This document shows, in pieces, positions 1 to 64,000 of a stretch of 64,000 nt of DNA; the stretch's first letter is position 1; every line of letters starts with the position of its first letter. The notes beneath the pieces were generated by a model. It had not been told where the DNA came from. It did not search any database and worked only from the letters and a program-made list of their open reading frames with translations. This DNA is from Hymenolepis diminuta (lineage: Eukaryota; Platyhelminthes; Cestoda; Cyclophyllidea; Hymenolepididae): assembly GCA_900708905.1 (NCBI GenBank), contig CAADRB010000001.1, forward strand, positions 2,062,051-2,126,050, read 5' to 3'. A program made the translations under genes and the position numbers.

Positions 1-2073
1 CACAATTGTTGTTAGCTCTTACTCAAACAGCTACGAATTGGTTGTCGTAATTTGTTAGCTGCAGACCGTTGGTTGTTATCTAGCTCCAACAATTTCCTCT
101 CATGCTATCTTTCCCATCCCCTACTAACTGTGCTAATAGTCAGCATCTCTTGGATCCCCATGAACCCCTTCTCTTGTTAAAGTAAAAATGACCGTCTCTC
201 CATCTTAGGTCTATTCACAAGTAAAAGAATGATCTCTCTTTGAAAATTTAGACTTTTTGGTTAAACCTAGTTGTTAGGACTAAAAACACGCGAGCTAATA
301 TTTTTTAAGTCCATTTAATCAATAAAAATAATCAATTTTTGTTCGTACTGCAATTACGACTTGGACATAAGGATGTAGATCTTCAGTATTACATTTGACG
401 AAGGATAAGGATGGTAAAATATGAAGAAATTGTCTTTGGAAATACAGATTTCAATGCTGCTATTTGTATTTTTTCAATATTCTGGATAAGTGGGAGGTGA
501 TTTTGGTTGACTTATTTTCAAGACCGTTGAAGACATTTGGATTGGCTTTCATGAATGAAGGTTTGAAATAAATTGCACTCTCAGTGTCATACCTCACAAA
601 CCAAATCATTTTATTTGATATCAGAAGGAATTTAACGTCTCAAATTGCTTAATTTAAAAGATGGCGTGTTTGCTCCACTCCCATCTCTAATAATGCAAAA
701 CATTTAAGCTAGAATAAGCAGATGTGTACATCTTTTACCCTATGTACATGTTTCGCTACCCTTAATAGTTAATACACGGGGTGATTGAAAAGTGGCGTCT
801 AAATTTCAAAAGGATGAAATTCAAATATTAATACGATCTTTTATAAAAGATCACGTGAATAACACAACAAATTAAGGTTATATTGAAATTTGAATTACAC
901 AAGTATTGGTCGGGATCTGCGATCTTAAATTTTGCAATTAAAATTTGCAATGAATTTCTTTGAAGATCTTTGGAATCGGTTGAGCACATTTTTCTGTAAA
1001 AATCCATCGTCACATCTACATTCAGACATATAGTTACCGAAATTTATATTATTGAATATTTAAACGTGTGAATAACAAGGAGATCATGATGGCAAAATCT
1101 CTATGTAATTTGGTATTATACGACTAACAAGGTACATTTGCTGTATCTCCCTTTTTCTCTGACCATACTGCCATTTGAGAACTTTCATAGAGTCAGTTTG
1201 GTCCTGATGATCACTTGCTAGGATATTTTGAATGCAACAAGTGCTCGTTTGCTCAACAAGTGTAAAGCAACTCCGCATTTTAATTGTAGAGGACAAGAAG
1301 GCAAGTAAGTAGTTTACACCATAACTGATCTCTGCTCCTGTGATATTTTATTTTAATATACATTTTAGAATGCGATAATGGGGTAATTAGTATCACTGAT
1401 AACAATCGGTGGCTTTTTATTCGGTAGGCGATATATTGCATCTTCATATTTATCTTCTCTAATTACAATTGAGTTGTTTTCTTGAAATGAAGGTAGGCTT
1501 TTTTTCTTCACTGGCCAGACCTTTTCAAAAAACGAAAAATTCTCTAATAAATTAATTTAATTTGTCTTATTCTTAAGACAGTAGAACAAATTTAGCAAAA
1601 CTTTCCAAGCTCATCGAGGAAAGCGTTAACATCGCTTGATATACATAAAAGAAAGATATTCCGAAGTATCTCATATCAGAGATTCGACTTCTATCATCAC
1701 TCTTGTTGATCAGAATTAACCAGTGTGGTTGGCCATCCACATCGTTGGATGTGACTTTTTTCTACGATGCACTTTGACTAACATTTACAATTGAGATACA
1801 TTAACAGAGAATTCAACGTATGGATTTAATCAACTAAATTTATATTTTATGTTTTAGTTTATCTAAGAGAAATATCTAAGCATTAATAATAGTAAAATGT
1901 AGACTTGAGAGAATTGAACTCATCACTTACATCATCATTGCATATATTACTGTAAGTAATTTCAAGAATTTATGAAATAATGTTCCTATAACTTCCCGAC
2001 TTACCAAATATACTATTTATTTCATTTATGTTTGAGTGATTCGCCATTACTTCAAATATTACCTCTGTCATAG
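1..2073. other. Upstream ENT intron, no exon found
   Basis: AT-rich sequence with no recognisable ENT exon on the + strand and no convincing coding frame. It contains a dispersed-repeat fragment around 1704-1755 that recurs near 60318-60366. Otherwise I see nothing to annotate. Confidence 0.5.
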
Positions 2074-2310
2074 CTCAAGGGGTAGACGAATCAGAGAAAG
2101 AGCAACATGCTGTGGACGCAAATGATGAAATACCTCCGGAGACGACCAAAACGATAATAACAACAGCAAGCAACATCTGCACAGTGATGGGGGAAGTGAA
2201 GTCACCAGGACTCTGTGTTCTCTTCACGTTTTTAGTCTCTCTTTCTCTTGCGCCTAGTGTCTTTGCTCTCATTCGACCAACTCATTACGATGTCAATGAT
2301 CCATGGACAG
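2074..2310 (+). CDS. SLC29A: ENT exon: end of cytosolic loop and TM7
   Basis: Acceptor tctgtcatag at 2064-2073, donor gtaagt at 2311. The peptide runs from an acidic loop (VDESEKEQHAVDANDE) into K-S-P-G-L-C-V-L-F-T-F-L-V-S-L-S-L-A-P-S-V, which matches the vertebrate ENT segment C-F-T-V-T-I-G-M-F-P-A-V. It ends N-D-P-W-T plus one base (phase 1). An in-frame stop at 2037 means the exon cannot extend further left than about 2040. Confidence 0.88.
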
Positions 2311-5300
2311 GTAAGTGGTTATGAGTTTGTTGCCGAAGGAGACTAGGGAATCACACATTATAGCAGGATAAGTCTGCGCTCATCAGATACAGAGTTGGAT
2401 AATTCTGGTCGAAAAGAGGATTGGTATAGAAATGGCTCTAAAATATTTTCTATCTACCTGAGTAAAATGCTTTGTAGAATTCTACCAATAGACCTAATAG
2501 GTCTTTCATGAGTAGATGAGATGTGGTAGATAAAAGGAAGGAAATGTTTGAAGGAAATGTAGATGTAAAAGAACTGGCTAAAGATCGGGCTGTAGAAGTT
2601 GTCCAGCAGCGGTTGGAGAGAAGAGAGTCGGAAAGAAGTCCGGCCGATGTGGTGATGGAAGTCCAGAACGTAGGAGTTGGACCAAAAGTTAGATGTATAT
2701 TCTTAAGTAAAAAGTTGGCAAAAATAGTTAAAAAGATAATGTGAGACCTAGTTGCGAGGTTACGAGCAAGTGATATAATTACAATGTTAAAAATTGGGGC
2801 TGTGGTCTAACGACGGCTTGAATATCTCTAGAGATTTGATGGACGTGACGATGAATACATGTACGCGTCAATTTTATAATTTCGAGCAATTCACATTAAC
2901 ACCTGAGCTTTTTTAACAAAATGCGGTTTACAATAAGTGGTCTACCCCCTATTTGTATATTTGACAATTTGATCAAATGGGTTTCATCGGTTAATGACCA
3001 TTTTAAAAATACAATTTAGACAGGAGGGTGCAAAGCTTTCAAACTTGTCGACAGAAAGTAAGTTATGAAAGAGTCGTTCTTGAAAAGTGAAGGTTTTCCT
3101 GAAAATCGAGTCATGATTTGTTAATCTTTAGAATTTTGATTATCGTGAAATAAGAACTGTATTCATTTATAATTGAAAAAGTTATAACACCAAAAATTGA
3201 TTGGACCAGGATGTATTGAACAAACCGCAGTACAGACTCCCAAGGGGAAGAGAGAATTGAGGAAAGGAGGGAGCTATGGAATATGTGTCTGACAAGCAAC
3301 AGTGTCTCTGTGCGTGTATTGAAAGGCTATTTATAATCGTCATTTTGGTGAGGACACGTGTGAGGACATAACTGTATATGTGCCTTAACTGCATGGAACG
3401 GTTGTGGAAAAAAGGAACGGTGTGGATAGGACTGGTTCTGTAATATCGCCGACTCAGCAGTGTCTCTGCAACTATCATCCGAGGTACACTTAGCTTTTCC
3501 GATCGATGAGGGTGAGCCACTTGGGGATACACGATGTTTATTCATGGGATGGTTGGGGTCGCAGAAAAGGTGAAAGGTTTACGTACATTACTATGAGGAC
3601 AAAATAATTAAATTTTAGCGACTAGCGATGACGTAAGATAGATATTTCGGCGATGTAGGGATTCATCCTTCAAGCTTGTATCAGCTGAAATTCACAGCTT
3701 TGATTTCAACTGTGATTTTTCCCGATTATTTTGAAAAATTTGCGCAATTAAAATCAATAGTCATGTGTAGAAATATCACTTAAATTTTAACATTTGTTAG
3801 TTTTCAACAGAAATAGATTAATTTCTAATTACTTTATTTCAATAAAAGGTCAAGCAATAGATACAAAATGCTATCTTTGCATTAAAATTAACTTTAGGAA
3901 GTCTGAGTTTTAATAGAAACAGAAACGTCCCACTAGTTACTATTATTACTTCTGCTTAAGTTTCAAATTATATTTAAATTTTGAAGTTTATTATCGATTT
4001 CCCTGAGTCTCATTACTTTTCACGGCTTTTAGTGAGTATTTTATGAGTTTTGGGGACGAGTTTCGTTAGCTCATTACTTTGTAACTTTGCCAAACCTATT
4101 TAGCCACACCTCAAACAACTAATTAAACTAGCGAATGGTAATGCAAAACAATTTGCATTTTCATTTCAGCCACCTACTTTACTCCGGTGATCGTTTTTCT
4201 TCTCTATGCTGTCTGCGATTTCTTGGGACGAATGCAAGGCGGGAAAATCAGATGGGTAGGGAATAGTTAAAGAAAAATATTTCATAATATACAAAAATGT
4301 TCCATTTTTAATCGGCGAGAGTTGATGAATGATGATGATGGAAATGACCTGGATAAGGAATTTGACCACTTCCCACTTTATTTGCAAAGGGTGGAAGTTT
4401 GTAAATATTACATCCCGAGCCCGGCTTAGGAGAACATAACTAAGACAAAATAGAGACTTTAATAATGAAAAACCACTGAAACGTTAAATCGCACAAAAGG
4501 AGTATTTTGATAACGGTAGTGAGAAGTCTTTGTCTGAAAATTGGTCATTTGTCATAAGAAAGTGAGGGAAAAGAGGAAAATACATTTGAGTGTAAACTCT
4601 GAAGGTCAGACCGACGTAGATCGTTTTGAACCCATATCAATATACCACAATAGGGAAGTTAGGAATGTAATTACTTGTTGGGAGTGCTTGGACCAATCAT
4701 TCCCTTTATTGATGACAGCAAGTATCTTTAGTACTGCTATTGAACTGCCTATCTTGCTAGTATATGATGCTTTGTCTAAATTAGTATTCGTTAATGCACA
4801 TTTTATGGAAGCAGCAATATAAAACGAAAGTGCAAAAAGGTCTATGAAAGATAGAAAGATGGACCAAGAAGTATTACAGAGTACAAAGATGAGAGTAGGC
4901 AGCCATCTTTCCATAATGACCACTACCCACTTCCGCAACATTGGACTTGAAGTTAAGTACATTTAGGCATGCTGGTTTCCCATTGTTTCACAAGTGGGAG
5001 AGGGCTTCCATACGGGCTGGCGAGGTTGCTTGCTTCTTCCGGTTCTTCAGCAGTGTTGTGTTAAGTGGCCTACGTTATCATTAATATCGGTGAATCAAAT
5101 GCATATTAGGAAAGCCCCATAATAGTAGATTAGTTGGTCTTTGCTTTTTTCATGTAATATCCAAAATGACGAACTTATTGATTGAAATTACACGCGTATG
5201 ACCTTTTATTTTAATGCTTTGATATCCATTTGCTTGCTATGTCAAACCTCTGGGAAACATAGTTAAACTAACTGGGTAAATAATTATGAAAATTATAAGA

Positions 5301-8300
5301 AAACGTAAGTTCAACGTAATAATGAAACTACAACTTTTACAAAAATGTCCCTTCTAGCCAACTCCTGAAAGGTCGTGGTTATTTAAAACTTTTGTGGCAC
5401 TTCGTTTCGTCCTCATTCCCCTGACTATGCTCTGCAACGAGCAACCGAGATCACGAATTCCAGTTCTTTTGACTGGCGATGCTTGGCCAATCTGCTTGGT
5501 AATTCTCACGGGCTTCACCAATGGATACTTTATCTCTCTCGGGGTTATTCATGGACCAAGGTAAGTATCTAGTCTCCCAACTACCTAATTCATTTAATAG
5601 TTTAGCATTTACAACCGGTAACTAGATGAAACTCTGCTCTGGGTGGTAGATCTTTATCTAATATTAAATGGAAGGGGATTAACTTAAACTTGATAACGAA
5701 ATTGTAAACTTGCTGAAATATACTGAATTAGCGATTTACATATGAAGGCACTTTCATTAACAGAATTTTATCCCTAGAATACAAGAATGGAATACATGCG
5801 TTCTTAGTTTACTTATTTAAAGTGAGACTCTTGTAATTGCTCTGCTGCTCACTTTTGTAAAGTAGGGCTCTTCCATGTTGTGATACTGCTTAAGTGGTCT
5901 CGTTTCTGTCGCTATGATATATCCACCCACTAGTCTACAGTTATTTCGGACAAGAGAGAGCGTTAGGACGAAACGCAGTTAACCTAAGACATTTTATAAA
6001 TCAAACAAAGACATTATATGGAAATACAAGCTGTCTTCATGTTGTTTAACGTTGTTGATACCGCTATCAGGAGCGATATGCGCCCTCGTCTTTATATGTA
6101 TGATAGGTGAATTAGAGACAACCTGCGGGATTTAATTTTCTCCATACAAAACATAAACCAGGGAAAAACTGATTGGATATGGATGGTGAAATAGTTTCCT
6201 ACAGTAAGAAAACAGATACAAGCATACATGTACCTGCGTTCAACTAGAACGCACCAAGGCACGCGAATGAATTTGGAAAACCGATACAAATACGCTTAAG
6301 CGATAAAGCATTCAGCTAAAGAAAAATGTTTATCGCGAAATTACTTCACTGAAATAACTTCCTAAAGTTGATTAAGCAGAAGACTACAGAGCTTACCGTA
6401 TGTCGGAGCGCTGTTAATGAGAGAGAGAGAGTTAGTGAAAGAGGTAGAAAAAAAAATTATCCAAGTCACTGAGTTGGGACACGAGGGTGGAATTACCAGT
6501 CTACATATCCTTTGTTCGCGTGATAAAATGGTAAAAAATCATTAATTAGAACAGATATGGTTATCAAAGAATGTGGTAGATTTACAAATAAAAAACTAGT
6601 CTCTCAAAAACAGTTAATTTAAGGTATGGTAATGGTCACCAAATAAAGGCCATGTTTTCACTTTTTGCTAAACTTTGATTCGAAAAATTTGAATAATGTG
6701 ATTGGCCATTCCCCTTCTACTATCCGTCAGAATTATCTGGGTTTAATTAAATAAATATTAGTAGTTTTTTCATTGCCAGAACTTGAAGTGGGCAAATGTT
6801 TCATCTGTGGTCTTGTCAATTAACCAGTGTGCTTCATTAGAAAATTCGGTACTGTGATTGTCGTTTCTATGTTAATCTCTTCTTTGGCAGCACTAGACCG
6901 CATGCAAATTGGACCGCGCAGAGATATTCAAATTCATTCCAAGTCTACTATTCACAACTGTAATATAAACTCAAAAGTTGCTTGGTTTAAATCATTAGGT
7001 AAATAACGGGTGTTTCTATCCAAAGTTTCATAAAGATAATTCAGAATTATTGTTCTAAATTATTGAACGTTTGAATGAAGACGATATCTTTGGATTTAGC
7101 TTGGTTTATAACTCAGACATCAGGTATTTGACGTCCGCGTCAGGTGTTAAAATTAAACTTAGAGTATCGAGAACAAGATGCACCTATATTTCCGTTTATT
7201 GATGAGAACCGTATTAAAAATTAGAATACTCTATTAACGTGAAGGAATCGTGTAAATACGTTTTATCTGATGCAGAACGGATAGATAGATAGATAGATAA
7301 TGGAAAATATCATACTTCTCTTCAGTTCCTTGACTTCTGTCATTTTTCACTAGATATATTTACATTCGTTCGTTTGAATGGAGAATTCAAAATTTTCGTT
7401 GCAACTTCACATGCATTATTAGTAAATTGTTACGCAGTACAGGTGTAATATAGTTTCTTCAAATTTAAAATACATTTAACAACACTAAGAATAGTCATTA
7501 TTTTAAAAGTATTCTGAACTAGTAAGATCTCTTTAAAATTTAAATGGCACAGGAAAAACCAATTTGATACTCTACATGCATTTTACTTATTTCGTATTTC
7601 CCTCAGATTCACTTCCTGATTCCAGCCCTCTCCGATCTATTTCAGTTCTATCTATGTTTTGTTATTCTCATTTTGCGATAAGGTTGATATAATTAATAAA
7701 TTATTTTTAACTTAATTAATAATATTTATTACCCACGGTAATAAAATTTATGCAATTTTTATTTGTGGAAAGCAACTGAAATCGGCCAAGAGAAAACCTA
7801 GTAAATGATCGGAGGAAAAGGGGATCAGAAAGATACTAGGATCGACGTTAAGGTATTAAAGGTACCTCATTCGATATTTAGATAACTGGATACTTTAAAT
7901 TAGCTGAGCCCCATACGCTGTATTCACTCAAATATAAAAATTACCGCCTAAAGGTCATGGCCTTCAGAGGAATTTAAAACGGCAGCAAATAAGGATATGC
8001 TTTTACTAAAGTCGTCTATATATTAATTTGATTGAATGTTTGAAATCCACAATTTTAATCATTGTTTACACCTGAAACAATTTAGACGAGGCATTTTCAC
8101 TTTTAAGGTCATTATTTTGAGATTAAGTAGGAATTTGACCCAGTGGTTTGGCAACTTTATTAATAATGCCTTCATCGATATACATTAATTTTAAATATTA
8201 TTTTTTTAAAATCAGTTACGTAGCGTCCGAAAGGAAGGAGTGCGCAGGAATTGCTATGGGAATCTACATGGCACTGGGTTTGAGTCTCGGTGTGGCTTTC

Positions 8301-8327
8301 TCATTTGGACTTGTTGCCTCTCTTTAG
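2074..8327 (+). CDS. SLC29A: Equilibrative nucleoside transporter, C-terminal half (four exons)
   Basis: Gene-level entry; exons are 2074-2310, 4170-4255, 5358-5560 and 8216-8327, and the upstream exons lie left of the window. The product would move nucleosides across a membrane by facilitated diffusion. The spliced reading covers roughly the last five of the usual eleven membrane segments. Family landmarks visible in order are a hydrophobic segment ending in P-S-V, the D-F-L-G-R motif (DWLGR in vertebrate ENTs), R-F-V-L-I-P-L-T-M-L-C-N, N-G-Y-F-I-S-L and the final A-L-G-L-S-L-G-V-A-F-S-F helix. Phases agree at all three junctions (1, 0, 2). Introns are about 1.9, 1.1 and 2.7 kb. The large cytosolic loop before the first visible helix is only partly present. 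I cannot say which ENT paralogue this is. Confidence 0.92.
2311..4169. other. ENT intron with an unexplained + open frame
   Basis: Intron of 1.86 kb. An open frame at 2523-2744 (+) would encode 73 aa, charged and helical in its first half (M-V-D-K-R-K-E-M-F-E, then K-E-L-A-K-D-R-A-V-E-V-V-Q-Q-R-L-E-R-R-E-S-E-R). I do not recognise it. It could be a decayed transposon fragment inside the intron. Confidence 0.3.
4170..4255 (+). CDS. SLC29A: ENT exon: TM8 with DFLGR motif
   Basis: Acceptor tttcatttcag ends at 4169; donor gtaggg at 4256. Length 86 nt, phase 1 to 0. Reads T-Y-F-T-P-V-I-V-F-L-L-Y-A-V-C-D-F-L-G-R followed by M-Q-G-G-K-I-R-W. The D-F-L-G-R signature is the family-diagnostic motif on this helix. 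Confidence 0.92.
4256..5357. other. ENT intron with dispersed repeat fragment
   Basis: Intron of 1.1 kb. The stretch around 4784-4900 is similar to 58733-58850 (shared run tggaccaagaag and flanking matches over about 115 bp). No coding exon was seen on either strand that fits a known family. Confidence 0.4.
5358..5560 (+). CDS. SLC29A: ENT exon: TM9 and TM10
   Basis: Acceptor tcccttctag ends at 5357; donor gtaagt at 5561; 203 nt, phase 0 to 2. Contains the conserved arginine helix R-F-V-L-I-P-L-T-M-L-C-N, a short loop (E-Q-P-R-S-R-I-P), then D-A-W-P-I-C-L-V-I-L-T-G-F-T-N-G-Y-F-I-S-L. This corresponds to LVFVPLLLLCN and FAFSNGYLASL in vertebrate ENT1. Confidence 0.94.
5561..8215. other. ENT intron, 2.7 kb
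   Basis: Longest visible ENT intron. Contains a short GA run near 6417-6431 and an ATAG tetranucleotide tract near 7280-7299. No exon or RNA gene was recognised. Confidence 0.5.
7280..7299. repeat. ATAG/GATA microsatellite
   Basis: About five tandem copies of the tetranucleotide ATAG inside an ENT intron. Short and perfect, so probably length-polymorphic. Confidence 0.7.
8216..8327 (+). CDS. SLC29A: ENT last exon: TM11 and stop
   Basis: Acceptor ttaaaatcag ends at 8215; 112 nt, entering in phase 2 and ending in TAG at 8325-8327. E-R-K-E-C-A-G-I-A-M-G-I-Y-M-A-L-G-L-S-L-G-V-A-F-S-F matches the terminal helix of the family (A-E-A-E-T-A-G-A-I-M...G-L-A-L-G-A-V-F-S-F). Confidence 0.93.
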
Positions 8328-8413
8328 TTATCTGTACATTCACCTTCCAACTTTTCATTGCGCACACATTGTTACCGATTTATTTCAACATAAAGTTTCG
8401 AATTCCGAAATGA

Positions 8414-8419
8414 AATAAA
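8414..8419 (+). promoter_or_regulatory. ENT polyadenylation signal
   Basis: AATAAA 87 nt after the ENT stop codon, the first canonical signal downstream. It gives a short 3' UTR. Confidence 0.6.
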
Positions 8420-11415
8420 AATTAAAAGGCTCCTGTTTTTTGTGCTTCTGCATTTTAGCCTCATACAGAATAGCGGCTCGCTAAAAATTATATTGTGCCG
8501 AAAGTTACTATAGTAGGAATAACCGCATCTTTTATATGACGCTTAAACGGTAGGAGAGGAAAGACTGTAGTAAAGTTGCAAGAGTTTGGTGACAAATTCG
8601 GCAAATCTACAAATGTATTATAATTTGTTCGTCTGAAAAATTTCTACCTAAATGACAGGAATCATGATTAGCTTCGAAAGCATCCCAACAATATTGCAGA
8701 TTAAATTATTCCGAGGTTAAAAGGCTTCGAGGGAGTTGGATTGAGTCTTCGCCATTAAAAAATTCCAGGTTCTCTAAGTTATTGAAACGTTATGGTAACT
8801 ATTATCAAGTCCATTTGATCAAAAATGATACCCCTATTGCAAATACAGATAGAAAATAACGATGTGTATTGCACTGCTCTAAATATTACATTTATCAGAG
8901 AGAGAAGAAGGTAAAGTATGAAGATGCCTTTCTAGAAAAGTAATAATATTTCTGGAGCTCGAGTTGCAATTTCCGCCTCCTTGTCTTTAACATCTTCAGA
9001 ATACTTGAAAAGTTCAGTTCAATTGGAGAATAGTTTTCAAAATAATCGAAGATAATTGCACTGATCACTTACGTTTTTACCTTCTCAGTAGCTGATACAA
9101 ATGAATAAATTAAGAATAAACTATTTGTGACATTTAATGGGGTTCAGTTGCATTGAAAATGTTTAATGTTTCAATTTTTCATAATACAGATTATACAATT
9201 AATTTATAGCGACCGCTTGTGCAAATTAATTTGTGAATTTATCTCCACGTTATCCGTTGGCCCCCTTACTACAAACTTATCAATATCTTAAATTATAAAC
9301 ACAAAATTTTTTGCCAGTCAATGTGTACTTGATAATTTGTAACAGTCGGACGACAAAATCTCACTCAAAAAGCATTCATTCGCGACACAGAGATGCGGCT
9401 TATTAAATGTGAGGAAGGACGTGGAAATAGTAGTTCGGACATATTGTTAAATACTTGAATATTTGCAAATTTGATCAAAAAAATGGGTAATTTTTGAAGC
9501 TCTGAACAGAGTAGGTTACTCGGGCATTAGATTTCCTGAATATGGAGTCCCTGGCCAAAAACATCTCATATTCATAATCACATAAAAATATTATTTTCAT
9601 ATTTGATAACCGATTTGAGCGACTGATCGTGTGTATATCCAATGTTAGATAGGCCAAAACTTAAGAAGAAGACTACAGACAAACAAGTCCGTCTACTGTT
9701 AGGAACTAAGCATTTGAAAGGTGGAATTATACATCTAATTATGATCAAGATTTGTATGTTCGGTTCCAAAGAATTTTGTGCAAGTTCATGTACCCACCTA
9801 AAAAGTGCACTTTATCTTTTCAACGGAAAGAAATTATTCCACTGACAAGAAATATATTGCTGAATCCGATTTCATTTATTAAAAGACTGCATTAATCGAA
9901 GCCATTTTATTAAGCCCGTTTCTTTATAAAAATATAGCATTACATCTTTTAAGTGTTAAACTCAATCATAGCAGTGCAAAATAAATATTATAAATGCTTC
10001 ATTCTGAGGTTTGGTCAATCTTTGCATCGAAGTAACTCAACACATCTTTTATCACATTTTTGTGCATTAAACGCCCTTCTGCATTCCCTAGTAATAAAAA
10101 TATAAATAATTATTACAAAATAGCCTATTTATATAATTATTACAAATTAGCAAATAAGCAAAAGAGAATAGAGGATAAATACCTCCCGAAAGTGATGGAA
10201 CTGATTTTGGGGCATTCATTCGAAGTTCAATTACCTCTCCAACAGGTTTTTGGGAGTGTATAAATTGAATCGATTTCTAAAATTAAATTGAAACGAATTT
10301 TGAAATTGGTTTGGAGCCAGTAATGTTACAACATGTCAAGTTAAAAAATATCTAAGGTTGTGTGAAGTAATCCACTTTGGTTGCCAAAAGAAAAATAAAT
10401 GTATTATTAAAATAGCATTACAGAGCTTTCAGTTTAATCTACTAGTTGTCAGTCAACTCTTCATATTGAGCACATGAACTATCACTAAAAGCCTCGGAAT
10501 CATAATTTTAGAACATCTGGTCATGATGAAGCGATCCACATATTTACAGAAAAAGGGGGAAATCCAAGTAGTCAGAAAATTTTACTCAATTCTGTGCCAT
10601 TTTAATTATCGTATTATGATTTTTTATTACTTGTCTATCCGACGAATAAGGCGCTAAAACTTATTCAACTCCACCAGCTTACCTAAAATTGCTCTGTTAA
10701 ATCGCAAAGCAGGGTCTACTTATTTAGCGCTGAAACGTGTTTCCTTCCATTCCAATCCCCAAATCTTACTACTCCTACTCACTTCCCCCATTTTTTTTCT
10801 TTTGCCCAATATACAGGTGGTTTAACTTAGCTCTCGGTCGTCTGATTGGGGAAAGGCCGTTAGCTTTCATGACATTCATTAGTTTTTAAAAGAATATCCC
10901 TAGACTTAACTTGATCTAGCCTGTAAATTATTTTAAATGATGGAATTGGCTCTACTTTACCAGGTAAATTCCGATGAAGTAGGTTATTTTTTATTTTGAA
11001 GTTTTGTTTTCTGCTGTTACTTCTTCACGTATTCCCTTCACCTTTTATTAGGGAACATTCTATCGTTCTACGTATTAAAATTTTAAAATCATTTTGTATT
11101 ATAATAAGGAATACTAGAGCTAACACACATTGACTAGGTCAGTTATTTCAAAAATAGTGTTCCTTATCATATACGTAACGGCACATGATGGCTACTGAAG
11201 TTGTCTTGAGGACTACCCTGCCATCCTCATACTGGCCATCCACTAAGTACGATCATATCTGATTTTGACCCTGGATCGTAATTAATATTAGCGTTTCCTT
11301 AAAGTCGAATGCGCATTTGTTTTCGAATTCTTATTTCCAATTAATATACTATATACCATATTTGGCTCATCCTACTACTCACTCACATATAGAACGGACC
11401 TCTTATGATAAAAGT
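8420..11415. other. Convergent intergenic region
   Basis: Tail-to-tail spacer between the ENT gene (+) and the Arb2-domain gene (-). AT-rich, with no convincing gene. A single possible + terminal exon at 10817-10889 is described under findings. Confidence 0.5.
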
Positions 11416-11421
11416 TTTATT
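11416..11421 (-). promoter_or_regulatory. Arb2-gene polyadenylation signal
   Basis: AATAAA on the - strand about 107 nt beyond the proposed stop at 11528, consistent with that stop being the real end of the gene. Confidence 0.45.
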
Positions 11422-11527
11422 CCGTATTCTCAATTCACCTTCAGTCTTCAACCTTGCTCTATCAAGGAATCTGACCGTCAAATGTCACGTAGTACTCAGG
11501 CGATCACCAATCACATGCAGCCAATCT

Positions 11528-11566
11528 TTATAAGGAAAAACCACTGATATGGTAGGAGAGACAGTT
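11528..11566 (-). CDS. ARB2A: Arb2 gene terminal exon
   Basis: Acceptor gtatgctgtag; phase 0; reads N-C-L-S-Y-H-I-S-G-F-S-L then TAA. Following W-F-M-E in the preceding exon it lines up with R-E-W-M-R-E-N-C-C-N-W-V-S-S in vertebrate ARB2A. The family normally continues for several dozen residues, so this end is early or another terminal exon was missed. Confidence 0.5.
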   Translation of the reverse strand, partial: NCLSYHISGFSL

Positions 11567-14500
11567 CTACAGCATACACGTATGTCGATAATTCAAAGAT
11601 TTTGGTCACTAAAGTGAGATGACTTCCTAGACATCTCTTTCTATAAATTCTAACTATGTGAAGTACTTGCTTCACAAAAAATGTGGAGTTTGCCCATACA
11701 ACCTCTTTCTCTACTTTGTATCAAATCATATAATCAACCATATATCATAATTTACATGCAATATATTCGTTGTACAAATATACTGAGAATTGGAACCAGT
11801 CACTTACCTCCATAAACCAATTTCTAACTTTCTCTGGTCTCGGCAATTCAAAAGCGAATTCGAGAACATCTGAAACCTTAAAAGCGTCTCCTGTTTCCCA
11901 AGCAATAGTTTGTATGATATGATCACTAGGAGCTATGAAAGCGATAGCCTTCACTTTAGACTCCAGACTCAACCAATACTTTAGGGCTCGATCAATCCAA
12001 GCTTGCAGGCATTCCTCACTAGAAGCGACCTCGTTCTCTGCACAAAAAAAACAAATAATTAACACTTCAATTTTCAACTTCGATAAGTGCATAAATTCGC
12101 ATATACCTTCGTCTGAAGAAATAAATTCATCAGACTTCTTCTCATGAGATTTGAACTTGAATACTTTAGGGGCTTTTTCGTTACTAAAAGAAATAGTTTT
12201 AAGATGGGATTATGGAGGAAAGAGAAGGTAAACAAACCTGAGTCTGCGAAAAGCAAGAGAGCCATTAAACATTAGCGAGTTCAGTAATATCGGGTAATGA
12301 AGAAGGTCTTGAATACTATCAGGGAAAAGATGCCAATATTTTGAGTCAGGTGCGATGTAAACTTATCACTTGAAAAGAAAAAGATACTTACAACTTTTTA
12401 TCTCTAAACGTAATGAATGCGCAAGAAAGGAGTAGAATGATTTGAAAATAGAGAAAAATGATGATAAAAACAAAATATTAGAACACACGGTCTGTCCCGA
12501 CAAATCCACCACGGCCTCTTCTTTCCTCTTTAAAAGTTAGAAAATAAAATTTTCCACGGTAAAAAATTTTGATAGAATTATAAAAAATCATTAATACATC
12601 ACGGAATTGTTTCCCTTCTTAATCTCTAGTGAGTTCTGCTATGCTATGTCTCGTCTACGGGCTCACATTTTTAAGTAAATGCAAACGAATCGAACTGCCA
12701 TGGCAAAACATTCAATTCAATCAACCGGTCGACAAGCTCTGAATATTGTTAACATGAACTCAGATAGAAAATCAGGAATGAAATAGTGGCAACCGAGCTT
12801 TGGAACTGGAATGTAGTCCTTTCGAGAAAGTGGACAACCCAGTGATTGAATTCAAATAAATTAGGGCTCATGACATGCTGACTTTGAAATATACTCTTCC
12901 CATTTCTTAAGGATTTCCGGGAACCTAGAAAGTGATTTAGTTAAAATGGTATAAGATATTCCGATTGATGTGATGGGCTAGCCGTTCTTGGCTATTGGAA
13001 AAAGCTGCAGAACTCAGATGATATGGTCATCCACTCATTTAATAAACTGGTCAATATGTAATGAACATTGGGGAACAAACTCGCTCAGGAAGCAAAAGGT
13101 TCATATCTGGAAATGAATTTTGGAAATGTAGGACGTGACGCAGTGAACTATGGACATTAAGTAAAAAAGTGGACAATTCAATGAGTCTAAATTTATGTAA
13201 AGTAAGATTCTCTTGTCATGCTTGTTTTATTCTCTACGTTTACTCCATTCTACCTCACATACTCCCCATTGTCAACTTCCATTTTATCACAATACTAATC
13301 AAAACAGGGAAATATTTTCTTCCTTAAAGTTTCTGGGTTTTCCTGGTACTTATTGCATTCTTATCGAGGCAGCTAGGGGAAACCTCCCTAGTTCTCTTAC
13401 CATAAAAGTTCTTTTGAACCATTACGTATAAAGGTGGACTAGAAAGGAAGCTTACATAAAGTCATGGCTAGGGCAAATCAACCAAGATGTCAATAAAGTC
13501 CATAGTATCGAAACCACAGATCCCCACCTCAAGGGAGTTCAAGTTAAGACAGTGAATTGCGAAGCAGTAAATTTAGTGCGAATGTTAGGTGAAAGGAAGT
13601 CAACACTTCTACAGTACCGACGGGACCACTACCCTTCAGGATTAATTATCAACGAGGACTTCCGATTCCCAATTTCCAGATGTCTTAAATCTAATGAAGG
13701 TTATAAAGTTAGTTGAAGAGCAACAAATAGAAATTTCATCCTAAGTAAGTCTCTTTAAAGGACTTTTACTGAGGCAACAAAAATAAAGGCATACTTTCTT
13801 CGAGGCTGAGTAGCGAAGAAGTAAAATTTCTAAAGCGTATAGAAAAAATTTCCATAACCAGTCTCGAATTATATCCTCACAGTTATGCGCCCGCTTGTCC
13901 GAACAGTACAATTTCGACCTTACTTATAGATCAAAGAACATTTTATTCACACAATAAAGTAGCCAAATAGGTAGCCAACAAAATATTAAAAGTAAGTACT
14001 CACATAAATTTAGGCAGAAAGATATTTTTGGGATCCCACCGTGTATAATTCGAGAGGGGATATATGAAGGGTTCTTCAGCCTGCCTGTGTATCCAAAGTG
14101 CTATTTTAGTTGATTTGCAAAGCGTGATCAAATTTTCCCAAATTTGCGCAAATCTTTCCTCGTTATTCAAACGAGACTTAAAATACAAGAGGAGGGAACA
14201 ATACACCTCATTATCAAAACGCATTATTTACAGATGGTGTTTTAGTCAGGTAGTGTTATCTTACCACACATGCTATAAGGAATTTTGCTTTTTGTAAGTA
14301 AACTCTAGCCGTGTATTCATTTTTCTGAGCCTTTTTTGGCGAAACTGGAGCAATATCGCAGTTGAGTGTGGCATAGTTACCACGATACGTATAGTTGAGC
14401 CTAAGCAAAGAAAGTGAAACACATGCATTATCAATATGGAACACAGATTAGGGAAAGGACTTTCCAAGGTCATAATAATAAGTGCCAATAACACTGAACT

Positions 14501-17500
14501 TGAGTAAATGCTCCTAGAGCCACTCTAACGAGAAACACTCATTTTAAATTCACCCTCCCCTCCCACCGGATGTGATTGGTCATCCGCTCCATTGAGTTTA
14601 TTAATATGCATCGATCTCGTGATACTCGACTTATTAACCCCTCATCTATTGTTAAGGTTCCATTTACCGTCAACTTACGGAAGAGAATTATCCAAAGAGA
14701 GATGATTGAGATTAACAAAAGCCACGCGGTAGCCTCGCTTATGGGCTTCTTCAATAAGATTCTCTTGAGAAGCATTTTCGATATCTTCGGGAGTTACCTC
14801 TGACATAGACAGTAGGGTTGTATCCCAGACACCAGCAGTGCTAGGATTAGTTGATTGCAGCACTATGAGTAAGGGGCCCTTGTAGGCAAAAAAGTCCATT
14901 GAATGAAACACGTTCACACGCAGACCCTGACATTCGGCCAACTAAAAGGAAGCACAATAATCAGAGAATAAAATATTGAATATTAATTAAATTAAGTAAA
15001 TACTTAAAGGTGTTTAATTTACGGGAATCGCCGTGAATGCCATCCAATGACGCATGATCAGATTTCGTTGAATTAGTTTCATAGTCAACTGGAAAAAACG
15101 AATGAAGATATAAAATTAGTGTGAGATCAAGAGATTGATCTTTCACAACCGCTACCAACTTACGTTTGTGAATAACTCGTGTTCAAATTGTGTCTTTGGT
15201 CTTTCTTCACAGTTTAAGTCTGATAAGAGACGTTAATTAGCAGTTGAGTAGGTTTGCGTTACGATACAATAAAATTGGTGAAAATTTAAGCAAACAGCTG
15301 GATGCTATAATCTAGACTGGTTTAATTTGATTTTTTTGTCTATAATGATCTTGACACAATCTACACACGAATCGTCTTTAAAAGCAACAAAAATTCCATA
15401 AGTAGGTCCTCAACGTAGCTGGCCAAACGCAAAAACACGCCTACACACAGAGTGGACCAATGTTGAACCCGAACCTGAGAGATAAGCTTGGCAGTCGAAA
15501 ATATCAGGGCATATATTCTGCTTCATCCCATTCGATTGGGGTGAGGGATTGTGGTCATGGTGGCAAAGTGCTAACTTCCTTTCATACTTATATTTATATT
15601 TCTTAGTTCGTATTTCCATTTTTCATAAAACTATTTAGACTAGGTGGCGTAAATCTTGAATGTTCAATATTCCAGATAGAGATAGAACATATTCTGCAAA
15701 GACTCCGACAAATGGAGTCTAAGTTTTGCCTCCAAATAAATAATTTGGGTCTCTTAGGTGGTTATTAAGTCACATATCATTCTTATCGGTATGCGAACAC
15801 CTTCTGCACTTGGAAAGTTTGGACAAAGCTGATGGCGAGTTGACCTTCAATTGTCAATTCTACGGACAATCTTCTATTGCCCTTATCTTTATTTTAAAGA
15901 GATGACGTAGATCTATTTTCTTCCTGAGGAAGAATATTAAGTTTAAATTTATCATCTATATTAAAAACCAAATTTTATGCAATATTCATGATCTTTTTGT
16001 GATCATCTTGCCATAAATTTCTGTAAGCATGGATTTTGAATGCCGAATCCTTGAGATTTCCGTCAGAAAATATAATAATTCATAGGTTCTAGGACTGGAC
16101 AATAAGAATTTTTCATGAGGATAAGATGAAGAAGAGGTGACAATATTTAGAAGAGGAAAACGAAAATATATTCAGATAGTTGCAAGAGAGGATCCAGATA
16201 AGAAATAACCAGAGTGAGTTAGAGGAATCTTGCCAAACATTTGCCTTTCTAGCTTTGCGAACTTCACTATTCCATAATGTAAACAAGACAGACGATCTGA
16301 ATACTAATAATATGAGAGAATGGAGAAAAGAAGTCAGTCATATAAAAAGCAAAGGAGAAAATTATGCAAAGAAAAGTAGAGTCAGACAGTCTGGAGAAAA
16401 TGGAGAGAGAAAAATACATAAATAGCTTTATGCAGGGAAATAATCCATACGCAGAACAGAGTGGAAGAAGTTAAAAACTGGGCTAATTCAATAAGCAACA
16501 GTCGATAAGTATTGAGAAAGACCAAGGTCACTTTAAACTTATGTGGACATCTTTATAAGACGATAATTTTGCAGATCTTAACTCTCTCTTGCCATCCTAC
16601 CTTTTCATAATATTTCCAACCACGTAATGTTTATCAGATTAAGCAAGAAAACCGCCACATCTAGATGATAAGAATAATTATTTTTCTCGAAATTAATTAT
16701 TTAAATCCTTGTCTCAATATAGTCATACGTTACCCATTTATATTTCAAAATTCAGATAATATATATCAGATTTTTGGAATGAAATTGGTTTATTTACCGA
16801 TTAAATAAAAAAATTAGAAGAAGTATTAAGGGACTTACTGTTAGGTCTCCTGAAATCGATTTTGAGAGGAATTAGAATTTGACCTAAGAGCCATTGAACA
16901 TGGTGAGGTACTGGATACATCTCCAAGTTAAACAATTTAGGTGAAATGACTAGTATAGAGTAAGAAACGGTAGATGTTGGATTGTAGATAGAAAGTCAGT
17001 TTTACTGAGTTGTTATTTTTGTGACTTACAGATCACTCGGGCATTTGGGTAATTAGAAAGATAATACTTTGCTAATAATTTCCGGATCTGCCTCATATCA
17101 TCTAAGGCGTAAATTTAATTGAAAAATATTGTTAATTATAATACAAAAAATAGAAGTTGCTTAAAACATAAGTTTTGTCACGTTAACCTGGGTTTGTTTA
17201 AAAAATGACATGACTAACACGGAGTATATTTCATGATTACCTCTTCAAATAACCGCGAACTCAGAGCTGCACAGCTATAGGTTTGGTTCATGCAAAGTGA
17301 TTAAAAAATTATCAACTGTCATGAGATCATTATATAAATTTAAAGGCGGAAATGGTACATGACTCAATCTGTTGAAATTAATTGATCCAAAATGGGATTT
17401 CTCAGATGGGTTCTCGGAAAATTTCAAGGGATTTGTGAAATGCGTGATTATTAAAATACAAATTATTTCAAGCCGTAGCTCTTGAAAACCGATATTTGAT

Positions 17501-20500
17501 AGAGCTTTTGCCTAATCATCTTCAAAGCTTATGTCCATTAGCCAAATTACTATCAAAATATGTCATGGCATGGAAGTTTCTAGAAGATAATATCTGAGCT
17601 TCACTTTCCCTTCCCTCGGTATAGATATTTATTTCTTTCGAGCCTTTTACCCCATTGGCGAACCATATCTTTGAAAGTTAGAAAGTTATCCCCTAAAACT
17701 ATAGATACTATTTCAACACATACTCTGGTAATAATTCTGCTATAAATAGGAGTATTAATACTGAAAATGATTTTTCTTACCCACAGTTTTAATAAGACTA
17801 TTCATAGTGTATTCTGGAACTGCAAGAAAATAATAAATCTTCATTGAAGAATGATGTTAGTGTTCTAATTTTTCTATTTTCCCACATCTCCATTTACAGA
17901 TGTTTTCCACAATCAAACTAGATCTGCCCCAATTATTTAGAGTATGGAAATATGCAGCAGTAGCAAAGTAGAAAATTTAAGTAGATTGCAAAACCAAATC
18001 GAACATTTTCGTCGCGCCTGAACGGAGTTCACAGGTTACATCACTCGTGCACTGGATTGCCTATTGTTGATTGTTGATACGCGTGACTGAGAATTCAATA
18101 CTCCCCCAACAGCAAACATCGGCTGATCTAATCATCAGTCATTTCATATTGTTCAAATTCTGTTTAATCAAATTTAATTTGTAAATACTAAGTAGAGTTA
18201 TACCATGAATTACGGCCTAAGCAATTGCAGCTAGTATATCTCAGCGGTTAGTCTAAGAATTTATTATTTCCCAGGTATTACCATGTCATTAGCCATAAAT
18301 AACCTAATATTAAAATAAAGAAATTTAAGTTTCTACTAGTGATAAATGCTTAAATTTACTCTTCTTAAGGTAAGAAAGGGAATTTGAAGGTATTTGTTTG
18401 AGGACCAAGTCCTTTGATTGTCATGAGTAACAATCAATGCATGAAATATGTCGATAATGTACAAGGCCGAAAGCCGGTAAGATTAATCGTCACCACTATT
18501 CGGTTTGCAGGAGCTTCCATGGTGATTGGTTCATGCTTTTACGTCCGCATTCTATGAATACACTAATCCCACAATCTTTCCCACCTATTACTTCCATCAA
18601 ATCGCTACCATCGTTTTCTGACGTATCTAGGTCTTTACATGGAACCAGCACAATCAAAACCATCACCGACTTAGTAGATATTGATGATATTGTGCCGACA
18701 TCACTTAAGAAAATGATCTTCATTACATCATAAATAAGGTTTCAGTGCGCTCTTTAAATTCCAACACTAATTTCTTGAATTGATATTTCCTAAACTGTCT
18801 TCCCACATCTATAGAAGAAACAAGTTTTTCAAAACAGTTCGAAACTTGAGATTGGTCGTACCTAATTCTAAATAAAAGCAAATGGAAACCAGAATTCTAA
18901 ATGAACAGCGAAAGATTTATCCTTACAAGCAAGCCAACCTAATTTTAGTATTTTATACATTTATTATTAAAAGGAAATTACTAATAAATAATACCATTAA
19001 AGGTAAATTTTTAGAAAAATGCCCTAAAAAGGCGTTTTGGGCAAAATTAAAATTCAAGCCTCTTTAGAATTCTTAATTTAGCCCTGGAATTTAAAGTTCA
19101 TGTGATTTATCTATTGGTAATTCTTAAATTACTTACATTCATTTTCTCTGGCCTTCCCTCCAAAAGCTGTCACATTATAAAACATGGTATTTAACTGTAA
19201 TTTAATTAAAAGGGGTAATTTATTAATTATGTCAACCAATTTACCAAGATCAGGTAATTGAATGGGTTCTTTTAAATTGTGATAATTGTCCATTTGAGAG
19301 AGGACATCTAAGTGGTGGTACATAGCGAATATGAAGCAATCAGTCAAATAAGAAAAGTATTAAAAATTTTGCTTCATCAGTTTTACTTTATCATGCAATA
19401 ATTGAAGTAAAATTTTCTAAATGAGCAACAAAAGTGTATATAAAAAGAACCAAATTAGAGAATGAATCTACGAAATACCAGCAGAATGCGGTATAAAAAT
19501 GATTTTATGTACTCCTTTATAGAAAATTAAGTAGCCATTTACCCTAGATTGAAAGCCTACTGAATAAAGTAAACCTTTTAATCGAACTTCTGGATTCTCA
19601 ATTGAAAGTGCACACTTTTGCTTTAGCTGAAAATATCAATGGGAGGAGCCTCACACAGTAAGTTCAATTAGTAAATCTTTTTGATTTCCACCCATTTAGT
19701 GAAATCATAAAATGCACATCCTCTCAATTTGCAATCAAAATATGTATAAACTTTTCTGACATCACAGTGCTATTCTATCTGTGTAAAAATTTTACTTATA
19801 TCTTAGTTGCGCTTTTAGTCACATGTAGCATGCCTTCTTTAATACGTTCAAACGTTGTTGTGCTATGTACTAGTACCAACTGCTTTTAACTATAAGAAGC
19901 TATAAATAAGCCAAAATGACATAGCAAGTAATTAATTCAAACAATCAACAAGCCCGATACATCAAAAACAGATATTCTAATCCACGGCTCTGGTAATCAG
20001 TTACTGATGATTAGAAATTAGGACATCACAATTCCTCATCTCTTCCTTTCATGAGAATTTGGACAGCACAGACTTCCAGAATTCAAACGGACTAAGGCTT
20101 GTGACACCCTGCCTTTATTACCTAATTATCATTGATCCCTTCCGGATTTCATACTTTTTTGGACTCGTCTACCATTCTTCTTAGTTGAATTCTACTCGCA
20201 ACCGAAACTTGCAAAAGATTTTGACGCGCTCTGAGCAATAACAATAACAATGAAAGACGAAATTTGGCAAAATGCGCTGAATATTGTAAATAAATGAAAA
20301 GACAAATATTTCTCGAAAAAACAGAGGACTCAAATCGACCTGGATCTCACCTAATGGAAATTAGAATAGAACTTACTCCATTAATTATATATGCGAATCG
20401 GTGTGACAACTAGGGTCCATGAACAACAATGAAGATACTTGAAAAATACGAATTGTACTAACTTATTAAATATGTACTCTCCGTACCCAAATTTTTATAA

Positions 20501-23500
20501 AATATTTGCTATCAAATAGAAGCAAAAGAATCAAATTTACAAGTAATTGCGGGTGAAGTATCTACAATACGGAAAAAAAGATAACAACCTTTTAATCTTT
20601 TAATGCATCTAAAATTAATATGGAAATGTGTAATTTATTTTAATTTCCGATATTACGTGAATTAGGTAAAGAAAATATAATATTTATTAAAGTTTACCAA
20701 ATTTTACTGTAATAAAAACCAAATGAAGGTATTTTAGTAAGTAAACGAATTATTGGACAATATCTTTTCCGTCCTTTGAACAATTGACTTACCTCCATGA
20801 AATACAGACACTTGATACGAATTATCTAAAATAAAATCATATTTAATATTAAAGAAAAAGTAAAATAAATAAATAAAATATTTAATTTTAATGAGAACCT
20901 CTACTAACCGAAAATTGGTAGCTTCGATTGATATTGAACATCGAACGCTAAGAATTAAAAGAAAAATCATCGTTGTTCTATTAGCTTCTCAACAAAATTC
21001 TATTCTTAAAACTCAAAAAGAAGGACAAAAGTTTTGTAACCTTTGGAGCATAGAATGGAAAAAAGATCTTTTAAGGTAGTTGTAGTATTTGATCACAAAA
21101 GAAATGGCAATTTTGACTAAATAAATGGTCTTACATTTGAACCATTCTGAGTTTAAAAATTTAAACTTCCCAGCCAATCTAGAAAAGCCTTTTCTGATAC
21201 TTTTCGGGCAGAGGTGTAGCATTAAATTCAAATATCCCTGCCGCTGAACGGGTTTAACCATTCCTATCAGTGGTTTTAAAATGAGAGGCTTCCAACTCGG
21301 GACTTCTGATCTTGCAGATGAGCATGAAAAAGGGGCTTTTTAATTTCTTAGAATATTTAGGCACCTTCATGCCCATTTTAATTTTGTGACGAGACTTTGA
21401 TAATTTTGGAATTGAGCAAATGTAAAATGAATGCTGAATAAGATTTTAACTTTATAAGAATTGAAGAAATTAAGAAAACATGATTAATTATCATAGAGCA
21501 ACGCAGTAAAAGCCCCGATTATAAAGAAATTCTACTTTCGTTATTGAAACAAATAGAAAAAACTCGTCAGTTGTATAGATAATATACCTATTGGCAACCG
21601 TAGAACTTGTCTGAGGTTGGTTATTTATTAAAACCTCCATCCTGCCTGTGACTCAAGGCTCAAATTTTAAGCTGTTTATCAATTTTTCCTTATATAATTG
21701 CCCACTACTCTGCTATATAGTCATATTTTTGGTTTACCGACAACCCTTTCTTTGCTTTCACCTCCGACTTATACCTATCTTGTTGCAGTGGAGTTTTTGG
21801 AAAATGTAAGACAATAAGTTAATCAGAAGTTAAAGAAGATGAGATTAAGAACATGACCAGGCGCAAAAGAAGCCAATAATTTTATTTATAAATTACAATA
21901 TTCTACATAAAATGAGCCAAAGAAAAAAGATAAGAAAGAAAAAGGCAGAAAATAAATTTTTTAGTAGACTTTAGTGAATTCAAATTTTTTAAATTTTAAT
22001 TTAATTATTTATTTCTAATTTTAAAGTATCATTCTTGGCCAAATTTTACTGAAAATGGTATTTCATAAAATCTAGAATATACTGGTGTGATTTCAAAAGG
22101 TAAAACACCGCACCATTCTCTATTTTGATAAGGTTAGGCCAGACACGAAAATTATACAAAATATAAAATAATTTTATTTACTCTGAAAACCATGAGCTTT
22201 ATTTAAATTAGTGGAAATGATTTGATCAATTACCTTTGCCATTGGATCCGTTCATTACTAAACAAAAATTGAAAATAAATATTAATAATTTTTAAACAAA
22301 AGGCATGAGAGAATGAAATAGGAATTTAATTCTTATGAGCTCCATAAACGTTAATTATTGTCTTTTAAGTACCTAACTGCCTATTATGAAATTTTTTATA
22401 AAAATTCTTAAAGAAAATGAGATATTTTATCCAACCTAATCTAGCCTTCAAGAGTCTGATCAATAAAAGATACCAATGAACTGTATTATACTTAATGATT
22501 TATATCATTAACCAGTAATTGAAATTCTTTAAAATGAGTATACATCTTATAAGGAGTGCAATTAAGGTTACAATTTTAAAGGGCTGAAGAGGTCAAAACT
22601 ATAGAGATGGGATTGATGTCACCACCCAATGTTCAAAAGCTTGTGCTTAGAGACTTATACTCCTCTTCCCTATCAAAAAAGTTCAAGGCTGTTTATAAAA
22701 TAAACAGTGTGGAAAAGCTGGAGAATGTAATTTTTTGATAAAAATCAGATATCCAAAGTGATTTTGAGTTAAAATCAAACGCTACTCCAAACTTATATAT
22801 TTAGCTGTATGTAGTACTAATCGAAAATACAGTTTTGAAATATTGCCACTTTTTAGGATCTCCTTCATTATAGATCTATCCTTTCTGACCCGTAAATGTA
22901 ATACTGAAAGCGTATGTGCAAAATATACGCGAGACTATTTTCATCAAACGGGCTGACTATTAGATTGCTGGCAATAAAAAAAGACATTTATTTGTATTAA
23001 GTGAATTTTCGAAAGCGGAAAGGGTCAATCGCTGCCATCTGAAAAACCAGTATGTATGGAAATAAAGTGCTTCAAATATAGCATTTATATAGTTTTGCAT
23101 TTTGGATTTTATCTCACTCGTTCTTAAATTAAAACCTACTAGTCTCATTTATCTGAGAAATTATTAATTCAATTAACTATGCGACAAGGTGCCGGCAAAC
23201 AGAGTACAAGATTGCAACGGTTCTTGCAGGTGGTGTCTAAGTAACCAATCATTCTTATCAACAAGCGGGCACACTGTAGAATTTCAACTGTCAATGTTAA
23301 AGGGCAAATTTTTGAATATAATATTAGAATAATAAATATCTTGACATCCCACACTTCCGATATGAGTCAAATGAAGCCTGACAATATTTAGTAAGAAACT
23401 TAATCGTAGTGGCAGAAATACAACAGTGTTTTCGTATTTACGAAGCACTGGTTTTTTATTACTCAGTATAGCAGAATAAGCAAAATATCTAAACATATTC

Positions 23501-26500
23501 AAACGAAAAATTTACCCGATAACTTCGAGGGTTTATTCTTCAAAAAATTTTCTAAAACTGTACTTATTTTAATATTTTCAATTTTAAAAATCAAATTTAA
23601 TAATTCCCTATTGAACTTACTGGGTGTGCGCATATCTGCATTGTACACGTTAATGAGCAATAAATTTTTCAAAAGAGACCAAAAATAGCTGTGATAAATA
23701 TTTTAATGTATTAAAACTGCTATCTAACTGTGTTAATAATAAAAGATTTTTTCATAAATAAGGCATACAGTTTAAGTATAAAATAAGTTTAAGCTTATTT
23801 ATTTTCTGTAAAATTATAAGTGAACTTAAAGCAATGTCAATTTCATAAGAAATTAATATCAAAAGATTAAGGAAATATTGCTTTTTAAATTTTAATGAAA
23901 ATACCTATCATAATAAGCCACTTACGCAAACTCTCCGAATCCGATTTCATTGGCGCTAAAGGTGAGTTTATTTTTATAGTTGAAATAATTTGCAAAGATT
24001 GAAATACCTATTTAAAGCACCAGATATATATCTTTAGAAAGTTTAAAAATTCGAAAAGTGTCTTAGACAATCGCTAATAAGATTAATCCGTTTGAAAGAT
24101 CTCAATAGATAGATTAGGAGCACAAAGGTATTAAAAATATTCTTAAACTGAGAAATCACATCCTAAAAATCGGACCGTTTTAATCTTCACCAGACGTGCG
24201 TAAATTGGTCTCAAATTATTTCTATTGCTAAAGGATATGACCAGACAATTGATGTCAGCTTCTTTATATATTTTCAATCAACTAACAGCTAATCTCTTTC
24301 GGAGTATGTGAAGAGCACCCGATGCCATCTTCAAATTGACAAGTTTTGAGTGCAAATATTCGCTCTTGACGATTAACTTTTAATGCGATTTTTACCCACT
24401 TGTATTTAAATCTAAATTCAAACTGAATGTACACTCTCAGATGCGTCAAATCATATGACCAATCATTAGTGACAAAAGACACATCCCGAGTTACATAGGA
24501 ACTCATGGCTTTAGAAGTGATTCATTCGACTCTCACTTTATTATCTTATTGGTAGGCATCATATTGAAAGCTACACAGCCTTTTCAAATTGTATCTTCTT
24601 AGGGTAGTGAATAACATTCATGAAAACTTTCTATGGAAAACTGGAATTTTGCGGACTCTACATTAAACTGTATTTTAAAGCAAAAAAGCTCACTGGTTAC
24701 CCTAAAATGAGTATTAAATTAGTTAAAAATTAAAATTATTTTTAACGCAATTAATAAATAAAACCAAGTAAGAAATAAACTACTGTTATAAATTTAGAAT
24801 TTTTAATACTATATTTAAACAAATTTTCTGAATAAAATTGTAAATTTGGAAATATTACCTAAAACCCTAATTTTTTGCTCCGCCAGATGTATGCTTTCAG
24901 TTAATTACTCCAAATGAAGAGGAAATGTTTTTTATATAATATGATATCCGAAACTGAGTTTTGCAGGCCAAAGCAAAATGTTAGAATAAGTTAGACACTT
25001 TATCGGGAAACCCAAACTTAATGTAATTTTCAGTGCTTTTGAATGCATTAGAACTAAATTTTAATATGCGAGATCTTGATTAATGCGATTCTTAATTTGT
25101 CCAAAATGATACCCAGAATAGCGGTCACCACCAAACACATTGAAGAATGTTCTTCAACTGAAGTTACCACGCCGGCGCATTAACTATAATGTATTAATTA
25201 CTTAAACCCTAAGAAATTCATCTAAAGTCGTCCCAATTTCTTAAAATTTCACTTTTAGTGTACTTTTCCTTTATAAGCCCCCTTGTGTACTTTATACTTC
25301 TGCACCCAACTCACTATCTGAATGCTAAAGCTAAATGGATATTTTATTATGATCATATGAACTAGATAAATCCAAATGAAACTTATTTATCGCAATTTAT
25401 TAAAAATGTACGATCATTTCAACGATCTAAGTGTTCATGCACGAAATTAGAAGAATTGAATCAATACAATTTTATAGGATTGAAATTAGTTGAAAAGCAG
25501 TAAATATTATCTATTTTTTCATGAACCTTAAAATTATCTAGGCTAAAGTTTATTTTAAGCTTATTTAAATTCAAATAAATAATTAAAGAATAGATAATTC
25601 TTATTATTAACTGGAAAGGATGTTATTTAAAAGAACCTATTTAATCTGGAATAAAACTCACATTTTCCAGCAATACTCGTTTGATTTGATAAAACTGAAA
25701 AAATACGAAAATGGCGTATTGTAAAGAAAATCAAAATTTATGGAATGACTTAATCGTTATACTTACTTTGTTGCATTTCACCTGAGAGTGTCCCAAAACG
25801 ATAAAATATGCACAAATCAGTAAAGATTTTATGTGCATTTGTAAATCTACTATTTACCATTCTCGATGCTGCCATTGGTTTGTGACCCCTTTAAGGATTC
25901 CTCTTTAATAAAATTTTAAAAAATGCATTTCTTTTATTGGGATCAAAATGTCCATATCATTTAATATTTTATTATAATATATATGTAAATAACAAATTCT
26001 ACTTAATTTAAAAGAAGCTGGTACATTTGAACTGCAAGTACGTTAATGAAATAGTATGAAACAAGGTGGTAAAATAATCTTATCTGACGGTGAATAATAT
26101 ACGCGGAAGGAAAAAAATTAAGAAATGATTTTCATTATTATTTCTTCTTGTTATTACAAATAATCCCAACTTAGTAAATGAAAAATAGAAACTTTAAGAA
26201 AGTCCGACCAAATATTTTTGACGCAATCAAAAATCTCAAGCTTCGCCTCTCATGCATTGAATTATCAACTATTTGGGTTATAAGTCTTTTTCCCGGAGTC
26301 TGAGTTGCCTGACTCCGGTAGCTCGAAAAATGCTTTAATAGTCTGACTGAGAATCATTAATATTTACAAAATACATTTGGATAAGTAATGAATCATAATG
26401 TGTCTCATCTTACTGGTTAAAATAGTATTTATTCTTGCTGCTGGAATAAAGTGTACTTATGAGCTGTAAATAATTATTGATAATATACATGTAATAATTA

Positions 26501-29500
26501 TTAATGAATGCAGTCTACTATTTCAATCTGACAAAATATAACTAAAGAGGAAAGCATAATCTTTCAAGAATTCAAGGCTCAGAAGACCTCAAAACTAAGT
26601 ACACGAAAAGCACAAAAATGTTCGTTTCTATATGTTGCTTAGAACTAAATTTATCAAGTGTTAAATCAGATATAATTGATAGCCGTCAATAATTTTTCTA
26701 ATATTTAAATCTGTGTTTGTATAAGCTCTCGCAGATAACACATCCACGTAATCATTAATAATTTTTTTTGTTAATTCAGTCAAACTGAATTCAATATGAT
26801 AAATCTCTGGTCTAATGCCAACAATTAATTCACATAATTTATCTTCATATAACCATACCTGGTACACATAAATATGTTCCATTTGAAGCCTCAGTCTCCA
26901 AACCATCTACAAAATATATATATGATTTAACGTTACATGACGATTCTAAGGTAGCAATAAAAATTAATTATTTTGATACCTTCGTGACATAATTTGTCTG
27001 AATGAATTATGACGCCTATTTGAAATAATAGAACAATAAGTAATTTATAATATTTATTGTTCATGTAAATATTATTTCATTAATATTTACCGCCAGAGAA
27101 AACTGGTGGATACACTTTGACCCCTTTCAATAGAAAATAAGCCACAGAAATATTGTTTTGAAGGACATTAAAATAAATCACAAATAATAAACTTACCACA
27201 CTCAAAAACGCAAGATTTTATTAACAATTTCTTTGAAGCTAAATTTCAGTAAATTATATATATGGTTTAGTTAAAAGTTTAAAATAAAAACAATAGGGAG
27301 TGATACTCATACGCTATATTTCGTAATACCACTTATTCCTACTTAATTTTGGGATGATGAGTTGCAACTGAATGGCATTATCATTTTGAATCTACCATTT
27401 TGTTTGCTGACCAGATAACAGTTACCATTTTTAATAAATTTTCTACGTCTTACAACTAGCAAATTACTTTTATTTTCAATTATAAAAAGAGAGGGCAAAT
27501 TAAGAAACACTTGCCTTGTGATGAACTTTTTGATTTATCTACGGGTCCTTCAAAAATAAAATCCTTTAAATTGATCTCAATACACCAGCCCACATAATTG
27601 AAATATAATTGTATTAATTACCCAGTTTAAAATCCGGATAGACAAAGGCGCCTTAAATTTTTAAAGTAAATTTTCCAATTAAATTTTTCAGTTTTTTCAA
27701 GGAAAAATCATTTTCAATTGCAAAGCTTACCGAATTTTTTTGATTTATACTTTTCTTAAAAGGCATACAAAGAAATTGCACACAAGTTTAAAAAATTTAA
27801 GTTACTTGTTGTAATATTTTAACTCTGTTACCTGGAGAAACTATATCAGGAACTACAAGTGAAAGTATAAATTATAAAAATTATGTTTTCTTTCTAAATT
27901 CCGCAATTCGCAAATCAAATTCAAATAACTTTATTGAGATTTTTTGGAAATCGTTTGCATTTTCAATAGCAAAAGTCATTAAAATTCGTTTTTTGGAAAA
28001 TTTATCTATAAAATTGAACTTTGCGTGCTCTAGAGTAACTTAGAATGCATAGATGATTAATTGAAAATAAACTAACTTTTAACTAATAAATTCAATACAA
28101 TCATCCCAGATTATACGTTGGAATATATTTTAGTTGTTTTAATTAATAAACGTTATTCTAATTGTGGAACAAAGTTAGATTTCCGTGATATTTTTATAAC
28201 TTCAAATAGAGACGCTTAAAGGAGTTAAAGTAAACCTCCAGCAGTGCCTTTAAAATAACAAAAATATAAATCAACCTGAAGCAAAATCTATGAATTTCAG
28301 CATCTCGAGATGATAATGTACTTAAACTTGTCACAATTTTGATAGCGCATTTAAACTGAAATGGTACCTCAATTTGAGGTTTTCACAATGCGAAAAATTT
28401 ATTGATTGTCAGAGAAACTAAATCAGAATGCAGTCGTCTTCCACTTTCTATTTGAGACCATTCCCATGTGTTTTTACCTTTTCCAATCAACAAAAGGAAT
28501 TTTACGTTTTAACATTTTCATTCATATCTAGAGCTTGAATCAAATGAAGTATCTGTTGTATTTTTACAAACGAATATCTCCTGGGCTTTCATTGTTTTAT
28601 TGGAAGAATAATTTTATAATTAATAAAAAAAGACATTTCGCGATTTAGAACACCTTGAACACACATTCATTAAAGGATTACTTTACATAAGACACAACTT
28701 CAGAAAAATTTTTAATTTTTACTTTATATTAAACTTTATTTTAAAATTGACATAGATTGCCAATCATAAACGAAATACTCTTTATGACAAACATATGCCT
28801 TTCTCGGGTTAGTTGTCCAGACAACAGATAGTATGAAAATTGTATAAGACTATTTATTAAAAATTAGTGTTTACTTGGATCATCAGCCTTTAGCAGTGGT
28901 GAGGCTGAAAACAAAATGAATAAATGTTTATAATATATCTGAATATTTCATAAATTAACTGCAACTTTAGCAAAAATATATCTGATTGAAAGATTAGGTG
29001 TATATATACGTATATGTATGGGATTATAAATAATTCAATTCTGTGATCATTGTATAACTATTACTACAATATGGAATAATTAGGCTGTTTAATTAATATA
29101 ATAATTTATTGAAGATCCGATGTTATGAAATTTTTATAAGATTTCAATCCAGATATTAATAAGAAAATAAAATCTAGCGGAATCATTGACATTTAGTACC
29201 GTTGAAGATGAATAATAAAGAGCATGATATTCTGAAATGATATTTATAAGTGAGTAAAGTTTGGTAAACTTTCATTATACAAGTACCGCAAACTGAGTAT
29301 AAACACTTAATATTGGTACTGGAATCTGATCGTTATGGTGATAGAAAATCAAATCGACAGAAGATAATTTAACAATATGTCACCATTAATTACATCGAAC
29401 ACTTACCATATTCCGTGGTTTCAATTTGTGCGGAAGCTAAAGAACAAAACACGGAGAAGCAGGAGTGATCTAATTTCCCAGAAAGAAATTTTCAAGAGTA

Positions 29501-32500
29501 TTCAAATATCGATAGTACAGAAAGAAATCAACAAATACTACGCAAATTCTTATTTGGATATGTGATATTATTTGACACAATATCCCACGTTCGATTTGAG
29601 ATATGTATAATTATGATTAAAAAATTATATTTAAAATTTATTTTAAATCTATTAGCGTTATATTTATTCTTTACCTATAAAAATCTTCCAGCGTCTTTCT
29701 AGATAAATTAGTTAATAAAATTATTTGTGAAATACCTCTGTTTATCAACTATATGAGTCTCGTAATAAATCCATTTTTAATTCTTTAACCCCTCTCATCA
29801 GACCTGACAGTTTACTAATTATTAGATGAAGTAGCACAAAACAAACACTGTCAATCAAAATATGTCAGTGTCATAATATTATACCATTTTTGATCAGAAG
29901 GCCGTTCCGTTTATAATTAAAATGGCAAAATTATCGATATATTCATTTAAAAAACAGAACACGTTGAGCACTTTTTCTTAAGTAAATAATAGGGCTATTA
30001 ATTCCTCTTGAAATTTATTTAAAAAGCATTATTATTTGTTTTATTAACCTAATTTTATAGAGTTTTCTCTTATTTCAACTTTCACAGTAATATTACGAAC
30101 ATAAAAGCTTAATTAAGAGCTCTTCGGTTTCACATGAATGTATTCACCAAATACATCCTAGCATCAACTCCTTTGAAATACGACAAGACGCACATAACAG
30201 TCAGAAATCTTACTTAATAGATAAATTTTAAAAATAATATTCAAAAATGCCAAATTTTTCAAAATTATAATGATATTTTCCTTTACAGAGCTATAAATAA
30301 GGAATTTATTTGAATGGTTGCTGAAGTATACAATGGTTTCAAATTAAAGCGCCTTTAAAGTCCATAATATACAACATTATTCTTATCTAAAAAATATAGT
30401 ATTTATTTTTTAAAGTATTTATATTCCATTATGTGACTAACTACAGAATGCATAAGGTGCTAAATAAGCATAGGGCCGCAGATATAACAATGGCAGACTC
30501 AAGTAAATTCACTGAAATAAAATTTACCGCTTTCAGTTGAGAAAGATTCTGAAAATTAAAAAAAATGCTTAAATTTCTATTTACTAAAATTTTAATGCGC
30601 AAGGCATGCATCAAAAACCTCTTTCTCAACACATTTCCGCAAAATAATTCTCTTTAATAGTTTGGTTTTTGACCGCATTTAATGAAATAGAGTATTTGAA
30701 AAATTCTATGATAAAATTTTTATGTGTAGTAATTTATTTACGTTCATAAGATTAATACAAAATATCTTTGTCATTTTAAAACGTATTTCAATTTTCAATA
30801 TGAAAATAGAACTGGTAAAACGTAATAAAATTTAAAGCAAACTTGATATTTAGATCAACTTTAAACTGCGAGGTTTTATTAATTCTTAAGTCTTCAGCCA
30901 TCAGATATTAGGAAAATACAGAATTTGATTTGAACCCTTGCAAAATGTCCTTTCCACTGTAGTTTCAAGGCATTAAAAAAACATCTGCATGTTATTAGTG
31001 GTCTCTTCTACCCGCCTTGACCGATTGCCCTATGAAGGTTTTCATCAAATTATTCTGTTAAACAGCCCGAATTCTCTTTTTATTTTATCAAAATGATTCA
31101 TCTCACGTATCAATACCTTCTTGTTAAAAATCACCTAATACCAAATTATCTCTGCCTCTCCGAATATCGAATTTCACCAACTTTCCTCCAGATTATGTTT
31201 GCTGCTGTCTAACCAATTATGTCGTATTTGAATCAGAATTTAAAATTCCCCTTTAGGTTAGTTTTACTAAAGCCGCAATATACCTCCTAAGTAGAAACGG
31301 AAGAACTAATTTATTGTTGAAAAAAGCAAAGTCTTTACGAATCTAACAAGTTTTTACCAACTAACAACTCTAATATTCTAAAGATTAAAGTAACTTTTCA
31401 ACCTGATATTTCAAGCATGATAAATTCCGTGTGCACGATCTTTCCAGCTATCAAAGAGGGCTAAACTCTCTTGGAAAGAGGAAACCAAATAAACTACAAA
31501 TGATTCACACCTCCATACAAGATTATTCTTCTCTATTTTTGAAATTGTGAAATAAGTAACTTTGAAAGATCTATTTGATGAATATCAAATGGGTTATGGA
31601 ATTCCATAAAAATGACATGTGGCACATTGATAAATATGCATTAGTTAAATTTAGTTGAAGGAGTTGTAGTTTAGCGTTTGTTTTTTCTACTAAAAAGTGA
31701 GTCTTCTCAAGGCAGTACGATAACACTTCTCTTGATAAGTTTGTAGTGACATTTTAATGTTTAGTTATAAATAAGATTTACTTACCAGATATGAACGGCA
31801 AAATTTCCGTATTCCTGGCTAAATTTGATTAAATAATTTCATTTAAAAGAACTTTTTGTAAAGAAGGATCTTATACAAATACGAGATAAAATAAAAAAAT
31901 ATTATAAAACGACCAAATATTTACTTTGTTGACCCTTTTGAATTCCATCTGTCAGTGATGAATCTACAATATCAGTATCAAAAATCCGTATTTAGTATCA
32001 AGGCTAATTCTCGGTTTAAATGAGCTAAATACCCTGCAGCTATGAAGATGAGAGGTCAGTGAGAACATTGGCTAGATCAGGACTTTTATTCAACTTAATG
32101 CAACTTGCTCGAGATGAAGAGTGTGATCATCAAGATAAGATGGTCGCTTCCTTTCACTCTGTAATTATTCATACTTCTTTTAGACCTTAAACCCTTTCTT
32201 ATTACTCTCCTTAACATATATCTATTTAAACGAAGCTTCCCTGAATATGAATACGTTTTTTTATCGATTGATGAACGAAGGTCAATCTGCGTCAAATCAA
32301 TAGCATTTTGTCCAGACTAACTTCTAGCTGTCAAGAACAGTATACGTCCGCATATTGACAAGAATACTAAGTGACAAAGTGACCGCCGACGAGACAAAAC
32401 CAAGGCTCTGCGATTATGCTTATCGGCAGTTTGTCACCAGAGTGGGAGTTGAATATGGAATTTTAGTGATATTTCATCCTTTTCGTGTTATTAGAAATAA

Positions 32501-35500
32501 AATCGGAATTCAATCTACGTCACGATGAAATTAACCTCTATGCTTCTACGGGTTTTAATAACTTGAAATTGTAACATGGAACATCGATAGCTCTACTGTC
32601 AGCCAAGACAGAGATAACGCGATAAATGTTCAATGGATAACCAACTATAGTAATTACATTCTGGTCAATTATAATATTACCTTCTCATCAGTAAAAATTG
32701 ACCAAAGGTAAGTTATAAATAACCTTGAACAATTTATTTGAGTAAATCGCTTTATTCTGTAATAAATTATCAATGATAATTACTTACCAGTCATTATTTG
32801 AAATAAGTCAGTATTTTCAGCTAAAGGTAATTGAAGAATAACACATTTAAGAACAAATTTTAAAAATCAGGTCTTTTAAAACCAGAAGAATAACGTAAAT
32901 CCTCTATTTAAAAAAGTGCAAAATCCTTAATTATAATATTTACATTTTAGGGTCAAACTAAATATCCTGGTGTAGAGCTGAGTCAAATCTCAGAGGCATT
33001 TTTTTAAAAAATAGATCACAAGCCTTAGTTAATTCAAAATTCATTCAACATCAGTTAAGACATGATACCTGATTGTTGTCAAAACTATTTGGAGCGATTT
33101 ACTTCAAATCTTATTTCTGACCTATTCAAACCAACTTGCAGCATGGACAATTACCACACCATCTAATCTTTAAAACCCATGTAATTTCGCATATGTTCCT
33201 GTTTTACAATCAAATGAATTCAATCGGCTTGATAATTGCCAATATATATGAATGATTTCTATTTTTAAACTTCCATAGGGAGCCACAATTCATATAAGAA
33301 TACGAAAAAGCACAGTGCTCCAGAATTTAAATATCAATATTAACTTATTCTTAACCTCCTCCCCCATCCTTGTCTAACTAGACTGATTTGATTCAGGAAT
33401 TTTTCCAATCATTAAAAATTGCAAATGCTTTTTTGCATTGCCATGAGCAATGTGGTAGCGAAATTGGAAATGAACGCAACCATCATTTGTTTTAGAAATC
33501 AGATTTCAGTGTAATGATTTTGCAACTGCCCTTAAAGTTTTAACTAAAATTGTGTACTCAAATACGTCAAGTAATATAAGAAGAGGACTCAAGTAATTTT
33601 CTTTCTGATCAATGTCCAAATCCTCAACTGTATCACTACTTTACCTTTTCAATAAATACTACATTGAAAGCAGCAGTGCGTATTATTTTTAAATGAGCAT
33701 TAGCGGTTAAATTAATTTTAATCGAACGGACCAAATAGCTTTGCTCAGTGCTATAAATTCTCATAAGATGACAACAAAATGAAGCGGAAAATTATGGTAT
33801 TTTTAAACAAAAATAGCAAAAATGTAGAAAATGTTTACTTTTACAGCCAAAACCCATTGGACTTTCAGGAGAGGAGTCTAAAATATCAATGCGGGAAAAG
33901 TGTGACGATAGTGAAATTTCAGCACTTTTGACTTCTAAATTTATTTTACTCAAGCGGACCTCAACATTTCTCTAATCCGTATAAACATTTTAAATTATTT
34001 GGATGACCAATTTTTACAATTTTTACAAGTTTTAAGGAAGGGAGAGCTTCTGAATAAGGGATTAAATCGGGAAGGGTTCAAGGAGAAGTGGGCAGTGTGT
34101 ACAAGAATTTAATCTCGAAGAACTTTGCCTACCCACATTTTCTTTAGGAGAGCAGTCCACAATGTAAATTCCCAATATTCAAATTGACTAATTTGACTCC
34201 CATATCCAGGAGTGAAATGATTCAGAGCTTACTGACCAGATAATTTAATTCTGTGGATAGACAAGCAATCTCTATATTTACATCTTCTCAGATCATGATG
34301 AGGTTGTTGAAACTAGCAATGATTCTTTAAGTTAAATGAACTGCTTCATAAGTTACACCCATATTAATCTTATAAATGGACGTATTCAGCCTCACATTCT
34401 TACTTTAATTACACTAATATAGACAAATAAGCAGGTGAGGTATGAAACTTCAGTTATGTTAGCTGTCGATTGACAGCTTAATGTTAAATTTAGTAACTTC
34501 TATAAGATTGTTTATATGATAATTCTATTAGAATAAGTGGTTAAACATCGCATTTACATCTGTTTAACAGATTAATATAAATTGTTCTATATGTTTTAAT
34601 AAAAAAATATAAAATCAGTGTTTTCAAACGTGATGCGGGGCGCATTATTCCAATTTAAAATACTCCGTTTTAAAACTGAAATACGGCAAGATGAAACATA
34701 ATGCATCTCCAATCTGAAGATTTTTTTAATCATTAATAAATAGTTAGCATTCCCTTCTAGATAAACCCCAGGGGGAAAGTGATTATTAATAATACAGGAG
34801 ATTAAAATGTCACCGGGTAATTGCTATAGAAATTTAAGGAGAATATAGAAGGACTTTATTTCTATTCATTTATCCTCGAGTCCTTTCACTTCCTTCTCAC
34901 GTTAGACCTACCGAATATTTTAGTTAGATTTATTTTCGGTTTAATGGCTTATTCTGATATTCTAGACAAATTTAAATTCTGAACAGATCGTATTTGTTTG
35001 ACCTCATTACGTCAGTCTAAAATTTTTTACAGAATGGAGGAATTGTGATTCTTTTCAAACTGTCTTTTTCCCAATATGTTAAAAATACCTTCTTAAGTAA
35101 TAAAATGAATGATTTCGGTAAATTTTTTAGAGTTTTCATCACTCTCCTTTGTACATTCCACTTTAATCAGCTAAGTTTGTGCCCTGTAATAATCGGACTT
35201 GGCTATTTTAGGGACATTAGTTCTTTTATCTCCATTTTACCTACAGTAGAGAGAAAATGGTTTGGTAAAGAAGAACACATACTGCTATCTTTTTAAATTA
35301 GTAGATTAGTCTATTTTTCAATTAAGAGAATGTGTACTATAGTTATTAATACCACATGCCTCCATATAAGTGAGCTTTATACATATATACTCCTCGGCAC
35401 GCACAAATTAGGCATATGGCTTCAAAACTCTTCAAAGGAAGTGCTAATAAAACTTGACTTGGATAAAAAGGAAGGAACCCCGGAGCTGCTCTTTTAAAAA

Positions 35501-38500
35501 ACCCCCATTCTACTGGCCCTCTGATTGATTACAATTAACCGGTCCGATTAGCCATCAGCATCACCGGTTGTGAATAACGAAAATTGGTCTCGTGATCTCT
35601 AACTGACAGATAAGTACGTTGATCATGGGTATATCTATTCACAATAAGGTTTTTATTATTTAGAAAGTATGTTTTCCTTAAATTCTCACAAGTTAAAAGA
35701 CCTAAGTCATTCAGAAAATTTGTTCAAACAAATTGAAACGTGAATTAAGAGATCCCAGCGATGGCAAACGTGACCATATATTAATGTAAAAATCGTGACT
35801 TCTCAGAACGTAATTTATTTTTTCATATCCATTCGAAAATATGAGAAATTATTTCTACTTGCCAAATGGCCGCGGCTAAGATATATTAAATGTAAAATTT
35901 TCGACAATGATGTAAAGATTGCACCTTCTGTTAAGTAAAATATATTATCACATAAAAAAATCCGGAAGATATTTAATGACGCTTAATTTTACAGACTAAA
36001 TAAATGCCACCTCTGTAATTTCATCGGAAATTACAAACAAAAGAGGTCATTTATAGGATTTATCTTTTCGACATTAAAACCACTTCGGTAAAGTTTAGAA
36101 ACGGAAAACCAAGCCTTTTCATAAATCACAGACCCCATAATAGCATTGATTAAACAAAATGCTCTTGTAGCGGCGTGTTTTTGGTATCCATATTTTTTGC
36201 ACTTTTAGTAATACCTTTCCTTTTAATTAGACATCGGTGATTGGTGGACTCAAATTATCATGGGGCACACTGTGCGTGCATTCAAGTCCGGAGGTGTGTT
36301 CGAATACTCTATCCGACCGATTATTTTTCTTCCTGATACGCTTTCTCTATTCTCATATTGCTCATTATATTATTCATAAAATACTCCAACATTTATTTTT
36401 CTCTTTTACCCTTTCTGTTTTCAACTCTAAGTAAGATTAGCACGATAAGAATAAGAGTGGAATATAAATGGGAATTTCTTTCGTTTTAACAGCTGACCAA
36501 TCACAGAAACTCTGTTTATTCCAAAACTAGTTCAAATCCCAATAGAATACAATATTAAATTTATTCATGAATAATGGATGAAACTATTACTTTACTTACT
36601 AGATTGTAATGTTGATGATTCTTTAATCGAAGCTAAAATAAATCAAATCACATCATTCACGCGGATTATTTTTAGGCTGTTATTCTTATAAGAATAACAA
36701 AAAAGTGGACAACATATAGAATTAAGAAGAGTTTAAAATAATATTAAGATGAATGTATTAAGTCGATTTACTTTCTAAGGTTGGAGGAATCGAATTTTTA
36801 GGTGGAATATCTAAAATATGGCAAAAGATATTTCATTTTAAAGTTCAAACGGGTCAGATATATTCGATTTACTGAGAATAATCTAATTCAATAATCAATA
36901 AATATTCGGGAAAAAGAAGACAGGGATTGTTTCAAGTGGTGGAGTAAAAGAGAAAATTTATTAAGGAATAACATTGAGCATAGTAAGTACTGAAGATACA
37001 GGTATCTCATTAGTCCGAGTCTCATAAAATATTTGATGCGGTTAATAATCGTCTGTTATGCACACATTATATCTCTTGAATATATAACTTCCTCTGTCGG
37101 ATTTTGAACTAATTTCTTCTAACTCCCTCTAATTTCCTTGACTAATAAATTTAGCATGATTTTGCACTATTAAGCACAACGGCAGCACCAATGTCTTGCT
37201 CCGGATCTTGTTTAAAATATTCAAATAATTTGTTACTTTAGCCAATAATTGAAAATTGATTACGCTAATTGCAAGATTGGGATACGTACATGAAAAGCAA
37301 AATATCGACAATTGAGTAGCATGTTAACTTCAATCAAGTGCTCCGAAAGTATTCGATGCAGCTCTTTTAACCATCCTCAATTTTCCTTTTGCTTTATTAA
37401 ATGAATACCGAAGTGTATATTATCCATGAAAGCTGTAATAAAAATTACTAAGGTGTCATGAGCCTTATTTGAATGATTTATCAGTCCTTATACTTTTCTC
37501 CAGAATACGTAGACGACGAAATTTTGGTTTCATGCCGCTTTTAAAATCAAAATGCTTTTAAATACAGTAAAAATTGCTAATATCTGTTATTTTTATTTGA
37601 AATACAATTTCTTATATTTTACTTACCTTTTAAATGTTGTGATAACAACGGATTTTGAGCTAAAATTTATCAAATAAAATCGTTTGAATAGGTTATTTAT
37701 TAAAAATTAGCACTATGGAGGAACAGATTTATTTTAACTAAAGTAAATAATATGAAATAAGAAAAAGGGGAAAAATTAAAGTCCTTCAAATTTACAGACT
37801 GAACTATCCTGATTTTTTGAGAAAATATCTAAAATATATCGGTTCAATAATTTTGAATTGACATATTTTGTTCGCTTATGGGGGTCATCAAGAAGCCGAA
37901 ACAATGCGATACTTTCTAAAATATAGACCAGCTGGTGTGGCGAAGAATCCCCAAGGACTCGGTTAGGTAAATCAGTTTTGGTGATAAGGATGTTGAACCC
38001 CATTTTCTGTCCCCTGACTTTCTCCCCTTGTTGATTTCCCAATTATTACAATTCAGCACAATGAACTTTTAGATAAACATGATTTAGTCAATTTGTCTTT
38101 TATACGTTGTCCTCATGATAATAAGCAATATGGTATCACCTGAAATCTTTGTGGGTATGCATTTCTCATAATCTGTAGCTAACTCATTAAAAGTAACGAG
38201 AACTTTGCAGGCGTCGAAGTTTTGAAAGCCAACAACAATCAGATTAAACATATCATCGTGGTGTTCTCAAATGTTCATTAATAGGCGTTTTCACTTCCAG
38301 TTTACCTAAAAGCCGCCTCTTTGTTAACTATAATTATCATTAAATATGCACCAATAAGCATTGATCTCATGACTTTTACTCAATAAACTATAGCCACATT
38401 AATGTAAATTTCGTTTATTTAATCGCTGACAACTTCCCAACTGAGAACTCTAGTCAAAAAGCAATATGCACCATAAACAGCAAACGTTATCCCTAATAAA

Positions 38501-41500
38501 AGCTATTGCAAATTATGTTTCGAGTTATTCAAGTTAGAACCCCTAAATACTCTATTTAGAAAAATAATGTATAATTTACCAGACTTTGAAGGCCGACTGG
38601 GTGGAGATCCTGGAAAGTTCAACAAATATTAAACTATTAAAGGACGGTAAGTCGATTTGTCACCAAAAGTACTTTTGTGAATCCAAATGTGACGAATGTT
38701 AGCTTGATTTCCCAGCCTACTCCAATCTTCTCTACCTCAAATATGTTTTAAAAAATTAAAGTTTAACACAGTGAAAGTTTTATAGTGAACAAGAAAACCA
38801 GTGTACGATAAAGGGATTTGGCCAAGCAATAGATATAGCCGTTACCAAACGCCTAAGAATTTCACCAGCATATAGTAAAAAAGAGAGAGAATGTCATCCC
38901 AGCTTTACCAAACCGAAAACAGGCAAGATAGCAGAGTAAAGTTTAATAGATGGAGTTAAATAACAGGGATAAAGTCGAGAAACAGCTTCATTACCAGAGA
39001 TAAGTTATACGAATTAGGATTACCGCGGGTAAGGTAAATACATTTCTTACATCCCTGTCCGTTGATAATCAGTGAAGCAATAATAAGTGCATATCGACAC
39101 TTCTGTAATAATCTAAATGTTGTTAACTTAATTGGTATTTTTTACGATCTTCAAGTCAGCTAAAAGAAGTAAAAGACACAAGTTCTCTTTGTTACTACTA
39201 AAACTTAGTCCATAAATGTAGTCCATAATAGTTATTAGGAAGCAAATACAAATATAAAATATCATTTTGGCCAAAGGAAAATGTCTAATAATTATTCATA
39301 GTTATGTTTTCATCTTGACAGTATTCTGCCAATTTTTTCAATAAAGTTGTAACGAAAATCTTATCAATACGTGGAGACGCATGCCGCCAGTTTTCCTGTC
39401 TTTCACTATAAGATCAGGTCGATCTAACTTCAGTTTACTACAAGAAGGGGCACTTTGAGCACACATACTTCCAGGGCAGGGGGTGGTTCAGTGGAAATGA
39501 CCGTCTAAAAAAGTTACTTCCATGCAAATCATTTTGCAAATAAACGATCTTTCACATTTCAGACATCCCCATTACCGGGCCCCCTATATCAGTTTATTTA
39601 AATACTTGAATTTCGATGATATTTTTTAAGTAGTTTGTCAGTTTAACTAGAGTCCAAATTAAAATTAGCAAGGGGTACAAGGATACATTTCATTTAAGTA
39701 TTCAGTATTTAGAAGTTACATTCGTTTTAGCGAAAAAACCTTAATTTTAAATAAGGTTTTCGTAGTCCTACAAAGTCTTGACGTATTCCTCTACAAGAAC
39801 AAGACGAATTCATGAACTAAATTTGAATTCCAGTCAAGTGGACCCAAAAATCCAATAACTTGCTTTTTATCATTCGATTTCCACGACTACTTTCAGAATG
39901 AATGACAAGACGTTGCATTGAAGTGTATTTGTGATGACATCTGACTTGCGCTTCCAAACACGCAGGCTCAGACTATTCAGCCAGAAATTGCAATTATAAG
40001 GTGACAATGACCCAATCTAGGACTGATAACTTGAGAGGAACACGATTTAGAACACATAAGGTAGTTGAAAATGAGAATATATTGAACGTTTAGGCTTGTA
40101 AACAACCAGCGATAACTAATGAGTGGGAAAATAAATTATTTTACAAATAAAACAAGTTATAAAAGAGCCCGAAAGAGCATGTAAGTCAGCTTGTGTAATC
40201 GACGCCATTGTGATGACAGTTAGCCTTAAGGGACTATTAAACAGTATCTTAGTTGGGGTGCTTAGATATTTTTATAATGTTAATATTTATTATTTATTGG
40301 TACAAATGAAAAATGACATAGATATATAAAAACGGTACTTACCGGACGAATTTGACGAAGAACCTCAAATGACAAGAAATAACATAATTATTCTCGCATT
40401 CAAAGTTAAGTAGGTCTGATAGTAGGGTTGGATAAATACCAAGAGCAACATCTTACTTTTAGCACCTACTTGGTTAAGTAAATTGCATCATTATTTAAAA
40501 ACTATCTGAAATTATTGCACAAAAATTATCATACGTGGTGCGCGACCGGTTGGAACTTCTAAAAGGAGATATTTTAATCCCATTAATTTGATTCGGAGGA
40601 ATAATTTCGAATCTGCTTATCCTTAAATTATAAACATTCATTAATGTAATAGATATAGTAGACTTACTAAATACAGCATCTGGACTTTTATTTGAAAGTC
40701 CTAAAAATAATAAAAGCACATTTAATACAATGTATAGGCACACTTCAAAAAGCAAAAAAGAAAAATAAATTTTAATTATTCCATCCTTTAACTCTGCGTC
40801 CGTATATAAAACATCACGTAGTTGAATTATATCAGAATGTGAACTGACGATCTTGGGATGTTTTATTCCCTTAGTACGTTATAGATTCTGGCCTACAGTA
40901 GGTAGGAAATCTAGCAAATGCCAGTTGAGAACGATATCATTTTGGTAAAAATGCGACTTGTAAAGTGGGAACAATTAAAATGATGACAGTGCGCAAGAAA
41001 GTCACCGTATGGAAACTTTAGAGGTAAACTGCAGGAATCAGTGCACTGACCAAGACTTATCAGGTAGCAAAATCGTTATTTTGTTGTGAAATTAGTCATT
41101 AGAATTTCAATTTATTTTAAAATTAGATATAGTAATTTCCACTTTTGCACTTTTTCATTTGGTAGGGTACAATTTAAGGTCCTTGAGCTAATTACTTTCA
41201 TTAATTAATAAACCTTTACGATTGACAGTAACGATCCAAATCGAAATGTAGCTGTCCATACATTTTTTAATGGACATTAGCTTCGTTCAAAATTTTTTAT
41301 CCCTGAATACATAGCATAGTCGGTAATTTCTGAAATGTCAAATTCTTTACAAATTCCATATAGTCCGTGTTAATCCACTGATTCATTATATTCTTTATTT
41401 AGTCATTTCTTCAATAAAAAGATGGCTTTAGCATGTCATAAAAGAGATCTTAATTATCTGAACATTCAATCAGATCAGATTATCGACAATATTTAATTAC

Positions 41501-44500
41501 CGTAAACAATAACTCGTCCAGAATCCCGGGAATAAAATCATGAAAGTTGAGCTTTGGAATATTTGAATATGACAATATTAATTTTGCAATTTTTGAAAAA
41601 GTAAACAATTCAACTCTTTCGGAAATCAAAGTAAGCTTTTTTACATTAAAACAACATTGTGTAACTTTGTCCAATCCCCTTTTTATCCCTTGCTGGGAAA
41701 TTTTGCTTTTTGGCATGTTCAGACGAAATACCAGATTTGTTTTCCATTACCATGACAAAAATAATCAAGCTCGACTTATTTTTAGGTTTTAAAAGTGAAT
41801 TAACTCAATTTTACAGGATCATAACATTTTATCCTTTAATTAACAAGGGCATAAATTGATTTATATCTCAGTAAAACAAGAGCCTAATTTATATGAGAAA
41901 TAAAGCAACGGAAGATATCAATGAAAAGATACACATTTTTAGTTTAGTCTTAAAACTATTACATAATAAAATAATGGTAGTGAATTCAAAGTAAACACAG
42001 CATCGATTCTGTATTTCTTTAAATGAATTCTTCACTTACGCGGTCCCATGCTAAGTGGTACTACAATTTGATCACAAAATTATATATTTATTATAGAGTA
42101 TTAATTGAAGCTTAGAATAATCAAACTGCAAAATAAATCGTAATGAAATTGAAACATATTGTCTTTGACATACTTGGAGTGTCCTGGCGAGCTGATAGTA
42201 AGTAAAGGTGACGTTTAAGTTTATAGATGTTAGTGGAAATGTTGGTTTCTGCTTCTTTTAAATATTTCCTACACTACTTGAATTCCTATTAGTAGGTACA
42301 AAAAAGTAATTCTTCTGTTTCTTTAATTTATTTCCAGTTTAGTTAGCCTTTTACATCCTTATTATCCTTTTATGTTAATGCGCTAGATCAGTAGTTATTA
42401 CTAAATATCTATACCAGATTACTTTCTTAACAAGCCGCTATCATTTTGAAAGCATATTCTGCATTAATTGTTTTTATCTGCAACAACAGAACGTACTTGC
42501 CAAAGGTTACTAATGGTAAACTGTACCGTGTCACATATATCATTACCTGCCTTGCTTATTTACATTTGGTTGGAAATGAAGGTATAAAGACCAACCATGA
42601 AATTAAAACAATCGGTGAGCAGATCCTGAATGTAATATGAATTTGATCATACCTATGAACCAAGGAGTTAAATTATACATATTAAATAACTGGCCATCAA
42701 AAAGTGATTCAGAATTTATGGCGTCCTGACTTCATTACCTACCTACTAATGATCTTATTCTGATGATTTCGTTATTAAAACCTGAAAGAGCTTTCAGCAA
42801 TACCTTGAGTAATGACACTGGTTAAGTCAAAGTCACAACAAAATTTAAAAACATATTTTGCAGTAACTGTCATATCTTCTCTCAGCTCTGAATGATCTAA
42901 GTTCAATTAGGAGTATAAGCCAATTTTACTTGTGAGTTAGATAGATGCGGAATTTTAGGTCGAAAAAGTAATCAAAATTATTAAATATCCATTGTTTTGT
43001 AACACTATTAACTTTCAATACTAACAAAAACGCAAAGATGTGAAAAAAGAACCCACGTTTAGCCAATTTGGTGGATTGATCCTCTAAGCATAAAAGAAAA
43101 ATGAATAATAAGATTAATTAAACCATTTTTGCCATAATTTGATAAGACCCTTGTTTATTGTTTAAATATTAGCATCGTGAAGCAGATATATTTATTTCTA
43201 ATTCCAAATTATTCGGTTATCATTTAACTACGCCAAAATCAAAAGGAGTTTTAAATATGAAGATATGATATTGAAATGGACTATTCAATACAACAAGACA
43301 AATTTTAAATCCGCATTACCAATGATTCTGTTTAAATTCATTTCTGTCGGGAAATAAATCAAATTTAATAATTAATTTCATATTAATGTATTTTTAATAA
43401 AAGGAGATAAATAAAAATCGAAATAAACTTACTGGGTGTTGATGGCTCATCTAAACGGGCAAATTAACAATATGCTACAAAACATCATGGGAAAATTAAT
43501 ATGAAATCGTATTTATAAAATATAGTGCACATAATTACTGATTTTTGATGATTTCTCTGAAAGAGTAATTTGAGATTAGCAATATATAATTTCGATTCAA
43601 CATCATTTTTACATACTCTTGTGCAACATTAAGGGGTTGATCACCAATTTATTCTGTAACAAAATTAAGGTTTTAGTTGAAATACTTACCTTTCGGAGAT
43701 TTCATTAACTTTACTAAATTAATAAAGTAATACATTGATTCAAGTTAAGTCATTATTACTGTTAATTATTAAAAATCAACTATATGGGTAAAAGGAGGGC
43801 TACAAAGCAAACTGTCTAGTTTTGTAAGATCATAAACTTAGTAACCGTTGCACTGAAACATTTTCTAAGATACTGAAATTTGTTAAGCTCCATAAGAAAT
43901 TGTTTGATCATTTTATGAGAGACGTAGGATCGGGAAATATTACCCTCCACAAATTTTATTATAAAAAGACGGGTAGGATAAGGAGATGGTGGCATAATAT
44001 TTCTTATTAAGAGAGCACAGAGAGGAGCAGAAGAAGGTTCATACAACACTAGCTAAACAACGGAGAAGTCCAATAAAGTGCAAAGGAATCGAAAGGAAAT
44101 TTCATATGTAGTGAATGGGTTAAATTGATGAGCAACAATTAGAATCTTAATTTTATTTTATCCTATGTTGAAATATTCCATATTCTTATTAGTAAAGAAC
44201 ACAGAGGACACCGCAACCTTTCTACCAATTATCTGAGGACATAATTCACCAGTTGAAGGAAAAAATCGATATTTCACTTGAAGGTCAGGAGGGGGTGAAT
44301 ACATAAACGACTATGCAAAGAAAGCAATAAACTGAACGAAAATTGGAAACTAAACCACAATCACCAATAACACGGATTTTAAATATAAACAATTTTATGG
44401 CAAACTGAATATATACCTGGTGTTAGCGGCTGAGACTCTTCTAAAATAATAAACAAATTTTTCAACTGTGCACAATATTGATTGAACTAATCGGTGAATC

Positions 44501-47500
44501 TTAGCATGATTAAAACGAAAATGATTTCACGTATTTTGCTTTTCCATGCCATAAATAAAATTAAATTTATCGTTTACTCTGCAATGGATTCCACATTTTT
44601 AGCACTATAAAAAATGTTTGCCAATAATGCAATGAAGCTATAATGATCTCCGTAAAATTTTTATTGCCTCCTTTGTTAGATATCAGTAATTTCCCCTTTC
44701 GTTACATTTAAATTAATGTTAAAAGAACAATTTGAGATCGCTCTCCTATTTAGTTATATATTGCTTATATTGGTTTATGGCAGTTGAGGCCAGGTTTCCT
44801 CTCCATTTGTACGAAATCATGAGAAGAATGTGACCGTGCAGATGTTAGAATATTTTACTTGAATATGACTCAAGGAAGGCAGCAGCTTTGTAACCAGTAC
44901 TTTTTATGAAGAAGTACAACCTAAAGCGTGAGCTTTGGGTAACAGAAGGAATTTAAGTGAACTGTTCAAATGCCGTGGAAGAGAGATATACACAGCTTTG
45001 TAAAGAAAATAATGAATTGGATCAAAGTCGATAAGTGATTCAAGATAAATGAAACTTACACATATTATGAAGTCAATAAAACACAAAGGCAATCAGATTT
45101 GGTTAGAGAATTATCCACTTTTGATATTGAGTATACACCGTTATCATATTTTGACTCCATAATCAAAGAATAAGTAATTTCTTTTATCAAATATAAGATA
45201 TATTATAAATCGGAATTGTAAAATATCAAAATTGTGTCAAAATTCTCTTTGCAAATCAATTCGTTAGGAGAACTAAATTACTCAAGTGCTAAAGTCTACG
45301 ATCCAAATGCATTGATAATTCAAGTGTTGTAAGATTCTTTCGACACTAACTTTTATACATTTACATTCACTCCTCTCCCTCTCCTTTCACCCTTTGTTGA
45401 ATTAGTAGACTGGAGTTTAGTGATTTCCCATAATAAAAATATATAAATACTCGCCCTGCGATGGATGACAATAAAATTATGACAAGACTGATAATAAAAT
45501 ACCAACGGAGGGTTTGTGGTAAGACAAGATCTAAACTTTATTGAGCTGTATCCTGTTGGTTTAAAAATGCCATCGAACAGTCCAATAAAAGTTCCGTATT
45601 TCGACCCTGCCTAGTTTGCAAGACCAATATACTTCTTAGTTCAGCCTTCGCAGCTTAATTAGGAATAGAATGTTCTTCCGCTGAAAGCGAGATAAAACTT
45701 AACCGTAAAAAATGTGGTTATTTTTGCCAGTGTTTAATATCAGAAACAACAATTGTAAATAACTTTTTAATTTTAAAATATTATATTGTTTTCTTATATT
45801 AATATTTTTATTTCTACACTCTTTTAATCGACTGTCATCAAAAAACTGGGTGGTAAACACTCAAATGCAACTTATAATAAACGTATTTTATTAAAATGTC
45901 TTATTTCTAGTAAAACCTTTGACGTATTTTGGATTTAAAATAACAGTTATTAACCTTTTGGAAAGACTACGGAATATTAAAAAGGAATAAATATTAAATT
46001 GCATGCGATCCCTTTAGCATGATAAGCTTTTCAAAATAAGTTACCTGAATTAGACAACAAAACATCGCCTAGAGAACAAAAAAATAACTCATGTTAAAAA
46101 AGTGCAAAGAAGAAACTTCAGGAGCTTAAGTTTAAAAAATCAATCTTAAAGGTAAGTGTAATGAAAATAAATAGATTTTTATGTTTTTTTAGATTTCGAA
46201 ATTTTTTGAAAAAGTTGTCTAAAGTCTATTAGTCAAAATTTGTACTTGATCTCTTTAATTAGAACTTCTTTCGAGCAAATAGCTAGGAAGAAGAAGGAAA
46301 AAACACATGTGATCAAAGAGATAGCCTAGTTGCTAAGGAAGTCCTTAGTCTTTGCCGGTCTATTATGGCCAAACTATCCAACAAAGAAATTTTACCTTTC
46401 AAAATCTATAACCCTAACTCTTAGAGGAATCCTTCAAGAACAGTAATCATCATGTTTTTAACTGTATGTGTACAATTAAGGAGATTAGTGCGCAGTAAAT
46501 ACAACAGTTATATCAGGCGACAGTTATTAAATGTCTTAAAAGAAAGCTCTCTTTGTCTTTAGGGGATAATTTAGTAAATACCATCTTCTTTTGAAGGTAT
46601 TTAACGGTTAGGCGTTACAAATACCCGATGACAAAAACATGTGCACATATTCCGTAAGAGCAACAGAGAAATAACCCAAATGAAATCCCGAACAGTATGG
46701 ATCATATCTCGTCAACCCCTTTATCAAAAAGCATTCGCTTGAATCAACAATTTATTATAATTTAATAAAAATAATCCTATGGACGAAATTAAATTCTGCA
46801 AAAAATATAACCAAATCATTTACTGAATAGTGCAATTATCAACAATTAAGATCAGATGAAATGGATGATCATAAGAATCACATGTTAGCGCCCCAGTGAA
46901 ACTCTAGCCAGTAGATTCTTTCAAATAATTTATTGGAAACATACACAGGCAACTTAATTTAAGTAGTAATGCTCTTATTTTAGTGAAGCAATTTTATTTA
47001 GGTAGCAATGATATGATAACAAATTTATGTAAATCAAGCAAGTTTAACTCAGACCCCTACCACCTTTTTGAGAATTTTTTCCTCCTAAAAAGATTAGTAA
47101 TTTAAAAAAAATATTTACACTTAAAAATTTGTACAAGCTAACTGAGTATTTTTTACAGGCACAACAACTATGGGCTATTAAGAATTTAATGTAAAACTGA
47201 CATTGAAAAATCATGCTTTCATTTGAATTATTTGGGTAAAATTTTTTATAGAAAGTATTTATTTTAATTAAGTCAAAAAATTATGGGCGACAAATTTGAA
47301 TAACGGTTAAAATAAAAAAACTGAGCAATATCCGAAACATAAGAATACCTTTCATGGAAGATGAAATTTTTTCGTCTATTTCGTCGGAACAATTTAGAAT
47401 AAAGATGTTTAGTGCAAAATTTATCCTACATAAATCATTTTCAAGTAGACCTCACCGTTCGATTGGTTCTGTGTTTCACCTTTTAGAAAATTGGAAATAA

Positions 47501-50500
47501 GGAAATCAATATATTAGGAAAGAGCACTCACTCATAAATTCTTATGACTCAATTGAGTTACCAGATTGCGGATTTTGAGAACCAGATTCTAATTTATGTG
47601 TTTAATGTAGTATTAGTTTTTTATAATTTAAAGTATAAACATTGTAACATAGTGCAAAATTTACCTAGTTCTTTGGAAGAGGATCCACCTTTAGATTAAA
47701 AATGTCAACAAATTTTGTGTTTTAATTATTTTAAAAATTGATTTTCAGCTCTGCTCTTATAAAACCGTTTACGTTGCTTACAACATATAAGATCATTCTA
47801 CTTTCTCAAAATTTAAAAAAATATGGTTTGGATTTGCAAAACCAACTGTTATAATTAATATTCGGTTATTAGGTACTGGATACCAAGATTGTCAAGCAAT
47901 TTGGGTGATAAATTATAAAATTTGCATTTTGGAATATACAACTTTAATCCGATCGTCAAATAATCCTCTTTGATAACTTAACTATACGTTGCGCATCTTT
48001 TAATCTCTTCTCGCTTATCGCTTCTGGAGCTTTCTGTTAACTCATTCAGTTGCCTTCCTAGAAGTATTTAAAATCTTAAGAATAAACGTACCAGAAGTTT
48101 GGGCTACAGAACAACCTAGAGTTTTGAAAACCTATTTTATGAAATCAAAGAAAGTTTACTATTATTTTATATTTTCGCTCAATAACTTGCCCGGTGATGG
48201 TGATCTGGATCTGTCTATTTAAAAGTTAAGCCCGTAAAATATTAGAATCTTACTGGAAATCTTTTAGCTATGATTTATTTTATATGCAAAAATAACATAC
48301 TTTTTGACGTCTTCCTGATATCTTCTGTGAAATTGCAAAAAAGAACAAGAACTAAATACTTTTTGGATTATGCTCAACATCATAAACGAAAAATTCTAAC
48401 TATTTCCCATTCTTAGCTGTAAATGCATTGAATTCAAATCTTGTCCATGATATTCTGTTCATGAGCTGATCTCAATCTAAGGAGATTTCAAAAAGAATAA
48501 TACCACTCTTTTTTGCGCCTAATTGGTGTAATCAACTTACTACTGCAATCTGACTCCCAACTTTTGGTATATTAAAGCCGGTGAACTAGTAACTCCAGAT
48601 AGAGCTTTGGTCACCTGCTTAATATTAGACATATTCCAGTTAACAGTAAGCTACAGATTTAATTGGAGTTCGGAATATTCAATTCACTTCAACAAATCGA
48701 AGAAATCAAAACTATGCTTCCAACAGCAACACTGATTGAAACTTTTAGAATAATAAGAAATTTATTTCGAAAACAGACTACCTACCGCAGGATTCCACTT
48801 GCGGTTTTGCTTTATTAATGGAAAAAAATAAGTTTTTGTATTTTACATAAGAAGGGCAATTAACAATGTAACGCCTATTAAAATTCGTACATGGTTTTGA
48901 ATCTTTTTCATCATCGTATTTATCTATAAAAAAGTTAGCCCTTAATATGCATTTTTACTCAAAAATTTAAAAATCCGAAATAATAAAGTTAATGTAATGA
49001 AAATAGTTCTAAACTGCTTAAAATGCGATTTAAAACAATGATTTACCGGTCTTTGCATCTTGAGAACCAGGTTCTGATTCATATGTAAAATTTATTATTC
49101 AAAATTGCAAAATAAAACTATAAATTTTTTAAATATTGAAAAATATCCGATTCTATAATGTTTCATCCATCTTTTAATAAGAAAATGTAAATAAATATGA
49201 CGTTTGAATTACTCTACTGTGAACTAAATCTTAAAAAATTAAACCAGAATTCCCTGAAAGGTTCATAACATTCATAACATAATTCATAACATTCTTTACG
49301 ATTGGGTTTAAGTATTGAAAGTCCACTTGCAATGACATCTAGCGCCATTATAAATCCATAGTAATTATCAAATTTTTTAAGAAAACAACTGAGTTCTCTA
49401 CCGATTTGCAACTTCTTACTTCCATAATTAAATAAACTGCTCTGCTTACACTACAGTGTATTTGCATGTCATCTTCTGAGAATGTCACGGACAAGAGTTC
49501 ATTCAGATACACAGGAATCAATGATGAAAAGTGAATCTTGTAAAGTTAAAATGTTACCAAGTGGCTTGTATCTCAGATAAAAAGGCCGCCAGTTCAATGT
49601 TTCCAGAATGCAAATCACGTAAGACCCTTGACACACTCACTCCATTTACACCCTTCACACATACTTTACTGGACATTGTGGCAATTTTTCGTGCTCAGAT
49701 GCCATTCTATTATTAAAGAATTCAACGTTTTTCATATCGTTATGAATTGTATTGTCTTGTGTTTTTCTTGTTTTTTACTTATCTACATATTTTTATCAAT
49801 AATATTCAAATAATATCATACATAAATAATATATTTTTTCATAAAAATACAATAATCCTGAATGCTTTTTGTGAATTAGTTTATAAATATGTTCATCTCA
49901 TTAAAGTACCTGTTAAGTAGGCACTGCTTACTGTTGTTGTTACTAGAAAAATAAAACCTTGTTTTACTTAATTCCCTGAAAATAAGAGTCATTTAAAAGA
50001 ACGTTAAAAGTTCTGTCAACTCGCGTGGTTGAAGAAAGAGCTCAAAGCCCCGATTTACAAAATTTCGTCTAATTTAAATCAAATTACATGGAATTGGATT
50101 TGGACGCCATTCTGAAATTTAAATTTAGTACATAACTTTCGAATATCAACTAAAACAAACTAATATCAAGCATTAAAAACATCTAGGAAACTAATGAGTA
50201 ACTGTGGCACAAAATAGGCAATTTGAAATTACCCGATGGACGCGTAAGAGGTTGAACTATATTTATGAAATAATTAGTTATATTAATTTCTATTTATTTA
50301 AATTACTTCTGAATGTTAAACTCTAAGGTATTTTTAAAATTGACTTGCATGATGCAAAGCTGGACAAATACAATGTTTTTTAAAAAGAAATACTAAATCA
50401 ACCCCTTACTAGGCGGAAATTCAAAGTATTCATCATGATGAGCTATTAAATAGAGGTCCGATCATATTAAAAGTTTGACTGTTTTTCAAATGACAAATAA

Positions 50501-53500
50501 TTCGTAGTGCTTTTACCCTTTTCGGTCTCCTCATCCTCAGAGAATAGAACTGTAGGCTTCTTTGGAGTTCTACTAGATTGTTCTAAAAGGGATAGATTCA
50601 ATAATTAAGATAAATCAATAAAAATATCTGTAAAAATGAGATGTAAATGGAGTTAATCACAAACATTTCCTTAGCTAACACTAATCTAAGAGAAACATTG
50701 GAAGTTTCATATCATTCAGTAATACCCAATAATAGCCTAATGGCGAATATAATAATACAAAGAGAAAAAGATTCTATTTTTTTGAAAAGAAAACTTAAAT
50801 ATATATCTAAATTTAGTATTCCATTTATTTAAACTATTCAAGTTCAGTCTAAGAAATTAACTTCTTTGGATCTATCCATTATCAGATGTATTTAATCCAG
50901 GGGTATCAAGAGAGTAATAATAATTATAGTTGAAAATTCTGTAAATTTTAATGCTTCTCCTTCAATAAAATAGCAGTGGATGACTTAAGGATTCCTAATC
51001 TGATGCACAAATTTCCGTTTGTAGTTAACCGAAATTAATCTTACTTTTTTCGAGGACAACGATAAATAGCGCAAATTTCGGCGTTAATATTATACAATAA
51101 GATCGTTAAAACAGAATTATTCAGGGCAAAAAATGCATGAATTTTGAGTAAGAATGGAATAAATTATGATTCGCTCAGGCTCACCTGCAAGTATTTCTCC
51201 TTTTCCTAATTTTGTCAAAGAAATATTAAGTCAATAATTAAATTTTAGAAAATATATTTTCATTATTTTGTAATATACTCATCTAACTATTTAATATATA
51301 TGAGAAAATGTAACCAACTTATGGACTGACCTTCACCAGAAGAAACGCCACCTGGTTGCTCTGCTCATATTAAATGAAACACTTCATTTATTTTGTTTTA
51401 AAGAAATCAATATTTAAAATTAATAAGGCCAAGATTTGTACCATCAAATATGCTTTTCACTAGCAAGAGAAAAAAGTTTCATTTATTTGGCCGTTATTTT
51501 GCAGTTCAAAATAGAGTGTCTGTTATTAACATATTAACATGAAAATAAATTCCTCATCCTTTCCATACCTGCGAGCTTGGTACTGCGAAAAGCGTCTATA
51601 AAATATTTGTTGATTAAGTTTGTAATGTGATCTTATGAACTTGTAATATATTAGAAGTATAAGGCAATCAAATTTTTCAATCCTATCCTCTTTTATTGCC
51701 AAAATTGAATGAAAAAAATTGTTGCAATATTTTGATTTAACGAATTATATTAATTATATATATTATTATATTAATTTTATAACGGTTTTTACCATCATAT
51801 TCGCCTCTTACTAAAACAAAAAATACCAGTTATCTCAATTATTTAGTCATTATTTGAACATCAAATAATAAAGATTAATTTAAATAATTTATCATTATAT
51901 TTACATACTTGCAAGCCCGCCACTCTGATAGATGTCTATAATATAATCAATGTTTGATTAGCCAAAATTGGTTTTCTATCGATTGATTATTTACTTAAAT
52001 GAAATAAAGGCCACAAACTATGCTTTATAAGGTATTGAGTAAATTAAATTAACCATGTTAAAGTCTGTGTGATAGGCGTTATTGATTCTCACTGAGCTTC
52101 TTGGTTTTGTGAAAATTAAATGATTATAAATTATGAGACAAAATTTAGACGATTTTCACGTACCTCTTTCAGGACGGTTGAGTGATATGCTTTCTAATTA
52201 TCGAATTATTTAAGAGGTTAGAGAATCTTTTATGACATATAAAACTAACGCAAATTTAACCGTCTCAGTATTTTATAGTGCCTGTACAGTCCTCAATTCC
52301 TAAATTTAAATCTAGATCCACTTGTAGAAGACATGATGTTGATTTTATTTCGTTAATAATTGAAAAAATTTTACCACTGTTAGGTAGCAAATAAATTCCT
52401 TACCATCAGATTCATATTTATCAGTTGATTCGCCTATTAAAATATGTATATAGTTATCCTAATAAAATACAGTTTAAGAACAGTTCAAAAAACTGTTACT
52501 TATATTTTGAACTTTGCTCATTTTAATACTTTTTAATTCTAACCTTTGAAGGTCCTCTCTGAAATGTAATAAACAGTATATTAATACACCCGTTAGTATT
52601 TTACTACTGAGCTATTAATAATATTTGAAATATCAAATATATAGTTATAAAACATACTAGGTGGAGTGGGTTGTGATTCAGCGGATTCTATTAATTTTAA
52701 AAATGATAAAATTTTGTTTATAAATCCGACAAAATGGAATATTAAATTTAACCGCACCATCTTGATGAATACTGCTTTCGGCTACAGCATCAGTAAAAGT
52801 AAACGCGTAAGATAAATGAGATAATAATCCAAGAAAATTTGCTTGATGGTTAAATGATCACCTTTTCAAAAACAAATCTAACTGAATAAATTAATAAAAA
52901 AATATACCTGAATGTGAATGTCGCCGCTTGGGTGCTGATTCTATTAAAAATTTAATTCGTTTTGAATTTTATTTTATCCCATAGGAAATCATTAAATATC
53001 ACTTAAACTTCATAAAATCACTCCAAAATTTGTATTATTGTATGCTTCGCATACAAAAGCTATTTGGATTTAGATGGTCATAAAGTAACTACTAAAATTC
53101 CATTAATTGTATGAGTCACTCAAAGTAAGAACGACTGCCGATATCTTCATATGATTTGGTTTGCATTTCGATGACTGCATAAACGTATGAATAAGATATC
53201 TAAGACAATTACTTCCAACTAGTTTCCACAATGAACCGTTGTATCTCATTATTTTATCTAACTTATTATGCTGCATTTCTAACAGGCCAAACATTTTGAA
53301 TTCCAAAGTATAAAACGCCTCATTATTGTAAATTTAACTTGAAACTTATCATTATATTGTCTTTTATTATTGTCTCAGAAAAAATTTTTTGTCTCATTTT
53401 AAAGCCAATGTTGTTAACATCAGATTTCCTCATTTTCAGAAATATACTCAGAATATTATTTGGATATCCGCAGTGATAAAAGTAAATATAAAATTTTACT

Positions 53501-56500
53501 CTCCATAGTGCCTCTGCTGCATTAATTCTGCCATTAAAACTCATTTTTAGTTATTACCAAATGAAATCTTAAATTTTTCTTTAGAAAAGGCCTCTACAAT
53601 CAAAATACTTAAACTTTAAATTATATATAATTACATAAGCGGTCCGTGTAAATGAATGTCGTAATTTAAAAGGAAACAGCTAGTTTTATTATCGTGCTAA
53701 TTTTAATATAATATTTTAAACGAGAAGTTTAAATCCAGAAACAAATAAACAATGGGCCTTTAGATGTTAAAAGTTTTATAAAAAATGAGAATAAATAATT
53801 ATTTAAATATTAGTTAAGTGATAAATTTATATATCCTATTGAGTTTTTCAGCTGAAATATCTTTTCAATTTCAATATTCTCATCCATTTATTTAACGAAG
53901 TGTTCAGATAAAGTACACATTACATATGCTTACAAATTAATTATTCAAACACGATATTTTAAAAAATTGTGCTTCAAGCCAATTAATTGAATTTCGAACT
54001 CTATGTACCCCATCATTTATCGATAAAAATTATAATATCAATAAATTTAGCGCCTAAATTATTTGACCAATGTTTGAAAATATTTCATTAAATAAATTAA
54101 ACCAGGTTGCATTCGTCATAGGCTTTTTATTTCAAATTTACACTTGCATGATTTTGTCAGCAGTTACTTTTAATACGAATAAAAATTAGGTTTAATAAAT
54201 TTACCCATGAGGTCTGAACATGATGTAGATGGGTCTTAAATCAGAAAAACATAAATTATTTTGTTACTGTGAATGAAAAGTTAATAATTTACTCGAAGTA
54301 ATAGACCTCTTACGTAATATTTCACAAGTTTCTACTAAGCCTCTAATATCTACAAAATTAAAAAATGTGTATATCAAGTTGCGGCAAGCGCACTCAATCT
54401 TTATCAATCATTAAAAACACTTCATAGCCGCAATTATTTTCAGGTGATATTTTGACTCCGCTCAACTGTTTTTCTGCCCACATATGTTCTTAAGCTACAA
54501 TACTGTCTTAAACTAAGATTGTACTTTTATTGAAAGTTTCATCCGATAGCTTTGCAAAAGGAGGACAGCTTCCAAACTCGTAAATATATTTCTGGATGTC
54601 TTCGGAGACCATTTACATGAATAAGTCCTTCATGATGTTAACGTTCATGAGACCTCGCACTCCTGCCGTCACAATCGTAATAATTATCTATTGAGACCCA
54701 TACCTGGCCTCGAACTCTTTGATATCGCATTCGTTGTGGTTGTCTGTCAAGATCCCATAGACCGAACTCTTTCTATATGTACATATATATCTCTATCCAT
54801 TTCCTTCTCTCCCGACCTGTGATCTTTCCCAAATAAACTCTACTCACCATTGTCTTGCGTTCTCTCCATATTACTGTGTGGTTAAGATCAAAAGGAACAG
54901 GAAGTGATTAGCTAGTGGTATGGATAGGGATTCAGAATCACTATCTAGACAATCATGAGCATCGAAAAATCGAAATCATTTATTTCCTGACCACATATCT
55001 ATTCAAAAATCCATTTTAAAAGAAACCCTCGATTATTCTTAAACGTTTTGGAGCCGCATAATAAAATTTTATTTGAATATTTGCTTCACGAATGTTAGAG
55101 AGTAAATTTAATTGAAGTGCTAACGATGAGTCAAAACGTAAACATATAATGTTCTTTATTATTGTTTTACCTAAAACCCACTTAACGTTATCCTAAACAA
55201 TATAACAAAAAATAAATAAAGTGATCCAATAAATTTAACATAAAGAAATTTACCTTCATTAGAATAAAGTGTCTTCGGGGGCGCTACAAGGCAAAAATTT
55301 TGCTGATAAACTTGTAACTAATACATTCACTTTCTACTACAGTTTTAATCGTCGTAATATTTGTAATAATAGTAACCTAATTTTTCATAAAACGAAATAA
55401 TATTTGCGGTGATATTAACGAATCTACATGGAAAATATGCCAAATTTATGTTTATAAGATGACAAATTCTGTAGAAAATATGCAATACGCTGTTTCGACT
55501 AAAATTTTAAACTTTATTACCATGTGCTTTTTTAATATATTATATATTTATATATATTATTTCATTATTATTAGTTCAAGATAAAAGACAGATTACACAC
55601 ATTGAGAAGAAGATATTTAAAAGAAATAAAGAAGAATAAAATTAACAACAAATTAAAAACACACATTTTGGTGTTGAACGTGAAGTCGACGGTCCTAAAA
55701 ACACAAAATGCAAAACAACTTTTAAAGAATTTCAAAATTGGCAAAAATTACTGGATCATTTTGACTTGTATTTAAAAAAATGAAACATTTTCAGAATCAT
55801 CGATTTTATTTCACTAAATTTTAGCCGAATAGGAAAATATATAAGATGTAAGTTGAACTAGCGAAAGAAATCGACTGATTATTTTCATGCAATATTTCGA
55901 TAAAAATTATAGAGCACAATTAAATATTAATCTTCCTCATAACAGGTTGCATAACAAAGATCTACTTTCAGTTAGTGGAGGTGGAACTTTAAAAATTGAT
56001 CCTACATTAAAGGAAATCAGTCTTTACTTGAGAAATACCATTTGTATTATTTTACCCTAATATCCATGCCATGAATACATCTAAATTTATATTTAGCATC
56101 TTCTCTGTAGCAGATATCAAACTAACATGACGTTTCCCTTATCCACTATCTATAATACATTTTCGGAATGAACAAGGCCCTCTAGATCACCTAAATTGTG
56201 TAGGTCTTCATGAATGCGTATTAGTTCACCACCTAATTAGAATATAACATGGTTCCTGATTACATTTTAAGTGTTTTAAAACTTAGAAACCTCAACTGAT
56301 TAATATTTGTTGTGTGATTTATTTAAAACAGAAAGTCTAAAAATAATCCAAGATTTTACAATTAACACATGTAAAATATCAGTTGGAATAAACCCCAATA
56401 CAATTACCTTCAATAAACGGATGAAACATCGATGGCTCTATAATATGGGGAAAAAAGGTTTCTTTCCAATTAACTTATTTACTCATTCAGACGACCTGCA

Positions 56501-59500
56501 TATTCTCATTAAATTATATAAAAAATATATTTTCGTAGTAATACTATGCCTAAATTTTGTATAAAGATGAAAGAAAAATCAGCAAGAAATATAAATTCAC
56601 TTAAAAATGTTGGAGGCGACGTTGTGATTTCTATACGGAAAGTAAGAAAACATGCCCATTTGATAAGAATTTATTTTGATAAAACAAAGATAAAAAGCCG
56701 CACTTTTTAGCGTTGAAGGTAAAGTCGATTTCCCTATAACCAAATGAAGCGAAATTTATTTAAAGTATTTTTGAATAAATTAGGCAATATTTTTGCAGAA
56801 TTTGTTATGCTGCTTTGGCTAATATACGAAAAATATCGGTAGAATCATTTATAATCTATAGTAGATTAGTAAAATAAAACTTAAGAAATAAAACTCTTCT
56901 ACTGACTATGTCATGCAATATTTTGATAAAAAGTATAGAGCTTAATTTTTATTATTAATCTTCCACACAACACGAAACTCATTAAAGACTTACTTTCAGA
57001 TTGTAGAGTAGGCACTTTAAAAGTTGGCTCTGAATTAAAGAGAATCGGTTCTTATAAAATACCATTAAGAATACTTTAACATTGATCTCTGGATACATTC
57101 GAATTTGTATGTCAGCATATCTTTCAGCTGTTTGAAGATTACAAGATTAACCTGGAATTCTCAATCTGTACAGTCACAATGTAGTTTAAGGATCAAATAA
57201 GTATGCCTTTTGAACAATAAGAAATCAACTAGATGAACTCTAATTTTCGTAATAAGTAGGGCTGTTTGAATCTCTTGAATATTATGTTACTTTCTGAATC
57301 TAGCCACTTTTTCCTTTAATTTGAATATGATACGATTCCCTGATCTTAAACTACTTTTTATTATATTTGAACTAAATTTTCTCTCTTTACATAAATAGTG
57401 AAAAACAACTATGAAATACAAAACTTGAGGTGAAAAAAAGGAGTGGATAGTACATCGATCTAATTTATCTAAGTTTACACGGCTTAATGTCTCATATGTG
57501 GCCCATCTATTTTTGCAATTGTAAACACCACATAACAATTTCTAGGTCGCCTGGGCCTAATCAGTCACAGAGTGACTCATGAAGTCGACAAAGCCAGATA
57601 GCCTCTCTAAGCGTACTTGGTTGAGCCTTTAAACATTATGTCACTTTCATGCATGCTATTTAGACGAATAATCCAGTTCTCCATCCTACATCTCTCCCTC
57701 CACTCTGTTCTCTGCAATCTTCCAATACACCACAGGTCCACCGCAATTCTCGTTCTTCTGATTTCAGCAAGGTAGAAGGTCCCTGTTAGTCTTTAAGATC
57801 ATTAAATTCTAAAGGGGAAACCTCGATCAGATTAAACATGTAGCTTTACTTTGGATTACTGGTACTCTACCAAGAGTTTTAGTTGGTTGTAGTTTTCCAA
57901 ATAAAAGTGAAACTTTCCATTAAAATGTTTTAAAATGGTACCATATTATTATCCCTACTTATTCTAATCACCCTTATCAACAACTAATATAAAAGGAAAT
58001 GCAGTAACATACGAGCTTTCACGGTTGGCTCTCTAATAACCTCTGAAAAAGATAGAAATTCAAGGGTTTAAATACTAATTAAGAGGTAACAAAAGGTGAA
58101 ATCGAATAATTTGATTTACTAATTATTTTTGCCATCGGATCAACCGGAGGTGCCACTGAAAGCAAAGATAATTTCTGAATTTATTCAAGAATATAATTTG
58201 TAACTGTTGAAAAGCAGAATTCTCAAACTAACTCTTCCTATGTTCGACAATAAACTTTGTTATATTGTCATCTTCACCATCTGGCGGGAAATAGTGATAT
58301 CATGACGCTGAATCAAAAATAAGTAGTACAAAATTGTGGCATTCGACTCACATGCAGCAAGGGGAGTATCAGGACTGGAGGAAACATGAATAGTTTCCAT
58401 GATGTCCTCAAGGGACGACATCATTTTAGGATGTTCAGTAGCTGTAGTAGAAAAGTGTTAGAAAGAAATTGAGAGGAAAAATTGTGCTCTTTTAGCTCAT
58501 TCGCAAGGAAAACTTTTTGTATTTAAACTTGCCCTAACCTCAACCCAATTATAATAAGCTAGCTTTTCCCAATTTTTCAGCCCGGACCAATTGGACGTTA
58601 AATATTGGAAGTTATGAGAATTAAGCCTTTAATCAATCCATAAACTCACTCATATGCCCATTTCAGTTACTTTCTATAATAATTATTTATTTTCTATTAA
58701 CTCTTTTCTGTTGTTATTCGGCGTGGTAGAAATAAATATTTGTTAAGGGATATCCCATAGAAAAGGCAATATAGAATGAAATAAAACATAAAGATCTCAA
58801 AGAGTATAAAATTGGAAGAATGGACCAAGAAGAATTAAAGAGTACATCCCATTGACTCATGCTCCGTCCGTCCGAATGAGTCCGTACTGGCTGACGAAAT
58901 AGCAACGTACTTGGTGGTTTACAGAGTCATTTTTATACAAATATATCTGTCGGTCTAACTAAAACAAGTTAATTCATAGCATAAAAATAATCCATTTATC
59001 GAAATCGATATAACCTTTCACTCCATAGGACTGATTTAACATTTNNNNNNNNNNNNNNNNNNNNNNNNNNNNNNNNNNNNNNNNNNNNNNNNNNNNNNNN
59101 NNNNNNNNNNNNNNNNNNNNNNNNNNNNNNNNNNNNNNNNNNNNNNNNNNNNNNNNNNNNNNNNNNNNNNNNNNNNNNNNNNNNNNNNNNNNNNNNNNNN
59201 NNNNNNNNNNNNNNNNNNNNNNNNNNNNNNNNNACACCTCACAATAGGAAGGAGACAGAGACGGTATTAAAAAATTGCTATTAGGAGTTTTGACTGAGTG
59301 AACTCTAATCAGCTCTGCTATATTAGAACCATTCTACTTCCTCGTTTTTGGAATAAAAGTAATTCGAAGTGGTAAGACAACAGGTCAATAAGCAATGGGC
59401 ATCGTGAACAAGAATTCGCTCAGTAATGCAGGGGTAGAATCATGATATTTGAATTTTGGAATGTGAAGTAGTGATACGCCCACTAAGTTAATATTTTACA

Positions 59501-61661
59501 ACCCGATTTCAAAAGTTGGATGCAGTAAGACTCGTTTGATTCCCAGACTTTATTCTCAATCTTTTCTCCATTCTCCCCTTTATTCCTTATAAGACTTACT
59601 GTAACCCACCTTCATTTGCTTTCCAGTAATGAAAAAATTATTTTTTTTGCCTTGCCTTAGGTTGTGATATAAAGAAATAACAGATGTTTCATTCTCGTAA
59701 CTATTGAGTAATGTTCCAATTACAGAAATTGGATAATAGGAGATTCGATAAAGCAACTCAAACGCTGAGGGGTTGGGCACTGATAGAACATAGTTAAATT
59801 TGAAATTTGAAAGGGAGAATACTAGGATAAACAGATAACCAAATTAAGATGATAATTAGTAGAGGAAAAACCTAAAGGATAATAAATATCACTGAATTAA
59901 CTGAGTTAATATATGAACTTCTAAAAATAGCATTGATTGTTCCAGTCTACCTCTTTCTAGCAAAGATTACTTCAAACAAACAAACCACGACGTTATCTAA
60001 AACATTGGCCATTATTCCAGGGTTAAAAACATTTGAGAATTAAAATATAGCAACTTACGTGATGCACCCCCGCTTTTCTTTCCCCCATGTGGACCGATTG
60101 CTTCCACTGACGAGAAAAATGTTAATCGTCAATAGAGGGGAATTAATGAAATCCCAATGCAGAGCAGAAAATATTTCTAACAAAATGATATTCTGCGAGG
60201 GATATCTAATTTAACATATAAGTGGTCTTATAAAGTATATTTACTGCAGGATTATTGCAACTTAAGCGGAAATCAGGGGACACTTTCATAACAAGCTCAC
60301 GTTATATCATCCCTCCTGCTGATCAGAATTAACTAGTATAGTTAGCAACTCACATCACTAGATGTGCACTAATAAAGACAAACCTCATGGCCCTTGACTT
60401 TGCAGACGTGCATGTTTACCGCTTCCGTCAATCTTGAATACAAGATCACAATTAGAATCAAAGGGGTTCCAAAGCAACCTTATTTATCGCATTCATATTT
60501 GAGCCTAATCAATCTGCCAATTAGAACAATATTCTTAGGTCTTTAAGAAGAAGATTACAGTGACTCTAGAAGCGCCATCTTCACGTTAATCACATCTCTT
60601 TCAATCAAAAATGAGAATTAGGAAGAAAACAGCAAAAAACACGAGCAAACGAGATTTATGAAAAAACCATTTGCTTGCAACTTACGTATCGCCTCTAAAA
60701 TTTATTTCAAATTTGGTTATTATTTTATTTAATAATTGTAATAATACGTAGCTGACGTCTCTTTTACTCAGTACACCCACGACAGCTTCTGAACTGATGC
60801 AATTTTAACCTATTCTCCTCCCGTTACTGTTGACTGCCTATTAGAAACAGCTGCTCTAAATAAGTGCATTTAGCTCCTCTCTCCCGGCTCTCTATCTTGA
60901 GACTGCGTTTAGACGAGCTTTAGCTGCAATAGCTCTCCGATTACCAGTTGAATAATGTACACGTTCCAGTTAGAAGTAGGAAGCGCTAATCCCTGCATGA
61001 ATATCATCATTCCCGACTATTTTCAGCCTTACTTTGATGAAAGCTCGCCGACTCTTAAAATTTCTAGTCGAGAGATAACATCGAGTTCATCTCCCAACAC
61101 ATTCCACTGAAACACTTTTCTGTCTATCCTATTTCCAGTTATCTTTTTTTCACTTAACCAACAAAACTCGGCTCCAAGTTGAATGTTGTTTATCCACAGC
61201 TTTACGACTAATTACCCCACACAAGCGTTAGATGTTCAAACTATTCTTCTACCAACACCCTTATAAGTATACCGTTAAGGAGTCAAAACGAGTCTAAAAG
61301 CTTCATTGGGGTTCATGAATTCATTTGTTGATCACTTATTCCCCATAAATTTCCTTCGATAAATAAGCTGCCTCAGAGTAATCAATGCTTATAAATTCTT
61401 TTTTTTCTAAGGTCTGAGTCAAGTGTAACTGTAGCTACTTTCTTTCGGTTTTCTTGACACTAAAACTTAAGATCAGCATATTTTATGATGCTACAATACT
61501 TCGGAAGAATATCAAGACATAGTCGCCTCCGATTTCAAAACAAACCTACCAGAAGTGAATGAAAACGGTTCGATCGGAACACGAGATGCTCTACGACCAA
61601 CTGCTTTTTCCATTTCCGACGAAGATTTCGATTCAGTATGTTCTGGTGTTGTAGGCTCCAT
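11528..61661 (-). CDS. Giant micro-exon gene ending in an Arb2-like domain (gene-level)
   Basis: About 76 exons across 50 kb, total about 3.1 kb of coding sequence. The N-terminal part is built from a 112-nt first exon and about 67 micro-exons, all of length divisible by three and all phase 1-1. The C-terminal part (exons 15164-15219 to 11528-11566) has mixed phases and encodes an Arb2-like domain. That domain is known from animal ARB2A/FAM172A, yeast Arb2 (Argonaute-binding) and the C-termini of fungal class II HDACs, and has an alpha/beta-hydrolase-like fold. No signal peptide is evident at the proposed start, so the protein is probably intracellular. The tail is Ser/Thr/Pro/Lys/Glu-rich and probably disordered. 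Every exon was chosen by eye from splice sites and frame, so individual exons may be wrong or alternatively used. Whether one transcript contains all of them is unknown. Confidence 0.7.
11808..12037 (-). CDS. ARB2A: Arb2-like domain exon, nucleophile-elbow region
   Basis: Acceptor ttttttgtgcag, donor gtaagt; 230 nt, phase 1 to 0. Reads N-E-V-A-S-S-E-E-C-L-Q-A-W-I-D-R-A-L, then K-V-K-A-I-A-F-I-A-P-S-D-H-I-I-Q-T-I, then P-E-K-V-R-N-W-F-M-E. This parallels S-P-E-E-H-A-I-Y-V-W-D-H-F, N-V-F-F-V-A-H-S-Y-G-G and K-T-I-R-E-W-M-R-E of ARB2A. The canonical H-S-Y-G-G elbow is replaced by P-S-D-H-I, so hydrolase chemistry looks unlikely. Confidence 0.8.
12107..12183 (-). CDS. ARB2A: Arb2-like domain exon, charged insert
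   Basis: Acceptor atttcttttag, donor gtatat; 77 nt, phase 2 to 1. Encodes N-E-K-A-P-K-V-F-K-F-K-S-H-E-K-K then S-D-E-F-I-S-S-D-E, a Lys/Glu-rich loop at the place where ARB2A carries its own charged, variable insert. Phases join perfectly to both neighbours. Confidence 0.8.
12184..14003. other. Intron of Arb2 gene with repeat and unexplained + open frame
   Basis: Intron of 1.8 kb. The segment 13051-13300 resembles 59382-59600, so it is a dispersed repeat. A + open frame at 13474-13716 is described under findings. No further - strand exon is needed, because phases already join. Confidence 0.45.
14004..14176 (-). CDS. ARB2A: Arb2-like domain exon
   Basis: Pyrimidine-rich acceptor cctcttgtattttaag, donor gtgagt; 173 nt, phase 0 to 2. 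Reads S-R-L-N-N-E-E-R-F-A-Q-I-W-E-N-L-I-T-L, then K-I-A-L-W-I-H-R-Q, ending W-D-P-K-N-I-F-L-P-K-F. An alternative acceptor 30 nt upstream (14206) would also keep frame. I cannot assign it to a precise Arb2 element. Confidence 0.7.
14265..14400 (-). CDS. ARB2A: Arb2-like domain exon
   Basis: Acceptor tttctttgcttag, donor gtaaga; 136 nt, phase 2 to 0. Reads L-N-Y-T-Y-R-G-N-Y-A-T-L-N-C-D-I-A-P then K-A-Q-K-N-E-Y-T-A-R-V-Y. Its phases bridge the two neighbouring Arb2 exons exactly, which is the main support. Confidence 0.7.
14679..14941 (-). CDS. ARB2A: Arb2-like domain core exon
   Basis: Acceptor tccttttag, donor gtaagt; 263 nt, phase 0 to 2. This exon identifies the domain: V-F-H-S-M-D-F-F, then G-P-L-L-I-V-L-Q-S-T-N-P-S-T-A-G-V-W, then E-E-A-H-K-R-G-Y-R-V-A-F-V-N-L-N. 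It parallels F-I-F-M-S-E-D-A-L, K-L-M-V-L-I-H-G-S-G-V-V-R-A-G-Q-W and A-E-G-Y-G-V-I-V-L-N-P-N of ARB2A. The H-G-S-G oxyanion motif is replaced by Q-S-T-N. Confidence 0.85.
15023..15088 (-). CDS. ARB2A: Arb2-like domain N-terminal exon
   Basis: Acceptor gttttttccag, donor gtaaat; 66 nt, phase 0-0. Ends H-W-M-A-F-T-A-I-P, matching the L-K-K-V-S-I-P that precedes the core strand in ARB2A. The exon is also open in phase 1 (D-Y-E-T-N-S-T-K-S-D-H), but that frame does not continue into the core exon. Confidence 0.65.
15164..15219 (-). CDS. ARB2A: Transition exon from micro-exon array to Arb2-like domain
   Basis: Acceptor ctcttatcag, donor gtaagt; 56 nt, phase 1 to 0. This exon converts the constant phase 1 of the array into phase 0 of the domain. 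Reads L-N-C-E-E-R-P-K-T-Q-F-E-H-E-L-F-T-N, reminiscent of the helical Q-K-R-Y-E-A-L-G region of ARB2A. Confidence 0.7.
15220..16838. other. Intron, includes GC-richer repeat-like block
   Basis: Intron of 1.6 kb. The 15405-15590 block is GC-richer than its surroundings and looks like a dispersed repeat. A purine-rich + frame at 16180-16425 (81 aa, Lys/Glu/Asn-rich) is not recognisable and probably spurious. Confidence 0.35.
16839..16883 (-). CDS. Micro-exon, 45 nt
   Basis: Phase 1-1, acceptor ctcttag, donor gtaagt. Peptide QILIPLKIDFRRPN, hydrophobic and basic, unlike the Ser/Pro-rich array peptides, so it may already belong to the folded part. Confidence 0.6.
17030..17071 (-). CDS. Micro-exon, 42 nt
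   Basis: Phase 1-1, acceptor attattag, donor gtaagt. Peptide KYYLSNYPNARVI, Tyr/Asn-rich; like its neighbour it looks structured. Confidence 0.6.
17781..17813 (-). CDS. Micro-exon, 33 nt
   Basis: Phase 1-1, strong acceptor tgcagttccag, donor gtaaga. Peptide YTMNSLIKTV. A weaker in-frame 18-nt candidate lies at 17651-17668. Confidence 0.6.
18448..18733 (+). CDS. Possible small nested gene with a 34-nt intron
   Basis: Opposite strand to the host intron. Exons 18448-18476 and 18511-18733 join in frame across a gtaag...tttgcag intron of only 34 nt, giving 83 aa ending in TAA. The sequence is Ser/Thr/Pro-rich, with F-P-P-I-T-S-I-K-S-L-P-S-F-S-D then T-D-L-V-D-I-D-D-I-V-P-T-S-L-K-K-M. I do not recognise it. 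It could be a retrocopy fragment. Confidence 0.3.
19137..19166 (-). CDS. Micro-exon, 30 nt
   Basis: Phase 1-1, acceptor gtgacag, donor gtaagt. Peptide FGGKARENE. Confidence 0.65.
20793..20825 (-). CDS. Micro-exon, 33 nt
   Basis: Phase 1-1, acceptor attttag, donor gtaagt. Peptide NSYQVSVFHG. A same-length candidate at 20377-20409 has a stop in this phase. Confidence 0.65.
22234..22257 (-). CDS. Micro-exon, 24 nt
   Basis: Phase 1-1, acceptor tgtttag, donor gtaatt. Peptide MNGSNGK. Confidence 0.6.
23516..23551 (-). CDS. Micro-exon, 36 nt
   Basis: Phase 1-1, acceptor gttttag, donor gtaaat. Peptide NFLKNKPSKLS. Confidence 0.6.
23621..23635 (-). CDS. Micro-exon, 15 nt
   Basis: Phase 1-1, acceptor caatgcag, donor gtaagt. 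Peptide MRTP; the 3' half resembles the exon at 43433-43450. Confidence 0.6.
23926..23955 (-). CDS. Micro-exon, 30 nt
   Basis: Phase 1-1, acceptor cctttag, donor gtaagt. Peptide PMKSDSESL; the exon is GC-richer than the surrounding intron. Confidence 0.7.
25662..25694 (-). CDS. Micro-exon, 33 nt
   Basis: Phase 1-1, acceptor tttttcag, donor gtgagt. Peptide LSNQTSIAGK, paralogous to LSNKSPDAVF at 40668-40700 (same length and start). Confidence 0.65.
25767..25781 (-). CDS. Micro-exon, 15 nt
   Basis: Phase 1-1, acceptor ctctcag, donor gtaagt. Peptide EMQQ; its 3' end resembles that of the exon at 31925-31948 (GIQKGQQ). Confidence 0.55.
26859..26906 (-). CDS. Micro-exon, 48 nt
   Basis: Phase 1-1, acceptor attttgtag, donor gtatgg. 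Peptide GLETEASNGTYLCVP. A longer open frame overlaps this interval in another phase but has no splice support. Confidence 0.65.
26980..26997 (-). CDS. Micro-exon, 18 nt
   Basis: Phase 1-1, acceptor attcattcag, donor gtatca. Peptide KLCHE. A 12-nt in-phase candidate (FSG) follows upstream at 27091-27102. Confidence 0.5.
27197..27238 (-). CDS. Micro-exon, 42 nt
   Basis: Phase 1-1, acceptor gaaatttag, donor gtaagt. Peptide SKKLLIKSCVFEC. Confidence 0.55.
27515..27538 (-). CDS. Micro-exon, 24 nt, GC donor
   Basis: Phase 1-1, acceptor acccgtag; the donor is G|gcaagt, a GC-AG intron. Peptide KSKSSSQ, related to KYKSKKF at 27731-27754. Confidence 0.55.
27731..27754 (-). CDS. Micro-exon, 24 nt
   Basis: Phase 1-1, acceptor ttttaag, donor gtaagc. 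Peptide KYKSKKF; likely tandem paralogue of the exon 200 bp downstream. Confidence 0.5.
28875..28904 (-). CDS. Micro-exon, 30 nt
   Basis: Phase 1-1, acceptor gttttcag, donor gtaaac. Peptide SPLLKADDP. Confidence 0.65.
29407..29436 (-). CDS. Micro-exon, 30 nt
   Basis: Phase 1-1, acceptor ttctttag, donor gtaagt. Peptide SAQIETTEY; GC-richer than the intron around it. Confidence 0.7.
29675..29698 (-). CDS. Micro-exon, 24 nt
   Basis: Phase 1-1, acceptor tttatctag, donor gtaaag. Peptide RRWKIFI; its composition is atypical for the array, so less certain. Confidence 0.45.
   Translation of the reverse strand, partial: KDAGRFL
30528..30548 (-). CDS. Micro-exon, 21 nt
   Basis: Phase 1-1, acceptor aattttcag, donor gtaaat. 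Peptide SFSTES. Confidence 0.6.
31786..31818 (-). CDS. Micro-exon, 33 nt
   Basis: Phase 1-1, acceptor caaatttag, donor gtaagt. Peptide RNTEILPFIS, in a three-member family with 32788-32820 and 37627-37659 (same length, same position of the Asn-Thr/Asn-Pro pair). Confidence 0.7.
31925..31948 (-). CDS. Micro-exon, 24 nt
   Basis: Phase 1-1, acceptor cactgacag, donor gtaaat. Peptide GIQKGQQ. Confidence 0.5.
32788..32820 (-). CDS. Micro-exon, 33 nt
   Basis: Phase 1-1, acceptor acctttag, donor gtaagt. Peptide ENTDLFQIMT; paralogue of 31786-31818, 1.0 kb away. Confidence 0.7.
33845..33877 (-). CDS. Micro-exon, 33 nt
   Basis: Phase 1-1, acceptor attttag, donor gtaaaa. Peptide SSPESPMGFG, Ser/Pro-rich. 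Confidence 0.65.
34233..34250 (-). CDS. Micro-exon, 18 nt
   Basis: Phase 1-1, acceptor tctatccacag, donor gtaagc. Peptide LNYLV. Confidence 0.5.
36600..36620 (-). CDS. Micro-exon, 21 nt
   Basis: Phase 1-1, acceptor cgattaaag, donor gtaagt. Peptide SSTLQS. Confidence 0.6.
37627..37659 (-). CDS. Micro-exon, 33 nt
   Basis: Phase 1-1, acceptor aaattttag, donor gtaagt. Peptide QNPLLSQHLK; third member of the 33-nt family at 31786 and 32788. Confidence 0.7.
38580..38609 (-). CDS. Micro-exon, 30 nt
   Basis: Phase 1-1, acceptor actttccag, donor gtaaat. Peptide SPPSRPSKS; GC-rich against an AT-rich intron. Confidence 0.72.
40343..40363 (-). CDS. Micro-exon, 21 nt
   Basis: Phase 1-1, acceptor tcatttgag (a GAG acceptor), donor gtaagt. 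Peptide SSSNSS. Confidence 0.55.
40668..40700 (-). CDS. Micro-exon, 33 nt
   Basis: Phase 1-1, acceptor tatttttag, donor gtaagt. Peptide LSNKSPDAVF; paralogue of LSNQTSIAGK at 25662-25694. Confidence 0.7.
42040..42060 (-). CDS. Micro-exon, 21 nt
   Basis: Phase 1-1, acceptor aaattgtag, donor gtaagt. Peptide PLSMGP. Confidence 0.6.
43433..43450 (-). CDS. Micro-exon, 18 nt
   Basis: Phase 1-1, acceptor cccgtttag, donor gtaagt. Peptide EPSTP; shortened relative of ESQPLTP at 44417-44440. Confidence 0.65.
43690..43713 (-). CDS. Micro-exon, 24 nt
   Basis: Phase 1-1, acceptor aatttag, donor gtaagt. Peptide KLMKSPK. Confidence 0.6.
44417..44440 (-). CDS. Micro-exon, 24 nt
   Basis: Phase 1-1, acceptor tattttag, donor gtatat. 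Peptide ESQPLTP. Confidence 0.65.
46045..46068 (-). CDS. Micro-exon, 24 nt
   Basis: Phase 1-1, acceptor gttctctag, donor gtaact. Peptide DVLLSNS. Confidence 0.6.
47349..47375 (-). CDS. Micro-exon, 27 nt
   Basis: Phase 1-1, acceptor cgaaatag, donor gtattc. Peptide EKISSSMK. Confidence 0.6.
47456..47479 (-). CDS. Micro-exon, 24 nt
   Basis: Phase 1-1, acceptor ttctaaaag, donor gtgagg. Peptide ETQNQSN. Confidence 0.6.
47562..47588 (-). CDS. Micro-exon, 27 nt
   Basis: Phase 1-1, acceptor ataaattag, donor gtaact. Peptide SGSQNPQS; nucleotide-level paralogue of 49047-49073 (PGSQDAKT), sharing the run tggttctcaa. Confidence 0.75.
47665..47688 (-). CDS. Micro-exon, 24 nt
   Basis: Phase 1-1, acceptor taatctaaag, donor gtaaat. 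Peptide GSSSKEL. Confidence 0.6.
   Translation of the reverse strand: MDPLPKN
48092..48103 (-). CDS. Micro-exon, 12 nt
   Basis: Phase 1-1, acceptor gttctgtag, donor gtacgt. Peptide QTS. Shortest included; short length makes chance matches more likely. Confidence 0.4.
48191..48214 (-). CDS. Micro-exon, 24 nt, GC donor
   Basis: Phase 1-1, acceptor tttaaatag; donor G|gcaagt (GC-AG). Peptide RSRSPSP, an RS-type basic/phosphorylatable motif. Confidence 0.65.
48301..48324 (-). CDS. Micro-exon, 24 nt
   Basis: Phase 1-1, acceptor atttcacag, donor gtatgt. Peptide DIRKTSK. Confidence 0.65.
48786..48809 (-). CDS. Micro-exon, 24 nt
   Basis: Phase 1-1, acceptor ttaataaag, donor gtaggt. Peptide KPQVESC. 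Confidence 0.6.
49047..49073 (-). CDS. Micro-exon, 27 nt
   Basis: Phase 1-1, acceptor atgaatcag, donor gtaaat. Peptide PGSQDAKT; paralogue of 47562-47588. Confidence 0.75.
50233..50256 (-). CDS. Micro-exon, 24 nt
   Basis: Phase 1-1, acceptor aaatatag, donor gtaatt. Peptide QPLTRPS. Confidence 0.65.
50410..50442 (-). CDS. Micro-exon, 33 nt
   Basis: Phase 1-1, acceptor tttaatag, donor gtaagg. Peptide HHDEYFEFPP. Confidence 0.65.
50517..50582 (-). CDS. Array exon, 66 nt
   Basis: Phase 1-1, acceptor cccttttag, donor gtaaaa. Peptide begins QSSRTPKKPT and continues VLFSEDEETEK: a basic Pro/Lys stretch followed by an acidic L-F-S-E-D-E-E cluster. One of the most clearly coding-looking exons in the array. 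Confidence 0.8.
51185..51205 (-). CDS. Micro-exon, 21 nt
   Basis: Phase 1-1, acceptor aaaattag, donor gtgagc. Peptide KGEILA; its 3' end is similar to the exons at 51569 and 51909. Confidence 0.55.
51331..51360 (-). CDS. Micro-exon, 30 nt
   Basis: Phase 1-1, acceptor atgagcag, donor gtcagt. Peptide QPGGVSSGE. An alternative donor gtgaag six bases earlier keeps frame (24 nt). Confidence 0.65.
51569..51595 (-). CDS. Micro-exon, 27 nt
   Basis: Phase 1-1, acceptor attttatag, donor gtatgg. Peptide AFRSTKLA; paralogue of IYQSGGLA at 51909-51935. Confidence 0.72.
51793..51810 (-). CDS. Micro-exon, 18 nt
   Basis: Phase 1-1, acceptor tgttttag, donor gtaaaa. Peptide RGEYD. Confidence 0.5.
51909..51935 (-). 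CDS. Micro-exon, 27 nt
   Basis: Phase 1-1, acceptor atattatag, donor gtatgt. Peptide IYQSGGLA; tandem paralogue 340 bp from 51569-51595. Confidence 0.72.
52164..52193 (-). CDS. Micro-exon, 30 nt
   Basis: Phase 1-1, acceptor gataattag, donor gtacgt. Peptide SISLNRPER. Confidence 0.65.
52404..52433 (-). CDS. Micro-exon, 30 nt
   Basis: Phase 1-1, acceptor ttttaatag, donor gtaagg. Peptide ESTDKYESD, acidic. Confidence 0.7.
52658..52687 (-). CDS. Micro-exon, 30 nt
   Basis: Phase 1-1, acceptor attaatag, donor gtatgt. Peptide SAESQPTPP; starts identically to 52908-52940 (same acceptor context and S-A). Confidence 0.75.
52908..52940 (-). CDS. Micro-exon, 33 nt
   Basis: Phase 1-1, acceptor tttaatag, donor gtatat. 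Peptide SAPKRRHSHS, strongly basic, a possible nuclear-localisation element. A weaker 24-nt in-phase candidate (donor gtgcgg) lies at 52758-52781. Confidence 0.75.
54205..54234 (-). CDS. Micro-exon, 30 nt
   Basis: Phase 1-1, acceptor gatttaag, donor gtaaat. Peptide PSTSCSDLM. Confidence 0.65.
54640..54895. repeat. Possible LTR/TRIM-like repeat block
   Basis: A GC-richer island between array exons, about 250 bp, with an internal AATAAA near 54832 and sharply different composition from the flanking intron. No second copy was found in this window, so the identity is tentative. Confidence 0.3.
55254..55283 (-). CDS. Micro-exon, 30 nt
   Basis: Phase 1-1, acceptor gccttgtag, donor gtaaat. Peptide PPKTLYSNE, similar in layout to P-K-K-P-T-V-L-F-S-E in the 66-nt exon at 50517. 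Confidence 0.75.
55665..55694 (-). CDS. Micro-exon, 30 nt (duplicated pair A)
   Basis: Phase 1-1, acceptor gtttttag, donor gtgtgt. Peptide PSTSRSTPK; clear paralogue of KSTLPSTLK at 56704-56733, with homologous flanks. Confidence 0.7.
55966..55986 (-). CDS. Micro-exon, 21 nt (duplicated pair B)
   Basis: Phase 1-1, acceptor tttttaaag, donor gtagat. Peptide PPPLTE; paralogue of PTLQSE at 56994-57014. Confidence 0.65.
56601..56630 (-). CDS. Micro-exon, 30 nt
   Basis: Phase 1-1, acceptor tccgtatag, donor gtgaat. Peptide ITTSPPTFL. Confidence 0.7.
   Translation of the reverse strand, partial: KSQRRLQHF
56704..56733 (-). CDS. Micro-exon, 30 nt (duplicated pair A)
   Basis: Phase 1-1, acceptor gttatag, donor gtgcgg. 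Peptide KSTLPSTLK; paralogue of 55665-55694 at an offset of 1,039 bp. Confidence 0.68.
56994..57014 (-). CDS. Micro-exon, 21 nt (duplicated pair B)
   Basis: Phase 1-1, acceptor cttttaaag, donor gtaagt. Peptide PTLQSE; paralogue of 55966-55986 at an offset of 1,028 bp. Confidence 0.68.
58013..58042 (-). CDS. Micro-exon, 30 nt
   Basis: Phase 1-1, acceptor ctttttcag, donor gtatgt. Peptide VIREPTVKA. Confidence 0.7.
58120..58155 (-). CDS. Micro-exon, 36 nt
   Basis: Phase 1-1, acceptor gctttcag, donor gtaaat. Peptide APPVDPMAKII. Confidence 0.7.
58352..58441 (-). CDS. Array exon, 90 nt
   Basis: Phase 1-1, acceptor ttctactacag, donor gtgagt. Longest of the symmetric exons: starts TEHPKMMSSLEDIMETIHV and ends S-S-P-D-T-P-L-A-A. 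The first half could form a short amphipathic helix. Strong splice sites and coding-like composition. Confidence 0.82.
58733..58850. repeat. Dispersed repeat, copy of 4784-4900
   Basis: About 115 bp with recognisable similarity to the ENT-intron segment, including the shared string tggaccaagaag in the same orientation. Family unknown. Confidence 0.45.
59045..59233. other. Assembly gap (N run)
   Basis: 189 undetermined bases inside the intron between the 90-nt and 48-nt exons. An additional micro-exon could be hidden here. Confidence 1.
59382..59600. repeat. Dispersed repeat, copy of 13051-13300
   Basis: Shares an ordered series of short matches with 13051-13300, including tggtcaata-like start, tcgctcag, gaattttgga and tctccattct-like end, in the same orientation. 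Confidence 0.45.
60059..60106 (-). CDS. Array exon 2, 48 nt
   Basis: Phase 1-1, acceptor ttttctcgtcag, donor gtaagt. Peptide VEAIGPHGGKKSGGAS, Gly/Lys-rich. A possible additional 9-nt in-phase exon with a good donor (gtaagt) lies at 60686-60694. Confidence 0.75.
60318..60366. repeat. Dispersed repeat, copy of 1704-1755
   Basis: Core string tgatcagaattaac is identical in both copies and the following 35 bases match in most positions, down to gatgtg. A weaker third relative may lie near 35530-35575. Confidence 0.5.
61550..61661 (-). CDS. First coding exon of the giant micro-exon gene
   Basis: ATG at 61659-61661; donor gtaggt gives a phase-1 end, matching the whole array. Reads MEPTTPEHTESKSSSEMEKA, then V-G-R-R-A-S-R-V-P-I-E-P-F-S-F-T-S. 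No signal peptide. A good acceptor (ttcgtgctaatag) lies 10 nt before the ATG, so the ATG may sit just inside a spliced or trans-spliced exon. An in-frame stop occurs about 30 nt upstream. Confidence 0.7.
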
Positions 61662-61819
61662 TAACAAACTTCTATTAGCACGAAAAAGACATTAGAAATC
61701 AACCACAGCAATAATGATAGCAGAAATGGAGAGTAGCGTCCACCGCTATTCAGCAAAACCAGAAAGCAAGAAGTAAAATATATAGCATGTGATTAATAAA
61801 ATCAAGACCTGAAACCATC

Positions 61820-61825
61820 TTTATT
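61820..61825 (-). promoter_or_regulatory. Candidate polyadenylation signal for the TBCK-like gene
   Basis: AATAAA on the - strand about 340 nt past the TBCK-like stop, inside the duplicated tail copy. I saw no canonical signal nearer the stop. Confidence 0.35.
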
Positions 61826-61915
61826 GAAGCGAAAGATCAAATAAAGAAAGACTTTCTACGGATGATACAGGGTAAACAGTGATTTGAGGAAAAGAGAAGA
61901 GAGCTCTAACTGATT
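61826..61915 (-). pseudogene. Decayed duplicate of the TBCK-like gene tail
   Basis: Encodes V-R-A-L-F-S-F-P-Q-I-T-V-Y, against T-R-A-L-F-S-L-P-Q-I-T-D-Y in the real last exon at 62166-62220. It has lost the stop at the original position. Part of a tandem duplication of about 315-333 bp. Confidence 0.65.
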
Positions 61916-61916
61916 T

Positions 61917-62040
61917 TAATGCTCTACGATCACCGCTTTCCTTCACCCACTCCCATTTGCGACGATAATTCCAGCTCAGTTTTCTTTGGTATTGTGGTAT
62001 CCGTTAATAAATCTTCATAGGCACGAAAAAGACATTCAGA
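61917..62040 (-). pseudogene. Decayed duplicate of the giant gene's first exon
   Basis: Aligned with 61550-61661 it keeps the same leader, but the start codon reads ACG (62002-62004) and in-frame stops appear near the end. So it cannot serve as an equivalent first exon. Confidence 0.65.
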
Positions 62041-62165
62041 ATTGAACACAAAGGCAGTGAACAGTAGCGCCCGTAGCTATTCAACTGAACCAGAGAGAGA
62101 AACAGAACTCACAGCAAAGGTTTAAAGAGGACTTGAAGTCACCTGCATTGAATCATTAGGAAAGA

Positions 62166-62499
62166 CTATGTACGAGGCGATACAAAGTAATCTGTGATTT
62201 GGGGAAGAGAGAAGAGAGCTCTAGTGCCACCTCTAATGACACAGACACGATCAATGGCGTGTTGGATGAGGCAGCAAGCAAGGCTGGATGCGGCGTCATG
62301 GAGTTCATCAGTAGAGTTGGTGGATCTTTGAAGAATCATCACTAGACCGGGAGATTGGGCATTGGTGACGACGCCACGGGGGTTGGCGGTATTGCGAACA
62401 ACGGTGGCCTCAAACCACACCTGACAGCTTGTGAGGTAGAGTACACCGGCTTCAACTTCATCAGTGAATGTGTAGTGGATGGACTGCATTAGACATCCT
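62166..62499 (-). CDS. TBCK: TBCK-like protein, last exon (end of rhodanese-like domain)
   Basis: Acceptor tactttttatag; 334 nt, entering in phase 2; TAG stop at 62166. Begins R-G-C-L-M-Q-S-I-H-Y-T-F, the rhodanese R-G-H-I-x-G-A-I-N-I-P-F element. It continues to L-V-M-I-L-Q-R-S-T-N-S-T where an active rhodanese has its cysteine loop, and ends V-C-V-I-R-G-G-T-R-A-L-F. With no cysteine in the loop the domain should be inactive, as in TBCK. TBCK is a pseudokinase/TBC/rhodanese protein linked to endosomal and mTOR biology. Other inactive rhodaneses (STYXL1, TBC1D23) are the alternatives. Confidence 0.7.
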
Positions 62500-63572
62500 C
62501 TATAAAAAGTAAAATAGAACAAGATTAAGTACTGATGGCTTTGTGAAAGAAACGAGGGCTAACAAATCGAAACCACAGAAAAATGCAAAAAATAGGAGGC
62601 ACTAAAGGGACTCCAAACTAGTTACGCAATGGATTATAAAGACAGTTAAGTTATTCGAAGGTACTTCAATAGAAGATGTTACTCTCTGTTCTACTTGATT
62701 GAAACTACTGGTTATTTTCTTTTAAACAGACTACTGACCTCCAATAAACCTGGTCTTCTAGTGAAAACTGAGTCGGTTTGCCTTTCTGTCCCATTAGAAT
62801 CCAAACTTAGCATTACTAACAAATAGACATCACCGTTAGATCACTAGATCTGTTGAATTTAAAAACAATTTTCCCGTTTAGCAATGTGCATTAAATCCCT
62901 GTAAATTAGAGAAGTTAGTAAAATGAAGGCAGCGAAATGATTGAAATTAAAATCTCTAAAGCGGTTTTCATTTCCCAATAGCACGAAACAAAGCATAACC
63001 TTGACTTAACTCCTAACGGACTCAACGAAATTGATGAGATCATAGAAAACACAAACATGGCTCAAGATACTGGCTATCTTCAATCACTGTGGTGATCAAT
63101 TCGTGAGTTCTCGACCATTTATTTGCATTCATTTCAATCTCTCATTTTTATTTAAATGAAGAGCAAAATAACCCCACCCCTCATCTCAGGTCACTCTCAT
63201 TATCAATAACCCAATCTCGTCTTCCTTTCTAATAACCTGGTCTAGTCGGACCAATAGAACCAAGATGGTCACTAAATGTAACAGCTGTTCAGCTTTCAAA
63301 ATGGTAACACATTTACCAAAATAGATCTTCTCAATGGCTATGTTATTAAAATGCAACTAAGATGGATAAATTTACCACCAGCGTAACATTAAAACCGTAT
63401 ACCTAAAGACCTAGTGGGAAGTTATCAATTTTCAATTAAAATCAACGCAGGAAACTTTTTTCAAGTTCGATTTCACCTTGAATCACCCCCTGAATATAGA
63501 ACATTATAGAGGAGAACTTTCAAATCCAAATAGATCACCAAAATTGACTGACTTATTAAAACTCAAACTAAC

Positions 63573-63835
63573 CTGGTATAGTCCTCCTTGCTCCTCATAT
63601 CTACCAATACCACATCCGTTCTCGAGAGCTGCTGAAGCGCATCGGCAGGATCGATAAGCGGTACCAAGCTGGAGTTGATTCGCTGATAGTCGATATCACT
63701 TCGATTGAAAGTGACGCCAGAGGAAGGAGCAGGGTTTCGCAACTGATTTAGTACCTCACTAGATTCTCCTGCACTGGTCGATGAAGAATTTTGTGTAATT
63801 GCGTCCATATGGGTTGGCCAGGATGAGAGGCAGCT
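63573..63835 (-). CDS. TBCK: TBCK-like protein, penultimate exon (start of rhodanese-like domain)
   Basis: Acceptor ttttccttcatag, donor gttagt; 263 nt, phase 0 to 2, joining the last exon in frame. Starts S-C-L-S-S-W-P-T-H, comparable to the end of the TBC domain in TBCK (N-L-F-C-W-T-P-K). A Ser-rich linker follows, then P-L-I-D-P-A-D-A-L-Q-Q-L and V-V-L-V-D-M-R-S-K-E-D-Y-T. An internal ATG at 63808 could be read as a start, but the strong acceptor just upstream argues for an internal exon. The gene continues to the right of the window. Confidence 0.7.
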
Positions 63836-64000
63836 CTATGAAGGAAAAAAATTGGATGAATTAATGAAAAATGTAAGTTTTAAGCTTCTAAGATCTCACT
63901 GAAATCAAACGTAAATTGTCATGAACCCCCCCAACCATCTATCGACACATTACCTATAATATATGAAGAGCACCACATTTTCCAAAATTCAGATTGAAAA

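What the first reader, a model, noticed from the sequence alone, without database searches (positions are those of the whole stretch)
16839..60106. A 43-kb train of about 67 symmetric micro-exons in one gene
On the - strand I could pick out about 67 intervals of 12-90 nt, each preceded by an acceptor-like site and followed by a donor-like site. All have lengths divisible by three and are open in the same codon phase (1-1), and many are GC-richer than the flanking intron. I partly selected for frame, so bias exists. However, splice-site pairs I noticed with wrong length or stops were far fewer (about ten), where chance predicts roughly two failures per success. All these exons lie between one ATG exon ending in phase 1 and an Arb2 exon entering in phase 1. 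The layout is that of schistosome micro-exon genes, at unusually large scale.
Basis: partly seen in the sequence, partly recalled or inferred. Interest (0 to 1): 0.95.

Follow-up and report, generated by a model that had tools for sequence, protein, structure and literature searches.

The report
Giant tapeworm gene of tiny exons
A gene of the rat tapeworm Hymenolepis diminuta is chopped into at least 48 consecutive tiny exons that all keep the same reading frame, and it is predicted to run on through about 20 more into a conserved domain, so that the worm could likely add or drop small protein pieces by splicing.

Summary
The window lies on a contig of 6,937,183 bases, the length of the contig that carries P0124, an unnamed H. 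diminuta protein of 502 residues. P0124 tiles onto the minus strand from 58,424 to 40,535: 476 of 502 residues, 49 introns each with a unique solution, hence 48 consecutive symmetric phase-1 exons of 15-66 nt with both ends fixed and a 49th with its acceptor fixed. Splice scores trained on these exons find the same pattern in the half not covered by P0124 (40,500-17,110): a chain of 31 exons, against at most 14 in 16 flank segments and 15 in 40 simulations; about 23 should be real. The train then reaches exons of an Arb2-like protein found in H. microstoma, Rodentolepis and Anoplocephala, whose first exon is entered in phase 1 and lacks a conserved start codon. I think train and domain form one gene of about 51 kb; that join is inferred. 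By gene structure it meets the published tapeworm definition of a micro-exon gene (MEG). It differs in scale (S. mansoni MEGs: 10-20 exons), in lacking an evident signal peptide, and in its likely C-terminal domain. Aphid 'megacycle' genes (118 exons) are larger.

The parts
61550..61661 (-). Predicted first coding exon (ATG, 112 nt, phase 0 to 1), about 500 bases after the stop codon of the upstream reading frame
   Evidence: one of 3 rows listed in 58,440-62,400 with an ATG, phase-1 exit and donor score above 3; for boundaries. Predicted only.
60059..60106 (-).
   Evidence: not in P0124
58352..58441 (-). Exon that holds the start of the deposited protein (ATG at 58,424; 73 coding nt in that model); with its acceptor at 58,441 it would be 90 nt, phase 1-1
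40535..58280 (-). 49 consecutive symmetric phase-1 micro-exons (15-66 nt, median 27; introns 70-1604, median 125) that encode P0124; both ends fixed by the protein for 48, acceptor only for the last (40,535-40,558); coordinates in the full report
   Evidence: tiling of 476 of 502 residues; each of 49 introns unique; lengths, GC
55966..56001 (-). Further candidate micro-exon, 36 nt, a tandem duplicate of exon 56,994-57,029, open in phase 1 with intact splice sites; absent from P0124
40343..40363 (-). 21-nt exon; P0124 matches these 21 bases in phase 0 (VLRQIRP), the train predicts phase 1 (SSSNSS)
17781..40465 (-). Second half of the train: 31 predicted phase-1 micro-exons (18 with weight >=3; 40,343-40,363 is one of them), of which about 23 are expected to be real
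17030..17101 (-). First conserved exon of the Arb2-like protein, 72 nt, phase 1-1
16839..16949 (-).
15164..15219 (-). Third conserved exon, 56 nt, phase 1 to 0; ends the phase-1 run
15023..15088 (-). Fourth conserved exon, 66 nt, phase 0-0
14679..14941 (-). Exon with the weak Pfam Arb2 match (PF22749, 20.1 bits, cut-off 26.8), 263 nt, phase 0 to 2
10017..14122 (-). Remaining exons of the Arb2-like protein: matches at about 14,015-14,122, 12,238-12,315, 12,107-12,183, 11,808-12,037, 10,183-10,276 and about 10,017-10,087

Best explanation
This is a micro-exon gene of the tapeworm Hymenolepis diminuta in which 48 consecutive symmetric phase-1 exons of 15-66 nt encode most of a deposited protein, and it is predicted to run on through about 20 more such exons into an Arb2-like domain. 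Because every one of these exons is a multiple of three and is entered and left after the first base of a codon, subsets could be skipped without shifting the frame (this follows from the sequence; skipping itself is not shown). The likely product is a long, Ser/Pro/Lys/Glu/Thr-rich, probably disordered N-terminal region of variable length on a conserved C-terminal domain of about 350 residues, likely kept inside the cell because no signal peptide is evident. Short introns (28 of 49 are 150 nt or less) suggest recognition by intron definition, which would let exons too small for exon definition be spliced (inferred). The train seems to have grown in part by tandem duplication of exon plus flanking intron: two such pairs are still recognisable, and a symmetric phase-1 exon can be copied without harm to the frame. 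Shown: the exons, phases, deposited protein and duplications. Inferred: the second half as transcribed exons, the join to the Arb2-like exons, and combinatorial splicing.
For: Tiling of 476 of 502 deposited residues by a start exon and 49 phase-1 exons, each of the 49 introns with a unique solution within 12 nt of sliding, on a contig whose length equals that of the window's contig. The genome paper (PMC6890685, passages) mapped RNA-seq with STAR and used BRAKER2 and MAKER2 with Trinity transcripts; one tiled intron is GC-AG, which such gene finders accept mainly when reads support it (recalled). Continuation into the half not used for training: 31 chained exons against at most 14 in 16 flank segments and 15 in 40 simulations; at score >=4, 26 of 31 pairs divisible by three are open in phase 1, against 15 and 13 in phases 0 and 2 and 7 of 15 on the plus strand. 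One gene: H. diminuta exons 17,030-17,101, 16,839-16,949, 15,164-15,219, 15,023-15,088 and 14,679-14,941 join in frame into a protein collinear with H. microstoma P0121. P0121 and P0122 start MYALDD, which aligns to the bases of the acceptor itself (TACGCCTTAG|AT); H. diminuta has ATT there with a TAA just upstream, so the start codon is not conserved and the exon looks internal, entered in phase 1 like the train. Duplications: 56,994-57,029 with 55,966-56,001 (73% over 174 nt) and 49,047-49,073 with 47,562-47,588 (67% over 176 nt). Leader: maximum 11-residue hydropathy in the first 40 residues 0.35.
Against: P0124 as deposited leaves the phase-1 path after 40,535 and ends at about 40,189, far from the Arb2-like exons. 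No other species' protein matched the train among the candidates of about 370-1176 residues that were scored, none from the close relative H. weldensis, so conservation of the micro-exons is unshown. The concatenation of all 81 exons still holds one junction stop in the second half, so that part of the model is imperfect. The Arb2 match is below Pfam's cut-off, and AlphaFold2 on three sequences gave pLDDT 31. No reads were seen.
Confidence: 0.7

Rival explanations
1. Two neighbouring genes on one strand: a large micro-exon gene from about 61.7 kb to about 17.8 kb, and an independent Arb2-like gene from about 17.1 kb to 10.0 kb with its own start in an unseen or trans-spliced 5' exon.
For: H. 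microstoma, Rodentolepis and Anoplocephala Arb2-like proteins are deposited without any micro-exon part, and an in-frame Met (EMYP; MYP in Anoplocephala, which starts there) is shared by all four species in the second exon. Tapeworms use spliced-leader trans-splicing (PMC7653826, passages).
Against: In H. microstoma and Rodentolepis, coding similarity extends upstream of that Met across a phase-1 intron, and no Met is conserved at the head of the first exon. The first two Arb2-like exons are symmetric phase 1-1 like the train, and the last strong micro-exon (17,781-17,819) lies about 680 nt upstream.
Confidence: 0.2
2. The functional micro-exon gene ends near 40.2 kb as deposited, and the second half is a graveyard of decayed or chance exon-like pieces.
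For: The deposited model ends there; one junction stop in the all-exon concatenation; exon density is lower in the second half: 31 chained exons in 23.4 kb against 51 in 18 kb.
Against: Decay would not keep phase 1 specifically: 31 exons in phase 1 against 15 and 9 in the other phases, and 18 against 1 and 2 at weight >=3. P0124 matches exon 40,343-40,363 in another frame and holds the residues RMI that follow if the preceding donor is read through, which looks like a gene-finder slip, though I did not resolve that tail.
Confidence: 0.12
3. The train is a chance pattern picked out by a reader who selected for frame.
Against: Frame-blind tests with matrices trained outside the window and the tiling of a deposited protein with unique introns.
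Confidence: 0.02

Closest known systems
Micro-exon genes (MEGs) of Hymenolepis microstoma, 52 reported (PMC7653826)
   Same: Same genus; exons under 70 nt and divisible by three in long runs; the published criteria are met, with a run of 48.
   Different: The passages that I read give no exon counts per gene, and the supplementary list could not be read, so I cannot say whether the orthologue is among the 52. By inspection P0124 does not begin with the leader motif of the tandem family described there.
Schistosoma mansoni MEG families (PMC10526429, PMC5825161)
   Same: Short symmetric exons make up most of the coding sequence; in-frame skipping possible.
   Different: S. mansoni MEGs have 10-20 very short exons and encode secreted or membrane-anchored proteins; here 48-49 are tiled and about 70 estimated, no signal peptide is evident, and a conserved domain probably follows. 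No sequence match among the candidates scored.
Aphid bicycle and megacycle genes (PMC9168663)
   Same: Trains of same-phase micro-exons that start at codon position 2, the same phase class as here; the megacycle gene shown has 118 exons over about 100 kb; growth by internal duplication.
   Different: Insect salivary effector candidates with a secretion signal and internal repeats; here exon peptides resemble each other no more than shuffled ones (4 pairs at score >=20, mean 4.2 in 30 shuffles) and no leader is seen. Likely convergent gene structure.
Arb2 / FAM172 family (Pfam PF22749)
   Same: Weak match of exon 14,679-14,941 (20.1 bits) and of P0121 (19.0 bits).
   Different: Below the cut-off of 26.8 bits in every protein that matched; no fold confirmation.

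Membership tests
Tapeworm MEG (definition in PMC7653826) | At least seven exons, micro-exons (<70 nt, divisible by three) at least half of all, and a run of at least four | tested here: met
   49 of 50 tiled exons are 15-66 nt, divisible by three and consecutive (48 with both ends fixed by the protein)
Schistosome MEG | Most of the coding region in short symmetric exons | tested here: met
   1356 of 1429 tiled coding nt in P0124; lengths up to 66 exceed the 6-36 nt quoted in PMC5825161. With the Arb2-like exons added the share would fall.
Schistosome MEG | Secreted or membrane-anchored product with signal peptide | tested here: not met
   no hydrophobic stretch in the first 40 residues of P0124 nor in the predicted upstream ATG exon; simple hydropathy only, no SignalP; 189 N at 59,045-59,233 could hide an exon
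Schistosome MEG | Protein variants from exon skipping | not testable with these tools
   no reads or proteomics available
Schistosome MEG | Sequence similarity to a named MEG family | tested here: not met
   only P0124 itself matched at E <= 10; only the 7983 candidates sharing most words, of about 370-1176 residues, were scored, so short MEGs were outside the search
Aphid bicycle/megacycle | Same-phase micro-exons starting at codon position 2 | tested here: met
   against PMC9168663 (passages)
Aphid bicycle/megacycle | N-terminal secretion signal | tested here: not met
   with the limits given above
Aphid bicycle/megacycle | Repeating internal motif | tested here: not met
   pairwise exon peptide scores no higher than shuffled; two exon duplications only at E <= 1e-3
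Arb2 domain (PF22749) | Profile match above the curated cut-off | tested here: inconclusive
   20.1 bits (H. diminuta exon), 19.0 (P0121), 12.7 (P0122) and none (P0123), against 26.8

The most novel reading that the evidence does not exclude
One 51-kb tapeworm gene in which about 70 symmetric phase-1 micro-exons form a splice-tunable disordered arm of an intracellular Arb2-like protein: a MEG-type variation engine moved from secreted antigens onto a conserved, non-secreted domain.
Probability: 0.5. Interest if true: 0.78.

Novelty: new variant of a known kind. Interest (0 to 1): 0.62.

Why it matters
It would be several times larger than the 10-20-exon MEGs of S. mansoni and would separate the micro-exon design from secretion. 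It offers a laboratory-tractable tapeworm locus in which to ask how a run of 15-33-nt exons is recognised, and whether symmetric micro-exons evolve for protein variation or merely spread because they do no harm. It also warns that flatworm annotations may cut such genes: the deposited H. diminuta model stops midway, and two relatives' models seem to begin on splice-acceptor bases. The same phase class arose in aphid effector candidates, which makes convergence testable.

Tried and rejected
Half-against-half training from generic matrices gave a weak signal, e.g. at score >=8 only 1 of 7 test pairs divisible by three in one direction; few seeds (6 and 9). Organism by COX1 in the assembly: none found (8 of 14 control genomes rang). 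A spliced-leader pattern recalled for Echinococcus: no match. 18S rRNA: not completed. First spliced alignment of P0124 by exact path failed, probably because its last 26 residues leave the phase-1 pattern; replaced. The tail itself stayed unresolved. PF15230 (SRRM_C, microexon splicing factor by recollection) in the assembly: no match, but no control rang either, so uninformative. Arb2 in the assembly: likewise uninformative. AlphaFold2 of the Arb2-like protein: pLDDT 31, so no fold search was run. PDB sequence search with P0121: 0 matches. Rfam: 0 matches in the window. Plasmid collection: no match, not a sensible target. I considered aphid bicycle genes before the organism was known; rejected as a family by taxon, repeat and leader tests. 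My first chain placed an exon at 16,839-16,883 and read 15,023-15,088 in phase 1; both were re-modelled.

Full report
What the window is. A U2AF2 reading frame in a flank (L013) is 99% identical to the Hymenolepis weldensis protein. The window's contig has 6,937,183 bases; a deposited H. diminuta protein, P0124, lies on a contig of exactly that length, and the H. diminuta genome paper reports a longest scaffold of 6,937 kb (PMC6890685, passages). I conclude that the window is H. diminuta.

Is the pattern real? A generic scan gave, at score >=2 for each site, 19 of 32 minus-strand pairs divisible by three (15 open in phase 1) against 2 of 14 on plus. With matrices trained on 24 long exons of the flanks, 47 of 75 minus pairs were divisible by three against 22 of 49 on plus; among non-overlapping pairs 37 of 54 (p = 1.4e-7) against 14 of 31 (p = 0.12). 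In the same call the phase-1 chain counted 30 exons, phase 0 gave 25 and phase 2 gave 19 (short exons are often open in several phases), the plus strand 6-7, and 60 Markov simulations in phase 1 at most 14. Results against: a half-against-half test from generic seeds was weak, and one plus-strand threshold gave 14 of 24 (p = 0.01).

The deposited protein. A search with 33 predicted micro-exons plus three Arb2-like pieces returned four proteins: P0121 (H. microstoma), P0122 (Rodentolepis nana), P0123 (Anoplocephala perfoliata) and P0124 (H. diminuta, 'unnamed protein product'). P0124 tiles on the minus strand, 476 of 502 residues, as 58,352-58,424 followed by 49 exons, each symmetric and phase 1-1: 58233-58280, 58120-58155, 58013-58042, 56994-57029, 56704-56733, 56601-56630, 56408-56437, 55665-55694, 55254-55283, 54314-54349, 54205-54234, 52908-52940, 52758-52781, 52658-52687, 52544-52558, 52404-52433, 51909-51935, 51793-51810, 51569-51595, 51442-51459, 51331-51360, 51185-51205, 50517-50582, 50410-50442, 50233-50256, 50088-50111, 49910-49942, 49047-49073, 48891-48923, 48786-48809, 48301-48324, 48191-48214 (GC donor), 48092-48115, 47665-47688, 47562-47588, 47456-47479, 47349-47375, 47061-47084, 46045-46068, 44417-44440, 43690-43713, 43539-43556, 43433-43450, 43320-43343, 43057-43083, 42174-42191, 42040-42060, 40668-40700, 40535-40558. 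The tiling was sought under the assumption of phase-1 symmetric exons; afterwards each of the 49 junctions was slid by up to 12 nt either way, and none had another AG with GT or GC solution that gives the same protein. So 48 exons have both ends fixed and the last has its acceptor fixed. The last 26 residues were not tiled: RMI is what follows if the donor of exon 40,535-40,558 is read through, then the protein matches exon 40,343-40,363 in phase 0 and stops near 40,189. The paper's pipeline used RNA-seq mapping, BRAKER2 and MAKER2; I saw no reads.

The second half. Matrices trained on the 49 exons were applied to 17,110-40,500, which was not used in training. At score >=4: 31 of 57 minus pairs divisible by three, 26 of those 31 open in phase 1 (15 and 13 in phases 0 and 2); plus strand 15 of 43, 7 of 15 open in phase 1; both strands of the 200 kb of flanks 216 of 593, 99 of 216 open in phase 1. 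Among non-overlapping pairs at score >=3 the counts are 32 of 61 (23 open in phase 1) on minus and 15 of 36 (7) on plus. The chained model has 31 exons, 18 with weight >=3: 40343-40363, 38580-38609, 37627-37659, 36772-36810, 36600-36632, 33839-33877, 32788-32820, 31925-31963, 31786-31818, 30528-30548, 29407-29436, 28875-28904, 27832-27852, 26859-26906, 25858-25902, 20793-20825, 20541-20561, 17781-17819. Controls: 16 flank segments of equal length mean 8.2, max 14 (weight >=3: mean 2.1, max 6); 40 simulations max 15 (weight >=3: max 5). So about 23 of the 31, and about 16 of the 18, should be real. With 49 tiled exons this gives roughly 65-75.

The Arb2-like end. P0121 and P0122 align to 17,114-10,017 and 17,114-11,793. 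Exons 17,030-17,101 (72 nt) and 16,839-16,949 (111 nt) are both phase 1-1; 15,164-15,219 changes phase 1 to 0; then 15,023-15,088 and 14,679-14,941. Joined, they read through in a frame collinear with P0121. Pfam Arb2 scores 20.1 bits for exon 14,679-14,941, 19.0 for P0121 and 12.7 for P0122, cut-off 26.8, and does not match P0123, hence 'Arb2-like'. P0121 and P0122 begin MYALDD; in H. diminuta the aligned bases read ATT TAC GCC TTA G|AT with TAA just upstream. I read these as the splice acceptor of an internal exon. No start codon is conserved there, so the coding sequence most likely enters from upstream in phase 1, where the phase-1 train lies.

The start. The upstream gene (TBCK by my recollection of its C-terminus; Pfam gave nothing for the exons tested) has a stop at 62,166-62,168. 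A predicted ATG exon 61,550-61,661 leaves in phase 1, followed by 60,059-60,106 and 58,352-58,441. The deposited start at 58,424 lies inside the last of these.

Anatomy and mechanism. Introns between the tiled exons: 70-1604 nt, median 125, 28 of 49 at most 150 nt; exons GC 0.417, introns 0.285; composition of the 476 residues S 14.7%, P 10.5%, K 9.2%, E 8.6%, T 7.8%; SP/TP pairs 14 against 11.2 expected, no marked excess. No second copy was found in the assembly (two matches, both in this gene; a search without introns sees only the longer exons). Two tandem duplications of exon with flanking intron survive; otherwise exon peptides are no more alike than shuffled ones (4 pairs at score >=20, mean 4.2 in 30 shuffles). 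These facts fit a gene that grew by insertion and duplication of frame-neutral exons and could be spliced in many in-frame forms.

Comparison. H. microstoma has 52 reported MEGs under a definition that this gene meets (PMC7653826, passages and outline). S. mansoni MEGs have 10-20 short exons (PMC10526429, passages) and encode secreted or anchored proteins almost without exception (PMC5825161, passages). The aphid megacycle gene shown has 118 exons (PMC9168663, section 12), and bicycle exons start at codon position 2 as here (same paper, passages). Search listings 9, 10, 54, 71, 72 and 78 showed no title or abstract on this gene; the H. microstoma supplementary list was not readable, so an orthologue may already be counted there.

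Noticed in passing
window 55966-56001 and 56994-57029; 47562-47588 and 49047-49073: Two tandem duplications of a micro-exon with its flanking introns (73% over 174 nt and 67% over 176 nt), all four copies open in phase 1.
   Followed up: yes
window 48189-48190 (minus): One tiled exon (48,191-48,214) is followed by a GC donor (GCAAGT), a GC-AG intron.
   Followed up: partly
window 62169-63835 (minus) and L011: End of an upstream gene that looks like TBCK (kinase-like and rhodanese-like parts; name from memory, no Pfam match of the exons tested).
   Followed up: partly
window 5358-5560 (plus): Exon of an equilibrative nucleoside transporter (PF01733, E = 4.5e-12).
   Followed up: no
P0121, P0122 N-termini against window 17101-17114: Deposited H. 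microstoma and Rodentolepis nana models seem to start on the bases of a splice acceptor, i.e. their true N-termini are probably missing.
   Followed up: partly
P0122: UniRef names this Rodentolepis protein 'Nucleolar protein 6'; the only Pfam hit found was a weak Arb2 match (12.7 bits).
   Followed up: no
window 59045-59233: A run of 189 N inside the 5' part of the gene could hide a further exon.
   Followed up: no
window 40186-40558 (minus): The last 26 residues of P0124 could not be tiled with canonical splice sites; part of them matches a predicted micro-exon in another frame.
   Followed up: partly
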